From NCBI GenBank assembly GCA_963669155.1, contig OZ022576.1, positions 4,531,822 through 4,595,821 of the forward strand: a stretch of 64,000 bases of DNA, read 5' to 3'. The notes under the pieces were generated by a model that was not told where the DNA came from, did not search any database, and saw nothing but the letters and a program-made list of their open reading frames with translations. Every line of letters starts with the position of its first letter. Within the stretch, counting starts at the first letter, position 1. Position numbers and translations under genes: made by a program. The stretch comes from Arbacia lixula (taxonomy: Eukaryota; Echinodermata; Echinoidea; Arbacioida; Arbaciidae). Below are positions 1-64,000 of the stretch, piece after piece.

Positions 1-2435
1 TAGACATATTCAACCTATTTGTTGAGATTGCGTTGAAGAGAAATGGCAAGCGCGTGTATGCATACTTGCATTTTGGAGAAAAGACACCTGATTCATTTTA
101 TACAAAGTGAGATTGCGGGTGAATGCAGTTTTTCTAATTGGGTTGAGCAAAAGTACAAGGATTTTATGTGAGCTGATCCTGACTTAGACCTAGGACCTGT
201 GTCTATTTCGGATTGAAAGAGAGATAGATCCATCGAGTTGTTCTAGCATGTCATACATAACCTGTCATTCCGCGTGTGGACTCATCTCCCTGTTTCTCCC
301 GCTGCCTTGCCGACACGCTGTTTGACACTGTCATTCATAAAACGATGACATCTGCCGGCCAACTGACGCACCATATTTCAGCTCCCCCCACCCGGGGTGT
401 CTTTCCTTCTTCCTCTATCCATCAGCTGCGCACCGTGCATAAACCCTCACCGCGGCATTCTTCATTTGCACAACCCGCTACCCGTGTCAGCTGCCCTGCT
501 TGGCTGCTCTGCGTTCTACACTCCGAGTTGGATGATAGTCTCGCGCGCGGTGAGACGTCAGAATGTAGGATCGCATCATTTCGCCGATCCGGACGTGCGT
601 GAACAGACAACAGACAGCCATCTCGCGTGTGCCTGTACCACCACGGCCTTGCGTGAGATACTTTTAGTGGGTCGAGGCCTTTATTGTTTCATTATCATTC
701 TCCGCGGTCAAATGAAGCGTGATTGGGTGTCTTTGCTAATTAGAAGAGACCATACACAGTGCAAATGATGATGAACACGGCAGACTCCGACTCAGACATG
801 CTATATTGACATTCTACGACGTGTCTACAGCGTCGCCACAATAGTCAATCGTAATCTCTTTTAATCATCGGTTGGTCGTGGATGCTCCGGGGTGTAATGT
901 ACCAAGTTCGGAAGGGATCACGCACTCCTGACTCAGTATTTGATCTTGAGACTCACGCCATAATACACGTATGATCCTTTCATTTTCACCGCCTTTAATC
1001 CACGGAAACGTTACATCTTCTGTAGATGTTAAGAGCGCAGCCGACATCCCCTGAGGACGTCGTTGCTATAGCAATTCAACTTCTCAAGCAAGATCAATTT
1101 TGAACCATTTTCCTAATGCATCGCAACCACCCGTGCTCAACAACGATGATTTGTCAGTCGCCAAGCCGATAATAGCTTGCCGTCGCTTGTATGACGAGGG
1201 AATTTTCTTCGAAATTGATCTACGCTCACAAATGAGGAAGCACTTTACGCAATTTCCCGCTCAAATTCTACCGCGAATTGTTAACGTAAACTGGGCCTAT
1301 GGCTGAATACATCTCCGGTTTGCACATAGGAATATACAGGCGATACGCTTGATTCGGGAGGCGATCTACACAGACATACGTATGAACTGTTCTGAAGTCC
1401 AGTGTTTGAACAATGGATCGCCGTTTGCTAGATGTCGAACTAATGGTAATAGTTGGTATCTTTCTACTAGACGACATGTCCCGCATCACCACTGTTTCAG
1501 CCCAGAACTCCTCCAACAGTATCAGACCTTGCTCGTAAGTATTGCATTCAGTGTACAAAAAGGAACTATTACCAATCAGATTCATTGTTTCAGTTATGTG
1601 TAACTGTGAATGCGCTCCCGTATCGTGTAGATACGAGATGGGGAAACCTAGAGATGTGATCATAGAGGATTTGATTGCGTGCACAAATATCGTAATGCGA
1701 GGGAGCCAGAAAAGAGTGGGTTCACCGGCTGATTTCCAATCATCTATGTTTAATCCCCTTAGTACCATGGGTGCGTAAAATGTTAAATAAGTCAATGGGC
1801 CTTTTCCTGGCTTAGTACGGGGTTAATACGAACCTCTGATTTTTTTTTTTTATTCTTTATCATTGTCGAAATCTTTCGGGAGCCTCCACAATGGGGGGGG
1901 GGGGGGGGGGCGTTCGTCGATGTGAAGCGCTGACATGTTCTGTCATTTAGGCCTTCGAGAGAGTAGCTTTCTAAGCACCATCATTATTCGAGATTTTTAT
2001 TTCCACACGGCATACAAACTATTGTATATCGTGTATACAATATTTAATCCTCTCAAAACGATTTTATTTAATCTGGATTTATTTGTATCTTTTTAATCAT
2101 CATTCATTGCCTAAATGTATGTTTCACGGACAGAGGGCAGTGATGGTGTGGATTTTATTTTCAGAGAAGAAGTTCCTAGTAAAATGTACACTATGTGTAC
2201 GGGCCAATCTGAATATGTTGAAGGCTGCTCTGAAAGCTACGTATAGCGTAACTGTATAGGTGCACATCCATTGGGGGCGGGTGGACCTCTCAAAGCTAAG
2301 GAAGAATATAATCCAAGAAATTGCATGGTATTCAACACCGTAGGTCTGGTCTGTTAGACCCCTGGTGAGACACGAGCCGTGCCAGCAGACAAGCATTTAT
2401 AATGCATTCTTTGAACCTTGAAATACTCTCTTTCA

Positions 2436-2436
<1 letters not shown>

Positions 2437-2481
<45 letters not shown>

Positions 2482-2484
2482 GTC

Positions 2485-2515
<31 letters not shown>

Positions 2516-2568
2516 GTCTCTCTCTCTCTCTCTCTCTCACCCCTCTCTCTCTCTCTCTTTCTCTCTAT

Positions 2569-2618
<50 letters not shown>
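2437..2618. repeat. CT dinucleotide array
   Basis: CT units with GTCT, C-run and ATCC interruptions. A short poly-C follows at about 2750-2764. Confidence 0.95.
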
Positions 2619-2624
<6 letters not shown>

Positions 2625-3800
2625 TTCCTCTCTTTCCCTTGTTATTATCTCTGCCCGTCTGCCTTCCCGCCTAGCTGCTTCAATATCTTCTTGCTATTCT
2701 CTCCCCCACCGTATTCTCACTTCACCTCATCCTCATGTCCTTCTATACCCCCCCCCCCCCCCCCGTCTTCCCTTCCATCTCACGGACACCTGATTCCCCG
2801 CACTACCGCAAGGACAATCTCGCCACCCTTATTCTTCGAGCTTATGATACCGTTTATGAGAGTTATATGAGAGTTATTCATAAACCACATCAAATCCCGG
2901 AAGCACTTAACTTATTTCAAGGCCGATAATGTTAATATATGGTCGAGAATACTTCCTGTGAAATAATGATAAGTTCCTTCAATACACTCATACGTTCGTG
3001 TATTAAAGATAAAGAGCCGTGCAAAAGTTGAAATTAAACAAGGATACAAACATAGTCTGAACGATGATACTTTCCAAGCAACTAAACTATACGTTACAGT
3101 AGGACGTTTTCCCTTATCCCTTCTTGTGTCAGATATCATGCTTTACTAGGAGAATTCATGTGCATTAGCTGTTTTGACATGCGAACATTACAGGGTTATC
3201 CCGAGATTATGATTGATATGCACAATCACGTGTTACACATGGCTGAGTAAAATGATAATGTTCGCATGTATTTCTGAATAAATTATTGCATAGAAGTGCG
3301 CGCCTCTGAAACACCGATTCTGGAGAAAGAAAACAACGATTCCGTCATGCACGTACTGACGTACTAGTATTGGAAACGAAAGCAGCGTGATGATCACGAT
3401 CTCTCCTATGCTTCTATTCGATATCGGGCATACTTAAATTGGCGCGGCATCAGATGTTGCGCAGTTTGCATGAATGTGTTACTTCTCCTGAACATGCTGA
3501 ATCATCACGAGCTTGCATTTTTAGTATTACAATGCAAACGATGTGGTACACTGCGGTGCATGTCATCACACATTACAACCACGCACAGGAATGGTGGAAT
3601 TATTTTGTGGATCTTGGTTTTCACATGATGAACCATCAACCCAATTTGGATAGGCAATGATACCAACTTGTATTCCCCTCATTCCACGCTTTATGTTGTA
3701 CAAAAGTGCACAAAATGTTTGTGATGTTGGTCCATTGTTTTCATTCTCTATATCGTATTTTTGTAGTATCAACATTTTCCTTTAGTTCGAACTTAGGCTC

Positions 3801-3925
<125 letters not shown>

Positions 3926-4275
3926 CTTGGGAAGTGCTCCTTTACATTCTGAGTATCCTTGTGCTCTCTATTTCTCTATTCTCCTTCTCTATGTCGTCTG
4001 TCCACAAACGCGAAGACACACACAATCCACACATACGCGCACAATCATATGTATACTCGAACGCACATACGCGGAAAGAAAATTTATACACTTCTTCCGC
4101 TAGCTTTTCTGGTAACTATTTTTTCTCTCAAAATGTCTCACTTGATCACGTACATGACATATGAATACAATAATGGTTCGACGACAGTGACACGAATGAC
4201 TGATATAGAAGAGGCAGAGAGTGGGAGATATACCACTCGGGAAAAGGTCAACAACATGGCAACTCACAGTGACCC

Positions 4276-4772
4276 TTAAAGGGATAGTTCACCCTGGAGA
4301 TAAGCTGGTTTCAATCAAAGCAGAAACATGAAAGAAACATCATTATTAGCGAAGGTTTGACCGGAATCCGTCAAAGGATAAGAAAGATATGATCTTTAGC
4401 AATTTCGATTTTGTGACGTCACGTTCGAGGTGCTCTACCATATGTTGTGTGATGTATTATTCCACAAATTGTTCTTTTCCTGTTTTTGACAACGGAATAT
4501 TGATATTGAACATCGATAGAACGTGTTTCTGATGAAGTATCAAATGCACAGGTAAAAGGATGCATATCTTTTTGAGAGAATTGAATTTTAAGAAAAAATT
4601 TACACAACATTATCGGCGAACACCTCGGACGTGACGTCACAAAATCAAAACTTTCAAAGATCGTAACATTCATATTCTTTGACGGATGTTCATCAGACCT
4701 CCAATAAATGTTTCTTTCATGTGTCTGCTTTTATTTGAATCCCCCTAATTTCAAGGAAAACTATCGCTCTAA
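4276..4772. mobile_element. TTAA-flanked foldback MITE, copy A
   Basis: It starts TTAAAGGGATAGTTCACCCT and ends with a decayed inverted copy (about 4751-4772). The arms are complementary inside as well, including CRE-like TGACGTCA at 4414-4421 and 4632-4639. Length is about 497 bases and there is no coding capacity. Copy B at 27212 has the same order of blocks throughout. TTAA ends suggest a piggyBac- or Kolobok-type transposase in trans; this is inferred. Confidence 0.8.
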
Positions 4773-5695
4773 AAAAAAAAGCCGGTTACTTCGGGCCATC
4801 TTACAGCCCCACCTCATCCCGATCTCCACCGCAGAAGTTAAACCAGCAGTGGCTTATAACAAGGAGTGACAATGTTGAATAATCAAAATGTATAATAAGA
4901 CAATGGGCGGAGAAAAAGATCTGACGGCTTTACCCGATTAAGAGAAAGATGGTTAATGTCACTGAACGTCACACGAAGAACTTGACAGTCCTCTGGCCTT
5001 AGGCAACGTGCACAACACACGCGGATTTCTAGTTTTGATTTCTCTGCTTGTGATACAAGTACACGAAGGCAGTTTCGTCTGCAAACTGAATACAAGCCTA
5101 CCAAGGAATGAGAAAATACGGAACAAAGATGGTATGAGTGAGGATTATGGGTGGAATTCTGGTGATTTCAAAGATAAAAGTAGGAATTGAAGGGTGAAAA
5201 GTGAAGGGTGGTACTATAAGAGTACAGGTACGTCATCTTGCTTAGAACGCATTAGTTCAGGCGGGGCATAGAATCATTCGGAAGATCGAACAGTACTTCT
5301 GCGGCTTCGCTCCAAGATTAGATTAGTTACTCTCACAATCATGCCTCCTGAGAAGGAAGGATTGATCAGGAGAAGACGCTGATTTTGTTTGTGTGTGTCC
5401 CTTATTGGAAAGTTTGATTGCATATCGAGACTCTAGAGAGGCTCTCTGCGCGCGGAGTAATACGAGTTTGTATTTGAGGGTTAGCTCTTTTCATGCTTGT
5501 TGCGACAAAGCATGAGCGGTCGACGTGCTCAGAATGGTGGATATGGTTGCCGGGTATGGTTGTCGGGATTAGCCACTAAGAATATGCAACATCTATCAAG
5601 ATCATTCGTTTCCTACGTGTTGGGTAAAGCGTTCATCCTATTATCAGGCCCTGATTAGGTTTGATTCATCAAACCACAGAGAAGAAAGGAAGAGA

Positions 5696-5698
5696 GAG

Positions 5699-5750
<52 letters not shown>

Positions 5751-5760
5751 TAAAGAACGA
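5696..5760. repeat. GA array and purine-rich block
   Basis: A pure GA run lies in a purine-rich stretch that continues as GGGAGG-type sequence to about 6000. Confidence 0.9.
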
Positions 5761-8289
5761 TACAGATAGACAGATAGCCATACAGACACAGAGAGGGAAG
5801 GTGGAGGGGGAGACATTGAGAGGGAGATAAGGGGAGATTAAGAGGATGGGAAGGGGGAGGAAGGAAGAAGAGGGGAAAGAGAACAAAGAGAGGCAGGGAG
5901 GAGGGGAGGGGTGACAGAGGTGGAGGGGGAGCTAGATGGAGAGGGAGGAGTAAATGGGAGGGGGAGGAAGAATACAGGGAGGGGGAGGAAGAATAAGATA
6001 GCAAGCAAGGTGCTAGAGACTTATGAAGATTGTTCTGATCTACCACCACACACCCAACCAAACAAAACCACACACGCGGAAAAAACGTTCTTCAATAATC
6101 ATGAAAAGTGCAGGTTTGAGTTTAATCGTAAAAAACAAGAAATACCTATACTTAAGAGGGAAGAGAACAGGAACGCGATTTCTTATTCATTTGCTGCTTG
6201 ATGTGAGAATAAAAGAATGGGGGAGGGGGTGGGGGTGGGAGTGGTTGAAAGGAGAAGATCTGTCATAAGCACCATGCAAACAACACTCGTGATCGAGAAT
6301 GATATGGACTGCCACACCCTGCATGGTATCCGTTTGGATGCATCGATCGATAACCAGATTGAATTTGTTCAGTTTAACCTGATTATTTGCTAGGCAAAGT
6401 CGACGACAATTTCCCTGTTATTTCAATGATTGAACCCTCTTCCATATACTATAATATGCACTCGCATGTCGTGGGTGCTGCCTGCTCATGACATGAGTCA
6501 TTTACCAGATGGAGCGACATGAATATTTAGCTTTCCACTCAACCTGCAGACACAGCGTCGTGTCTGGCGTCTGAATAAAAAGCACTGCTTTACCCCTATA
6601 TCCTATACTCTCCATTCGCCTGCCCATTCCTTTAGATTATGTCATTATACTCCCAACTCCAGCGGATTGGAAGGGGACGGTCAAGTTGTCTTACCAAATG
6701 TCAGCTTGAATTAAGGTCACTCACCGTGTGGTCCACGAACAAGATGATATATGCCTTCATGTATTATGGATTGGGTCGCTGCGCTATAACTGCGTTTCCA
6801 TCTCGGTGCATTGACTTAACAAAAAACTTATCAGTATCGCCCGTATTACGTTTCAAGGGTTTTGCGGTAGTTAGTACTCGAGAGAGTATATGCCCATACG
6901 TGCCCATTATTTCCATTTGATATCGCACAGATTATGCCAGAGTTTGTGAGTAGTTCTACCCTCTTGAAGGTAGGGTGAGAAGGAGAGGGGCGGGGAGGGG
7001 AGGGGGAGGGTGGTCTGAGAGGGAGGAGAAGAGGGAATAATCAAATAGGGGAGATGGGAGTGAACGAGAGACAGAGAAACGTGACTTTTCGATTCCTACA
7101 TCATTTCTTCTGTGTACCATAACATTAACACTAGTATGAACCCACAGGCCTGCAAACAACAAGGGAAAACAACATTTGAAATCAAATACATTTGTTGAGG
7201 AATTGCAGGAGGTTTAAGGATATTCTGCAGCAGAATTCCAATTTGTCAACATGCTTGTGATTTCTGTATACGCACAAATCTCATAGCATGGCGTTTTGTC
7301 TGACATACACAAGGTGAAACGAATCATAGTGATCATAAATTCGCTCAAAAGAATATTCCATTCGCTATGAAAAGTCTGAAAAGCGAAAAAGGTAGAGAAC
7401 ACGCATGGGTAATGATGGGGGTGAGAGGTAAGAGGAGCCCGGGTATTGGAAACGGAAAGGGCTCGGGAAAAGTGGAGTGAAGGAGCGAATAATTGCATAA
7501 TTGAAAGAGCGAATACAGAGTAGGGTGAGTAAGCGTGTCAAGAGATGAAGGCGAGAACGCATCCCAAGCAAAGACCTTACCATTCGGTCACAAAGCTATC
7601 AGTCTGACGTTAAAAAAAAGACAGAGGAAAATCCCATTCCATCAAGAAATTGGGTCAGTAGTTCCTTCTCCCTTCACGTGAGCTTCCAACCGCATTTCAT
7701 TTTAAAACCAATTTCAATGACCGATGAATTAAGTTCTTGCACCCCTCCCTCACCCCCACCCCCTTTCGTCCCTCTTCCCTCTTTAATGAGAAGTCATTCA
7801 TTTAGTGAGTGTCCTGATTTTATTCTGGACAGCATCAATAACCCTCATTCATATACAGCGAGGAGGCCTAGGCTGGAATCTCATACATGTCATACATTAA
7901 GTACATATCATTGCTGCCTTCGCCACGCAATATCTAAGCCCGTCATCACACTATACTGAACTGCATCTTGGACGTTGTTCCTTAGAGCATCTACGTAAAG
8001 TATGTGATGATATTAGTATTACTCTGCACGAGGCTAGTAACGAGTATTCGCTATAGCATGTATTATTTATCAAACATATTTATGCGCGTACAAGAGAAAA
8101 CTTAAAGAGCAAGAGATGAAAAAGAGGAGGGAAGTTGGCACAATTTTAACGATCCAAAAATTATGCTTAAATATCATGAACATATATCAAGTGAGCCTAT
8201 AGCTTAATTTCGTCAGGTAATCAATCTGTTTCATGATTTTGCTAATGCTGCGTAGAGTGATTGAGATCCATGAAAGTTGTTAATTCATG

Positions 8290-8790
8290 TGGGGTAAAAA
8301 ATAAGGGGTTCTTGGAAGATCTGCGATGTATATTAGGAATATACCCTGAGAATAATTCTGTTGGGGTGAACATTAAGTAGCTCTTGAAAGATCCATGATG
8401 TATACTAGGGATATATTTTGAGAATAATTCTGTCGGGGTGAACATTAAGTAGCTCTTGAAAGATCCATGATGTATACTTGGAATATACCCTGAGAATAAT
8501 TCTGTTGGGGTGAACATTATTAAAGTAGCTCTTGAAAGATCCATGATGTATACTAGGAATATATTTTGAGAATAATTCTGTTGGGGTAAACATTAAGTAG
8601 TTCTTTTAAAGATCTACATGATGTGTACTAGGAATATATTCTGAGAATACTTATGTTGGGGTGAAAATTAAGGAGTTCTTGAAAGATCTACGATGTATAC
8701 TAGCAATGTGTTATGAGAATATTGTTGTTAAAGTCCAAAGAATTGAGTTCTTCCAAGATATATGATAGAAACTAGGAACATAATCTGAGA
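8290..8790. repeat. Minisatellite, unit about 72 bp
   Basis: Six to seven direct copies of a unit containing CTTGAAAGATCCATGATGTA and GAGAATAATTCTGTTGGGGT. Spacing between successive CTCTTGAAAG blocks is 72, then 76. The copies diverge towards 8790. A minus-strand open frame through it only reflects the repeat. Confidence 0.85.
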
Positions 8791-9288
8791 ATGATTCAGG
8801 TAAGTACACATGGGATAAACCACGCAGGAAATTTGAAAGTAGAAGATAAATTCAATCAAATGATTTGCAGTAAGACAGTGTAGGTTGACGATTGCGGGAT
8901 CTCATACCAGGCTGCAGAATCTTGGATTCAGTGAATTCGATTCAATTGAGAATCTGGCACATATTATACATGAGTAAATTGCAGTTGTGAATGACGCATC
9001 ACAAGGCGTCGAAAAAAACACACTTTATGTCCTCTTTAACATGTTGAATGTCGTAGGCTTTCTTATTTGTCCGAGATTACTTAAAGAGAGCGAAACTTTC
9101 GTTTTTGTACAAATCTTTCTAAACTTGATCAATTATTGATAGATTATATGTATTTGTGTTAGATAAGCATCTAATTTATCAAATACACATACAGTAGTCG
9201 CCAGATACATGGGAAAATAAAGAAATTTTATATGAAGGTTTATTCTAGTTTATGCACGAGTGAAAAAAAAGGGAGGAATGTTATAATT

Positions 9289-9313
9289 CACACACACACA
9301 CACACACACACAC
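9289..9313. repeat. CA array
   Basis: About twelve CA units. Confidence 0.95.
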
Positions 9314-12300
9314 TTCCCCCTCCCTTTGACAAGAACAATTTTGCTTCACAATCCATAATCACTGGTGATCTGCAATCGCAATGCTCAGGCGTTTCTTATT
9401 TATGAACTCTCCTCTCGCTTAGACAAACTGCAGACAGAGAAATTATCGATGTGCGTGGATTTCGATGGCAATACAAGGATGTTTATTGACCTACCTTTTT
9501 TGCTCCAGGAGAATCAAAAAAACGCGATTGAGTTCCTCTACATTCAAACAAACTTTCATTCTAAACAACCTAATTCAAACACGTCTTGATTATCCCAGTC
9601 CCATACGAAATAAGCTATGTTGTAATTGAAATGGGACAATGAGTGTTGGGTATTATGAGGGTTACATGCGAGAGAATTAAATCCTGATAACAAGATAAAA
9701 AGAACAAAAGCAGACTTATTAGATAAACAAATCGACAACAATTTGAGAAAAATAACAAACAATTTTCAAAATCAGATTTTACCAATATGTTTCTCTGATT
9801 TGTCTCCTTTGATTGAATTCAAGGTATTATCGGGGTTTTATTTCCCTTCATATCAGATGCTTAATCAAGTACTGCAACCTTTGTAAGCTATGTGTTTTTA
9901 TTGAAAACAAAACAGCATAATCATATGCAACGATAAAGACAAGACGTATTTAGAACGTAAGAACGATTTCAACAATTCATGATGATGCAATATAGAGAGT
10001 GCAGACAGCCACGAATATTATTAGACTGAATTGAATTGTTTTATTTTTTTTCAATCGAGTTTCAGTTTCCTATATATAGGAAACAATAAACAGCATAAAC
10101 AGTACAATCATTTTTAATAACTATATCTAAATGTCAAGGGGGAGAAGTGAACCTCAGTGAAGCTACGCTTGCTGAGCGAGATTCCTTAGTAACTCGGTCG
10201 TATGTAAAAAGGACAACGTTTTCATTTGGATGGACAGAAGGGAGAAGAAAACTACACGAAGAGAGCATAACGTTGTGAAAGTGAGTGAGGGTGAAAGAGC
10301 TAGAGGTTCGAGGGCCACAAAGAGTGTCATTTTGGGCAGTCTTTGAAGAAAAACCTCGGAATATTTTGAAGTCGGTCTATTCTGAAACTATAAGCTAGGT
10401 TTACATTTCTTTTTCATTATATCATATTCTTAATCGTTACTGTTATTAACGTAAGCTCCAAGACCTTTCAATTACGGGGAACCTCCGTATGATTGTGTGT
10501 GACCCAGATGAGAGACTATACAACTTGTTTGTCTCTAGAAATCTTCCAAATGATTATATTTCGATTGTAATCGTATAATGGAGTTTCTGCACACGCATCA
10601 TTCGTTGCACGCGGGCTGTCGTGCGAGTTATAAGTTCATTATTAATGATGATGGAGATGATACTTTGCAAACATTACGAGTTGTATGACTGAACAATCTT
10701 GATTGGCTCCTTAATGAATGAAGATGAGATCAGTTAGCTGGAAAATTTGTACTTTTCGCTTTCGTTTGTTCAAGATCACGTGTACCAATCAAGAACAAGA
10801 AAACTTGGCTCGTTGGGTGACCTTCGCCAAATTGTTTTCCGCTTGGAGTTCCGTTCATATTGGCTCGGCGAGCTCTTCCCCTCCACTTCAAATTCCTTCC
10901 TTTAACATCTCCCCTCAACGCGATCCTCGAAGAAAATGTAAATAGAGCCTTATAAGGCGAATGCGCCTCGTTTCACCCCTCCTCCTGACCCTCTTCCCCC
11001 GGGAGGCTGCGGCGAGGGGGTCGGCTTTATGTCCGCATCATCCCTCTCTTTGCATGCTTTGTGATGAGCTGGGGAGAACCTCTTCAGTATCTTCATTGCT
11101 TCCCGCTCCTTAAACAGTTTGCACAGGCTGCCGTGGTCGGGTGTGTGAGGTCTCGCCCATTTAGAGACTTATAGCAGGACATGAAAGGTAATGATTGAGC
11201 AGCTCGGGAACACATCGCTTTGATGAGCATGGAGTCTGCTTATCGTATCGTGGCATGACCAGGCCAGCACGCTGGCGAAGCTAGTATTTTTCTTGGGAGC
11301 GTATACATACGTCGTCACCGTAAGGAAGGGATAAAAACTTGATTGTGTCTCTATAGGTCTGGTGAAGCTCTCGTTTCTTGTCCTCCTATAGTATACCCAT
11401 TATGCTGCCAGAGTCATTTGGATGTAGGAGGGGAGAGAGTGGGGGGACAAGGCAATAAATTCTGAACAGCCCCCCCCCCCCACCTCCTCCCACGAACACG
11501 CACACCTCCACCAGTCAGAACAAATGAATCGGCAAAGGCTAAACAAATTGCTGACGGGAGGAAAAAGCGGGGGAGGGGTCGGGGGTTGTATCTCCCAATC
11601 TCCAGCAATGCCCCCAGTTCTACAAGAAACCTTGCAAAGCTAACGAAGCAAAGCGGCCAAAAAACCGTGAGATCCGTCGGCAAAACCAACGGTGATGTTA
11701 AAAGCTCTGTCGTTAAATGGAGGTCTGATGAAGGAAGCGATCGAGGAACGTTGTAGCGGCGCCATTACCCCGCCATGACCGTCCCTGCGTGGAATGTGGG
11801 CGCGTGACGTGTCCTCGTTATTCATGTTATTGAATGATAACGAGAAGAAATATAGAGCGACTTTTACAGGGTTGTTGATCCGTGGAAGGAGACGCGGGTC
11901 GCCGGGTCTTTGTTCAGGGTGACAGCTTCTATCTTGTCTTGACATTTGAATACATCGCTTCCAATAGTCACTGTACATGTATGTATTATATTAACCTGGC
12001 TACAATGGAAGTATGTATGATATGGAATCGGAGTCACAATCTTACTTGACACATAAACTGTTGGTCTTAGCGTTCCTTTAAAATAAACGTGGGTTCGTGT
12101 TAGGTAGAGAACAGAGAACAGAACAGACTCTAAATGACACGTTGGGGTATAATAATCATAGAATATGTCTCCCTAATTTCCTCTATGACGTTCAAACCAC
12201 TCAATATCATAACTAACACATGGTTACTCTCAGTTAGTCTATAAACAATGTCAATTTCTATTTCTTTAGGGGGAAAGCAGATGACTAACTGTAAATTATG

Positions 12301-13795
12301 CGCAGTTCTATCTTCGCCTAGTTACTTCCAGTATGGTCCAGGGCGTGCACGAAGGAATATAAATTATACAAAATAGCACTGTCCGATTAGACACTTAGAC
12401 TCGTTAAAATGTGGAAATAGACCTTTGACAAACGCTGACTTCTTAATGGATTTCCAATGCTATCTGTGTTGCATTTTGCCATGTGATTTTCGACCAAGGT
12501 TCAAACGTCTGACTCTCCCTCATCATCAATCAGCAAAATAAAATAACACTTTTGCTCACGCGCTGCACTTCAATCGTTGATACTAGCCGTGTCTCATCGA
12601 TGGTCACGTGACAAGGCGGGCGCGCCAAACGTGTTATATTACCATGGGTGTTAGAGTTCGCGGTGCCGTAAATCAGACGAGCTTTGTGGGCCTGATAGGG
12701 AGCTGAAACATGTTATGTTTGTATGTCCGGGGCTGCCTTTAAAACACCCACTGTAATTCGACTCTGGCCTGCTCAGTGCCGTGAACTTGATCAAGACGTG
12801 ATGAAACCTGGAATCAGTCTAAGGTCAGGTTTCACGTCAGGACACGGGTCAATGCCAAAACCAACACCAAACTGATTCATGGACTGCCACTTAATGTCGC
12901 TACACATTCTGGTCAAAGTGAATACATTCCGCTGATGTAATGTTTTCTTTAAAAACAAACAAAAAAAAGGAAATAGAAACGTCTAAAAGTGATAAAATAA
13001 GTACCAGTGCCAACGTCTGAAGCTGAGGTGTATGTTGAGATGAGTACTGTATGCATTATGTATTTACATCTTGAGGCCTCCATTTTTATATAAGCACTTC
13101 ATGCTACACGTACAAGGGACTGAGACAGAACCGATCAACCGTTTGGTGTCTCTAATTGCGTAGGATTTGTGTCGATGTATTGGACACAGCAGAATGCATT
13201 AAGTATGAAAGGGGATTGTCTTGCAATGACGACTGGAGACAGATCAAGGAAGACGTGCTGAGAAATAGAAGTGAACAGAACGTCGAAAGAGAATACCTGT
13301 CTTGAATGAGTGCATTGACATTGATTCGGCTTCCTGTATTAGCTGCTAAAGATTATCCAGCAACATACAAAACAAAATGATGTATGCATTATAAGCACGT
13401 ATTATTGCACATCAATTATTTTTCATACTGCGACCAAATTCCCCTTTGGTTAAGCCACCTTTAGTATAAATCGTAAAGGCATTATACTATTTTATTGCTC
13501 GGTTGTACTTTTAAAATGCTTTAATGACTTTAATCGTGTTAATGATGATTGCAAATCGTTTTTTGGATGGTTTTCATAAGAAACACCGCCATAACTTCAG
13601 ATCATGATTTTTAATTACTAGTCGGTATGAGATGAATCGTTTGTGTTCGACTCTCCTTCTTATCTGTGTCTGTTATTCCTTTGTTTAATTATGTTTTCCT
13701 TCGATTTCTTCGAGTTGAGTTACTTCCTTCCTCCATATTCCTTTCCAGCCTACAACTTTGATATTTTTGTTTGTACTCTATATTTTTCCTCGGCG

Positions 13796-13798
13796 CCC

Positions 13799-13832
<34 letters not shown>

Positions 13833-13863
13833 CCCCCCCCCCCCTCCCCCCCCCCCCCCTCCT
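13796..13863. repeat. Poly-C tract with rare T
   Basis: About 67 bases almost entirely C; the Pro-rich or Gly-rich frames across it are artefacts. Confidence 0.95.
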
Positions 13864-15258
13864 CCCACCCCCGCCATCCTTTTCTCCTTCCTTAAATCCA
13901 AGTTCACCCTTCATTCGGCATCCATGCCTCAATAATATGTATCCACCACGACTCGCTCACGCGAGCCTCTTACTAAGCATCCCTCCAGACATTTAGCAAA
14001 TTGTCAGAATACATCTTCAGAAACATGAAACGTCCAGTCAGCCCTGCATGTACAACATTAATGGGCGCAGCTTCGCCCGGTGATCAATACACGCATCGGG
14101 TGACTGGAGACGCGCGAGTTATTAAAGATGGCGCATCCATTAACATTGCAGACCTACAATGCACATTTGCATAATACAAAAGTACATAAAGAAAGTGAGG
14201 AACATGCGGTTGGCCAAGAAACTCCCCTCTGAAAATAACGCGGAACTGATAATTATACATTCCTGGAAATGTGTTGACCTTTACATTTTAAATTGATTTT
14301 TCAGGATGTTCGTCTGTTTCTTTACCTTCAAACAAAACCTGTAATCACTCACTTCAACGTTGTACACAATTGCTTGCCAATTTAACCTTCATCTGGTAGC
14401 TAAAATACTGCTTCATGTGATTGGTGTGCGTTAGACCTATTGGTGATAAAATGGTCATGTGACACATAGAGGGTTAATGGCCATTTTGAATATGAAAGGA
14501 AACATTAATTGAAATGCATATATAATTATGTTTTTGAAAAGGAAGCCTTATCTGAAACGGAAGTACGTTACAATGCGTTATGCGTGTGTTCTTTACATTT
14601 ATCCCCGTGAAATGTTATTTTTCACAAATGGACGTATACTATCATTATTGTGGCTCGTGTCATGTTTTGACTGATATTGGTCATGTCTGCAGAGGGTACA
14701 TACCACCTTTAAACCAACACAGCTCGATTGCTTAATGATGATGGAAGCGCTGATGTAGCTATTTCCCTCCCCGACGTGTTTCATCATTCATTACCTTAAT
14801 GGAGGTCTCGTAGGACGGCAGACCTTGGCTGACTTTGCCATCATAAAGACTGATTCCCCCCTGCCAGTATCCCATAGGTAGATTTAGAGCGAAGAAACAC
14901 ATTGCGTGCTATCCATATTAAAACGAGGTCCATGGGAGATTGCCCCATTCCTATGCCTATCCATTTTGTGTTGAATTTCCAATGAGAGTCATTTTTGCAC
15001 ACTAAACTACTCGACCCCAAGTTTTCCCGTAATAACGTCACAAATTTATAGCGTGCAGTGTACACTTTTCCAAATTAGGCGTAGCTATCTAAAATTAATT
15101 ACGTGATCACGAGGTAGTCATCATAAATTACACCCGGGGTGTCTGATGTTGCGCTGTACACTGAGATTTGAGTGGTAGATATAGATGGTGCGGAAATAAA
15201 CCACTAATATCATTACTTATAATTATGTATATCATGTATCATCGGTGATCATCGGGTG

Positions 15259-15800
15259 TCACAACTCTCTTCCCTGAGCACTTGTGTGAGCTCCACGGCA
15301 TTTTAAATAGACCCTTGCTCTGCGAAATACAAGTAATCCTCGCTCATCCCTTGCCTCTTTCCCCATATTGATTCCCGTCAATGCCAAAGTCTTGCCCAAG
15401 GTACTTTTACGGTGAACATGCCCCGAATATATCAAGTGTCTATTAACTCTAAGCTCACGTATTAACTTCTTTTTCACCATTGTTCTCTTGAAAACATCTT
15501 CTTTGGTTACTCTATCAGTCCTCGTAATCCTTATCATCTTTCGTAAAAAAATAGATTTAAAAAAACCTCTAACCTCTTCCTCAAAACCGATGTTCATGCA
15601 TATACACGTTTCACCCCGTACATTGATACAGGGTATACGTAATATGCAGCACTGTTAAATATACTGCACATCCTTATCTCTATAAATACGTCTACTGCTG
15701 ATGTGCCCTGCTCCGATCCCAATGCGCCCCATACCTCGTCTACCCAATCGAAGTGGTAACCGACCGAAGAAAGATTCTCGCTGCTTCTATCCGTCAAGCC
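15259..15800 (-). pseudogene. Non-LTR retrotransposon reverse transcriptase C-terminal remnant, type 1
   Basis: On the minus strand, 15797-15594 ends YVYPVSMYGVKRVYA and 15597-15259 continues in another frame with FLRKMIRITRTDRVTKEDVF, then NRHLIYSGHVHR. This is the typical end of non-LTR reverse transcriptases: a P-V-L-x-Y-G-x-E-x-W-like box, then F-x-x-x-L-R-x-M-x-R-I, then an I-x-H-I-x-R-like segment. A frame change and lost residues mark it as a dead, 5'-truncated copy. The exact clade is not determined. Confidence 0.65.
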
Positions 15801-16230
15801 GGTGGACGTTTTCGTAACAAAATCAACCCCTTCGGGGGAATTCCCTGGTGGTGATGTAACGGTATAGCGGAGCAGGGTGTGACTCAGTGACTGGCACGAT
15901 GAGCCGAGACACCCACGTCATTGATTTACTGTCTGTCTGCTGATGGCCTGATGCCTGCTGTTTGCCTGCTCAATGCATGGCAGATGAGGGAAGCGAGGGG
16001 GAGGAGTGTCATCTGCGCGAAGGGGGTGGGTGGGATAACTACGAACGTGAAACGCGATAAAAAGTCGTGTCGGTATCTTTACACTTCGGCAAAAAAAAAG
16101 GGGGGGGGGGGACGCGATTCACCAACAATATCTAATTTCGCGAGACTGATTGGCATTGACATTTGGGTGCTCATCAGGAAAAAAATACACAACACTTTTG
16201 ACCCAAGGGGCAAGGGGAGAGAAGCGGAGA

Positions 16231-16253
16231 TGTGTGTGTGTGTGTGTGTGTGC

Positions 16254-16292
<39 letters not shown>

Positions 16293-16340
16293 GTGTGTGT
16301 ATGTGTGTGTGCATGTGTGTGTGTGTGTGTGTGTGTGTGT
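16231..16340. repeat. GT array
   Basis: GT units with GC and AT interruptions, followed by a G run. Confidence 0.95.
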
Positions 16341-16665
16341 AGGGGGGGGGATGGGAGGGGGGTGTGTGTTTGTATGATCCCTCCACGCGACAATCAGGTT
16401 TCAAACCCGACCGCACACATCAGCCTAGCAAGCATGATGAGAGCCACGCATGAAGACATGACAATCAACTTCTTGCTGTCAATCATGTTGATACATGCGT
16501 AATGCACTCGTGAAGTGGCCCCACCTACACTATGAATACATTATGTTATTTTGTAAACGCAAAACTAAGGCGGCAGTCAGTGAATCTTTCTGAATTGTTC
16601 TCTGAACTTCTATTTCAAGTTGTATAAACAGTAGTTTGTGTACCAATTATACATATTCTACCGAT

Positions 16666-16671
<6 letters not shown>

Positions 16672-16731
<60 letters not shown>
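16672..16731. repeat. GA array
   Basis: About 30 uninterrupted GA units. Confidence 0.95.
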
Positions 16732-16736
<5 letters not shown>

Positions 16737-18059
16737 GGTGGCAAAGAGAGAAAGGAGTGGGCGTTCGGGAAGAAAAATAGATATATGTCATGCATATGAG
16801 ATGTATGAGCTTGGGGTAATGATGGAAGTCTATTTTGTCCACTATCGATAATTAAATGTCAGCGTTTTGTCTAAAAGCACCAAATTTGGCACACATGTAG
16901 AATTAATTTGGATACTGAGCCCTCTTTAATTTTGCCCAGGGGAGGCAATGGCGCCCATTTCGAAAAATGACCGCCATTTAAGATTTGAATGGAATATTTG
17001 TTTCATCATAAGATATAATATCAAAGCCAATCAAATTCTCTACAATGTGGTACAAACTTTTTGGTAATGCTATTTTTTTTTTGGCCAGAAATGTAAAATC
17101 CCAAATTTTCGTCACTTACGTATTGGTTCATATTTCACAAATCCTTCTCATTAAGGATTTGAAACGCTTAGAATTTGTTTATGCCCCACTTAGTGTGTGA
17201 AAATCAGTTACATTCCATTACATGATATATAATTCTAGTTCTATACATTTTTGCTAAAGCCGCAATAATACGCATATCGTTAATATGGCTGATAGTAACT
17301 TGCGTTTTGCGAAAAAAAAAAACCCGTGGCTACAATAGGTTCATCTCATTACAGGTTATTAGGTTGCATGTCGACGAGGTAAACATGATACACTGTACAA
17401 GAGAGTTACGAGCGTAGGCGGGTTTTTCACATTATAAACCCACGCAGTAACCATGACCACTGAGCTGTTCATGTGGATTGGATCAGATCAGTCATGCGCA
17501 TGTGAATGAGAAGACATCGATCACATCGTCTGCAACATATCCTTAAAGCCAGTGTAGACCTTTTCAAGGACAAAAAACACAATTGTGCACAAAACATGGA
17601 AAATGGAAGAAAATACTGTAGAAGATGATAACTATTGTCTCTTTTGAGTTTTTCACCATGATTATGTATATGTTAACACGATTAAAACATGCAAAATGAT
17701 ATCAAGAAAGTGCACCGGTGACATTACTTCCTCACGACTGTGTTACCGAATTGCCTACCCAAGAAGTAAATGTTCGTATCATTAAAACGTTCCTAACTTT
17801 CCTCTTAGTTTTCCGGTTTTCTTCAAACTTATTTTGATTCTACTCCTCAGATTTTCCTCTTTCTATTCAAAATGTCATGCTTTTAGGCTGAAATTTCACA
17901 CTGCCCCTTCCCCTCCCATTGCCTTCTCTCCCTTCCCTTCCCATTGCCTTCTCTCCCTTCCCCTCCATTATTTCGTGAATAAAACAGTGATTACTATTAA
18001 ATGTAATAGATTTGAGCTGGCACAAACATGCGTGAACCAGAAAGAGTACCAAAATTGTT

Positions 18060-18111
18060 GCCATCACCATCGTCATCATTGTCATGATCGTCATCATCAT
18101 CATCGTCATCG

Positions 18112-18146
<35 letters not shown>

Positions 18147-18148
18147 GT
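18060..18148. repeat. ATC triplet array
   Basis: CATCAT/CGTCAT units; His-, Ile- and Met-rich frames across it are artefacts. Confidence 0.95.
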
Positions 18149-19814
18149 AGTTATTCCGAAGCAGGGGACAGTCATTTCAATTCCCTCAAACCTACCGCAA
18201 ACCTTTGGTCGTGAAAACAATATTGACGAAGTTCGCAGAAAGCTGGCAAACGGCAACAGCAGTAGAATAGACTAATTATTCAATCAGGAGGACCCGAAAA
18301 ACGGCATGGGTGCGTTGACTGCATGCGGTCGCCCTGCAGTCAGAATTGAAAATTGAGCTTGGATCATTAACGCCACTTCTGAGTGTACTGACGAAAATGA
18401 ACCAAATGACATCATGGACGGACTAATTCCCAATTTTGGAATTTCGTGACACTGGTGACGAGTCCTATTAAATCTGAGGTCAGTTTCGTCAAATGCTTCG
18501 TGCCATTGCGGTTGAAGCTCATGTGAATGAATTTGGCGTACGGTAATCTCATTTTCTTATTCAGGCACATAATTTATATCACAAATACTTACAAGCGTTT
18601 CTATAGCTGATAATAATACTGGTGATAATGTAAGCTGCTATATGAATACTAAATATTATTATAATAATTACTACATGAAAGTGTTTGATTTAATCAAGTA
18701 AGCGAATGTAATGATAAAGATAATGCGGTAAAGAGAAATAATGGAGAATTAAGTATAAAAGAATAAATATAATATAAATACTCGTTATTATCGTGATATC
18801 ATAAGTGAAACAGGCTTCGTCTTGTAGGATAAATCACTCTCAGGAGATTTAACATGAATACTCTCAAAAAGTACACACTTCTCCTCTTCTAAACCCTTTT
18901 ATTAGTATTACTATTCCTCTTTGAACATAAAGATCCCATTATGTTGTGATTTATCCGTTGATACACACTCGGATACCCCCCCCCCCCTCCCCCATTCCAC
19001 AACACCACCACCACTACCATCACCACCACCAATATGTCAACAAGAACAAGAAACTCTATTTGGACTGTGTTTAAATCTTATGTTACTAAGTCGAGGTCCG
19101 TGCATTTTGCATTTCTTCATTACCCAATCCTTGTTTCATATGACCTTGGGTATGCATTCAAAGGAAAGAAATGATTGTTTTTTAATCTTGTTTGTTCCTC
19201 TCATGATAACCCATCCACGAAGGTCTGAGAAAGCGAATCTTTGGAAGTAAATCCCCTGGTGTCCTTAATACTATTTTTCAGGCTTGTGGGCTCAGTTGAT
19301 GCTAAGCTCATCATCATACCTCCCTTATCATGTAGCTTTATCAGTCGTCCAGTTCCCCAAATGACGTCCCCAAACATGCTATAATGTATTTGTGATCTGA
19401 CACATTACAATATTTGGCCGAAGGCAAACTATGATACTGACTTGAAGCCCAATTCTTACAAATAAGCTGCACTAGATCGGTAAAATGTGGGTTTTCTTTT
19501 TTTTTTTTTCTTTTCGAGAATTCTGACCACGCAGACGTCGAAGCTTGCAAGTTCCCACATATACTGATTCATGTGTGTTTTTGTTTTGTTTTTATATCAC
19601 ATACTATTTTATATATATAATCGATGTTGATGATTCACGTAACGTGAACTAAACACCTATCATTCTACAAGACTTCAAAAAGACTATTACCAAATTGTCC
19701 ATTCATCTCAGGCAGACTCGTTTAAATCTTTGTGAAATAAACGTGAATACATAATTATGTTGTTGGGACCAGCGCAAGTTCAGGCACTCGATAAATCGGG
19801 CATGACATAAATCG

Positions 19815-19845
19815 TGACGTCAGTGAATGCACAGAGGAATATAAG
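19815..19845 (+). promoter_or_regulatory. CRE plus TATA-like promoter candidate
   Basis: TGACGTCA, a perfect cAMP-response element, is at 19815-19822 and TATAAG at 19840-19845. The 60 bases after it are less AT-rich than the surroundings. The spacing is like a CRE-driven core promoter. It could serve an unseen first exon of gene 1, about 3.4 kb downstream. This is context only. Confidence 0.3.
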
Positions 19846-21272
19846 CAGGCGATTATCGTGTATGGAAGCGATTACCGACGCGAACAACACAGAGGTGCTG
19901 TGAGAATTGTGATCGCGTTAAAAATTAAAAAAAAAAAAGAAAAAAAAAAAGAAATGAGATAATTTGTTTCTGAGCAAGTAGAGTTCATTCCAACTAGATC
20001 ATGCAGTCATGTTTTTCAGACTAGACAAAAATAACTCACTAATCATATCAACCGCAAAACAATATTCCGTACACACCTATAACATGTTTGAAAACAAGAT
20101 GATTAAGGATGGATCATATCACATGAGATCGATAACACATGTTTGGAAAGATATTTCGCTACGACAACTATAAGACATATCGGCATATTATTTCCACCTT
20201 AAATAATTGATATTATGTTGAAACGGATACTCTAATCTAATAGAGTCATTATCTACAAGCATTTGTGGAATGGAGGTAATACCCCTTCTTCATGGAAGGG
20301 GTTATCCCTTAAATCTATATACAATAACAAAATATATTATTACGAGCTGTTACGACAGCATTAAGCTTGGTCGGAGGGACAAACAAACTGCTCTCAAACG
20401 ATATTGGCAAAAAGGCCACAAATCAGGAATGTTACTTTGTCATGTTTGTCAGTGTGATTATGTGACGATTTACAACCGTATTGCGAAATTGTCGTTTGGG
20501 AATATTACTGTGTCAAATATCCAAATGTACTAGGTAAAAGGTGGAACATAGACAAACAGAGCATGGAATAAAACGCTTTGTGATATGTCTCATTATCCCT
20601 CACAGTGCAGTACACTATGAATATATGACTTTGTCCTGATTGAAGGCAGCTGGACATTATTATTATTTTTTTTATAAAATAAAGCATAGTCTTATTCAGT
20701 TAAGTGTTGCTACACTAAGCTATTTTAACCGTGCCTCTGTTTTATGCCCCCCCCCCTTTTTTTTCGAAAGGGGGGGGGGCGGCGTCGATTGATAAGATCA
20801 CAACAAAATGTATATAGCAAAGATTACTGGAAAATTAGACGATCCTAATTTTGTCAAAAACAGCAGCATGTTATTTAGCACACAGAGGGTTAATGACTGT
20901 TGACACACTCGCACTGCATGTCAGCTAGCACACATATGCGTGAATCGAGCTTCATCATCGGTCATCGCACGATTGTTCATTCCTTCTCTGCCAGACTCCA
21001 TACTGGCCAGTGGGAATGTTGTGCCTCAATCTGTGAATGGAGCATACAAAGTTCATGTAATCGATTCAACATTCCCCGTTGTAACCATAGTAGATACATG
21101 ACAATACGTACACAGAGGTCAATCAACTATCTTGTTGGATGGGTAATTAAGCGAGGACATTAAAATTGCGCAATACCTGCATTAGCCTTCCCCCACGTTC
21201 TATTAAGACTATCGACCGTTCATTACCGTGATTATACATCACTCGATGGTACTGCATGATCATCACTGCACA

Positions 21273-21394
21273 CGACACGATTTTGCAGTCGCAAGGGTCT
21301 ACGACTGGAAATGTGACGTCACCTTCTTGCACAAAAGCAATGACCAGGTTCTGCGATTCAGCCAGTCGCAGGGTCGTACAACTCAGGTCGTGTC
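21273..21394. repeat. CGACACGA-ended dispersed repeat, copy 1
   Basis: It begins CGACACGATTTTGCAGTCGC and ends GGTCGTGTC, so short inverted ends (GACACGA) are present. A TGACGTCA is at 21314-21321. About 120 bases match the copy at 31887 with the same block order. Confidence 0.55.
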
Positions 21395-21788
21395 ATCTAT
21401 GGTGGCCTTTATGTGTTTGAAACAAAGAATTGTTGGTGAAACATGAGGACTCGGGTCGTGTAGATAAAATGAAAGTATAATGTTCGATTATGATGGTCTA
21501 TATGCCGATGACTTGTGTACATTGGATAGCATAGATAGGGACAGTGATGACATGTGTGTACATGGGATTCAGTAGATCATTAACTCTTTCAGCACCAAGC
21601 TAGGAAAAACACATTTACTACATACTCATTTCATGCTTCTGTCGCACTGATAGGGTTGAAATAATAATTTTGTAATAGATATGAAGAATATATGATACGT
21701 GTAATATATACACCTTGTTCACACTAAGCCAAAGTAGGAGACTTACATCATTATAAGCGACGCAATATTTGTGAGATCTGTTGCACCC

Positions 21789-21842
21789 CTCTCTCTCTAT
21801 CTGTCTCTCTCTCTCTCTCCCACCCTCTCCCCCCTCCCCACC

Positions 21843-21902
<60 letters not shown>

Positions 21903-21915
21903 TTCTACATAACAT

Positions 21916-21979
<64 letters not shown>

Positions 21980-22017
21980 ACATGATCGATCTCTCTCTCT
22001 CTCTTTCTATATAACAT

Positions 22018-22076
<59 letters not shown>

Positions 22077-22090
22077 ATATAACATGAATG
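21789..22090. repeat. CT array with a repeated spacer
   Basis: Runs of CT are divided by copies of a spacer close to TTTCTATATAACATGATC at about 21902, 21965, 22002 and 22072, one preceded by an AT run. This is a higher-order simple repeat. Confidence 0.9.
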
Positions 22091-22919
22091 TATTACGATT
22101 ATGACTTCTTCAATCCCTCTCCCTCCGGTACACCTTTCTTCTCTCCTTTCCTCTGCTAGCTCTTCTTGTATCACTCTCGGCTCGTATACATGCCCACTCT
22201 CTCAATCATTAATTTGGCCGTATACATGACGATCGAAGACGAACAAATCGAAACACACAATGGCGAACGAAAAGAAAATGACATTGAATCATGTTCCATC
22301 CTTTCATCTTCCCTCATTTAAAATGGCCGAAAGACACGAGCTGTGGGTAATCAAATGCCATATGTTTCTATATCAAGCCATAAAGTACGAACCAGCGAGC
22401 ACTCTGAAACCCGTTTCCCCTTCCCCTAATATTCGTTGCAGACAAAATGATTGCTGGAATGTACCGACGTTGAAAGCTTTTTACCCTTAACATGCTGCTG
22501 GTGAATTACATCACCATTATTACACATAAATCCTCCAGAGCGAACGGTCTCTCTGGCACACAAAAGGGGGAAAAGGGGGGGGGGTACCCCCCCCCCCCCT
22601 TTTTCCCCGCTCTCGCCTCTAAACCCGAATAAGAAATATAACTCTAAATGTTTTTTTTTAAAAAAAAACTAAATGTTTTCGTTGTGTGCATTTCATGATT
22701 TTTCTTGAGCACATGTATGCATGAATAATTTGTATGAAATTGCTAAATAATTAATACCATTTTTTTTGTCTACTCACGGGAATGAATATTAGTGTGAATA
22801 ATAAACTTGTAGCAAGACTTATGACATAATGCGGAGTATTTGTCCTACTCCATATAAAAATGGAAACAATATATTGTATTCAAATCTTTGAAAAGTCGAT
22901 TGGTCAAATACTGCTTGAT

Positions 22920-23080
22920 AATTTAGCAATTCATTTCTAGTTTATTATTACTGTCTAATAATTGTACATGTCTTTCAGTTTATATGTAACTTGTTTGTAT
23001 TTGTATCAATGTATCATCTTTGTAAACCTGTAAAAATGAAATTTCCAATTGGACAATAAATTGCAATACCAATCAATCAA
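22920..23080 (+). mobile_element. Retroposon 3' tail candidate, plus copy
   Basis: ATGAAATTTCCAATTGGACA, then ATAAATTGCAATACC, ends in AATCAATCAATGAT, a short tandem tail typical of LINE or SINE 3' ends. The same sequence is found inverted at 39830-39910, with shared flanking TTTGTATCAATGTA. Two copies in opposite orientation support a dispersed element. Confidence 0.55.
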
Positions 23081-23258
23081 TGATAATTCCTTTATTTGTA
23101 ATGATGGCACTGACACGCGTGCATTCCAACTTCTCAGGTTTCATCGTGAGCTCTGCTGCAGGAAAGTACTCGAATGTAGATCTCTTTTCCATCTTACATA
23201 TATAGTCAATCATGGTCGTCTGTCGTTATTTTAATCGTTCTGCTTGCTCTCATTTCAG

Positions 23259-23332
23259 ACCCATTCCTACAGACATCAATGCCTTCTTTGAGTGCTGCCC
23301 TCTAGAGGTTGCATTAGCCCAGTGTATAGAAG
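23259..23332 (+). CDS. Gene 1 upstream EGF exon (candidate)
   Basis: The acceptor is a good T-rich tract ending TTTCAG, and the donor is AAG|GTATGC. Only one of three frames is open. It enters in phase 2 and leaves in phase 1, which fits the next exon at 23820. The end reads CCPLEVALAQCIE and joins to ACPC. The Cys spacing C-x8-C-x3-C-x-C is identical to that of a clear EGF end in exon 25153 (CQEGFYGPTCKLPCPC), although the usual glycines are missing. That spacing match is the main reason to keep it. Chance cannot be excluded for a 74-nt exon. Confidence 0.5.
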
Positions 23333-26300
23333 GTATGCGCATGAATTTTCACGATGTTCCATCACGTCGTATCACGCGCTCACATTGAAAGCAATTTTGA
23401 TCTATAATTGTGAATTTGAAGACAATGCTGCCTGTAAACCCTTGACTAATTATGTGACTCAATTTTTATATTAATTCCGTTACAAACTTAAACCTATAGG
23501 CTTAACAGAAAGTTAAACTATATACTGAATGTAGAAACCGGCAATGAAATGAAATGTAATATATTTCTAGCACGGGGAAAGAGTTGTTCAACTTTGCAAT
23601 ATCAACAATGTCTTTCATGTTCATGAAGTCACGTACGCTTGTCAATATGAAGGAGAATATGCTTGTTAAACAGCCCTACGGCTATAAGTCTATAATTGTA
23701 AACACCGGTGACCTACCTATTGTTATTGTTTCTTCCCCAATAATTGGCTGTAATTGATCAGTCATGACTGACCCAGTTTTGTCCACCTATCTTTACCTTT
23801 TTTCTTGATGACGTCATAGCATGTCCCTGTCAGTTCGGCGGGTACTGCGACTTCACGGCCCGCGCGTGCCGCTGCCCAGCGGGCCGCACGGGTCCTATTT
23901 GCGAGGAGACGTGCCCGGTAGGAGCGTATGGGGTGGAGTGCGTGCAGAGGTGTACTTGTGGAGGAGGGGCGAGGTGCGATACGTACAGCGGGCTGTGCAA
24001 CTGTCTTCCTAACCAGAGGTATGGGGATATAGACTCAAGTGGAAAGGAAGTGATGGGGAGCAAAGAGGGGAAGGTGATGATGAAGTGCGATGAGTCGGAA
24101 ACGTGGAGGAGATGAAATTCAGCAAGTCCTGGGAAGGTGGAAGAGGGGATGGAGAGAAGTAAGGATAGGGGTAAGATGCTGTAAGGAGGAGGAGGAGGAG
24201 GAGGAGGAGGAGGAGGAGGAGGAGGAGAAGGAGGAGGAGCAGGAGGAGGAGGAGAAGGTTGAGGGGGAGGAGGAGAAAGGAGAGGAGGAGGAGGAGGAGG
24301 AGGAGGAGGAGGAGGAGGAGGAGGAGAAGGAGGAGGAGCAGGAGGAGGAGGAGAAGGTTGAGGGGGAGGAGGAGAAAGGAGAGGAGGAGGAGGAGGAGGA
24401 GGAGGAGGAGGAGGAGGAGGAGGAGGAGGAGGAGGAGGAGGAGGAGAAGGAGCAGGAGGAGGAGGAGAAGAAGGAGGGGAGGAGGAGAAAGGAGAGGGGG
24501 AGGAGGAGAAAGGAGAGGAGGAGGAGGAGGAGGAGGACAATGAGGAGGAGGAGGAGGAGGAGGAGGAGGAGGAGGAGGAGAAGGAGGAGGTGGTGGTGGA
24601 GAAAGTTGAGAAGGACGTTACTCAGCCAGTTATTCTTCTGTGTAATATCATCTATTTCTGTAGACGTGGGTTCATGATTGTTTTTACAACGGTCTTGGAA
24701 AATGCCACGTAGGCTTATCATAAACAATTACTCATGGCATGCTGAAGATTATGATTATATGTATACAAACGAAAACAGCATCGTAATTAACATATCAATG
24801 GCAGCCTTAAGGGTGATGTATTAATCACGTTAATGGGTTGCATATTTATTACTCTTTATGTTTTGTTGATGTTTGATGTAACTCGGACCCCCGGGAAGAA
24901 CAACGTCTAGCACACTGACTGGCTACCCTAGATAAAGAAAAATAAATGAAATAATAGATAAATAAGTGAAATATCATGTTGTAATTCTCTTGCAAAGAAA
25001 TGCCTTCGCCTTTCTGATAGGCTACTCTCCTACGTCACATGAATTTTGAGTGTTTAGCAGATATTACACAAACCGTCCAATCATTTCAATCATCCTTATA
25101 ATTATTATACCATGCCCCTCTTTTTTATCGTGGCAATGACGTCACCCCGTAGCTGCACACTATGCCAGGAAGGCTTCTATGGACCAACGTGTAAGCTGCC
25201 TTGCCCATGTGACCCCACCGTGTCATGTGATTCCTTCACTGGCCAATGCGATCAAAGTACGTGAACGCCGTCTTTCTTACAATCACTTCTTGTCCTCTTA
25301 TTTCTATATTAAAAGATACTTATTTCCAATCTGATCATATATGACATAAAAATCAACATTATTGGCACAAGGATAGATTGTCGAAATAAAAAAAACTCAA
25401 GATACGTACAGTAAGCCTATTTCGTAAAGTTTATAATCTTTTCTTTTCGTATATCCATGTTTCAAATATAATTCTAACAATGAAATATACTCTAAGAACA
25501 GTCACTTTTTATGTTAATTACCTGAAAAAAAGGGATAACAAATTGAGTCTTGTTTGTTTTTGTTTCGAATCTGTTTCAAGATCAATAAGTGATACGGTAG
25601 GTCTTATTTTTAAGGTTTGGTACGTAGGACACATTTTTATGAATTTGTATCGATCTGACAGTAGAACATTACACATCAAATCAAATAGCTGCTTCATAAT
25701 AACGAGATATCACTTTATAACAATGTTCAGGACAAAAAAAAGACATATTGATGTTCATATGATTTATTTCGCTTTTGACTTTCGTTCATTCTGGCAGCTA
25801 TCCAAGTCCACGATAATAATTTCTGGACGCATTTCTCGATCAGTGAGATGGCCGCCATAGCGCTCGGAGCTGCGCTGATCGTCGTCATGGTGATAGGGGG
25901 CGCTCTTCTGATTCGGTCTTGTTGTCGAAGACGCTCATCTCAAATGCTCACTTTGTAAGTTCTTATCGACTTGTCCAAAATCGCAAAATATAACTTTGTC
26001 CCTCTTTGCAACACCAATCATAATTCTTTCCATAGCCTTTTTAGTTACTCAAAGTTTTCTCTCCAGCCTCTTAGTTGTGATCCATGTTTCTGCTCCATAA
26101 GAGAGCACAGGTATGATGCACGGGTTAAAAGTCTGTTTCTTGAGAGAAAGGGGGAGCTTCTGATCACGAAAGATAAAGTTGAGCTTGCAAATGTGGCCCA
26201 AGCCACCTGGACCTTTCTATTCACTTCCCCTGCTGTTTCATTTTCTATGGAGATCTTTTTGTTTATGTAATTGTCAACCTTTCTATGGTCTTCCCTTGAA

Positions 26301-29300
26301 CTGTGATGGTGTGTTCTTTAAATCTGCTGCTAATCATTACCATTGTCTTTGTGATATTCATTTTTAGTCCAGTTTTTCTGCTTTCTTCATTTAGTTTTCG
26401 GATAATTTTCTCCAGTCAAAGATTAAATACATTTATATTGTATAAGCATACTATGCCTACATTTTTAAAATCTCACAAGCGTGACTACTATGATCTACTT
26501 CATTATCAATCAACACGAAAAAAAAACACACCAGAGAGTGACGTGTATACTCTCGTGACTAAAATCCCTACTTGCCCTTTGATAGGAGCACATCACGATA
26601 TTGAATTCCGACCGTCTTCAAGACTTCTTGCGAGTCTCGCACCCCCATTAGGATGATGGTTATCACGCGATGCTCCGTTACCAAGGACGCACGCGCTGCT
26701 AGGGGAGTCACTAGGAAGCTCACCCGATTAGACTCCGAGAAAACACACGTGGGATATGAGTCATCCACCACAAGTTCACATCTGAGCCGCGTTAAAGGGA
26801 GGCGAGAGTTGCCACTATTGTGGGAAATCGACACCTATAATTCGCTGGTCCAAGGTATTAGGGCAGGCACAATAAGCTAGCTTGGACGAGCGAATGTTAA
26901 AGCCCGTCCAGCCAACTCGCATCTCGATTCAGACCAGCTGTCGTTATGTAGGCCTGCTGTCTTTATGTAGGCCTGCGATATTTTCAACTTAAATACCTTT
27001 GTTTGAAACTCGATAAAAGGTGACAAGAGTCGCCAGTAATGTGAGAAATCACCATCATTTAATTTGCTGGTCTACATGCTGTTGATTAAGGCAGGCACTA
27101 AGGGCTATCTTGGACGAGCGAATGATGACAGCCCGTTTTCCGTCCAGCCGACTAACAGCCGGATTCAGGCCGACTGCTGCTCTGTAGGGCACCGATGCTT
27201 CAATGTTAACCTTAAAGGGTTATTTCACCCTAAAGATTAGTTGTTTTCAATAAAAGCAGAAACATGAAAGAAACACATTAGTGAAAGTTTGACGAAAATC
27301 CGCCAACGGATAAGAAAGTTAGGATCTTTCGAAATTTCAACTTTGTGACGTCACGTACGAGGCGCTCTCCCATATGTTGTGTACCCAATAATTCCATGAA
27401 TTGCTTTTTTTTCTGTTTTTGACAACTTAATGATTCTTTCCCCTTCAGGTACGTGTGTATAAACGTATTTCTAATGAAGTATCAAATGCTCATGTAAAAG
27501 GATGCATATCTTTTGAGAAAATGTACACAACATAATTTTGGAGAGCACCTCGCACGTGACGTCGCAAAATCAAAATTTTAAAATCAAATTACTTTCTTTT
27601 CCTTTGACCGATTTTCGTAAAATCTTCACTAATATGTTTCATTCATGTGTCTCCTTTAATTAAAATCAAAATAATATAAGGGTGAACTATCCCTTTAACA
27701 AATTGCGCAAGGTTTCAAATGGGTCGCAACTTAAAGATACTTTTTACTTTTTACTTTTACTTGTACTCAAAATGCGATCTAATGTTCCATAATTATCCAT
27801 ACCTAAAACATTGTTTCTATGACATGTATGAGCTGGTCTATTATTTGATCAGTGAACATGTTCTCTCCCCGGAACATTTCAGTTTCAGATGATGGTGAAT
27901 GTCGATTGCACGTAGACCTGGTAAGAAAACAGTAGTCTTAGTGGAGACTATAATGATGATGATGATGAGGATGAAGATGACGATCATAATGAACATAAAA
28001 TTGTCATATAAGGAGGCATTGGAGAGGACAAAAGGCTAAGATCTGACTGTCACGCTCTTATCATCAATACCATGTTTAATACATAATAGTTATAATTTGT
28101 ATAGAAGCTATGACACATGCACCATGTAGATTGTAACTCTAAGAGCAGGATAAGAGACCGTCTTCCCGGCCATTGCTGTTATGTACCCAGTCCTATTCAC
28201 ATGCTTCAAGATACAAGAAGACCACGATAAACATTAATGTACAGTCAGCATAGCGGCGACATCGCAGTTTCCAGTTTCCTTCGCTATCTTCTTTCTTCTT
28301 TATCGTACCAGACCATGACCTCATGATGACGTAATGATAGATCACGACTGTGTCCATGATGACACGAGTATGATACTTCATGTAAGGCAATTAAAGAACT
28401 GGTATATTCCATCATTACCCAAACGGTAGTGACTTTACAGCACTTTACACGTTATTATTTTTTTCCTCTCTCGGAAATTAAGTGGGTGATAGATTCAGCA
28501 GCCCCAACCTATACTTTCACATGATTTATGAATTGAGCTTTGAGCTCCACGGAACAGAAGTATGTATATTCAAGTGACAGAAAAAACGTCAGAAGGAAAT
28601 GTGATGTAGTCAACGTTGATGGCGTGCTTCATACTCCATGTCATTCAAACATGATACCCGGTATGTCCTAACCTGGAACATAATATCCTCTTTCTACATA
28701 ATCTCCCCAGAACCCGCCTTCCGTCCGATGAGCCGTGCCGATACACAGTGGATTCCGGTAAGATAAATCTCCCAGCTTTAGTCCCTTCTGCCATTGTCTG
28801 TGCCACACACAGTGCTGATCTATCTGCCTATAGGTTCTGTGAATGTTACTAGTGTCAACATCATCGGCACATAGGGAGTTGATTTCCGGAGAGAAAGTGC
28901 TGCCATCACATTATCTCGGATGTCAATTTTACGCGTCTATAACGTATTTCACTACAGTATGTAGATATTGTCGCGTCATCATTTCGTACGACTATTTCAA
29001 ACTGAGTTGATAGTAATGATGGTCATGCTGAATGCTGTTTAGCATAGGTACTAGGCTGTAAGGTGCATGGACACAACCCAGTCTGTCAACAACGATGTCT
29101 GATAACACATACTATTCCCCAATCCCATCCTCGCTCCTCCTGGAAGAAACCAGAGGAGCTATGACATCGTCATGGTGTAGTCTGTGTTACCAGACATAGT
29201 TGTTGACAGACTGGGTTGTGTCCATGCACCTCACAACCTAGGCTAAATTTGGGTTAATGGTGATAATCAATATCAGAAAGCAATCCCCTTCCTTTTTGTA

Positions 29301-31265
29301 GTTTTCTATGACTGTTTGCTGAAACAATGTATCCGATTCTATTATCCGAATTATCTTTTCTCTCCTCACATCCCTTGTGTGTTATTTTTTCCTATTTATA
29401 AAGTTTTTCTTGGTAATATCCGATGAATCATGACAGTGCCCTCGGTTTCCACGCAATACACAGCTGACACAATACATACTTCAAGCATACAGGTGCCTGG
29501 TCCCTCGTAAAGGTGCATGGTGTGTTGATAAATGGTGACGAGTCGTTTCCGCAGATAAAAAATAGATTAGTACCAAAATAAAAATCATTTGTCATTATAG
29601 TAAATTAGTCATATTAAATCAACACAGACTATATTTTATACGACTGTACATATCTAACACACAGGTTCTCATTATAGTTTCAGTTTTATCTACTTTTTTT
29701 TTATCTATTTATTTAATAAAGATGCATATTGTGTTGATATATGGTGACGAGTCGTTTCCGCAGACACTTGTCTAAAAAAAGATGAACGACAAAATTAAGG
29801 TCATCTGTCATGGTCATATTAAATCAACACAGGATATTAATCGACCACACCAATACTATAGGACGTAATATGTACAATGATATTTGTATATCATACATAT
29901 ACTAAGAGATGGGTACTAATTAACAATACATTTACGTAAAGATTTATTCATTTATCTATTTATTCCGTCTTTTTTTTACCAATCAACTAATATTACATAG
30001 ACCACCAGAACAATTTGATAATCAATCAGAGAACTACATTAAAGACAATTCAATTAACATTCGAGTAATGGCTTATGAAGGTGACTAGGCACCAGCTCTC
30101 GCCTATTTTTTTTATGTACAGTCCATAAAAGGTAACGAAAGGATTAACAGATACAATCACGTACTCTGTATCATTGACTGTGTACTCTTTGCGACATAAG
30201 TCCGTAAAAAGATTAATTGTTATTGTCCTGATATTTGATGTAACTTACCTAACATGATTGCATCCAATATTGTATAAAAAAAAGTATGATTAACTTAGAG
30301 ATTTTCTACATGTACATGAATGAAAGCCTGGTCAATATGTTTGACTGTATTTATTTTCGTCATCATGCCCCCCCCCCCCCCTTCCGACCTCAGACCCGAC
30401 CGCCACGGTGACGACCACCAAGCGTCATTCGGCCGTGCTGCTGACATCAGATGGAGATGCCAGCATCTACTGGAACCAGCGAGCCAGTCACTTCGAGCGG
30501 CAGCTGCCAACCATCCCTGGGGAGGGCCGGCTACTGCGACCAGTCAGCGCCCAGCCCCTGATGAGACGTCCCTACGAGCGACGCTCCCTTCGCACCGACC
30601 GCCCGCCTCGGTGTGTTTCCGTGGCGTGCGGGGAGAAACTAGAGCTGCATCGTGAAGCCACGGGCGCGACGGCCAAGCTGCCGATCCGCCCTCCCAATGT
30701 CGGCCGCCTGAGCGGCAGCGAGGGAAACCTGTGTCTGCCCATGCGGCAGGAGAGTTTTGGGTGTAGCGCGAGTGCGAGCATCCCGGACTACAGGCAGGGC
30801 CGCCATGTCGCGAGGAGGAACGGCAACTACGACCACCTCTCCAGACCCGTCAGCTGGGTCTCGCACTGCTCACGTGACTCGTCACCTGAGCCGTCACCTG
30901 ATGGTTACCACAGGCTGGAGACGCCGCCTACACTCCGAGTCAAGCGAGGAGACTCGGCCAACGAGGGGTCCACACCGGGTGGCCCGGGCCCTAGACCGGG
31001 CTCCTCCTCGAACGATCTCGACTTCCACTCCCTCCACGATTTCGACCACGCGCCCAAGCTGCCCAAGAGATCGCACCTTGAGAAGACGGAGAGTGCACCC
31101 CTGTCCGAGAATAACTACGAGGAGCCAAGACTCGTCAGAGATTCCAAGAGTGAAAGCCGAGCAAATGAAGAGAGAAGGAGAACACTAGAAAGAGAATCGA
31201 GTTTTAGAAGGAAAGATTCCGAAACATCTGTTGAAAACATGTATGAAGTCCTAACCGCGCCATGA
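23259..31265 (+). CDS. Gene 1: EGF-repeat single-pass receptor, 3' part (MEGF/Draper/SREC-like)
   Basis: Six exons join in one frame: 23259-23332, 23820-24018, 25153-25256, 25798-25954, 28711-28757 and 30394-31265. They encode about 483 residues: cysteine-rich laminin-type EGF repeats, one membrane helix, a basic stop-transfer (RSCCRRR) and a tail of about 310 residues with Tyr motifs YDHL, YHRL, YEEP and YEVL. EGF-ladder receptors of the MEGF10/PEAR1/Draper/CED-1 and SREC groups bind ligands or apoptotic corpses outside and recruit SH2 or PTB adaptors through tail tyrosines; that role here is inferred. The start codon, signal peptide and any further EGF repeats are not recognised, so the 5' end is missing or unread. 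Every junction is phase-consistent and each splice site is GT/AG. The assignment to one named family is uncertain because the tail has no motif that I recognise as unique. Confidence 0.72.
23820..24018 (+). CDS. Gene 1 EGF-like exon
   Basis: The translation holds about one and a half laminin-type EGF modules: CPCQFGGYCDFTARACRC, then PAGRTGPICEETC, then CVQRCTCGGGARCD, then GLCNC. Cys spacing and the G-x-x-G-x-x-C signature are typical of EGF ladders in MEGF and scavenger receptor F proteins. The acceptor is CATAG|C and the donor CAGAG|GTATGG. The entry phase is 1, usual for EGF exons, and the exit phase is 2. GC content is far higher than in the flanking introns, as in the other coding exons of this window. 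A long GAG-triplet array starts about 165 bases past the donor. Confidence 0.85.
24184..24590. repeat. GAG triplet array
   Basis: About 400 bases of GAG units with GAA, GCA and GTT interruptions. The order AAGGAGGAGCAGGAGG, then AAGGTTGAGGGGGAGG, repeats with a period near 105. It lies in a gene 1 intron, so the Glu-rich frame on the plus strand is not coding. Confidence 0.95.
24882..24975 (+). mobile_element. Non-LTR retrotransposon 3' tail candidate
   Basis: The stretch GGACCCCCGGGAAGAACAAC, then GACTGGCTACCCTAGATAAA, then repeated AATAAATGAAATA has the form of LINE 3' ends that finish in short A-rich repeats. A T-rich lead-in precedes it. It lies in a gene 1 intron. Only the tail is recognisable. 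Confidence 0.45.
25153..25256 (+). CDS. Gene 1 last EGF-like exon before the membrane
   Basis: The exon reads CTLCQEGFYGPTCKLPCPC and then six more residues to SCD, with SFTGQCDQ at the end, a standard laminin-type EGF module. The acceptor is CCGTAG|C and the donor CAAA|GTACGTG. It enters in phase 2, completing a Ser codon with 24018, and leaves in phase 1. The exit phase fits the membrane exon at 25798. It also fits the orphan exon at 27883 and the membrane exon of gene 2 at 38542, so alternative joining is possible in principle. Confidence 0.85.
25798..25954 (+). CDS. Gene 1 transmembrane exon
   Basis: A juxtamembrane stretch ending HFSISEM is followed by a hydrophobic run of about 23 residues (AAIALGAALIVVMVIGGALL) and then the basic RSCCRRR stop-transfer. 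This orients the protein with the EGF repeats outside. The acceptor is TCTGGCAG|C and the donor CTTT|GTAAGT. Entry is in phase 1 and exit in phase 2, the same class as the membrane exons of genes 2 and 3. The paired Cys beside the membrane could be palmitoylated, which is inference. Confidence 0.85.
25965..26430 (-). pseudogene. Non-LTR retrotransposon reverse transcriptase remnant, type 2
   Basis: Read on the minus strand from 26430, one frame gives LNEESRKTGLKMNITKTMVM, then QGKTIERLTIT. A second frame gives KKISIENETAGEVNRKVQVA. A later one gives RLERKL, a stop, then TKKAMERIMIGVAKRDKV. These blocks in this order are the palm-to-thumb region of RTE-like or related non-LTR enzymes. Several frameshifts and stops show it is dead. 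It lies antisense in a gene 1 intron, directly after the membrane exon. Confidence 0.7.
26809..27200. repeat. Tandem duplication, period about 228 bp
   Basis: CTTGGACGAGCGAATG occurs at 26881 and again at 27109. The flanks (GTGRGAAATC, GCTGGTC, GGCAGGCAC before; CCGTCCAGCC and GATTCAGRCC after) match in the same order. It lies in a gene 1 intron directly before MITE copy B. Confidence 0.65.
27212..27698. mobile_element. TTAA-flanked foldback MITE, copy B
   Basis: The ends are TTAAAGGG and CCCTTTAA with 20-bp-class inverted repeats (AGGGTGAACTATCCCT on the right). The interior matches copy A at 4276 over most of its length and is itself a long imperfect hairpin. It lies in the intron of gene 1 between 25954 and 28711. 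The right arm CRE-like site has decayed to TGACGTCG. Confidence 0.85.
27883..27920 (+). CDS. Orphan mini-exon inside gene 1 (candidate alternative exon)
   Basis: There is a strong acceptor (ACATTTCAG|T) and a strong donor (CTG|GTAAGA) 38 nt apart. Only one frame is open, reading SDDGECRLHVDL, with entry phase 1 and exit phase 0. It cannot sit between 25954 (phase 2) and 28711, so it is not part of the main gene 1 chain. Entry phase 1 does fit the EGF exon ending at 25256, and exit phase 0 fits the orphan terminal exon at 34682. It may be an alternative exon or a chance pair of splice sites. Confidence 0.3.
28711..28757 (+). CDS. Gene 1 juxtamembrane mini-exon
   Basis: This 47-nt exon has acceptor CTCCCCAG|A and donor CCG|GTAAGA. 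Two of three frames are open, but only one joins phase 2 upstream (25954) to phase 1 downstream (30394); it reads TRLPSDEPCRYTVDS. Phase class 2 to 1 matches the corresponding small exons of genes 2 and 3. A retroposon remnant, a MITE and 228-bp tandem repeats lie in the 2.8-kb intron before it. Confidence 0.65.
29051..29241. mobile_element. Foldback element with 59-bp arms
   Basis: The left arm at 29051-29109 and the right arm at 29183-29241 are near-perfect reverse complements starting CTAGG and separated by about 73 bases. The shared core is GGTGCATGGACACAACCCAG. It is in the last intron of gene 1. It looks like a small MITE; no direct target repeat was identified with certainty. Confidence 0.75.
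29510..29925. repeat. Tandem duplication, period about 209 bp
   Basis: GGTGACGAGTCGTTTCCGCA is present at about 29534 and about 29743, each followed by a diverged copy of GTCATATTAAATCAACACAG. It lies in the last gene 1 intron, just after the foldback element. Confidence 0.75.
30394..31265 (+). CDS. Gene 1 terminal exon: cytoplasmic tail
   Basis: The 872-nt exon follows a poly-C tract and the acceptor ACCTCAG|AC, and enters in phase 1. It encodes 289 residues rich in Arg, Ser and Pro, ending in TGA at 31263-31265. Tyrosine motifs include YWNQ near the start, NYDHL (Tyr codon 30828), YHRL (about 30906), NYEEP (31115) and MYEVL (31242) close to the C terminus. YxxL pairs of this kind recruit SH2 proteins in ITAM-type receptors; use here is inferred. 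Overlapping open frames on both strands come from the high GC and third-position bias and are not separate genes. Confidence 0.85.
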
Positions 31266-31886
31266 TGCGTATATGCGAATGGGGTTATTGATGAGATAAA
31301 CCTCAACTGAAAACACCAAATCGTGCTCAAGGCTTTAACAACAAAGATTTATCTGCAAGCGTTCTGTTGTCAGGAAATCGTACCATGATGTTACTACTTT
31401 CACACATTTGTGCACAGCGCAGACTTTTATACCGTGATTGTGTTTCCTCTCGCTCAACGTGACACCCATTTGGCACTACTTACAGCACCTATCCCACAAT
31501 AGAAGCAATCTTGATATTTCATACAATTCGAATGTATAGATTTTTTTGTAAATCGAAATTCCTTTGTGTTGAATTTTACACCAATTTTAAATATATATAA
31601 CGCTCGCTCACGGTGTCAATTGACAAAAAAATGTAATCTGTTAGTATACAATCTTACAATATTTATTGTGCTATCAAATCAATGATGTTCAGTTGAACAC
31701 CCTGATTGTTGCAACGTCACTGTATCATTTCAGTTGATAATTTGGCATGTTGCCTTGTTTATGAATCTCGACACATCAATTATCAGATTGCCAGGAATCA
31801 TTCTAATCGTGCTACTAGTAATATTGAGAGTAAACATTTCCTTTTCAATTTCTACGTGGTGCTTAATATGCAAAGGTCACCGCAGT

Positions 31887-32003
31887 CGACACGATTTCCC
31901 CACAATTTTGTAGTCGTATGGGCCTACGACAGATTATGTGACGTCACCTACGAGTCCCGCGATTCAGCGAGTCGCAGAGTGGTATGACTGATCGGATCTT
32001 GTC
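31887..32003. repeat. CGACACGA-ended dispersed repeat, copy 2
   Basis: It shares with 21273-21394 the CGACACGATTT start, the GTGACGTCACCT core (TGACGTCA at 31939-31946) and the GCGATTCAGC-GAGTCGCAG segment. It lies about 620 bases past the gene 1 stop codon, perhaps in the 3' UTR. Confidence 0.55.
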
Positions 32004-32137
32004 CTCTGCGTTTTTCTCAACACTCTCCGAGCAGTACTTCCTAGTCCATTATCAACTGCAACACAGTTCACTGCCTATGGGACTGTGGGGGTTAGGAACA
32101 ATTCTCAGTACCACAGACAGAGTAGAAAGACAAAAAA

Positions 32138-32312
32138 GAGTTTTAACATTCTGATGGAAATAGAATCGCTGAGCGTTACTTTGTATATCTCGAATGTCAA
32201 TATAATGTATCGAAAGACCTCTTTTCATAACCGCAGAAAGGAAAAAAGTTTTAACACTCTGATGGAAATGGAATCGCTGAGCGTTACTTCGTTACTTCAG
32301 TATCAATATAAT
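32138..32312. repeat. Tandem duplication, period 108 bp
   Basis: GTTTTAACATTCTGATGGAA at 32140 recurs with one change at 32248, followed in both by GAATCGCTGAGCGTTACTT and CAATATAATG. It is past the end of gene 1. Confidence 0.75.
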
Positions 32313-33611
32313 GCATAAAACAATCGCTTTTTATAGCATGCGGATAGGACGTGATACAGGATCAGGATCTGGCAGCCTTCCAAAGGACGATATCTAAATA
32401 AGGATGTGATTTTTCTTAATATTTACGTACAACATTTATATTGTTAGATGAGGTTAGAAAAGATATTTCCTTATTTCATTTTTCCTCGTGTTGACAATTA
32501 GGTGTTGAGTCTAGATTGCTGGGAACTAAACGCATTTTGGGGTGATTAACAATAGACAAGTTGCGATGCTGTTTAGGAAGTTTTTATTGTTCGTAAGCGA
32601 AATGATTTCAGATCATAGAATGAGGTTTCATGGTGATTTATCTATGCAGTAATGTCAAAAGTAGCACATTGGGATATCTTGAAAGGAATGTGTCATTTTC
32701 GTATAAACATTTTTTCATTCAAACATTTTCGACGTTATCGTTCCTTTCTTTCTCACGTATTATGCAAGACATATAGCTATATTCTTTCAGCTCAGTGTGC
32801 AAGCTTAGAGACCTACTCATTTTATTGTGAGGGTATCGGTCCGATGAATAACGCAATGTTCCCTTACTAGTGAGCAAATATACCATAATGACGTTGTAGT
32901 TATCTTCATTATGTAGTTTATAACAAGAAACAGTCTTACTGCGTTTCCAACGTTAAACAGGATTTATATTGCTTTGTAATATATTAGCACTCCAAGATCG
33001 CATATGTCACATGATATGGCAATTAGACAGAATGTGCTATCATGCGTACAAATCGGGCAAAATCAGGTACATATGGCTGGCAATGTAGTACAATGACAGC
33101 ACTATCTCCCCCAGGAATTAGTCTCGTTTCATGATACATTCTTAAGCAAAACTTAACGATATGGGCGTCACCCTTCCAACCAATCACCAATGGCGACAAT
33201 CTGCAAAGGCTTGACCCCGCATCAATTTAAACATGCTCCGTGGTATACCTTCACGATCGCCGTTCACGTATTCGTCCAATATCACTATAAAACATCGGCG
33301 ATACTTTTTTTCTTCCGCTGGTAAACTGTGGCTGGTGGAGCCTGATATAGAGATGAATTCGTTAAATGGAAGATTTGATCCTTAGGCTGAACGATTCCTA
33401 AACAGGGCGCAGCAACAAAACACTCATATGAACTATGTAATTATATAACACATCACTCCTCCTAGACTGACCGGAAAACATGCCAGACTTGGTTTTGTTA
33501 TTGGTCCCGTCATGATCGTGTCCCCTGCACGTTTTCATCTGGTGTTGTTTTCATGGAAATGGCACTTGTATCTATATTATCTTCGTCTTGACGCCATGTT
33601 ACTCGAATTTA

Positions 33612-33888
33612 GGTTGTGAGGAAGTGAGTGAGTGAATGAGTAAGTTAGTGATTGAATGAATGATTGAGTGAGTGAGCAAGTGGGTAAATTATTGAGAGAG
33701 TGAGAAAGAGAAAGATATGTAGGAAGAAGGAGATAAAAGGATTGAGGTGTGTATGTGTAAGTGTGTGTGTGATTGAATGAGTGAGTGAGTGAGTGAGTAA
33801 GAGAGTGAGAGAGTGAGGGAGAGAAATATATATATACATATATTTAGGAAGAACGAGAGAAAAGGATTGAGGTAGTATGTGTAAATGT
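33612..33888. repeat. GAGT-type tetranucleotide block, duplicated
   Basis: Runs of GTGA/GAGT at 33618-33700 and 33770-33815 are each followed by AGGAAGAA, GAGATAAAAGGATTGAGGT-like sequence and TATGTGTAA. This indicates a duplication of about 135 bases. Confidence 0.65.
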
Positions 33889-34681
33889 GCAGAAAGAGTT
33901 GCATGGAATGCTTTACCTCCCTTACCATCACCTACCTTTTGGGGACAGTGTGTGAGAAGTTGGGGACATGGACAAGGCATTTGCGTGCTTAAGATTGAGG
34001 GTGGTGCTGGTGGTGGTGGTGGTGGGGGGTGGGGGGGGGGGGGTATTCGTGTGCGTATGCAAGGTGGTGGAGTGTCAAGCGAGTATCAAGACAGAATGCC
34101 ATTGAGTTGTCAAATAGAGCACATTACCATAACTTGACATAACCGAAAACCGAAAATCCCTTGGTGCGAAATCGGAAATAGGTGAGAAATAGTCGGAAAC
34201 GATGAAACTAACCGGAAGTTCACTTCGTGCTCTGTATTTTAAGTATAAACACTTTTTAAAAGTACACAAAGTGCACGTGTTCATTCATAGGAGGGCTCGA
34301 CCTATACGGCTTGACCTGAACGTGCGGTCGATCTCTATTAAACTCTCCTCTGCAAGCCTTATGACTCGCCAACATGACATGTCTTAAGCTGTATTATGTT
34401 GCCAGGTGACATTGAACAAGTTACATGAATACATACACTATAAGTAAGATACAATTTTGATGTGTTGTGGGGCAAATATAATCACCTCCATATAACACCG
34501 CCCCCACTTCCCCCGGAATATAATCAAACCGTAGTAACAGTGACACCGGTAGTTGACCGTCACGATATTTAACGCTTACAATCAATAATTAATTTGAAAA
34601 TAGGACGATGACATCAGCATTTTGATAGGCGTGACTCATTCACCTTGAACCGTCATATTTTGATTTTGATTTTGTTTAAAG

Positions 34682-34801
34682 GACGGCCTGCTCCAACACG
34701 GTAGTATCGTGAGTCAAGCTGTTGGCAATCTGTACCCCATAAACCAGGCCCGGGATGGACTTTCCAAAGAACTCCTACGCACTAACCTCCAACACGATTA
34801 A
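34682..34801 (+). CDS. Orphan terminal exon (candidate)
   Basis: A T-rich tract and acceptor TTTAAAG|G precede a frame of 39 residues ending in TAA at 34799-34801. Only phase 0 is open; it reads DGLLQHGSIVSQ, then GNLYPINQ, and ends RTNLQHD. There is no in-frame ATG, so it would have to be spliced from upstream. It lies between genes 1 and 2, and its phase fits the orphan exon at 27883. The GC content is raised compared with its surroundings. I do not recognise the peptide. Confidence 0.35.
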   Translation, partial: DGLLQHGSIVSQAVGNLYPINQARDGLSKELLRTNLQHD

Positions 34802-35748
34802 CTATCAGGATTGACAAGTACGCGGTATGGATAGACACTGTCCTACTTCGAACTTGCAAAATGACTAAGAATTTTTCTTTTCCTATTCCTTCACCTCTTC
34901 CTCCTCTTTCCGTTAGACTCAGTCTCCACCTCCTTCTTTTCTTCATTCTTCTTCTCCCCTTCCTCTTCCTCCTTTTCTGTTTCTCCTCCTCCTTCTCCTC
35001 CTTTTGTTATTGTTCTTCTATACCTCCTTGATTTCCTCCTAATTCTTCTCCACCTTAGTTTTTATTCCTGCCAGCTACCATTTTTGTGTCCCTCTGTTTC
35101 TTTTGCCTCATTCTTATTATTTTTCCTTGAATTCTTCTTCTTTATTGCCTTCTTCTGATTACTGATTGACTTTGTTTTCATATTTCGTTTTATCTTCTGT
35201 TATTCCTCTCCCCTTTCATTGAACTATCTTCTCGGCTTCACCTCTGTCGACACATTAAGAAGTTAAACATTGAGAAAAGGAATACCACAGCTACAAAGTC
35301 TCCTTTGGATTACAAAACAAACTCATGACCTGATGGTGAGAAAATGGTCAATCATCATGATCATTTCTACTTCATGCTTCCTCGTAGTGTATCGTCATGA
35401 CAACACTTCGGACTTCAAAAGAAATGAAGCCAGGCAGAGATATCACATAATGCTTCTCCTCTTTCGTGTGTTGGAGTCTGTCATTAAGTGGACGAACGCA
35501 GTCAGACTCTATAGCACAACCCACTTCCCCTACGTCGCTTTCCGAACCAAATCAAAACCACGATACCGGATGGCGGTTCAAGATCTCTAAGTGCTCTAGA
35601 ACAAATGTTTACCAGCCAGTCAATCCACGGTGAGTCTGAGACTAGACGGACGGGAGATCACAGCACAGCGATGCGATACATACGGGAGGACTGAAACAAT
35701 ACAAGCACTCCATTTAATCAACTCACTGGAATATTGACAACACGCAAT

Positions 35749-35752
35749 ATGG
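35749..35752 (+). CDS. Gene 2 candidate start exon (ATGG then donor)
   Basis: ATG with A at -3 and G at +4 is followed at once by G|GTAAGTAC, a near-ideal donor. The exit phase is 1, which completes a Val codon with the membrane exon at 38542. About 300 bases upstream are relatively GC-rich and may be promoter and 5' UTR. The alternative is that this is a chance match and that the real ectodomain exons lie elsewhere. Confidence 0.35.
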
Positions 35753-37286
35753 GTAAGTACGCTTTGTTTCTTTTTGAAATGACATTTATTTCCTGGAGAC
35801 CAATCTTGGCAGTATCATACGTTCGGGATAATGATGGTATGAGTCGAGATATAGTGACCGTAACCACAGGCTTCCCAGCCAAAGCGAGAGCTGATTGCGT
35901 GGTAGCTCGAGCTGATGTACGGTAGATGGATTGTGTGACATTGTGATCAATATCTGGCCATCATGTTTACTGCGTCCGTTCACTCTAACATCAAAGTCGT
36001 AAGTTGAAGTTTTGTCATTTATCTTGCAACTTGTATTTCGTACTTATCAGGAACAGATTGAGATTCAATTGAATCAAAAATTTAATTACATTTCATTTGT
36101 CTGCCTTTTAAACTAAGGTACATTTACATTTGTATTTTTGAACGATTATACTCAATTTTAAATACATAATGAAACAAGGTGTTTTACAGTACAGAGTGCA
36201 ACAATACATCAGAAAAATGGTACTTTAAAAATGAACAAGCGATAATTAGAGAAAGAAATGGAGAGAAGAGATGAAAAAGTCAGACTTTGGTGATCGCAAG
36301 GCCTTCTTAAGATCGTTCTCTCTTTACTCGCGAGGAAATGCTTGTACTTGCAGCCATGTATGGAAACACCCCATCCCACACTAATTCAGAATAACATCTC
36401 ACCACAAATGTAGATTACCACCTTCCCACACTCTTAACCATTAAGTGTCAATGAGGCCAACAAGCGGGAAGAAATAATTAATATCCGCACGTCATAATGG
36501 TCACCGATTTCATATTGCGTGTGTGTTGTATCTATATACAAACGTTCCAGCTTCATTTACGTATTAAACACGTAAAGTAACCACACGTTGACGCAATACG
36601 CCAACGATAACGTGTTGTTAGGCGGTTAATCAAGTTATTCCTTTAGCTTAATACACCTCCTCAATATCATATAAAATTAGCAGCGTTTGAATTTTGATAA
36701 AGTCATCGTATTTGTTGGAACACAGATATTTGAAAAGGCCCCTTATTTGTTACAGTAGGAACTTCATTTTTATCTTAATATCCATGTCATTCAGGAGTCC
36801 TTCAATGAGAAATACAACAGTAGATACGTGCTTTTCACAAATCAAGATTTCTTTTTAAATGGACAATAATTCAATAAATAAACATCATTGAATGTTAACC
36901 ATTATTCCTCTTATCAGGATCATCACTTTCATCTCACTTTCATTTTCGTTATCGTGTTTATTTGTACTTCAATCATACAAAAATAACATACGATGGGAAA
37001 TAAGGGAATTTCCTAGATACTGTTAGGATATCGTACATCCCTGCTCTCCTTTCTGCTCAATTCTGCACATTCTGCGCAGTTGGAATTGAAGATTGGACGG
37101 GGGTTCCCCCTTTGTTGGCCCATTTTTTTACTAAGACCCAGGGGGAATTATTTACTGTATCGTATGCGCCAATGTTGCATCTTTGTAACACCAGGGTATA
37201 CATTACACGTAAATTCTGTTTAGAGCAACAGTCTGTGTGCCAAACAAAGGGCTCATCAAACTTTATATATCCATGTATATACATAT

Positions 37287-37355
<69 letters not shown>

Positions 37356-40300
37356 AAGAGAGGGGGTGGGTAAGAGGCGATAAGCGAATCCACACAGTGG
37401 GTGTATAAGGACAACGTTTGTACAAGTCATGTAAAACAGAATAAACACTGTCTATATCAATAATAATGGCTAGCACAAGTTTTCGAAACTTTACCAGGTC
37501 TTTGAAGTATACACCCACGCGCTTCACTCCTCATTTTCAGTTTCATCTGTATTGTATGATGTATGGGTTTCTCCCGCAATGGTCCAGTTCAGTATGAGGA
37601 TGTGTGTTTCCCCGTTCAAATGCATTTCTCGTACACAAATTTAGCATGCACTTACTAAAGAAATAATCATAAGGGGATTTATGTCTCTCCTCCATTTCCG
37701 ACACGGTCATTTACTTACGATTGCTTTTTAAGAGTTTATTTGTTCCACACTTATAAGGGGAAAGTGTCGGGAGGTTAGAGGGTGTAAAAATGAAATGAAA
37801 ATATTTCCTAGCGTCTTCGGTGATCATGAGCCTGTAAACATAGAGAACATAGCAAAACTAACATGAATAATGAAATGACAAAAACAGAACGTATGGTTAT
37901 GAAAATATGCATCTGTATACTACCAACGTACCTGGGTGCAATCCACCTGTTTATTTCACATTTTATTTTATTTATTAGTTTATTTTATTTTGTTATATCT
38001 GTATTCTCATGTCATGTATGTGTATGTGTGTATACTGAATGTTCTCTTATACATACTAGTATGTGGAGGTATACCAATGCGTCTTATATTGAATATGTTA
38101 CACTGAGTTAGTTAACGTCAAAACTCTTTTAAGTTGTAGTATTAGCCCATATGTTATGTATTGCCATCCCCCCCCCCATATCCCTCCTCACCTCCCCCTC
38201 CGCCCCACCCCCCCCCGACTCTCTATCTCCCTCCCTCCCCTCCTCTGTCTGTCTCTATACATAGTCTCATTTTATCTTGCCCCAACCCCTCCTTTTCTCC
38301 CCCCTCTCTCTCTCCTTCCTTTTCTCTCTGTATATATACATAATCTCATTTTCTCTTGCCCCCCCCCCTCTTCCCTCCCCCTCCCCTCTCCCTCTCCCTT
38401 CTTTTCCTCCTCGACTCTGTCCCATCCTTTTATAATCATCTGTCTTTCTCATCCTTTTATAATCATTTGTCTTTCTCTATGTCTTTCCACCCTTCTCACT
38501 CTGTTTTTCCCCTCTTCCATCTATGCACTGCATACGCCCAGTTGCTGCCGAAGACTTGGAAAAGCTGACTATGATAGGCGTGGCTTTGGGCGGCACCGCC
38601 CTCTTACTGTGTCTCGTCTTGATCTTGGTTATCAGCAAAATGTACCGGCAGCTCTCCACACTGATGTGCATGCAGAACAGGTATAACCCTTCCCTTCTCA
38701 TTCTTCTCCTTATTCTCCTCCTCCACTTCCTGTCCCCTTAATCTTTTCTCCTTCTTGTTTGTTTTCTCCGTCTTATTTCTAGTTTATCTTTTCCTATTAC
38801 TATTACCATCATTACCAAAAGCAAAACACTATCTTCCTTCAACATTTCTTCATCTTCTTCTTCTTCTTCTTCTTCTTCTCCTTCACCTTCTTCTTCTTCT
38901 TCTTCTACTTCTTCTTCTTCTTCTTTTTTTCCTTCTTCTTCTTCTTCTTCTTCTTCTTCTTCTTCTTCTTCTTCTTCTTCTTCTTCTTCTTCTTCTTCTT
39001 CAGTCTTTTCCTTCTTAAATTCTCAATTTGCTGGGATCTTTCCTCTGTCTCTTCTTCTGAGCTTGTATCATTCGTTGTTTCTACTTTTATTTCTCTTCCG
39101 ACACCTACACGACCTACTCCTCTTTTCATTTTGCTTCGTTTTCCTACATTCCTCATGTGTCTTCTCTTCGACCACCTCGTCTTATTTTCTGTCTTTCTCT
39201 TGTTACTCTCCTTCTACATTTATAATATGTGTTCAATTTTGTTTCACATGTTCTTCTTCTTTTTGTCCCTTTCAACCGTTCTGTTCAATCTCTCCTTCCC
39301 TTTCACTGTGGATGCAGTAATGACTCCGAGAAGCCTCATCGCAGTATAACAGACAAAGAGAAACGTAAAGAAACTAAACATGAAGGTAGGAGCCTGCTCA
39401 TGTATATGATTTATGTTCAAGTGTTATTAATCAATGTTCAAGTATATATTCTAATGATTAATTATCCCACTTCTGTATTCATTGTGGTTTAACCGGCTGT
39501 TAAATTGGATTGAATCAGTTTAGGCCAATGGAGACTCCACGTCGGACTGTAAAAACGAAATCAATCATAAAGAAGACAATACAAGCTATACTATCATTTG
39601 TTATGGATTTCCAGGCTTATAATTATCCTCATCTTTGTAATAAGTAAATCATATTACATGTTTATACTATATCCTACATTCAAACTTTTTCAAATAAAAT
39701 CATGTTTAGTTGTAGAGCGAAAATCAATATGACTCAATATGACTTTCCGAATATTACTTTTGATGATACGCGACACTTTCCTTGACCCTCTATTCAGTTT
39801 CATTAAGATCTTAAGTAGCGGTATATATATGATGATATTGCAATTTATTGTCCAATTGGAAATTTCATTTTCACTGGTTTACATTGATACAAATAAAGAA
39901 TGTGACATCACACAAGGTACATATCAACAGAAGGACATATACAATTATACAAATTCTATATATATAAATATAGGAGGCTAGTTATATGGATTGTATATTT
40001 TGAGAGGGTAATTCTTAATCCCTCATTATATTGTCGTTTCCATTTTACACATGTTTGCAGGTGAGAGCACCAAAGCATCGACTCCTAATGACCCAACAGG
40101 ACGCCCTCCTGCGATGTGCATGCTCCCACTTACAAGCTATCAACATGATCATGGTGACCAAAGGGCATCGCAACCCGCGTCAGAATCCGACTCACTGGAG
40201 AGCGTTTCCAGTGAGTCTGATAACAAGGAGGAACCACTTCGCTCTCCAACAGTAGCCGAATTGAAGAACAGCTTAGCCCTGCCTCTGAAAAAGGTTTATA

Positions 40301-41286
40301 ACAGGAGTCAGACCCTAGACTATCGCGGAAAGTATCCAGTCTGTGCCAAGTCGGGGACGCTGAAAGACGGGCGACCGCGCGCTATGACCGGAAGTGCTCT
40401 GGTGTCTCCAGACAGGCCAGGAATGCAGGCATCCATGCTGGCCAACCAGTCTGAATCGGATTCCGTCCTGAGCACACCGGGATCGACCGGGTCGCTTTGT
40501 AAGAACCCCCAAGCGTATGTCGTCACAGAAATCGTAGACGCGAAGGATACCAAGAAGCGCCCGAGTGTCCGCCTCCGAGAGAGCCGTCCGAGGAAGCAGT
40601 TATCGATGTCTATTAAGAAGCAGCTGGAGCAGCCGGACCCGTTTTACTTCTCTCTTGAGTCTACTGGGCAGTCCTCAGGTGGCGAGTCTATGGAGCAGAC
40701 GACCACTCCAAGCCCCACGAAGAAGAAGGGTGTTTGCAAGATCGGGAAGCAGGTGTTTCCTACGGCTGGCCACGAGGAACAGAGTCCGCCCACACCAAGT
40801 GACATCTATGAGAACAACACTGTAAAAGGTTACAGTAGTATCAGTCAGGCAAAAGAAACGAAGTCCCACGAACCAGAGGTACAACACAAGATTGCGATGA
40901 AGCCGCCTTTAACCAAAGCTCGTCCGCCTTTGGTTAAGTCGTCGAGTGCCGCCGGTCTGCATCGCGGCGGCACGTGGTCGCCAAGAACTCTTGAAAGACA
41001 CCGCATGCTGCTGGGAGAAGCAGCGGAGAACAGCAACGGCCTCGGAGATAGGGCGCGCGCAGGGTCCCTCCGTGAGCACTTCCCTCGATCCATGTCGCCG
41101 TACGAGCTGGTGCAGATACCCTCCGTGACGTCAGTCCAGTCGGTCACGTGTGCGGAGGAGGTGGGCTGCTACTCGAGGATGATTCGACAACCAGATGGGA
41201 GAAGACGCGCCTCGTCCATCGGAGCTGCGGACATCTCGGGAGCACGAAGCGACAGGGCCTACAACAAACTTGCCGTCGGAATGTGA
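35749..41286 (+). CDS. Gene 2: single-pass protein with long Tyr/Ser-rich tail
   Basis: The model joins 35749-35752 (ATGG), 38542-38680, 39318-39385 and 40061-41286 into 478 residues. The N terminus before the membrane helix is only about nine residues, so the helix would act as a signal-anchor. The tail is about 430 residues with Tyr motifs YNRS, YVVT, YFSL, YENN (a Grb2-type YxNx), YELV, YSRM and YNKL. I do not recognise the family. It shares the exon plan of genes 1 and 3 and two tail motifs with gene 3. The last three exons are secure; the ATGG exon is inferred from context and phase. Another ATG at 38523 is in frame just before the membrane exon and could serve if transcription started there. 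Confidence 0.6.
37289..37360. repeat. GA array
   Basis: Over 30 GA units in the first intron of the gene 2 model. Confidence 0.95.
38542..38680 (+). CDS. Gene 2 transmembrane exon
   Basis: The exon begins after the acceptor CGCCCAG at the end of a 380-base CT-rich block and ends at AACAG|GTATAA. It reads AAEDLEKLTM, then a hydrophobic helix (IGVALGGTALLLCLVLILVI), then SKMYRQLSTLMCMQN. Entry phase is 1 and exit phase 2, as in genes 1 and 3. Charge distribution, acidic before and basic after, puts the tail in the cytoplasm. Confidence 0.82.
38848..39002. repeat. CTT triplet array
   Basis: CTT units with a few interruptions in the gene 2 intron after the membrane exon. Confidence 0.95.
39318..39385 (+). 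CDS. Gene 2 juxtamembrane exon
   Basis: The acceptor is GGATGCAG|T and the donor GAAG|GTAGGA. The only frame that fits both neighbours reads SNDSEKPHRSITDKEK followed by RKETKHE, a highly basic and polar stretch. Phase class is 2 to 1. A CTT-triplet array of about 150 bases fills much of the intron before it. Confidence 0.75.
39830..39910 (-). mobile_element. Retroposon 3' tail candidate, minus copy
   Basis: This is the reverse complement of the tail at 22980-23062 over about 70 bases, with a few differences. It lies in the gene 2 intron before the terminal exon. Confidence 0.55.
40061..41286 (+). CDS. Gene 2 terminal exon: cytoplasmic tail
   Basis: This 1226-nt exon follows acceptor TTTGCAG|GT, enters in phase 1 and encodes 407 residues ending in TGA at 41284-41286. 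It is rich in Ser, Pro, Arg and Lys and looks disordered. Notable pieces are SDSLESVSSESD, KVYNRSQTLDY, PDPFYFSLES, SDIYENNTVKGY, MSPYELVQI and the end RAYNKLAVGM. The Tyr sites resemble SH2-ligand or YxxPhi sorting motifs; function is inferred. Overlapping frames on both strands are shadows of this exon. Confidence 0.88.
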
Positions 41287-41690
41287 TTATAGTTTGATTG
41301 TCATCTTAATGCAAACAATGATTGTGATGAGCGTGAAATGCATTGGGATTGATACCCAGCGCTCGGTACTGTTTCATGAACTTTCGGACAATAGTTTGAG
41401 CGCTTGTGTACGGATCGATGAATGACCTCACTGAGAAGTGCAAAGCAGGGAGAGCATTTTTGCCCCACACAGTACCATCATGACGCCGCAAACCTCTGTG
41501 AGGCGTCTATGTGGGAGAGGTACTGGGTGCGATTGATCAGTACGAAACAATGTCAGAAATGTGTCAGAAACCATTTCCAAACCCGTTCTGCTTTTCCTAC
41601 TAGAGATTTTTATCTATGACTAAAACTGTAACCGTGAGCGGTAGCTGTTCGTCAACCTGGATGTTACAATAAGGCTATCAGATCCTACGT

Positions 41691-41739
41691 CACAGCCACA
41701 GTCACAGCCACAGTCACAGTCGCAGTCACAGTCACAGCA
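41691..41739. repeat. CACAGT/CACAGC hexamer array
   Basis: Eight imperfect hexamers about 400 bases past the gene 2 stop, probably in its 3' UTR. Confidence 0.85.
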
Positions 41740-42157
41740 GTGGCAATTTAAAACTCTCTTTTGTCTGTGGATATTGAGCAAAGGGAACACCAGCAGTACT
41801 TTGCACCAGTACTCGAGACTGTCCTGCAAATTATGAGAACTGTACAACTGTACTATTGACATTTATTTTTTACCATATTATGTTCTCATTTGTCACATTC
41901 CACTGCTGGAATTTGCTAAATCAAATGTTGTCACCACACATGCACCGTGATTATAGTTTGTGTATTATATCATCTCGCTTGTAATGGAGTACTGCATATA
42001 TGTTATATGAATGCCACTCATAAAATGTAAACTTGTACTTTTTTAAGCACTTATATCTCTCTGGGTATCGTTATACTTGAGCAGGCAGTTAAATCATGAG
42101 TCTTAAATTATTACACATAAATGATACTTTGTCGTCACTTTCAAATGAACTTAAGAT

Positions 42158-42163
42158 AATAAA
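42158..42163 (+). terminator. Gene 2 polyadenylation signal candidate
   Basis: An AATAAA lies about 870 bases after the stop codon of gene 2, in an AT-rich stretch with no other gene. Others may be used; no cleavage site can be seen. Confidence 0.35.
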
Positions 42164-43238
42164 TTGAGGCTGAGATTATCGAGTACTTGACTCTTTCATT
42201 AATCTCCAACATGTCTGATGTGATGTGAAACCATTTCAGAGTGAACAATGCATTAGCAACCCCCTTGGAAAAGTCAATAATCAGTGATAATGGAAGTGAT
42301 ATTATTTGTAGAAAGAAGGGGGTCATCAATCAAAAAGAAGAAGACGAGGAAGTAAGAGAAGGAGGAAGAGAGGAACATAAGAATGAGAAAAACAACCTAG
42401 GATGAGAAGGAGAGGAGAACAAGAAGGAGACAGAAAAGGAAGATAAGAATGTGTGGAGTGAAAGAAAACAAGATGATAAAGAAGAACTAGAGGAAGGAAA
42501 AGACAACACAGATTAGGCGAATGAGTAAAGAGATGCATTTTTGCTTACTTTAAGAAAGGGGGGTGCAACGAAATGAAGCAAGAGGAAGATGAAGGTGATG
42601 AACACCAGGAAGACTTGGGGATATGGTGAAAGTATCATAAATTTTCATTTGATGCACATAAAACAGAAACTCAAATTACCTCTCGGTGTTTATGGCAAGT
42701 ATGGGAGTCCATAGTGCTCCTATGTAGACATTGTAATCAAATCTAAATATCAAGACATACTTCAGAGCTTATCGAAAACTAATCTCTTGCGTGTTATTTC
42801 GCTCTGAAAACTCAGTCACTTGATATTCTTCAGTAAACCACATTTTCAAAGTGCAGGGTTCTATATCATGATTATGTTGTGGTAATTGATGACATGCAGG
42901 CAATTAATGAGCAGAACGGTAACAAACAAATTTGTCTTCCTTCAGCAATTACTCTCTCTTCGCCCATCATTCTACCGCCTCTACGCTCATATTTCTTCGT
43001 GTTTTCCTCTATCTGTCTCTGTATATCTGTCCCTACCATCATGATCATCCGTATATCTGTCTCCCTCCCTTCTCCGCACTCCCTTCCCTTCTCTCTTAGA
43101 ACTCTACTCCCCCCCCCCCCCCCTCTCTCTCTCCTCTAATATGCTCTGTGCACCCCACCCCCCTCCTCCCCTCCCCCGTGACTACCATTTCTATTAAACA
43201 CTAAGCTAATACAAACGCATATGCTTGAAATGACTGGT

Positions 43239-43244
43239 TTTATT
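43239..43244 (-). terminator. Gene 3 polyadenylation signal candidate
   Basis: TTTATT on the plus strand reads AATAAA on the minus strand, about 750 bases past the gene 3 stop. It leaves a gap of about 1.1 kb to the gene 2 signal, consistent with convergent 3' ends that do not overlap. Confidence 0.35.
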
Positions 43245-43989
43245 TACTAAATTTCACTAAGGTTTCAGTTGCAGAAGCTGTTCGCAGTATATTACGCAAT
43301 ACACATATATATATATATATTAATATATAATAGCTATTTGACAAATTTACAAATATACAAGGCAAAATATAAAATCAATATTCTAACCAAGAATCTATAA
43401 GCGATAGATCATATGTTACGATTCAGTTAAAAATCATCATAGGACGTTTAGGGCTTGTATGGTGATTATAAGGTGTCTCTTCCTTTTATCTCAGCAGCTC
43501 GCATTTCAGTTTCCATCGTTTGATGGAGGCTGTTATACTCTGACGTATATTCTTGTTTCTGTTTCCCTGCATACTCATACATAATACTGCAATTATATCC
43601 CGTCTACTATCATGTGACAGTGACGGTAGCAGAGAGCCTGGTAGCTGCTTGTCCAGCTTATTCTCTCCCGTATACTCAGTACTTACTTTCACTTTGAAAG
43701 TTTGGAGGTCATTTACACCGCACAAAGAGCATGTTTCTCGGAATACCAAAGAAGAAGATGACATCTCGTGCATACATGGCACTACCAGAACCCAATATTG
43801 GTCTATCGAAAAATGTCAGCCCGTCAGATGCTATATTGTGGTATATATGAATATAGCAGCGATCGTAATCTCAAAATGTATTGTATATTAAGTATCAACT
43901 TCGTATTAGGAGAAAATGGGTTTCCCTTTGCTGAATATACGATGTTATAATGCAGATGGTAATGTATGTGTGTATTAGTAAGACAACAC

Positions 43990-44825
43990 TCAAATTTTAA
44001 GAACATCAAGAGCAATTTTGTTGTAGGCATGTCGATCGTCACGTGGTTTGAAAGAATGTCTAGACCGGTCAAGTTTATCATAGCTCTCCTCTAAGGCATT
44101 GGCTGCAGTGTTGTGTCCTGACCCTTCCCAGTCGACCTTCAGGTTGTGCTCTCCCCTCTGCGCGACGTGGTCCTTTCGTGCAGGTCGGTCATCTATGTGG
44201 TTATACCGCTCCTCGCTCCGAGCTAGTTCCGTCTCCGGTATTGGACGGTTTGCAATGACGTCAGGGATATTCCGATCCGGCACTGCCGCTTTCGCCTGGA
44301 ACTTGTCTGGCTGATCGTCTAGCTTGAAGTAGTACGGGTCAACGTCGCGCGGGGGCCTGACGGGACTGTTCCGCCCACCACCGCCGCTGAGGGCGGGCTG
44401 CGGGTGGCTTCCTGCAGGAGGGTTGGGCCGCGTCCCGGTGATGTGTCCTCCGTGGTGGTGCGGTAGATGATACTCATGGTTGACGGCGTGGGTTATACAT
44501 GGTCGCGGGTGGTTCGGCTGAGCAGGTGGCTTGGTGTCTCCCTCAGGACGGGATTTGATCAGGCCCATGTATCCTGCGGAATTGCCACTGTCCGGAGAAG
44601 TAGGGACTATAAGCTTCCCATCGTTACCACTGCTGCCCGGATACGGCGCGGACTGCGCGTATGGAATGGCGTGCGGTACTCGGTTGGATTGCGGCGTTAC
44701 CCTGGTGACGTTGTGTGAAGGCCCGTCGTAGTGATGGTGTTGGGCGCTGGTGGCATTTCCCTGAGAAGGGCCACTGGCTGACATACAGCACGGATGGGTC
44801 GCATTGTCACACGTACACACGGCAC
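43990..44825 (-). CDS. Gene 3 exon 6: cytoplasmic tail
   Basis: The acceptor CCTTCAG|GT enters in phase 1. The exon encodes 277 residues ending in TGA at 43992-43990. It begins AVCTCDNATHPCCMSA, is rich in His, Pro, Gly and Asn, and holds Tyr motifs SAGYMGLI, DPYYFKLDD, RYNHID, ESYDKLD and HAYNKIALDV. DPYYFKL and AYNKIA match DPFYFSL and AYNKLA in the tail of gene 2. A TTTATT on the plus strand at 43239-43244 is an AATAAA on this strand about 750 bases past the stop. Confidence 0.85.
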
Positions 44826-45218
44826 CTGAAGGCAGACAAAATTAAACCCAGAACTATGATTGATAGGTCACAAGAAATTATGGAATAATCATCTTTTCAT
44901 AAATATATCTAGGTTGAGACATAATCTGAGGAAAATGATAATTTTTTACACGAAGAAGACGAAGTACATGATAATTAAAACTTGTACAAGCTACACGAAT
45001 CGACACCTATGTATATACATTTCCTCAAAATGTAGTCGTAGATACCATAACATAATCTAATATTATACAACGGTACATAAGTACCGTACTTAACACAACA
45101 GCCTCGCTAGTAGTATATCGTAATATATATGTTAGTATATCGCGCGAGTGTGTGCATCTGTGAGTGTACAATATGTATTGGGGGTATAAGTGGGTGTATG
45201 GGCATATATATGTGTGTG

Positions 45219-45251
<33 letters not shown>

Positions 45252-48200
45252 TTGTGTGTGTGCATGTGTGTGTGTTGTATGTGTGTGTTTTTGTGTGTAT
45301 GCGTGTGCGTGTGTGTGTGTTGTGTGTGTGTTTGTGTGTGTGTATATATATGTATATATATATTTATATATGTGTGTGTGTGTGTGTGTGTGCGTGTGTG
45401 TGTATGTGTGTTTGTGTGTGTGTGCATGTGTACGGGTGGGCCTACGTGTATAGACAGAGGAGACAGCGGGAGTGCTGATCCGAGGTTGATTTCACTTATT
45501 GTGCCTGTAACACAGACCTGTCAAGTCAAAGCTCCGACAACACGCGCGAGGAAGTGCCAATTAACTTGGGATTCAATTACGAACTAACTTATCTAACGAC
45601 ACATAATACTGACCGCAAAGCTACGTGTATGTTTAATCGCAGTTATGACACAAGTCGCGTTAAATGACAGTTCATTGTATCACAAACCGGCTGTCAAAAT
45701 CCTTGCATGTTAAAATAATTGCTGGAAATGTTCAATCGACTTTCTCAATTTTTCAATTTACAACCAGGAAAGATATAAGATGTAATATATTGTGTTTAAT
45801 TATAGAGGATGGACTATTACACCGCTTTGTGAAATGATAATTTGGAATGAAAATGATTCATATCTAAATCAGACTTTAGAGTAAAACGTGTTTGCTTTCT
45901 TATCTCACAAGGTGTAACTTCATCTGTCATATCCATCAGCAATATAAATAACGATGAAAAATGGTATTTCCGGTTGATTTCAAATCACGTACAGGCAACA
46001 ACATCGCAATGTCATTCAGCATTGTTCAGAGAATGAAGAGTGAGAGAAAATTTATTTATATTTCTCATCGAGAACGCCTTTAATAGCAGTGGGCTACTCA
46101 AATACTTGCTTATCTAATCATAGGAATGTAACTACGAGCGAGATTCATTCACCATAATCATTTCTGACAGATTAGCCATAACAACTCAGTTAAAAAAGGC
46201 GCATATTCCTTTGGCGATGATTCCTAAGCAGGTTTCATTCTACTCCTGGGTGTAAATACAATTAGTCATGGCTATGAATGATCAGATTACGTCATTCATT
46301 GTCACCAAGAACAAAGTGCAAGAGGGTGTCTCGTGTACCGCACTTTCTCGGGAGGTCTTGATTGAGTTGAGTTGGAAAGAGGTTCCACAAGACTGGTTTG
46401 AGATGTGGTTTCATGAGACATCGTGTTCATACAGGGTAGGGGCGGTTGGGGGGGGGCAGTCCTCGAGAGTTAGAGGGCAGGATGGGGGATGAGTAGGGGT
46501 GACGAAACACCCTGTTTTCAGTGATTACAAGTTATGTCACAAAACATCAAGTTTACGAAGCATATGGAGAAGAAGGAAAGTAACAAGAGGAACAAGCAAG
46601 GAATTGAAGAAAAGTGGAAGGGGAGAGAAGAAGAAGAAAGGGGGAAATAAAGTGGAGGAAGAAAGGGAAGAGGAACGTTCAAAACCCGCAAATTAAATTT
46701 GAAAGTACAAGTTATGTGTAATAAATGAACACATGTGGGTAGCGAAGACATACTGTCACAATTTTTTATTTCATTTGAATCACCCAGTCAGCTCCGGAGA
46801 TTGTTCGCCTTTATATAATTTGTATTATCGTTTTTCAAAAGACACCGCATAATGTTGGCCCCCTGGTAAAACATCAGAGAACAGTAAACCACATAACCGA
46901 TGTCGGGAATGATCTCCAGATTTTATGTAAAGCGCTTTTTGTATAGATTTATATAATCGTGTTGAAAACGGCGGCAAGAAATTGAAGAAAGGATTCATGC
47001 AAATCATTGGGAATGTTAAATTTAAAAACAGTCAATTAATCAAGCTAGAATGCGCAAACAAACCCTAGCTATTCCAAGGATGTACATGGTGTGTGAGGCT
47101 GATCTTGCACCATAAAATACATCTTTGCTAATTCTTAAGTCTCTACAATTCTTATTCTTGTCGTTCACGCTTCTTCGTGAGGGCCGAGGGGTATTGTTCC
47201 TTGTCTCTATCTTCAACCACTGAGTGTCTATACCCGTTTTATACCCATTTCCTCTTCTTTTCTCTCTTCTTGCTCTTTTCGCTGAAGTCTTTCCCCCGCT
47301 TCTCGTTTAGTTTGGCAGATGGCGAGTTTTGGTAGGTGAGGTAATGAGAGATATCCTGCTTCGTCAGATCACAAAACGGTATGATTCATGGGCGGCATGG
47401 CAAGTACTTCATACACAATATCATACACGATATGGATATTGAAGGGAGTTTGTTATCACAACATAATCTTTTGTCTGCACGACGATACATGTATTTTTGC
47501 GTACATATTGCTCTTAACATTGACTGATTGATTTGGTCGGTCCATGCATTGTCGAATTCGTGGGCATCTCAATATTTTGAAGAAGTATTAGGTAAGATAA
47601 ATCTTCGTTTCTCATAGATGAATGGTAATTCTCGAAACGTAAGGGAATATAGTGGCACGGCACATCGGCAAATGATGTAAAAGAAATTTGTTTCTATCAT
47701 TCACCTTGTTCTTATTTCCAAAGCCCAATCTCGGAAACACGACAACCTTATAGGAGAAATATGAGGGGCATACTCCTTGGTATGTCTAATCTTCGAGTGT
47801 GTATGGCGTGTATCATGGCAAGCCATTAGCGCTGGTTTTATCACGTGGGTGTGATCCTTGCAAGAACTTCCGCACAGGACGACGCGGTCTTTAGTCCATA
47901 ACGCACTCACCGGTCATCATAATCATATGCCCTTGATATTGACTATAAAGATGATACGTGACGCCATTGCACTGTCAACTGCGCATGCTCAATAGGCATA
48001 ATCGGGCCACAATGACAATATTAATCGCAGCCAATTAAAGTGACAGCGTCGTGACGTGAATGCGGAGGGTGGCACGTGAGTGGCCTTTGACGTCGATTTG
48101 TGCACGGGAGTTTAAATCAGTTACCCTTTGACCACTTGTATGAAAGCTAGTCATGGGGCTCTGTATTTTTCTCTTTTTTTTTTAGGGGGGGGGGAGATAC

Positions 48201-51200
48201 AGAGCTTAGACAGCACCTATGTAAAGTAAATAAAAAGTACTGGGTAATAGTGGTAAAGATTACGGAATCCGTAATCATGACAGAATTGCTCTGCCGTAAT
48301 CACGGGTCTCGGTATGGTATAAGTGCTACAGTGTCTGTATCATGGCTTTATTTTGTGGCTTGTAAGACTTACCTGGTGGGCACTTTGCTCCAGGAGTGGC
48401 ATATCCGGTAATGGCGTTGGCGAACTTCATCCTGTTGGAAATGACACGAGAAATGGTATTCATGGGCAATGTTGCTTCCAAAGTGATGAGGAATGACGCG
48501 TGATATTAACAATCAATTCTATATTCATATTCAGGAGAACATAATATATATATAATACACTTTTAATGTGTATCGTGACAGATGTATGGATTCTGACCGG
48601 TGTTGTCCATCAACAAAAACAGACATTCAAAGGAATTTAAGGAATGAGATGCATGTCGATCAACGCATGTCAATCGCATCATATACATATGAGACATATG
48701 TGCTTGCAAATGGAATACCAATCATTTTCACAACAAGACAAGAGCGTTTAACCATTGAAATATTGCGATGAGTTTTTAATGTAAGTACTGATGAATTTAA
48801 CCTTGTTAGTTAAGAGCTAAAAGTCTATATAATTATTGAGTTTGTTGTAACGAAGGATGTTGTAAGTAAACACTATGGCAACAACTACAATATTTAGAGC
48901 TCATTAGCTTTTTCCGAAGTAGACGTTTTGAGTTACAGTGATACTTCTTACAGTATGGCCATGATAATGTCCTAAGTGTGAATACTCCAAATGTATCTGA
49001 TGTGAGGATTGGAACAGAACCAAATCATATCCTACGTCAACCAAATTCCTGCGTAGCTTCGGCTTACCCGTTCACCGTCATTTCACGGTCGCGTCTTCTC
49101 TTCCACACGCAGTAGAAGACGAGACTGAGCACGGTAACCATGAGGGCAACGAGGATGGCCACGCCGATGAACACCGCTGCCTTGTAGACACCGCCCACCC
49201 CATGGTCCGCCCCTGGAAGATGCAAGGGAAGATTGTAGAATCGTTGTCATGGCTGTTGTCATTATTACAAACACAATCATCGCTACCACCATCATCATCA
49301 TCATAATCGTCACCACGTTCACCACTACCACCAACAAAAACAACATCGGTGTCATCATCGAAGATACATCACTTCTCCCACCATAATCAGTCCCATAAGA
49401 TGCACCTTTGCCATATCTTACACCATTATCTTTACACAATTTTCATGACCTTTCACGTTCCCCAATTTTGTCACCATCATATCATAGCTTGTTTATGTTT
49501 TTCTCCTCCTCCCACCCCCCCCCCCACCCCCGTCCCCGCCCTTTGACATTCTTCTTCTTCGATAAAATTACCTCTATCCCCTTTATCACCAGCACCACCC
49601 TTTTAATCGATTCCACTTCCACTTTCAAAACGCCCCCCCCCCCCCCCCATCCCTCCATCTGACACCCAACTGACACCCATGTCCTCACCTGCCTTGCCGC
49701 CATCCACGCAGTTGGTCCTGCCAGCCGGGCAGGGCCAAGGCGTCCCCTTCCCTAGATCCTCGTACTCCGGCTCCTCCACCTCCGGCTCCTCCCGCTCCAG
49801 CTCCGACTCCGGGAGTCGGTGGTTGGGCCAGTCTCGTCTGTCTGGAGCTTCAGGGCGCTCTGGTCTCTCTGGTTTCTCCGGCCTTTCCGGCTTCTCTGGG
49901 GGCTCCGGCCTCTCTGGGCGGTTCCTCCAGGTAGGGAGCATGGGTTGGGTAGGGTGTTCCCGCCTGTTCCCCGGGAGCTCATGCTGGCTCTGCTTCTGAA
50001 GGGGGACTGGAGGGTGTGGGAAGGGGGGGGGGGGGGGGGTTGGGCGTCGGGGAAAGGACATCGAATATTTATCTGCATTCTTTTCAAAATGCTCATGTCA
50101 TGATTATGAGGCATTGTAATTTCACATAACATTGATTAATGTTGAGGATGGGATGATTCTGATGATGGTGGTGGCAGCGACCGTGAGAATGATGACAACG
50201 ATCATGATTGTGGTTCTTGTATTGACGGTGATAAGGACGATGATGATAATAAGTGACAGTTGTGAAGATGATTTTGCTCTTGTAAATAAAGGAAATGATA
50301 GTAGAGGTGATTGCAAGTCATGGAGCGGTGATTTAAAAAGCACTTTCTTTCTCAAAAGCAATCTGCTCATTTTATTTTAAAAAGTCAAACATCTCATTCT
50401 TTTAATTTAATTATGTTAGATTCTCATGATGAGGTGTTTGCGAATGCTTTGCATTTACAGCCAGTAGTCTTACAGCATGTTTCCTATTGTGATATGGAAG
50501 CACATTTAAAACAAGCTTGGTCGTCTGAATGACATGGCTGTTTCGATTGTGCCACAGTGGTTTCAACATGATTTCATATCGTGACCCAATTCGACATAGT
50601 TCATCATGGTTCATGTTTGTGGGAATCACAGGACACACGCATACTCACAATTTCCGGACGACTTCATGCACGAATATGACTTTCCTCAATAGTTCCTTGT
50701 CATGGAAATTGATCATTTACTACGCCCCAAAGCGCCAGCATCTTAGAGCTTTAGGAACAGTTGGTCATAGGCAATACCTACGGTATCTTAGGAGAGTTAT
50801 GTATAACAAACGGATGAGACAGTACCAAGCCCAGCTCCACCTTCAACAATATCTCAAGCCCATGACAAAGAGGCTGGTAAATGTGTGATATTGCTTAAAT
50901 CCTATATCAAATCTTGGGAGTAATCTTCTATAGGGGACCAACAACTTCATTTCCCGTCTTCTGCTACGTGCCAGTGTCCAAACGCATGCCAAGTCAAATA
51001 AAGATACACCTGCTAGAAAGTAATCTTCAATTGTCATTCGGAGCAGGTGATGTTAATAACTTAAGACGTTGTTAACCTTACGTATGTAACAACCATGGCA
51101 GATACGACTGGCCTTTGACTTTATCAAGTCAAAGTCTTGTTAGTCATAGGCAATAGTCAAATTAGTGTCTTATAAGATCAGTATAACTAACAAGAAGTAT

Positions 51201-51400
51201 TAGAAGTAGCAGTAGTAGTAGTAGAAGTAGTAGTAGTAGTAGTAGCATACGGATAATTTAATCCAATGACTGCTGAACAGCATCTCACCATTATAACAGT
51301 TTTCATGATTGAAATTAGTGTCTTATAAGATCAGTATAACTAACAAGATGTATTAGAAGTAGCAGTAGTAGTAGTAGAAGTAGTAGTAGTAGTAGTAGCA

Positions 51401-51445
<45 letters not shown>

Positions 51446-51490
51446 GAGTAGTAGGAGTAGTAGGAGTAGTAGGAGTAGTAGGAGTAGTAG

Positions 51491-51553
<63 letters not shown>

Positions 51554-54500
51554 AAGAAGAAGAAGAAGAAGAAGAAGAAGAAGAAGAAGAAGAAGAAGAA
51601 GAAGAAGAAGAAGAAGAAGAAGAAGAAGAAGAAGAAGAAGAAGAAAAAGAAGAAGAAGAAGAAGAAGAAGAAGAAGAAAAAGAAGAAGAAGAAGAAGAAA
51701 AAGAAGAAGAAGAAGAAGAAGAAGAAGAAGAAGAAGAAGAAGAAGAAGAAGAAGAAGAAGAAGAAGAAGAAGAAGAAGAAGAAGAAACTGGGTTGTTTAA
51801 TCATATCAATAAACTTACAGGTAGTTATTTGTGGGCAACGCTGACTTCCAGTAATTCCCTGCGCACGCTCCCATCTACGAAAAACAAATGGAAGAAGAAA
51901 ATAAAAACGTTAACAGTTTGACGAAATGATCATTTAGATATATTAGTGGAAGAACAGATAGTGATATGATCATAAAAGACGATTATGATCACATTGAAGG
52001 GATATTCCTTTAATGAGAATACGCAAAATAATTCCGACTTTCGTACAGCCATGGCGCAACAAATTATTGGAATGTGAGTCAACGCACGTATTTGTGCTTG
52101 TGTTTATAATGTTTGTGATTGTGTGAGGGAGATATTGATTGATGCAGTTGATGTGGTTGTTGATGCGACTGTCACTATTATTATTATGACCGACAAGGGA
52201 GCATGGGAATCATACACAAGTTTAACGAACAAATTTAATACACGGAGCAGTTTTCCCTCTGAAAATGTACGACAGATTACATTTCTGTGCATTATCCTCC
52301 CTCTGTAATCACATAGGTCATATGCTGTATACAGTTACAGGATAACAGATTAAGATAAAGATTATAATGATTCTCCAATTCCAATGCAGCATGATATTGA
52401 TACTACCCCATATGAAATGGAAACTGATCATTATCAATCTCTCTGTAGTCTTCACCATTATATCATGGAATAACATTTTCTAATAATAGGTCAAATTGGC
52501 CTTGATTTGGTCCCTTTCGCGATAACATTTTAGATTTCCAATGTATCGATTTTCACTAAGCATTTTTATTAAAAAAATAAAAAGAAATTTTATATGAGTA
52601 TGCAGTACATTAGAATATGTAAAATGCAGTCCTAAGAATTCATAACAGAATTGCAGAAATATGGTTGTTGTGGAGATGGATGGGCCTATACAGATGTAAG
52701 CTTGCAAACAAAACAGGCATCGTATTGGGTGATGAGGATTAAAGTGAAGACGCTAGCCAAGGAAAAGAGTAATTATTTGTGTTCCCTCAGTTTTTATTTT
52801 GTTTTAACAATTCAAATACAGGGTTCACCCTTTCAGTCATGGCAACTGGTTATCAAAGACACCTTGTAAGTAAAACAGGTATTCAATAAAACTGATTCGC
52901 TCATGCTCTTAGCTATGAACGGGTATTGTGCACCGGAACAGACGGGTTTGTGCTTATAATCCAGGTCAGTTGTTTCTAGGGCATTCTGGATAAGGGTAGG
53001 GTCCCCCTTGCGAACTCTCTGCACACGTGCCCTGGGGGGAAATGACGTCATGCAATATGAATGGCTATTCATCGGTGATATAACATCGGTTAAGCACCAT
53101 GGGTATGAATTTAAGGAGATCCAATTTTAGGAACGGGAAGGGAAAGTATTTTTATTTAAACATGACCGTGATGAATTTAAGAAGCCGTTCTCTTTTTTAC
53201 TCATTCCCCATGCTGGCGCGATATAACATTACAGCCATAACAATCACGAACACTCTGATTGAGATTCCACGGCAGGTGTTTCATAGTACTACGGTCTCCG
53301 TGTATCAAAATTGAATTAAATCAATTAATGATATGGTGAGTACTTTCCGCCAAAAACTTCAAGGATATGTAATGCATACATTTGATCAGCGTGACTGAAA
53401 TATAATCATCGTATAAATAACGGACATAATTATCACAAAATGAAATACCATTAACAGGCATTCAGCAGTTTGACTACTATAATTCCTGGCACTGATATCC
53501 AATTGCATGGCACTTAATATTTAATTTAGTCTAATTCACTTTAATGTAACCATAGTAACATAGTGATGTTCCCACATAGTGTCTTAAACAATGAAACAGT
53601 CGATTGTCAAGTGTTGGTGTAGTGCAGCTTCGCACTACTGTCTGGTGAGAAGAAAGCCTCTGTCCAATATTGAATCTTCAAACTTTTAGAGAGTTTATGT
53701 GGACATCAGCCAAGCGTACTATAATGAATGACAAACGTAGCTGCTTTGTTTTTCATAAGACTGCAGTAAAGGGGCCGCGGATACTGACGAAATCACTTTG
53801 TTGCCTTCTTCATGAAGGATATATTTTCAACACCCCCCCCCCCCTCTCTCTCTCTCTCTCTATTCCTCCTCTCTTCTTGTCACCATAAATATCTATGTAT
53901 GTATGTCCGTCGCCCTCCTCTCTCTCTTCCTCTGTCCCTGTACCCCCCTCTCTCTCACCTATATAGAAATGCTACACAGAATTAGCCTTGTTAAAGAAAA
54001 TAGGTTTTCAAACCTGTGCCTTAGTTTTTATATATAGCTTGTTAGTTTTGAGTCACTTGATTCTATTTCGGATATGTCTAAACACATCGGAACTTGGCCA
54101 GTGCTCATTGAGAGAGCAGTCCAATGTGACGCATGAACTGCCTTGACACAGGGGACCAACGACGGGGGTCCAACATCTACGCTCAATCTTTGCCTACAAA
54201 TACCACGCAACGTTGTTCTATCCATAATTTGTATTGTTTATAAAGCATTATGGATTGGATTAACAAAACACCATTCACACAGGTGGTACACTCGATATAT
54301 CCACTGTTGATATAGCGTTTATGACCACTATCACACAAATATTATGTATAACTTAAAATAAATCAAGCTTCAATATTCACTTTATTAAAAGTGCTTGAGA
54401 TTATGTCACCCTTACTACAATACCTCAATAATTGTACTACTACATGTCATGAAAAAAGCTTTGGGAACTCATTCATGATATATATATGATTTTTTTTGTA

Positions 54501-55287
54501 TGAAGTATACCCAGGAGACCTAAAATGCTCATCCTGAAAATATCCAACTCGTATATAGTACCGTTGGCTACCATACGTTAGTCGTGTACATGTAAGTAGG
54601 TAGATGTACTGTATGGGTGATGTGAGACGAAGATTTATGGTTTGGACACAATATTGCATTTGTGACAAGCTTGTGGCAAAACTTGTGACTTTAAACAACA
54701 ATGAAGTGACGATGGCTGAATCAGAGGTGATGTCACGGAACCCCAGCCCCTTATCTCTTCCGGGCAATTTTTCAAATAGCAAGTTAATCTTTTACGTGCC
54801 AGAAGTGCTCACAAATTCAACGAAACATCATTTGATCCTGCACAGAAGGGGTAAACTATGTGGCATTAGTTCATGTTGATTTATTTTATTTTGATAAATT
54901 ATGTAAGTCTTTTTACAAAACGGTAGGTAGATAATTGAGACTGAAGCATATATTCCTTTATCAAAATACTCACACATGCAATGGAAGACTTAACCAAATT
55001 CGTGCCGGACAAAAATGCTCCTCTGTAGAAATTATGTTTAGTGGCAATGTAAACGTATGACTATGGCAAAGGTTTCATCAGAAACATCGTCGCAAAGGCC
55101 TCATCGCGCTCCGGAAAAGAATATATTATCATTTAACCATGACATTATTGATTAAGGTATTGTTTAAAAAAAAACAGGGAGGAGTGTTTGACGTTGGTAC
55201 TTACGCGCATTGAGTCGGATTGCTGATGACGCTTGCAATGTGTAAGCTGGCCAACAGCAAACTAGGAAGTCCTATTATCGGCTTCAT
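43990..55287 (-). CDS. Gene 3: type I membrane protein with RPE-repeat stalk and Tyr-rich tail
   Basis: Six exons on the minus strand join without a phase break: 55287-55205, 51874-51819, 50006-49689, 49212-49068, 48431-48373 and 44825-43990, giving 498 residues from ATG to stop. Order: signal peptide (about residues 1-22), short Cys-containing segment, Arg/Lys-Pro-Glu stalk of about 40 residues, acidic segment with a Cys pair, membrane helix, KRRRDR stop-transfer, Cys-rich mini-exon region and a 277-residue tail with Tyr motifs YMGL, YYFKL, YNHI, YDKL and YNKI. I do not recognise a named family. The exon plan and tail motifs link it to gene 2. It converges with gene 2 and diverges from gene 4. 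Confidence 0.75.
45209..45430. repeat. GT array
   Basis: Interrupted GT and AT units over about 220 bases in intron 5 of gene 3. Confidence 0.95.
47979..48090. promoter_or_regulatory. Cluster of NRF1-, E-box- and CRE-like sites in a gene 3 intron
   Basis: GCGCATGC (47981-47988) is the NRF1-type palindrome. CACGTGAG and TGACGTCGAT follow within about 110 bases, in a GC-raised patch of intron 5 of gene 3. This may be an internal promoter or enhancer; no exon is visible beside it. Confidence 0.25.
48373..48431 (-). CDS. Gene 3 exon 5: juxtamembrane mini-exon
   Basis: The acceptor is TCCAACAG|G and the donor ACCAG|GTAAGT. The reading is MKFANAITGYATPGAKCPP, phases 2 in and 1 out. It resembles exon 2 of the same gene (ITG, then CP) although it lies on the other side of the membrane helix. 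Together with the start of exon 6 (AVCTCDN, then CC) it forms a Cys-rich cytoplasmic patch. Confidence 0.75.
49068..49212 (-). CDS. Gene 3 exon 4: transmembrane segment
   Basis: The acceptor is CTTCCAG|GG and the donor ACGG|GTAAGC. The frame reads ADHGVGGVYKAA, then a strong helix (VFIGVAILVALMVTVLSLVF), then YCVWKRRRDREMTVN. The basic cluster after the helix puts the C-terminal side inside. Phases are 1 in and 2 out, matching the membrane exons of genes 1 and 2. Confidence 0.85.
49689..50006 (-). CDS. Gene 3 exon 3: proline-rich stalk
   Basis: After a poly-C tract and acceptor CCTCCAG|TC the exon reads PLQKQSQHELPG, then a block of tandem RPE/KPE units (RPERPEPPEKPERPEKPE and on), then an acidic stretch (EREEPEVEEPEYEDLG) and WPCPAGRTNCVDGGKA. 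The donor is GCAG|GTGAGG. Phases are 1 in and 1 out. The stalk is likely an extended polyproline-type rod outside the cell. A second AG at 49997-49996 would give a slightly shorter exon but does not fit the phase of exon 2. Confidence 0.75.
51159..51402. repeat. Direct duplication of about 89 bp
   Basis: A block from ATTAGTGTCTTATAAGATCA to a GTA-triplet end occurs at 51159-51247 and 51314-51402 with almost no differences. It lies beside the large triplet array in intron 2 of gene 3. Confidence 0.75.
51352..51786. repeat. GTA then GAA triplet array
   Basis: About 200 bases of GTA units, including a block of GGAGTA hexamers (51445-51495), pass into about 235 bases of GAA units with a few AAA interruptions. 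In gene 3 sense the strand is TTC/TAC. It ends about 33 bases from the donor of exon 2. Confidence 0.95.
51819..51874 (-). CDS. Gene 3 exon 2: short ITG...CP exon
   Basis: The exon has acceptor TTCGTAG|A and donor ACCT|GTAAGT. It reads WERAQGITGSQRCPQITT, with entry phase 2 and exit phase 1. Both junctions fit exon 1 and exon 3. It resembles exon 5 in sequence and phase. A GAA/GTA triplet array of over 430 bases starts about 33 bases after the donor, in the following intron. Confidence 0.7.
51875..55204. other. Gene 3 intron 1
   Basis: AT-rich, with a poly-C plus CT tract at about 53831-53862. Nothing coding was recognised. Confidence 0.55.
55205..55287 (-). CDS. Gene 3 exon 1: signal peptide
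   Basis: The ATG at 55287-55285 opens MKPIIGLPSLLLASLHIAS, a classic signal peptide with a basic residue and a hydrophobic core. It is the first in-frame ATG in the open stretch, with A at -3. Cleavage would fall near VIS/NPTQ. The donor is GCGC|GTAAGT and the exit phase is 2, which makes an Ala codon with exon 2. The upstream 250 bases on this strand are GC-richer than average and may hold the promoter and 5' UTR. Confidence 0.78.
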
Positions 55288-57971
55288 ACTTCTCCCAAAC
55301 ACAACACCGTTAACCGCGAAGAAGTACTCTTTCACAACATCGCTATACAAGTTATCCAAATAGTAAATCTGCTTCACGCTACAACCAGAAGTGATATTAA
55401 TTCTCACCAGTTTTAATACGGAATACACGCGGAATAAGATCCGTTCGCTAGCTACACGGCGGGATTTCGCTGTTGCTCGTACTACAATAGCACGCGTGCA
55501 AATCCAGATAAGTTCAATGTGGCGGGAAAATCTGGCAGTCGCTTCCGATATGTTGCGTGACTGGCCGTGTGCAGCGGTGAAACTGGAATGGGTGCAAGGG
55601 TTTGCGGAACAGTGGCTAGGGGAAAAACTGAGAGGGGAAACGGGTAACCGATACTCTCTTCCTACCCCCTTCTCTTGCCCCTCCTCTGCCCTCCTCGCTC
55701 CCAGGGCTTCCTATATGACAAAAACGACCAAATCCGTTTATCAACTCCCAAATGTATAACTCTATGATCGTTGTCTTCCCGTTTGCGTAAAATTTGACCC
55801 CAACATACTTTCATTTTGCGTGAGAAGAAAACTCACAGATTCTTGTTAGGGAGTGTGTCGCAAAAAGTAACTTTCATAACTTTAATTTTAAACAGGCAAT
55901 CCACTGCTTCAATGTGATTACGATGATAAACATTACACATAATACAAAATCACGTAACAAAAATTTTAGCTTGCATAATCGATGATTTTGTATAGGTAAA
56001 AAACAGCATCAAATGACAACTCAGTGCAGAAAATTGATTCAGGAAATTGAATATGGTTTGAATCATGCGTGAACTTTCAACCGGAGTAGACATGAATATT
56101 GACAGGTATATGATTTAACTGTATTGAACAATGAAGGAATATTTTCGTCCGCTTCATATTTCATATGTCATCAATAATAAGGATAGTGCTTCAAACCAAA
56201 CAGTGCATTGGGCTTAAAAGTTGTTTTTTTTTTAAAAGAGAAGCATAATTCATATTTTAACCATCTCACTTTTCATTATTTTGCTTAGATATTATAGTTA
56301 TGCTTTTTATTGCATTTTTAATCCAACAGTTGACATTTGTATAAATAGATGTGAAGTGGTTGCAATGAATGGAATATATTAGCAAGGAAAATTACATTAA
56401 CGCATCACACATTCCATGCAGCCATGGAAGTTTTGTTTGTTTGTTTGTTTGTCACAGTTGCAGCCATTAACATAATTAGTCGACCATTTCTTCGAAACGC
56501 CCCGCTTGTATAAAATCACGATGACCTTTTTTTTGTGCCGATTTGGTGTCAGCGCATGTGATTGGATTAGGGCCTAATGCAGGCCACACCCCTCTGCTAA
56601 GCACTGACATGATGGAGGTGGGTCTGGCCAAGGATGTATGACATCATTGACAAAAATATTGATATAGAATCACGTGTACATTATTTCAGGAACTTTATAC
56701 ATATAAGCATACACAGTGATCAGCATTGCTCCAGAGCGGTACAATGGTTGAGAACATATAGGTCCCTGGTGAAATCTTTCGTGGATTTTCTGATGTTTAT
56801 GAAGTCGCGCGACCACCTGAAATTTTGAGCAAATTGGTTGGTAGCCTTAGTACCGGCTTCTGCAAAAAAAATCACATTGAAGACGCGCCCTTCAAATTTT
56901 AAAAAGGCAAATAGAATTGCATAGGCTATACCTGTGACAAAAATATGGATATCCTCATTATTAACCGCTCTCTTTTGTCACGATTTTTTTCATTTTCAAC
57001 ACATAAGCCCATGGGAAAATAATTACAAATATGGGACCTGAAGCGTTCTTGCTTCATAAACCCTTCGTCTGACGGCGAACGGGTTAACGTCATAGTAACG
57101 GTCGGCCCGAGGTGTGGCCCGAAAATAGCGCTCTCACTGGGGTATGATCCTATTGACACCCTCGGAGAAGTTATAGTTTGATCGGAGTCAGTCTAACCTC
57201 GAGTCGTGGGCTTAAGGCATCAGCATCAGCAAGAACATGGGTTGAAAGTGAAACTGCTTTCAACATAATTACATTTCATTATCGTTTTCGTTGCTATTCT
57301 TCCTTTCCATCTTCTTCTTACTATCATATCACCTAGGCAATTATTGAGGAAATTCTTGAATGTAAGAACACCGATGAACACATAATCAGACTTTGGCCTC
57401 AATGCGAATTTGCTTTTATTGGCAATGAACCCTGTTACAATTCGAATACTAGTAGGTTAACTTCAAATGTGGGGGTGTTTTACGTATATGAACAAAATGT
57501 GCAAACTCACTATGTCCGTATTTTTTTCTTCAAAATGTTTTTAAATTTAGCGGTATATGTCATCAGAACACATTCAGCTTTCTAAAATTAGCACAGGTTC
57601 AGGCCAGGTAATCCGGTGAAAGGACGGACTGTACAGACAAACAGAAATACGGACCAGTGTAGTGCTGCTACCACGCGTAATGGGCTTATTCGCTGACATG
57701 GTAGACAGAGGAAGAGAAATTAAGTTGTTGCGATCTCGACTCTCGATATATCGCAAGCTAACCCCGTCAACCTATTTCTGCCATACTGACGTCACAGCGT
57801 TCGTCAAGACCCGCTACACCTTGATATGAAGTCAATGGATGACGTCCATGTACGCTAGGTGACGAAGTAGTTGATTTTGATCTCGAGTGCTGATGCAGAC
57901 GCATGAGCAATGCTGACATTTTGCAGCAGCGCAAACAGGCATAGTACCCCTCTCCCCTATTCCAATCCAAA

Positions 57972-58010
57972 GCCCCCCCCCCCCCACACACACACACACA
58001 CACACAAACA
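57972..58010. repeat. Poly-C followed by CA array
   Basis: A C run joins CA units. It interrupts an otherwise long minus-strand frame. Confidence 0.95.
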
Positions 58011-59712
58011 CACAGACAAACTACACAAACTCTCTCCCTCTTTCTCTCTTCTCCACCCTCTGCCAAATGATATAGCAATGTTGCTCTGAAAACAACTTGC
58101 GACGAGTTACTATATTTAATAATTTCCGTCAATATTTCCAAAGGAACAGAGAGGGCGACATCACCAAATCTCACCGATAGTCATAAAGTCACTCTTACGA
58201 ACATATCATTTAACAGTAATTTAATACACCCCTAAGATTGTGATTCACCTATGCTATCTCACCCTCCACGTTTTATTTAATTCGGGAAGTCGTTTTCATA
58301 ACAACGCTGGCACTGGTGTTACTATGCACGTCATCTGTCTTCGAAGGTTACTTGAGAGCACGGGTATTCACCAGAAATGTCGAAGAGCGGCTTGAGGTGA
58401 GGTGGGATGCAAACATCGTAATGCCCTGTGGGTAAGGTCCGGTCGAAGATTATAAAAATGTTGCATTTTGGGGTATTATATCCTGCAATACATTGACATG
58501 TTTAAGGTACACTATTCTTATTCCAATGACGCTTATATGATCTTTGTATTTAAAAAAAAAGATTTCATAATTGTGTATGCACTAGATATTATATTATATG
58601 CATCCAAATTAATCGGGAAACATTATTTGAAAGTAAAGAAATGTACATATGAATAGAAAATTGGCAAATAGACTAAATCGCATTTGATGATATCTAACAG
58701 TAAGTAATGAACAGCAAAGTTAAATATGTCAACGAAATCATAATGGTAAAACTGTAAAAGGACTAAGAAACTTCCCATTTGACTGGGCTATTGAATGTTT
58801 ATATGCACGGTATACAAAGCCTGCCGTATTTACCATGGTAGGAATTCCAAGTTGACATAATATATCAAGAAGGGTAAAGCATTTATCCTTAGAAACATAT
58901 ATCATATCAAGTAAATGATATGTAGAAATGGTTGCTGGATGAGTAAATTATATTTCTACTTACAAAATGTCACGGTGCTGATGAGGCTTGGACCGACGCT
59001 GGTGCTACGTCCTCTGACAGGCACTGGTGTAGTTCATCCGTATCCAAGTTGACAATGTTCAAGAGGCATAACATGTTTGTATGTACACAGTTCCAGGTTA
59101 AAAATCCAGATGACAATCAAGGGTGTTATCGTGAGCGATTGAATTGTTCTTTCAAAGAGCACGCTTACAATGACAGACTGTACAATGTTATGTATATACA
59201 GCCATGACAGTTTCATATTTTAAATGTTTGTACTTCCAATGCCACCCCAAAAAAAAAACATATCACCCCCTCCCTCCATGTGTAAGTGATTTGTGGCAAA
59301 TTTTATGTCTCAGGTTACATAAAACATGTGAGATGTAATGATTTATCTAATTGAAGAGCATTAGCATTCTAACTCTATCAATCCAATCAATTTGAATAAA
59401 ATTCAATTGTAGATGATATTCTCCATTGTTGATGTTTTCTTTATTTTTCAGTGCGCATTTTCTTCACATGATATTGTAACTTTCGTGTTTGAAACAAAAC
59501 CCAATAATTCAGTGCTCATAATTTTGCTCTCAACTTAGACAGAACTTCTATTTCTCTTGATAAAGTAACAAGAATAGTTAATCATATTTTCCCTGTCTAG
59601 CTGTCAAGTGGCTGAATTGATGTATATGATTGTGTTTATTATCAAACTGTCTTTATTGATGTAACTGTAATACACACAGTCATAATCAAACGATTTTCTT
59701 CTTGTCGCTGAC

Positions 59713-59850
59713 AAGGTTGCTGCTGCTGTTGATGATGATAAAGATGAAAATGGTACTGATGGTAATGATAATGGTGATAAATGTGATGGTGGCGATGTAG
59801 ATGACGATGATGTTGATAATGATGATGATGACGGTTATAATGATAATGCT
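59713..59850. repeat. Degenerate GAT triplet array
   Basis: GATGATGATAAAGATG-type units with many substitutions, upstream of gene 4. Confidence 0.8.
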
Positions 59851-61008
59851 TAAAAATACGGGTTATAATCAGTGTACCCTCTGACAGGCAGGCAGACGGA
59901 ATAGTGGCTCGTAGTGTTGAGTTTCTGTAGATTGATACTGTGATGATTATTAATTTGGAAACTAAGTAATAAGAAATCCGTGATCAAGACAATTGCCATA
60001 TTAAGTGATAGATAATATTAGTAATGTTAGTTGACATAACTACAAAGCGAATGCTACAACACACACCCAACTTAAAAATAATTTTGAGATGGGGCGATAA
60101 GACAGTGGGAATTACTTTAAGAGATTAATGGATCTCCGAATCATTCAATATGAATGTATATCTATGATTCTATAATCCGGGCTGATTAAAGGACGAAACC
60201 AGATACATGCACTAGTATATAGAATAGGCCTTACGCGTTGATGTCGCGATAAGACGTGAATGACGAAGAGGAAGAGATCGCAACATGGGTACCTATATGG
60301 TAAAACAAATTGGGACAATTGAGAGCTCGCGATGAAGCCGTCATAAAGTCATTAGCGGGGAGACACAGGAATGCGGAAACAACTCCGTAAGACGCGCAGC
60401 AACGTTTAGTCTAACCGTCAAGTCGCTAGACCTGTGTTTGTTTCCGCATGAGCTCAAAGATCCGCAGCCATTGTGCTCGCAAACAGAGATATATCACACC
60501 TTACAGCTAAATCCCAGAAGACGGACCGATTCGCATGAGTTGAAGGGTTCTGAGAGGAATCATCGACAGGAAAAGGGGGAGGTGGTACATGTAGGATGAT
60601 ACATTCTACGAGGGGGAATGTTGAAATGTCAGGAGAAGATTCTCTTGATTAACAGCTCCTGCTGTTTCAGTCCAGACCATCTTGGCAATGTTCCGCTGGC
60701 ATCGCTTCTCTCCTGCATCGACGTCAACTTCGTTTCAAAGGAAAAAGTGGTTCACGTGATTACATCATAAATGTGCCACACATTTTACTTAATATTTTTG
60801 AACTCACACTTCCCCATTCTTCACCAGACTCTAATCGATCGAGTTCAGAATATAGATCAGTAATACCCATGATATATCCGGGATTGCATCTGGACAAAGA
60901 TTGATCAACGTGTATTAATCGTGTCGCCGCCCGTGCATTCTGAAGGACAGGATATCTGAAGGATCAATTTAAATTCTGTTTCGTCTGTCATCACAGGGAT
61001 CGTTTGCA

Positions 61009-61148
61009 ATGACGACGACCCGGTGCTCGAGATGCTGGACGACACTGGGCTGGCGACAGACGATTCGGCTGGTAGCTATCGTCGTGATATTGTGTGTAAT
61101 TGGCGCCTCTCGGGCAGATCGGACAGAGCTTGTGAGTCCAAGTACAAC
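61009..61148 (+). CDS. Gene 4 exon 1: signal peptide
   Basis: The ATG at 61009 opens a 46-codon frame: MTTTRCSRCWTTLGWRQ, then a hydrophobic core LVAIVVILCVIGAS, then RADRTELVSPST. The donor is CAAC|GTAAGT with exit phase 2. Signal cleavage would be near GASRA/D. An AG after a T/C-rich tract at 60995-60996 could be the acceptor of a 5' UTR exon. A second open frame starting at 61023 overlaps but lacks a signal and does not fit the next exon. Confidence 0.7.
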
Positions 61149-62409
61149 GTAAGTATATGCAGCTATCAAACAATATACATGGACCATGGACACTCATCAT
61201 TATCATGATTCAATCGCAATCCTTTGATGAAGATGGAGACGAAATATTAGGAAGAATTGGTTCAGACTTTTTTTTGCAGAACGTCTCGACAATACAATAC
61301 TGTATATACATTGACAGTTGCAATACATTTAAGGGTGTTTCCAAACTATCTATGAAATAACATCATTATCAAATCGTCCTTATACGAAACGGATTCTTTT
61401 TCTAGACTTAGACCACGATGAATGTAAAATGCGTTTTATTGTACATGTAGTAAACTGCTTTAGGTTGTTTTGATCAGTGTATAGCCTATATATACTTGTG
61501 TATGTTTGCCTTGACGGGAAAACATAACATAACAAACGTACTGGGTGAGCAGCAGTGGCAACGGCCTATTGTTACGTATCATCTGATTGATAATTACATG
61601 GTACGGATGACTCTTTGATCCACTTGATCATACCAATGCAGGTTCCATCCTGTTCCCGCTGGTCTCTCTCAGTCTATTGCCCAGCTTACTGGCTGCCATT
61701 GCAACTGCACATCCAACAACAACGATGACCTGACCAACATAGGTAGGCTAGCTAATTCCATCCGTGCATGACCTATCGTCCTGGGACCAGTGTATTCTTT
61801 TTGCACATAAAACCGAAATCTTACAGTGACGTGGAATTTAAATAAGGCATGAAAAACATTGTACCTCGTGCTTGGGTCTCATGCTTCCTCTTCGATTGCA
61901 AAATCAAAGTTGTAGTGAACAATTAAAACTTGCATTTTCTCTAATAATGATCACAAGTAACCTCCCAGCGTTCATCATTAATAGTGTCGATTAGACTATC
62001 ATGTTCAAAGTTACATTGACAGTATCGGGGTCTGTTTATACTGTACCATATATTAGACGACTCGCAATAAAATAATTCTGAAGTGCAACTTTAATAAAAG
62101 TACATTGCAAGACATTATTGAGAATCTTTGTTTTGAGGAGAGAATAATTCTTATAAATACAATGATCATGGTGTTATTTATACACATTTACATTTAAAGA
62201 ATGTAAAAAGGGAAACGCCACCTATCAGGACTCCGAATGTAGTATCAGGAGGTCTTCCAGAAAAGATCATTGAACAGCATTACTGCGTCATTGGTAATGT
62301 CACATATTATGCATTTTTTTAGGGCAGATCCCCCCCTCCCCCGCCCCCATTTTACTCACTGTTTGTGACAATGTAGCTGAATACTCACAAAATCCCACGT
62401 CGTCATCCC

Positions 62410-62452
<43 letters not shown>

Positions 62453-62486
62453 CCCCCCCCCCCCCCATTTCTCTCCCCCCCCCCCC

Positions 62487-62539
<53 letters not shown>

Positions 62540-63295
62540 TTCCCTCCAGGTTTCTTCCCGTGTCAGTCCTATGGCTGTATCAGCTGCGCGCCCACGCGCT
62601 TTGACGTGTGCGTCGCGGCATATACGGACGCGGATGGAAAAAAGGAGTTCGGCATGTACGTATGTCTGACGGGCCAGGGTGCCAGCCCCACGTGTCTCTT
62701 CAATCTACAAATTCCATACTTCTCATGCGAAAGCTCGTAAGTTCAAATTCTCGTGACTGTGTTTAAAACAAATTTTCCGAAGTGTTATATTAAATGGACA
62801 AATATCATGATAAGGTGCGTTTTCGTACAATGACAATTGTCATGTATATACCCCTTCCTGTACCAGACGAAATACTGCGATGGGAGGTATACCATATTAT
62901 TGATGACAAAGGCACACTAGTTACACGTGAAAAAATAAGGTAGTCCATATCGTAAGAAGGCACCAGTCACACTTAAGGGACATTCTTGACATTTACAAAG
63001 GGGAAAAAGGGGGGGGGGGGGAGGAAGGCCAGCATTATACATTAAAAGTAGACAACAACAACATCATCAATGATACCATTGGTCGGGGAAAGAAGGCGCC
63101 CTATCCCCTTTAGGAAACGCAACCAGATGAAAATAATGTTAATAGCGTGCTGCTCGGATGAATGTACATGTTGGTTAGGTATACCCTTTTCTTTGCTTTT
63201 TGCGGCCACTCCACAGGGGACGACAAGACATCGAGTGCCAGTATGACCGAGGGAATGAAGACTCGACGTGTACCTTCAAAGCTCCGGGTGGTTAG
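61009..63295 (+). CDS. Gene 4: secreted or membrane protein with Cys-rich ectodomain
   Basis: Exons 61009-61148, 61642-61742, an optional 62261-62293, 62550-62736 and 63217-63295 join in frame to about 179 residues. A signal peptide is followed by a domain with about 12 Cys: GCHCNC, PCQSYGCISC, FDVC, MYVC, PTC, FSC, IEC and STC. Size and Cys layout are loosely like the three-finger ligand-binding domain of activin/BMP receptors, but the terminal CC-x4-CN box is not exact, so this is only a suggestion. The last exon either ends at TAG (63293-63295) or splices at a weak GTGGTT (63288) to exons beyond the window. The second reading would put a membrane segment outside the window. Confidence 0.6.
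61642..61742 (+). CDS. Gene 4 exon 2
   Basis: The acceptor is CAATGCAG|G and the donor ATAG|GTAGGC. The frame reads FHPVPAGLSQSIAQLTG, then CHCNCTSNNNDDLTNI. Phases are 2 in and 1 out. The CHCNC start and the NNT-like spacing resemble the first finger of activin-receptor-type ectodomains; this is a weak resemblance. Confidence 0.7.
62261..62293 (+). CDS. Gene 4 optional 33-nt exon
   Basis: AG at 62259-62260 and a donor ATTG|GTAATG bound 33 nt that read KIIEQHYCVI in the gene frame, phase 1 in and 1 out. Because it is symmetric, exons 2 and 4 also join without it. Including it adds one Cys. The upstream pyrimidine tract is poor, so it may be an alternative exon or spurious. Confidence 0.3.
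62411..62549. repeat. CT/C array forming a splice-acceptor tract
   Basis: CT units and two C runs lead directly into the acceptor CCCTCCAG of gene 4 exon 4. Confidence 0.95.
62550..62736 (+). CDS. Gene 4 exon 4: Cys-rich core
   Basis: The exon reads FFPCQSYGCISCAPTRFDVC, then VAAYTDADGKKEFGMYVCL, then TGQGASPTCLFNLQIPYFSC. The acceptor TCCCTCCAG|G sits at the end of a CT/C microsatellite of nearly 140 bases, and the donor is GCTC|GTAAGT. Phases are 1 in and 2 out. GC content is well above that of the introns. Confidence 0.8.
63217..63295 (+). CDS. Gene 4 last visible exon
   Basis: The acceptor is CTCCACAG|G. The frame reads GRQDIECQYDRGNEDSTC and TFKAPGG, then TAG. If the weak donor at 63288 (CGG|GTGGTT) is used, the exon ends at 63287 in phase 1, the same phase that precedes the membrane exons of genes 1 to 3. 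The remaining 700 bases of the window show no further exon. Confidence 0.6.
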
Positions 63296-64000
63296 TTACT
63301 TGTATGGCATTAAGTTTGCATAGCTCGCTAGATGAAAGATCAGACATATGGGAAATAGCCTCCTCCGTAAGTGCTTAAAATGTGTCATAAGTCAATGGGA
63401 TTTTCCTAGCTTAGTATTGAGAGAATTCTATGCCATGAAATAATGATGCGTATTTTGCTTGTAACGTAAATGCAGGTCTATCAATTGTTCACAAACAATC
63501 ATCGTTTCATGTAATGATTGCATTTATGATATACTATGGTTTTTGTGAAGGTTACCTTTATGGGGATAATGACCTTCTCTTTTGTTAAAATTACACAATC
63601 CTGTGTGACTGTGATCATTTTTTTTTATAAAGTGATTACTATGACTCATGCTGACTAGTGCTACTACTACTAGTAATGATAATACTTGTCATTATTCAAA
63701 TGCTGCTAGTTCTACTAGTGTTGGTATTAGTACATGTACCATGATTATCGCAGTAGAAGTAACTTTTTATAAGATTATTTATACATGTATTAGTCATTCA
63801 GGAACAATTAAGGAATACATTGTATAAACATACGAGAGCCCAGTTCATATTAAACTGTATAGTGACAACATTTAAGGATATTATTCACCATTCGCTTTCA
63901 GTCATAAAACTATGACCTATAATTATGATTATTAAAGTAATGGAGAAACATTCATTGATTACATTGATCATGCTTAAAATAATCCATGTTCCGCCATGAA

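Follow-up and report, generated by a model that had tools for sequence, protein, structure and literature searches.

A predicted exon-phase plan common to five neighbouring, dissimilar single-pass receptor genes of Arbacia lixula

Five neighbouring genes of Arbacia lixula share a predicted terminal layout, in which a membrane exon entered in phase 1 and left in phase 2 (1→2) is followed by a short 2→1 exon and by a single tail exon entered in phase 1 (5 of 5 genes). That genes for proteins so unlike one another have this phase pattern in common probably reflects ancient copying of a single receptor gene at this locus, and we cautiously favour the view that local duplication of a whole single-pass receptor gene, with one inversion (gene 3), long ago produced the five as a tandem cluster. 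Genes 1 to 3 and the start of gene 4 lie in the 64,000-nt stretch analysed here (the window; GCA_963669155.1, OZ022576.1:4,531,822-4,595,821), while genes 4 and 5, which were found after the pattern had been noted in genes 1 to 3, are directly downstream of these. The predicted exons of genes 1 to 3 are as follows, in window coordinates.

23259..23332, plus strand: gene 1 exon 2→1, the earliest found (AG/GT borders, open frame)
23820..24018, plus strand: gene 1 EGF-like exon 1→2 (AG/GT, open frame; PDB matches for the EGF part)
25153..25256, plus strand: gene 1 EGF-like exon 2→1 (AG/GT, open frame)
25798..25954, plus strand: gene 1 membrane exon 1→2 (AG/GT; acceptor tied with a site 46 nt in)
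28711..28757, plus strand: gene 1 short juxtamembrane exon 2→1 (AG/GT, site ranking)
30394..31265, plus strand: gene 1 terminal tail exon, entered in phase 1 (site ranking; 3 YxxL/I)
35749..35752, plus strand: gene 2 first exon ATGG, 0→1 (uncertain)
38542..38680, plus strand: gene 2 membrane exon 1→2 (AG/GT, site ranking, phase-blind scan)
39318..39385, plus strand: gene 2 short exon 2→1 (AG/GT, site ranking)
40061..41286, plus strand: gene 2 terminal tail exon, entered in phase 1 (AG/GT, site ranking)
55205..55287, minus strand: gene 3 first exon 0→2, signal-peptide-like by eye (AG/GT, open frame)
51819..51874, minus strand: gene 3 exon 2→1 (AG/GT, open frame)
49689..50006, minus strand: gene 3 RPE-repeat stalk exon 1→1 (AG/GT, open frame)
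49068..49212, minus strand: gene 3 membrane exon 1→2 (AG/GT, site ranking, phase-blind scan)
48373..48431, minus strand: gene 3 short exon 2→1 (AG/GT, site ranking)
43990..44825, minus strand: gene 3 terminal tail exon, entered in phase 1 (site ranking; genome match to itself only)

The first-pass annotation had claimed a single phase plan for genes 1, 2 and 3, and all of its coordinates, sizes and phases were recovered, with AG/GT borders and open frames: membrane exons of 157, 139 and 145 nt, short exons of 47, 68 and 59 nt, and terminal tail exons of 872, 1226 and 836 nt, respectively. Its description of the gene 2 ectodomain as almost nothing was likewise upheld, though the first exon of this gene is ambiguous between the ATGG at 35749-35752 and a read-through form at 35749-35836. 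For gene 1 a start exon was sought and none was accepted, and a 38-nt candidate for its short exon was ruled out by an internal stop. The exons of genes 4 and 5 are listed below, with L006 to L009 denoting pieces of the downstream flank.

61009..61148, plus strand: gene 4 first exon 0→2, signal-peptide-like by eye (picked by eye)
61642..61742, plus strand: gene 4 Cys-rich exon 2→1 (exon model)
62550..62736, plus strand: gene 4 Cys-rich exon 1→2 (exon model)
63217..63290, plus strand: gene 4 Cys-rich exon 2→1 (exon model; the gene continues past the window in L006)
L006:17-248: gene 4 exon 1→2 (exon model)
L006:799-830: gene 4 exon 2→1 (chosen to bridge a phase)
L006:1548-1683: gene 4 membrane exon 1→2 (site ranking)
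L006:2206-2258: gene 4 short exon 2→1 (site ranking)
L006:2914-3794: gene 4 terminal tail exon (site ranking)
Within L007-L009: gene 5 (exon models)

Like L006:799-830, the exon at L008:7839-8008 was picked to bridge a phase.

The phase regularity is not confined to the terminal exons. In the exon models, the alternation of phases 2 and 1 extends through the ectodomain exons of genes 1, 4 and 5, and in the models of genes 3, 4 and 5 a 0→2 first exon precedes a 2→1 second exon, the first exon of gene 5 having been searched for as 0→2 only. Chance alone makes signal-like 0→2 exons frequent, with 72 of the 261 plus-strand rows for the region being of this kind. Two features depart from the alternation, namely the 1→1 stalk exon of gene 3 and gene 2, which has no ectodomain ladder. 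Overall, the 28 modelled introns of the five genes comprise 15 of phase 1, 13 of phase 2 and none of phase 0; the usual ratio of phases 0, 1 and 2 is 5:3:2, according to the available part of PMC7259759. Since a membrane exon leaving in phase 2 and a tail entered in phase 1 dictate the phases of the short exon between them, each gene contributes three independent phases. The chance that genes 4 and 5 both match the phase triple stated beforehand is 3e-4 against the 5:3:2 background, rising to 2e-3 on the assumption that phase 1 is the entry phase of 70% of membrane exons.

The alternative that survives best, which we consider possible though not probable, is that these are five unrelated receptors that happen to be neighbours, with a phase plan no different from that of single-pass receptors in general. 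Extracellular modules of metazoans are normally bordered by phase 1 introns, and the membrane and short exons together would make one 1-1 module. In keeping with this, 1-1 exon shuffling is described as a metazoan rule in the available text of PMC7259759, comparable layouts occur, in the sources as far as available, in the unrelated GHR (exons 8, 9 and 10) and CEACAM1 (a 53-nt exon), and neither the tails nor the ectodomains of the five genes show sequence similarity. However, the 1-1 rule does not predict a phase 2 intron inside the pair, which is present in all five genes, nor does this account fit the lack of phase 0 introns among the 28 modelled.

Gapped alignment detected no overall similarity in the three pairs formed by tails 1 to 3: out of 1000 shuffles, 285, 499 and 682 scored at least as high as the pair itself, and shared tail sequence was rejected as proof of duplication. 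Ungapped 9-mer comparison of all ten tail pairs also gave no overall similarity, with the scores of eight pairs reached by 39 to 325 of 500 shuffles; the best 9-mer scores of tails 1 and 3 and of tails 2 and 3 were reached by 2 and 12 of 500, respectively. The 9-mer shared by tails 1 and 3 is a Pro/Gly/Ser string, and tails 2 and 3 share DP[FY]YF.L, whose two DNA sites are its sole matches within the window. When tails 3 and 4 were searched genome-wide at E up to 10, each matched only itself. Membrane peptides scored better (1 of 1000 shuffles for each of the pairs 1/2 and 1/3, and 99 of 1000 for 2/3), but these scores are discounted because shuffling destroys the hydrophobic block. The ectodomain pieces were unlike one another in all ten pairs (scores reached by 39 to 482 of 500 shuffles), and a three-sequence alignment of N-termini was uninformative. 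A common ectodomain for genes 1, 3, 4 and 5 was rejected on the ectodomain comparison, and an initial idea that the domains of genes 4 and 5 are alike was dropped. Neither of these two ectodomains had PDB relatives (the single match of gene 4, at E 2.1, is not meaningful), and a gene 5 ectodomain piece gave only Methyltransf_22 in Pfam, at E 0.019, under the cut-off.

These comparisons also bear on the explanation given in the first-pass annotation, that a membrane-plus-tail module was duplicated locally and fused to different outer parts, which we regard as improbable. Its local element holds, in that the plan is shared by neighbours and two more of them were found, and the three terminal exons are identical in phase while the ectodomains are unlike; moreover, CEACAMs exchange membrane and cytoplasmic exons jointly, as reported in the available part of PMC2110893. 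Against it, the tails show no detectable overall similarity and are as unlike one another as the ectodomains, and the supposed fusion with various outer parts is not borne out, for the ladder reaches into the ectodomains of genes 1, 4 and 5 and points to whole genes. This ladder and the 0→2 first exons of genes 3, 4 and 5 fit whole-gene duplication better than a joined tail module.

Splice-site strength was assessed by ranking sites with a simple score that ignores phase, considering sites scoring at least 2. Under this ranking, all five genes use the highest-scoring membrane-exon donor and tail acceptor available in the respective open frames, and the membrane-exon acceptor was top-ranked in 4 of 5, the gene 1 acceptor being tied with a phase-2 site 46 nt further in. 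For the short exons, equally good open 2→1 segments, including the one chosen, numbered 1, 2, 1 and 1 in genes 1 to 4, and equally good segments of other phases 3, 0, 1 and 1; the gene 5 short exon has a poor acceptor, with 24 segments as good, 6 of which are 2→1. Short exons are thus less certain than the borders of the membrane and tail exons. It is very improbable that wrong gene models, mainly in short and first exons, make the plan partly an artefact of frame fitting, for although short-exon phases are dictated by their neighbours, the gene 5 short exon has its poor acceptor, the gene 5 first exon was sought by phase and the gene 2 first exon is ambiguous, the membrane-in, membrane-out and tail-in sites are best or tied-best in a phase-blind ranking.

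Scanning 264 kb on both strands for membrane-exon-like segments, with thresholds just under the scores of the known genes and blind to phase, returned six loci, comprising the five genes and one segment beside a mucin-like exon. The phases obtained were 1→2 in 4 of 5 genes and 2→2 for gene 1 through its tied acceptor. A stricter scan with a tail requirement returned genes 1, 3 and 5 and one mucin-like artefact, missing genes 2 and 4, and a hexamer-based coding score, for which these same tails had served as training set, failed to pick out the membrane exons.

Despite their dissimilarity, the tails are rich in one class of tyrosine motif. Y-x-x-[LI] occurs 27 times in the five tails, compared with about 5.7 expected (shuffle mean), and the observed counts were reached by 35, 125, 0, 0 and 0 of 2000 shuffles for tails 1 to 5; the enrichment is significant in tails 1, 3, 4 and 5, tail 2 being the one at 125 of 2000. 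All five tails contain Y-x-x-L-[DE], in 1, 1, 2, 3 and 4 copies, respectively. The strict ITIM [ILVS]xYxx[LIV] is found once each in genes 2, 4 and 5 and not in genes 1 and 3, the strict ITAM (YxxL/I x6-8 YxxL/I) is absent from the five tails, with three looser pairs in gene 5 only, and the gene 2 tail has one Y.N site. The short exon is asymmetric, such that skipping it shifts the tail frame and could switch the tail off. With the exon skipped, translation is predicted to stop 1, 6 and 0 residues later in genes 2, 3 and 4, respectively, whereas 87 and 102 residues precede the stop in genes 1 and 5, where it is therefore not early.

Under whole-gene duplication, the ancestral gene would have carried a 0→2 first exon, alternating 2→1 and 1→2 ectodomain exons, a 1→2 membrane exon, a short 2→1 exon and one terminal tail exon. 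Intron phases would have been retained while the ectodomain and the disordered tail diverged past recognition, and gene 2, which resembles a transmembrane adaptor, may have lost its ectodomain or never had one. Ligand binding outside the cell might lead to tyrosine phosphorylation of the tail Y-x-x-L/I motifs, on which SH2 proteins could dock. A bolder proposal, which we offer as speculative and think unlikely to hold in full, is that one exon chassis, surviving only as an intron-phase ladder, yielded at this one locus at least five receptors without recognisable common sequence in ectodomain or tail, one of them cut down to a signalling tail with a membrane anchor, and that in each of them the juxtamembrane exon, being asymmetric, allows the tail to be switched off when this exon is skipped. 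Should the five belong to a single family, their intron phases expose a common origin invisible to sequence comparison at a fast-changing receptor locus; should the phase plan prove commonplace among the receptors of this genome, what has been found is ordinary gene clustering.

Individual genes recall known proteins to differing degrees. In the PDB, the EGF part of gene 1 matches 6u11 (8e-9) and chains of Tie2 (3.6e-7) and SCARF1 (4.8e-6), while Pfam gave only EGF_laminin at E 0.64, under the cut-off. Gene 1 differs from Tie receptors in having no kinase domain (no Pfam kinase at E up to 1, and no other Pfam domain in its tail). SCARF and MEGF receptors have arrays of laminin-type EGF modules; few EGF modules were found in gene 1, the gene start being missing from the model. 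Transmembrane adaptors such as LAT have hardly any ectodomain, one membrane span and a long tail with tyrosines, and gene 2 is similarly built, with a minimal ectodomain, a single span and a long tyrosine-bearing tail, though a Pfam search gave no sequence match.

The closest parallels to the plan itself are the growth hormone receptor (GHR) and CEACAM1, both of which carry comparable short exons before the tail, although the first-pass annotation knew of no described family with this layout; in the text available from the literature searched, no description of this locus or of the phase plan was found. Exon 10 of GHR is large, and the GHR exon phases end 2→0, compared with 2→1 in the five genes. 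As described in the available part of PMC5983672, the GHR membrane domain is encoded by exon 8 and the intracellular part by exons 9 and 10, a single membrane exon followed by intracellular exons as in the five-gene plan, and loss of exon 9 causes a frameshift, the resulting short receptor being able to dampen the full-length form. Class I cytokine receptors have their own cytokine-receptor domain, for which no Pfam match above the cut-off was found in genes 1 to 3, the ectodomain pieces of genes 4 and 5 or tails 4 and 5. In CEACAM1, according to the accessible text of PMC2490704, including the 53-nt exon 7 moves the reading frame into that of a long tail bearing two ITIMs, and a short tail results when this exon is left out; CEACAMs also form a tandem family, with membrane and cytoplasmic exons exchanged jointly (PMC2110893, available part), so that a short frame-shifting exon ahead of the tail and a tandem arrangement are found in both cases. 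The ectodomains of CEACAMs are of the Ig type, and their tails carry true ITIMs and are encoded by small exons, whereas the five genes have EGF-like or unnamed Cys-rich ectodomains, one big tail exon and a single strict ITIM in each of genes 2, 4 and 5. The asymmetric short exon predicts that some splice forms include the signalling tail and others lack it, as is known for CEACAM1 and GHR.

For genes 1, 2 and 3, three candidate single-pass receptors of the window, every exon listed in the first-pass annotation was reproduced in size and phase, and each has AG/GT borders. All three gene models, which are predicted from sequence, have a membrane exon of phase 1->2 followed by a short juxtamembrane exon of phase 2->1, and end in one tail exon that is entered in phase 1. 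The gene content and introns of the window are of animal type. Reading 100 kb on each side of the window (C1, contig OZ022576.1:4531822-4595821, from a genome of 607 Mb in 590 contigs) for long open segments revealed two further tail exons downstream. These belong to gene 4, a nine-exon model on the plus strand, and gene 5, which has another in-frame ATG upstream of its likely first exon. Window-relative positions >64000 lie in flank loci and are converted to locus coordinates by subtracting 64000 (L006), 74000 (L007), 84000 (L008) or 94000 (L009).

Exons of genes 4 and 5 (window-relative)
61009-61148, +, gene 4 exon, 0->2
61642-61742, +, gene 4 exon, 2->1
62550-62736, +, gene 4 exon, 1->2
63217-63290, +, gene 4 exon, 2->1
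64017-64248, +, gene 4 exon, 1->2, donor weak
64799-64830, +, gene 4 exon, 2->1
65548-65683, +, gene 4 membrane exon, 1->2
66206-66258, +, gene 4 short exon, 2->1
66914-67794, +, gene 4 tail exon
79440-79579, +, gene 5 likely first exon, 0->2
89786-89913, +, gene 5 exon, 2->1
90563-90806, +, gene 5 exon, 1->2
91839-92008, +, gene 5 exon, 2->1
93731-93872, +, gene 5 membrane exon, 1->2
95019-95104, +, gene 5 short exon, 2->1
95710-97304, +, gene 5 tail exon

Both genes fit the phase triple stated beforehand from genes 1-3, with a chance of 3e-4 under a 5:3:2 phase background. The chance is 2e-3 if the membrane exon has a phase-1 bias (the bias figure being assumed), and a phase-blind scan of 264 kb, at thresholds chosen so as to just include the five genes, returned 6 membrane-exon-like loci, 5 of which are genes 1-5. 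In a splice-site ranking blind to phase, the membrane donor and tail acceptor ranked top in all five genes and the membrane acceptor in four; that of gene 1 shares the top rank with another site. The phases of the short exon are set by its neighbours and so provide no independent evidence; in gene 5 this exon is weakly supported.

The exon ladder reaches beyond what was first described: in genes 1, 4 and 5 the exons of the ectodomain alternate between 2->1 and 1->2 as far as the membrane exon. The 28 modelled introns comprise 15 of phase 1, 13 of phase 2 and none of phase 0, two bridging exons having been picked to fit phase. Models of genes 3, 4 and 5 begin with a 0->2 exon followed by a 2->1 exon, with the gene 5 first exon looked for as 0->2 only and 0->2 signal-like exons common by chance (72/261 rows). 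The stalk exon of gene 3 (1->1) is an exception to the ladder, and gene 2 is without ectodomain exons. Separately, the gene 2 ATG (35749-35836, +) has a read-through of 88 nt to a second donor (0->1), which would change the N-terminus ahead of the membrane exon.

At the protein level, genes 2 and 3 had no Pfam match, and that of gene 1 was a sub-threshold EGF, a region that also matched Tie2 and SCARF1 structures. Ectodomain pieces and tails of genes 4 and 5 had no Pfam match above cut-off, nor did the ectodomain pieces have a useful PDB match. Tail comparison found no overall likeness, and genome searches with tails 3 and 4 at E ≤ 10 returned each tail itself and nothing else. Y-x-x-[LI] is abundant in every tail, occurring 3, 3, 5, 6 and 10 times in tails 1-5 (expected sum ~5.7; tail 2 alone is not significant, 125/2000 shuffles), and Y-x-x-L-[DE] is present in all five. 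Genes 2, 4 and 5 carry one strict ITIM apiece, and none of the five tails has a strict ITAM. Tails 2 and 3 have in common DP[FY]YF.L and the C-terminal end AYNK[LI]A; the degenerate DP[FY]YF pattern matches the whole window only at their two coding sites (40636-40650, +, and 44326-44340, -), against 0.03 expected.

The first-pass annotation had proposed that a tail module was duplicated locally and joined to different outer parts. The tails resemble one another no better than the ectodomains do, and the ladder extends past the tail end into the ectodomain; for these reasons we lean slightly towards whole-gene tandem duplication with an inversion, rather than a mobile tail module, as the better account of the shared ladder. 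The main rival explanation is that single-pass receptors commonly have this plan.

The flanks hold other features, the likeness given in the last three entries being judged by eye.
-48257 to -44262, - (L012), long open exon
-40469 to -36474, - (L002), long open exon
-32717 to -28386, - (L003), long open exon
-3898 to -3356, + (L005), open segment, resembling a stretch of non-LTR retrotransposon reverse transcriptase
141258-142628, + (L019), long open exon, carbohydrate sulfotransferase-like
150166-154872 (L020, L021), open segments, resembling a death-fold plus NB-ARC type gene
The first three (~1330-1440 codons, two nearly identical) contain numerous short LPLPD...DWENxDW-type repeats, have a sushi-like end, and represent a mucin-like gene that was recently duplicated in tandem.

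Judging from motif content, genes 1, 3, 4 and 5 would encode single-pass receptors and gene 2 an adaptor-like product, with tails that may be tyrosine-phosphorylated and then dock SH2 proteins. All five genes have an asymmetric short exon. In genes 2, 3 and 4 its skipping brings a stop after 1, 6 and 0 residues, whereas in genes 1 and 5 the stop comes only after 87 and 102. Such skipping could conceivably act as a switch.

The literature searched, as far as its accessible text goes, holds no description of this locus. The earlier suggestion that no described family has this layout does not stand, as the succession of membrane exon, short exon and large tail exon is already known. We rate the five genes as belonging with tandem single-pass receptors bearing tyrosine-motif tails, a known kind, and switches of the kind considered here are documented for CEACAM1 (PMC2490704) and the growth hormone receptor (PMC5983672).
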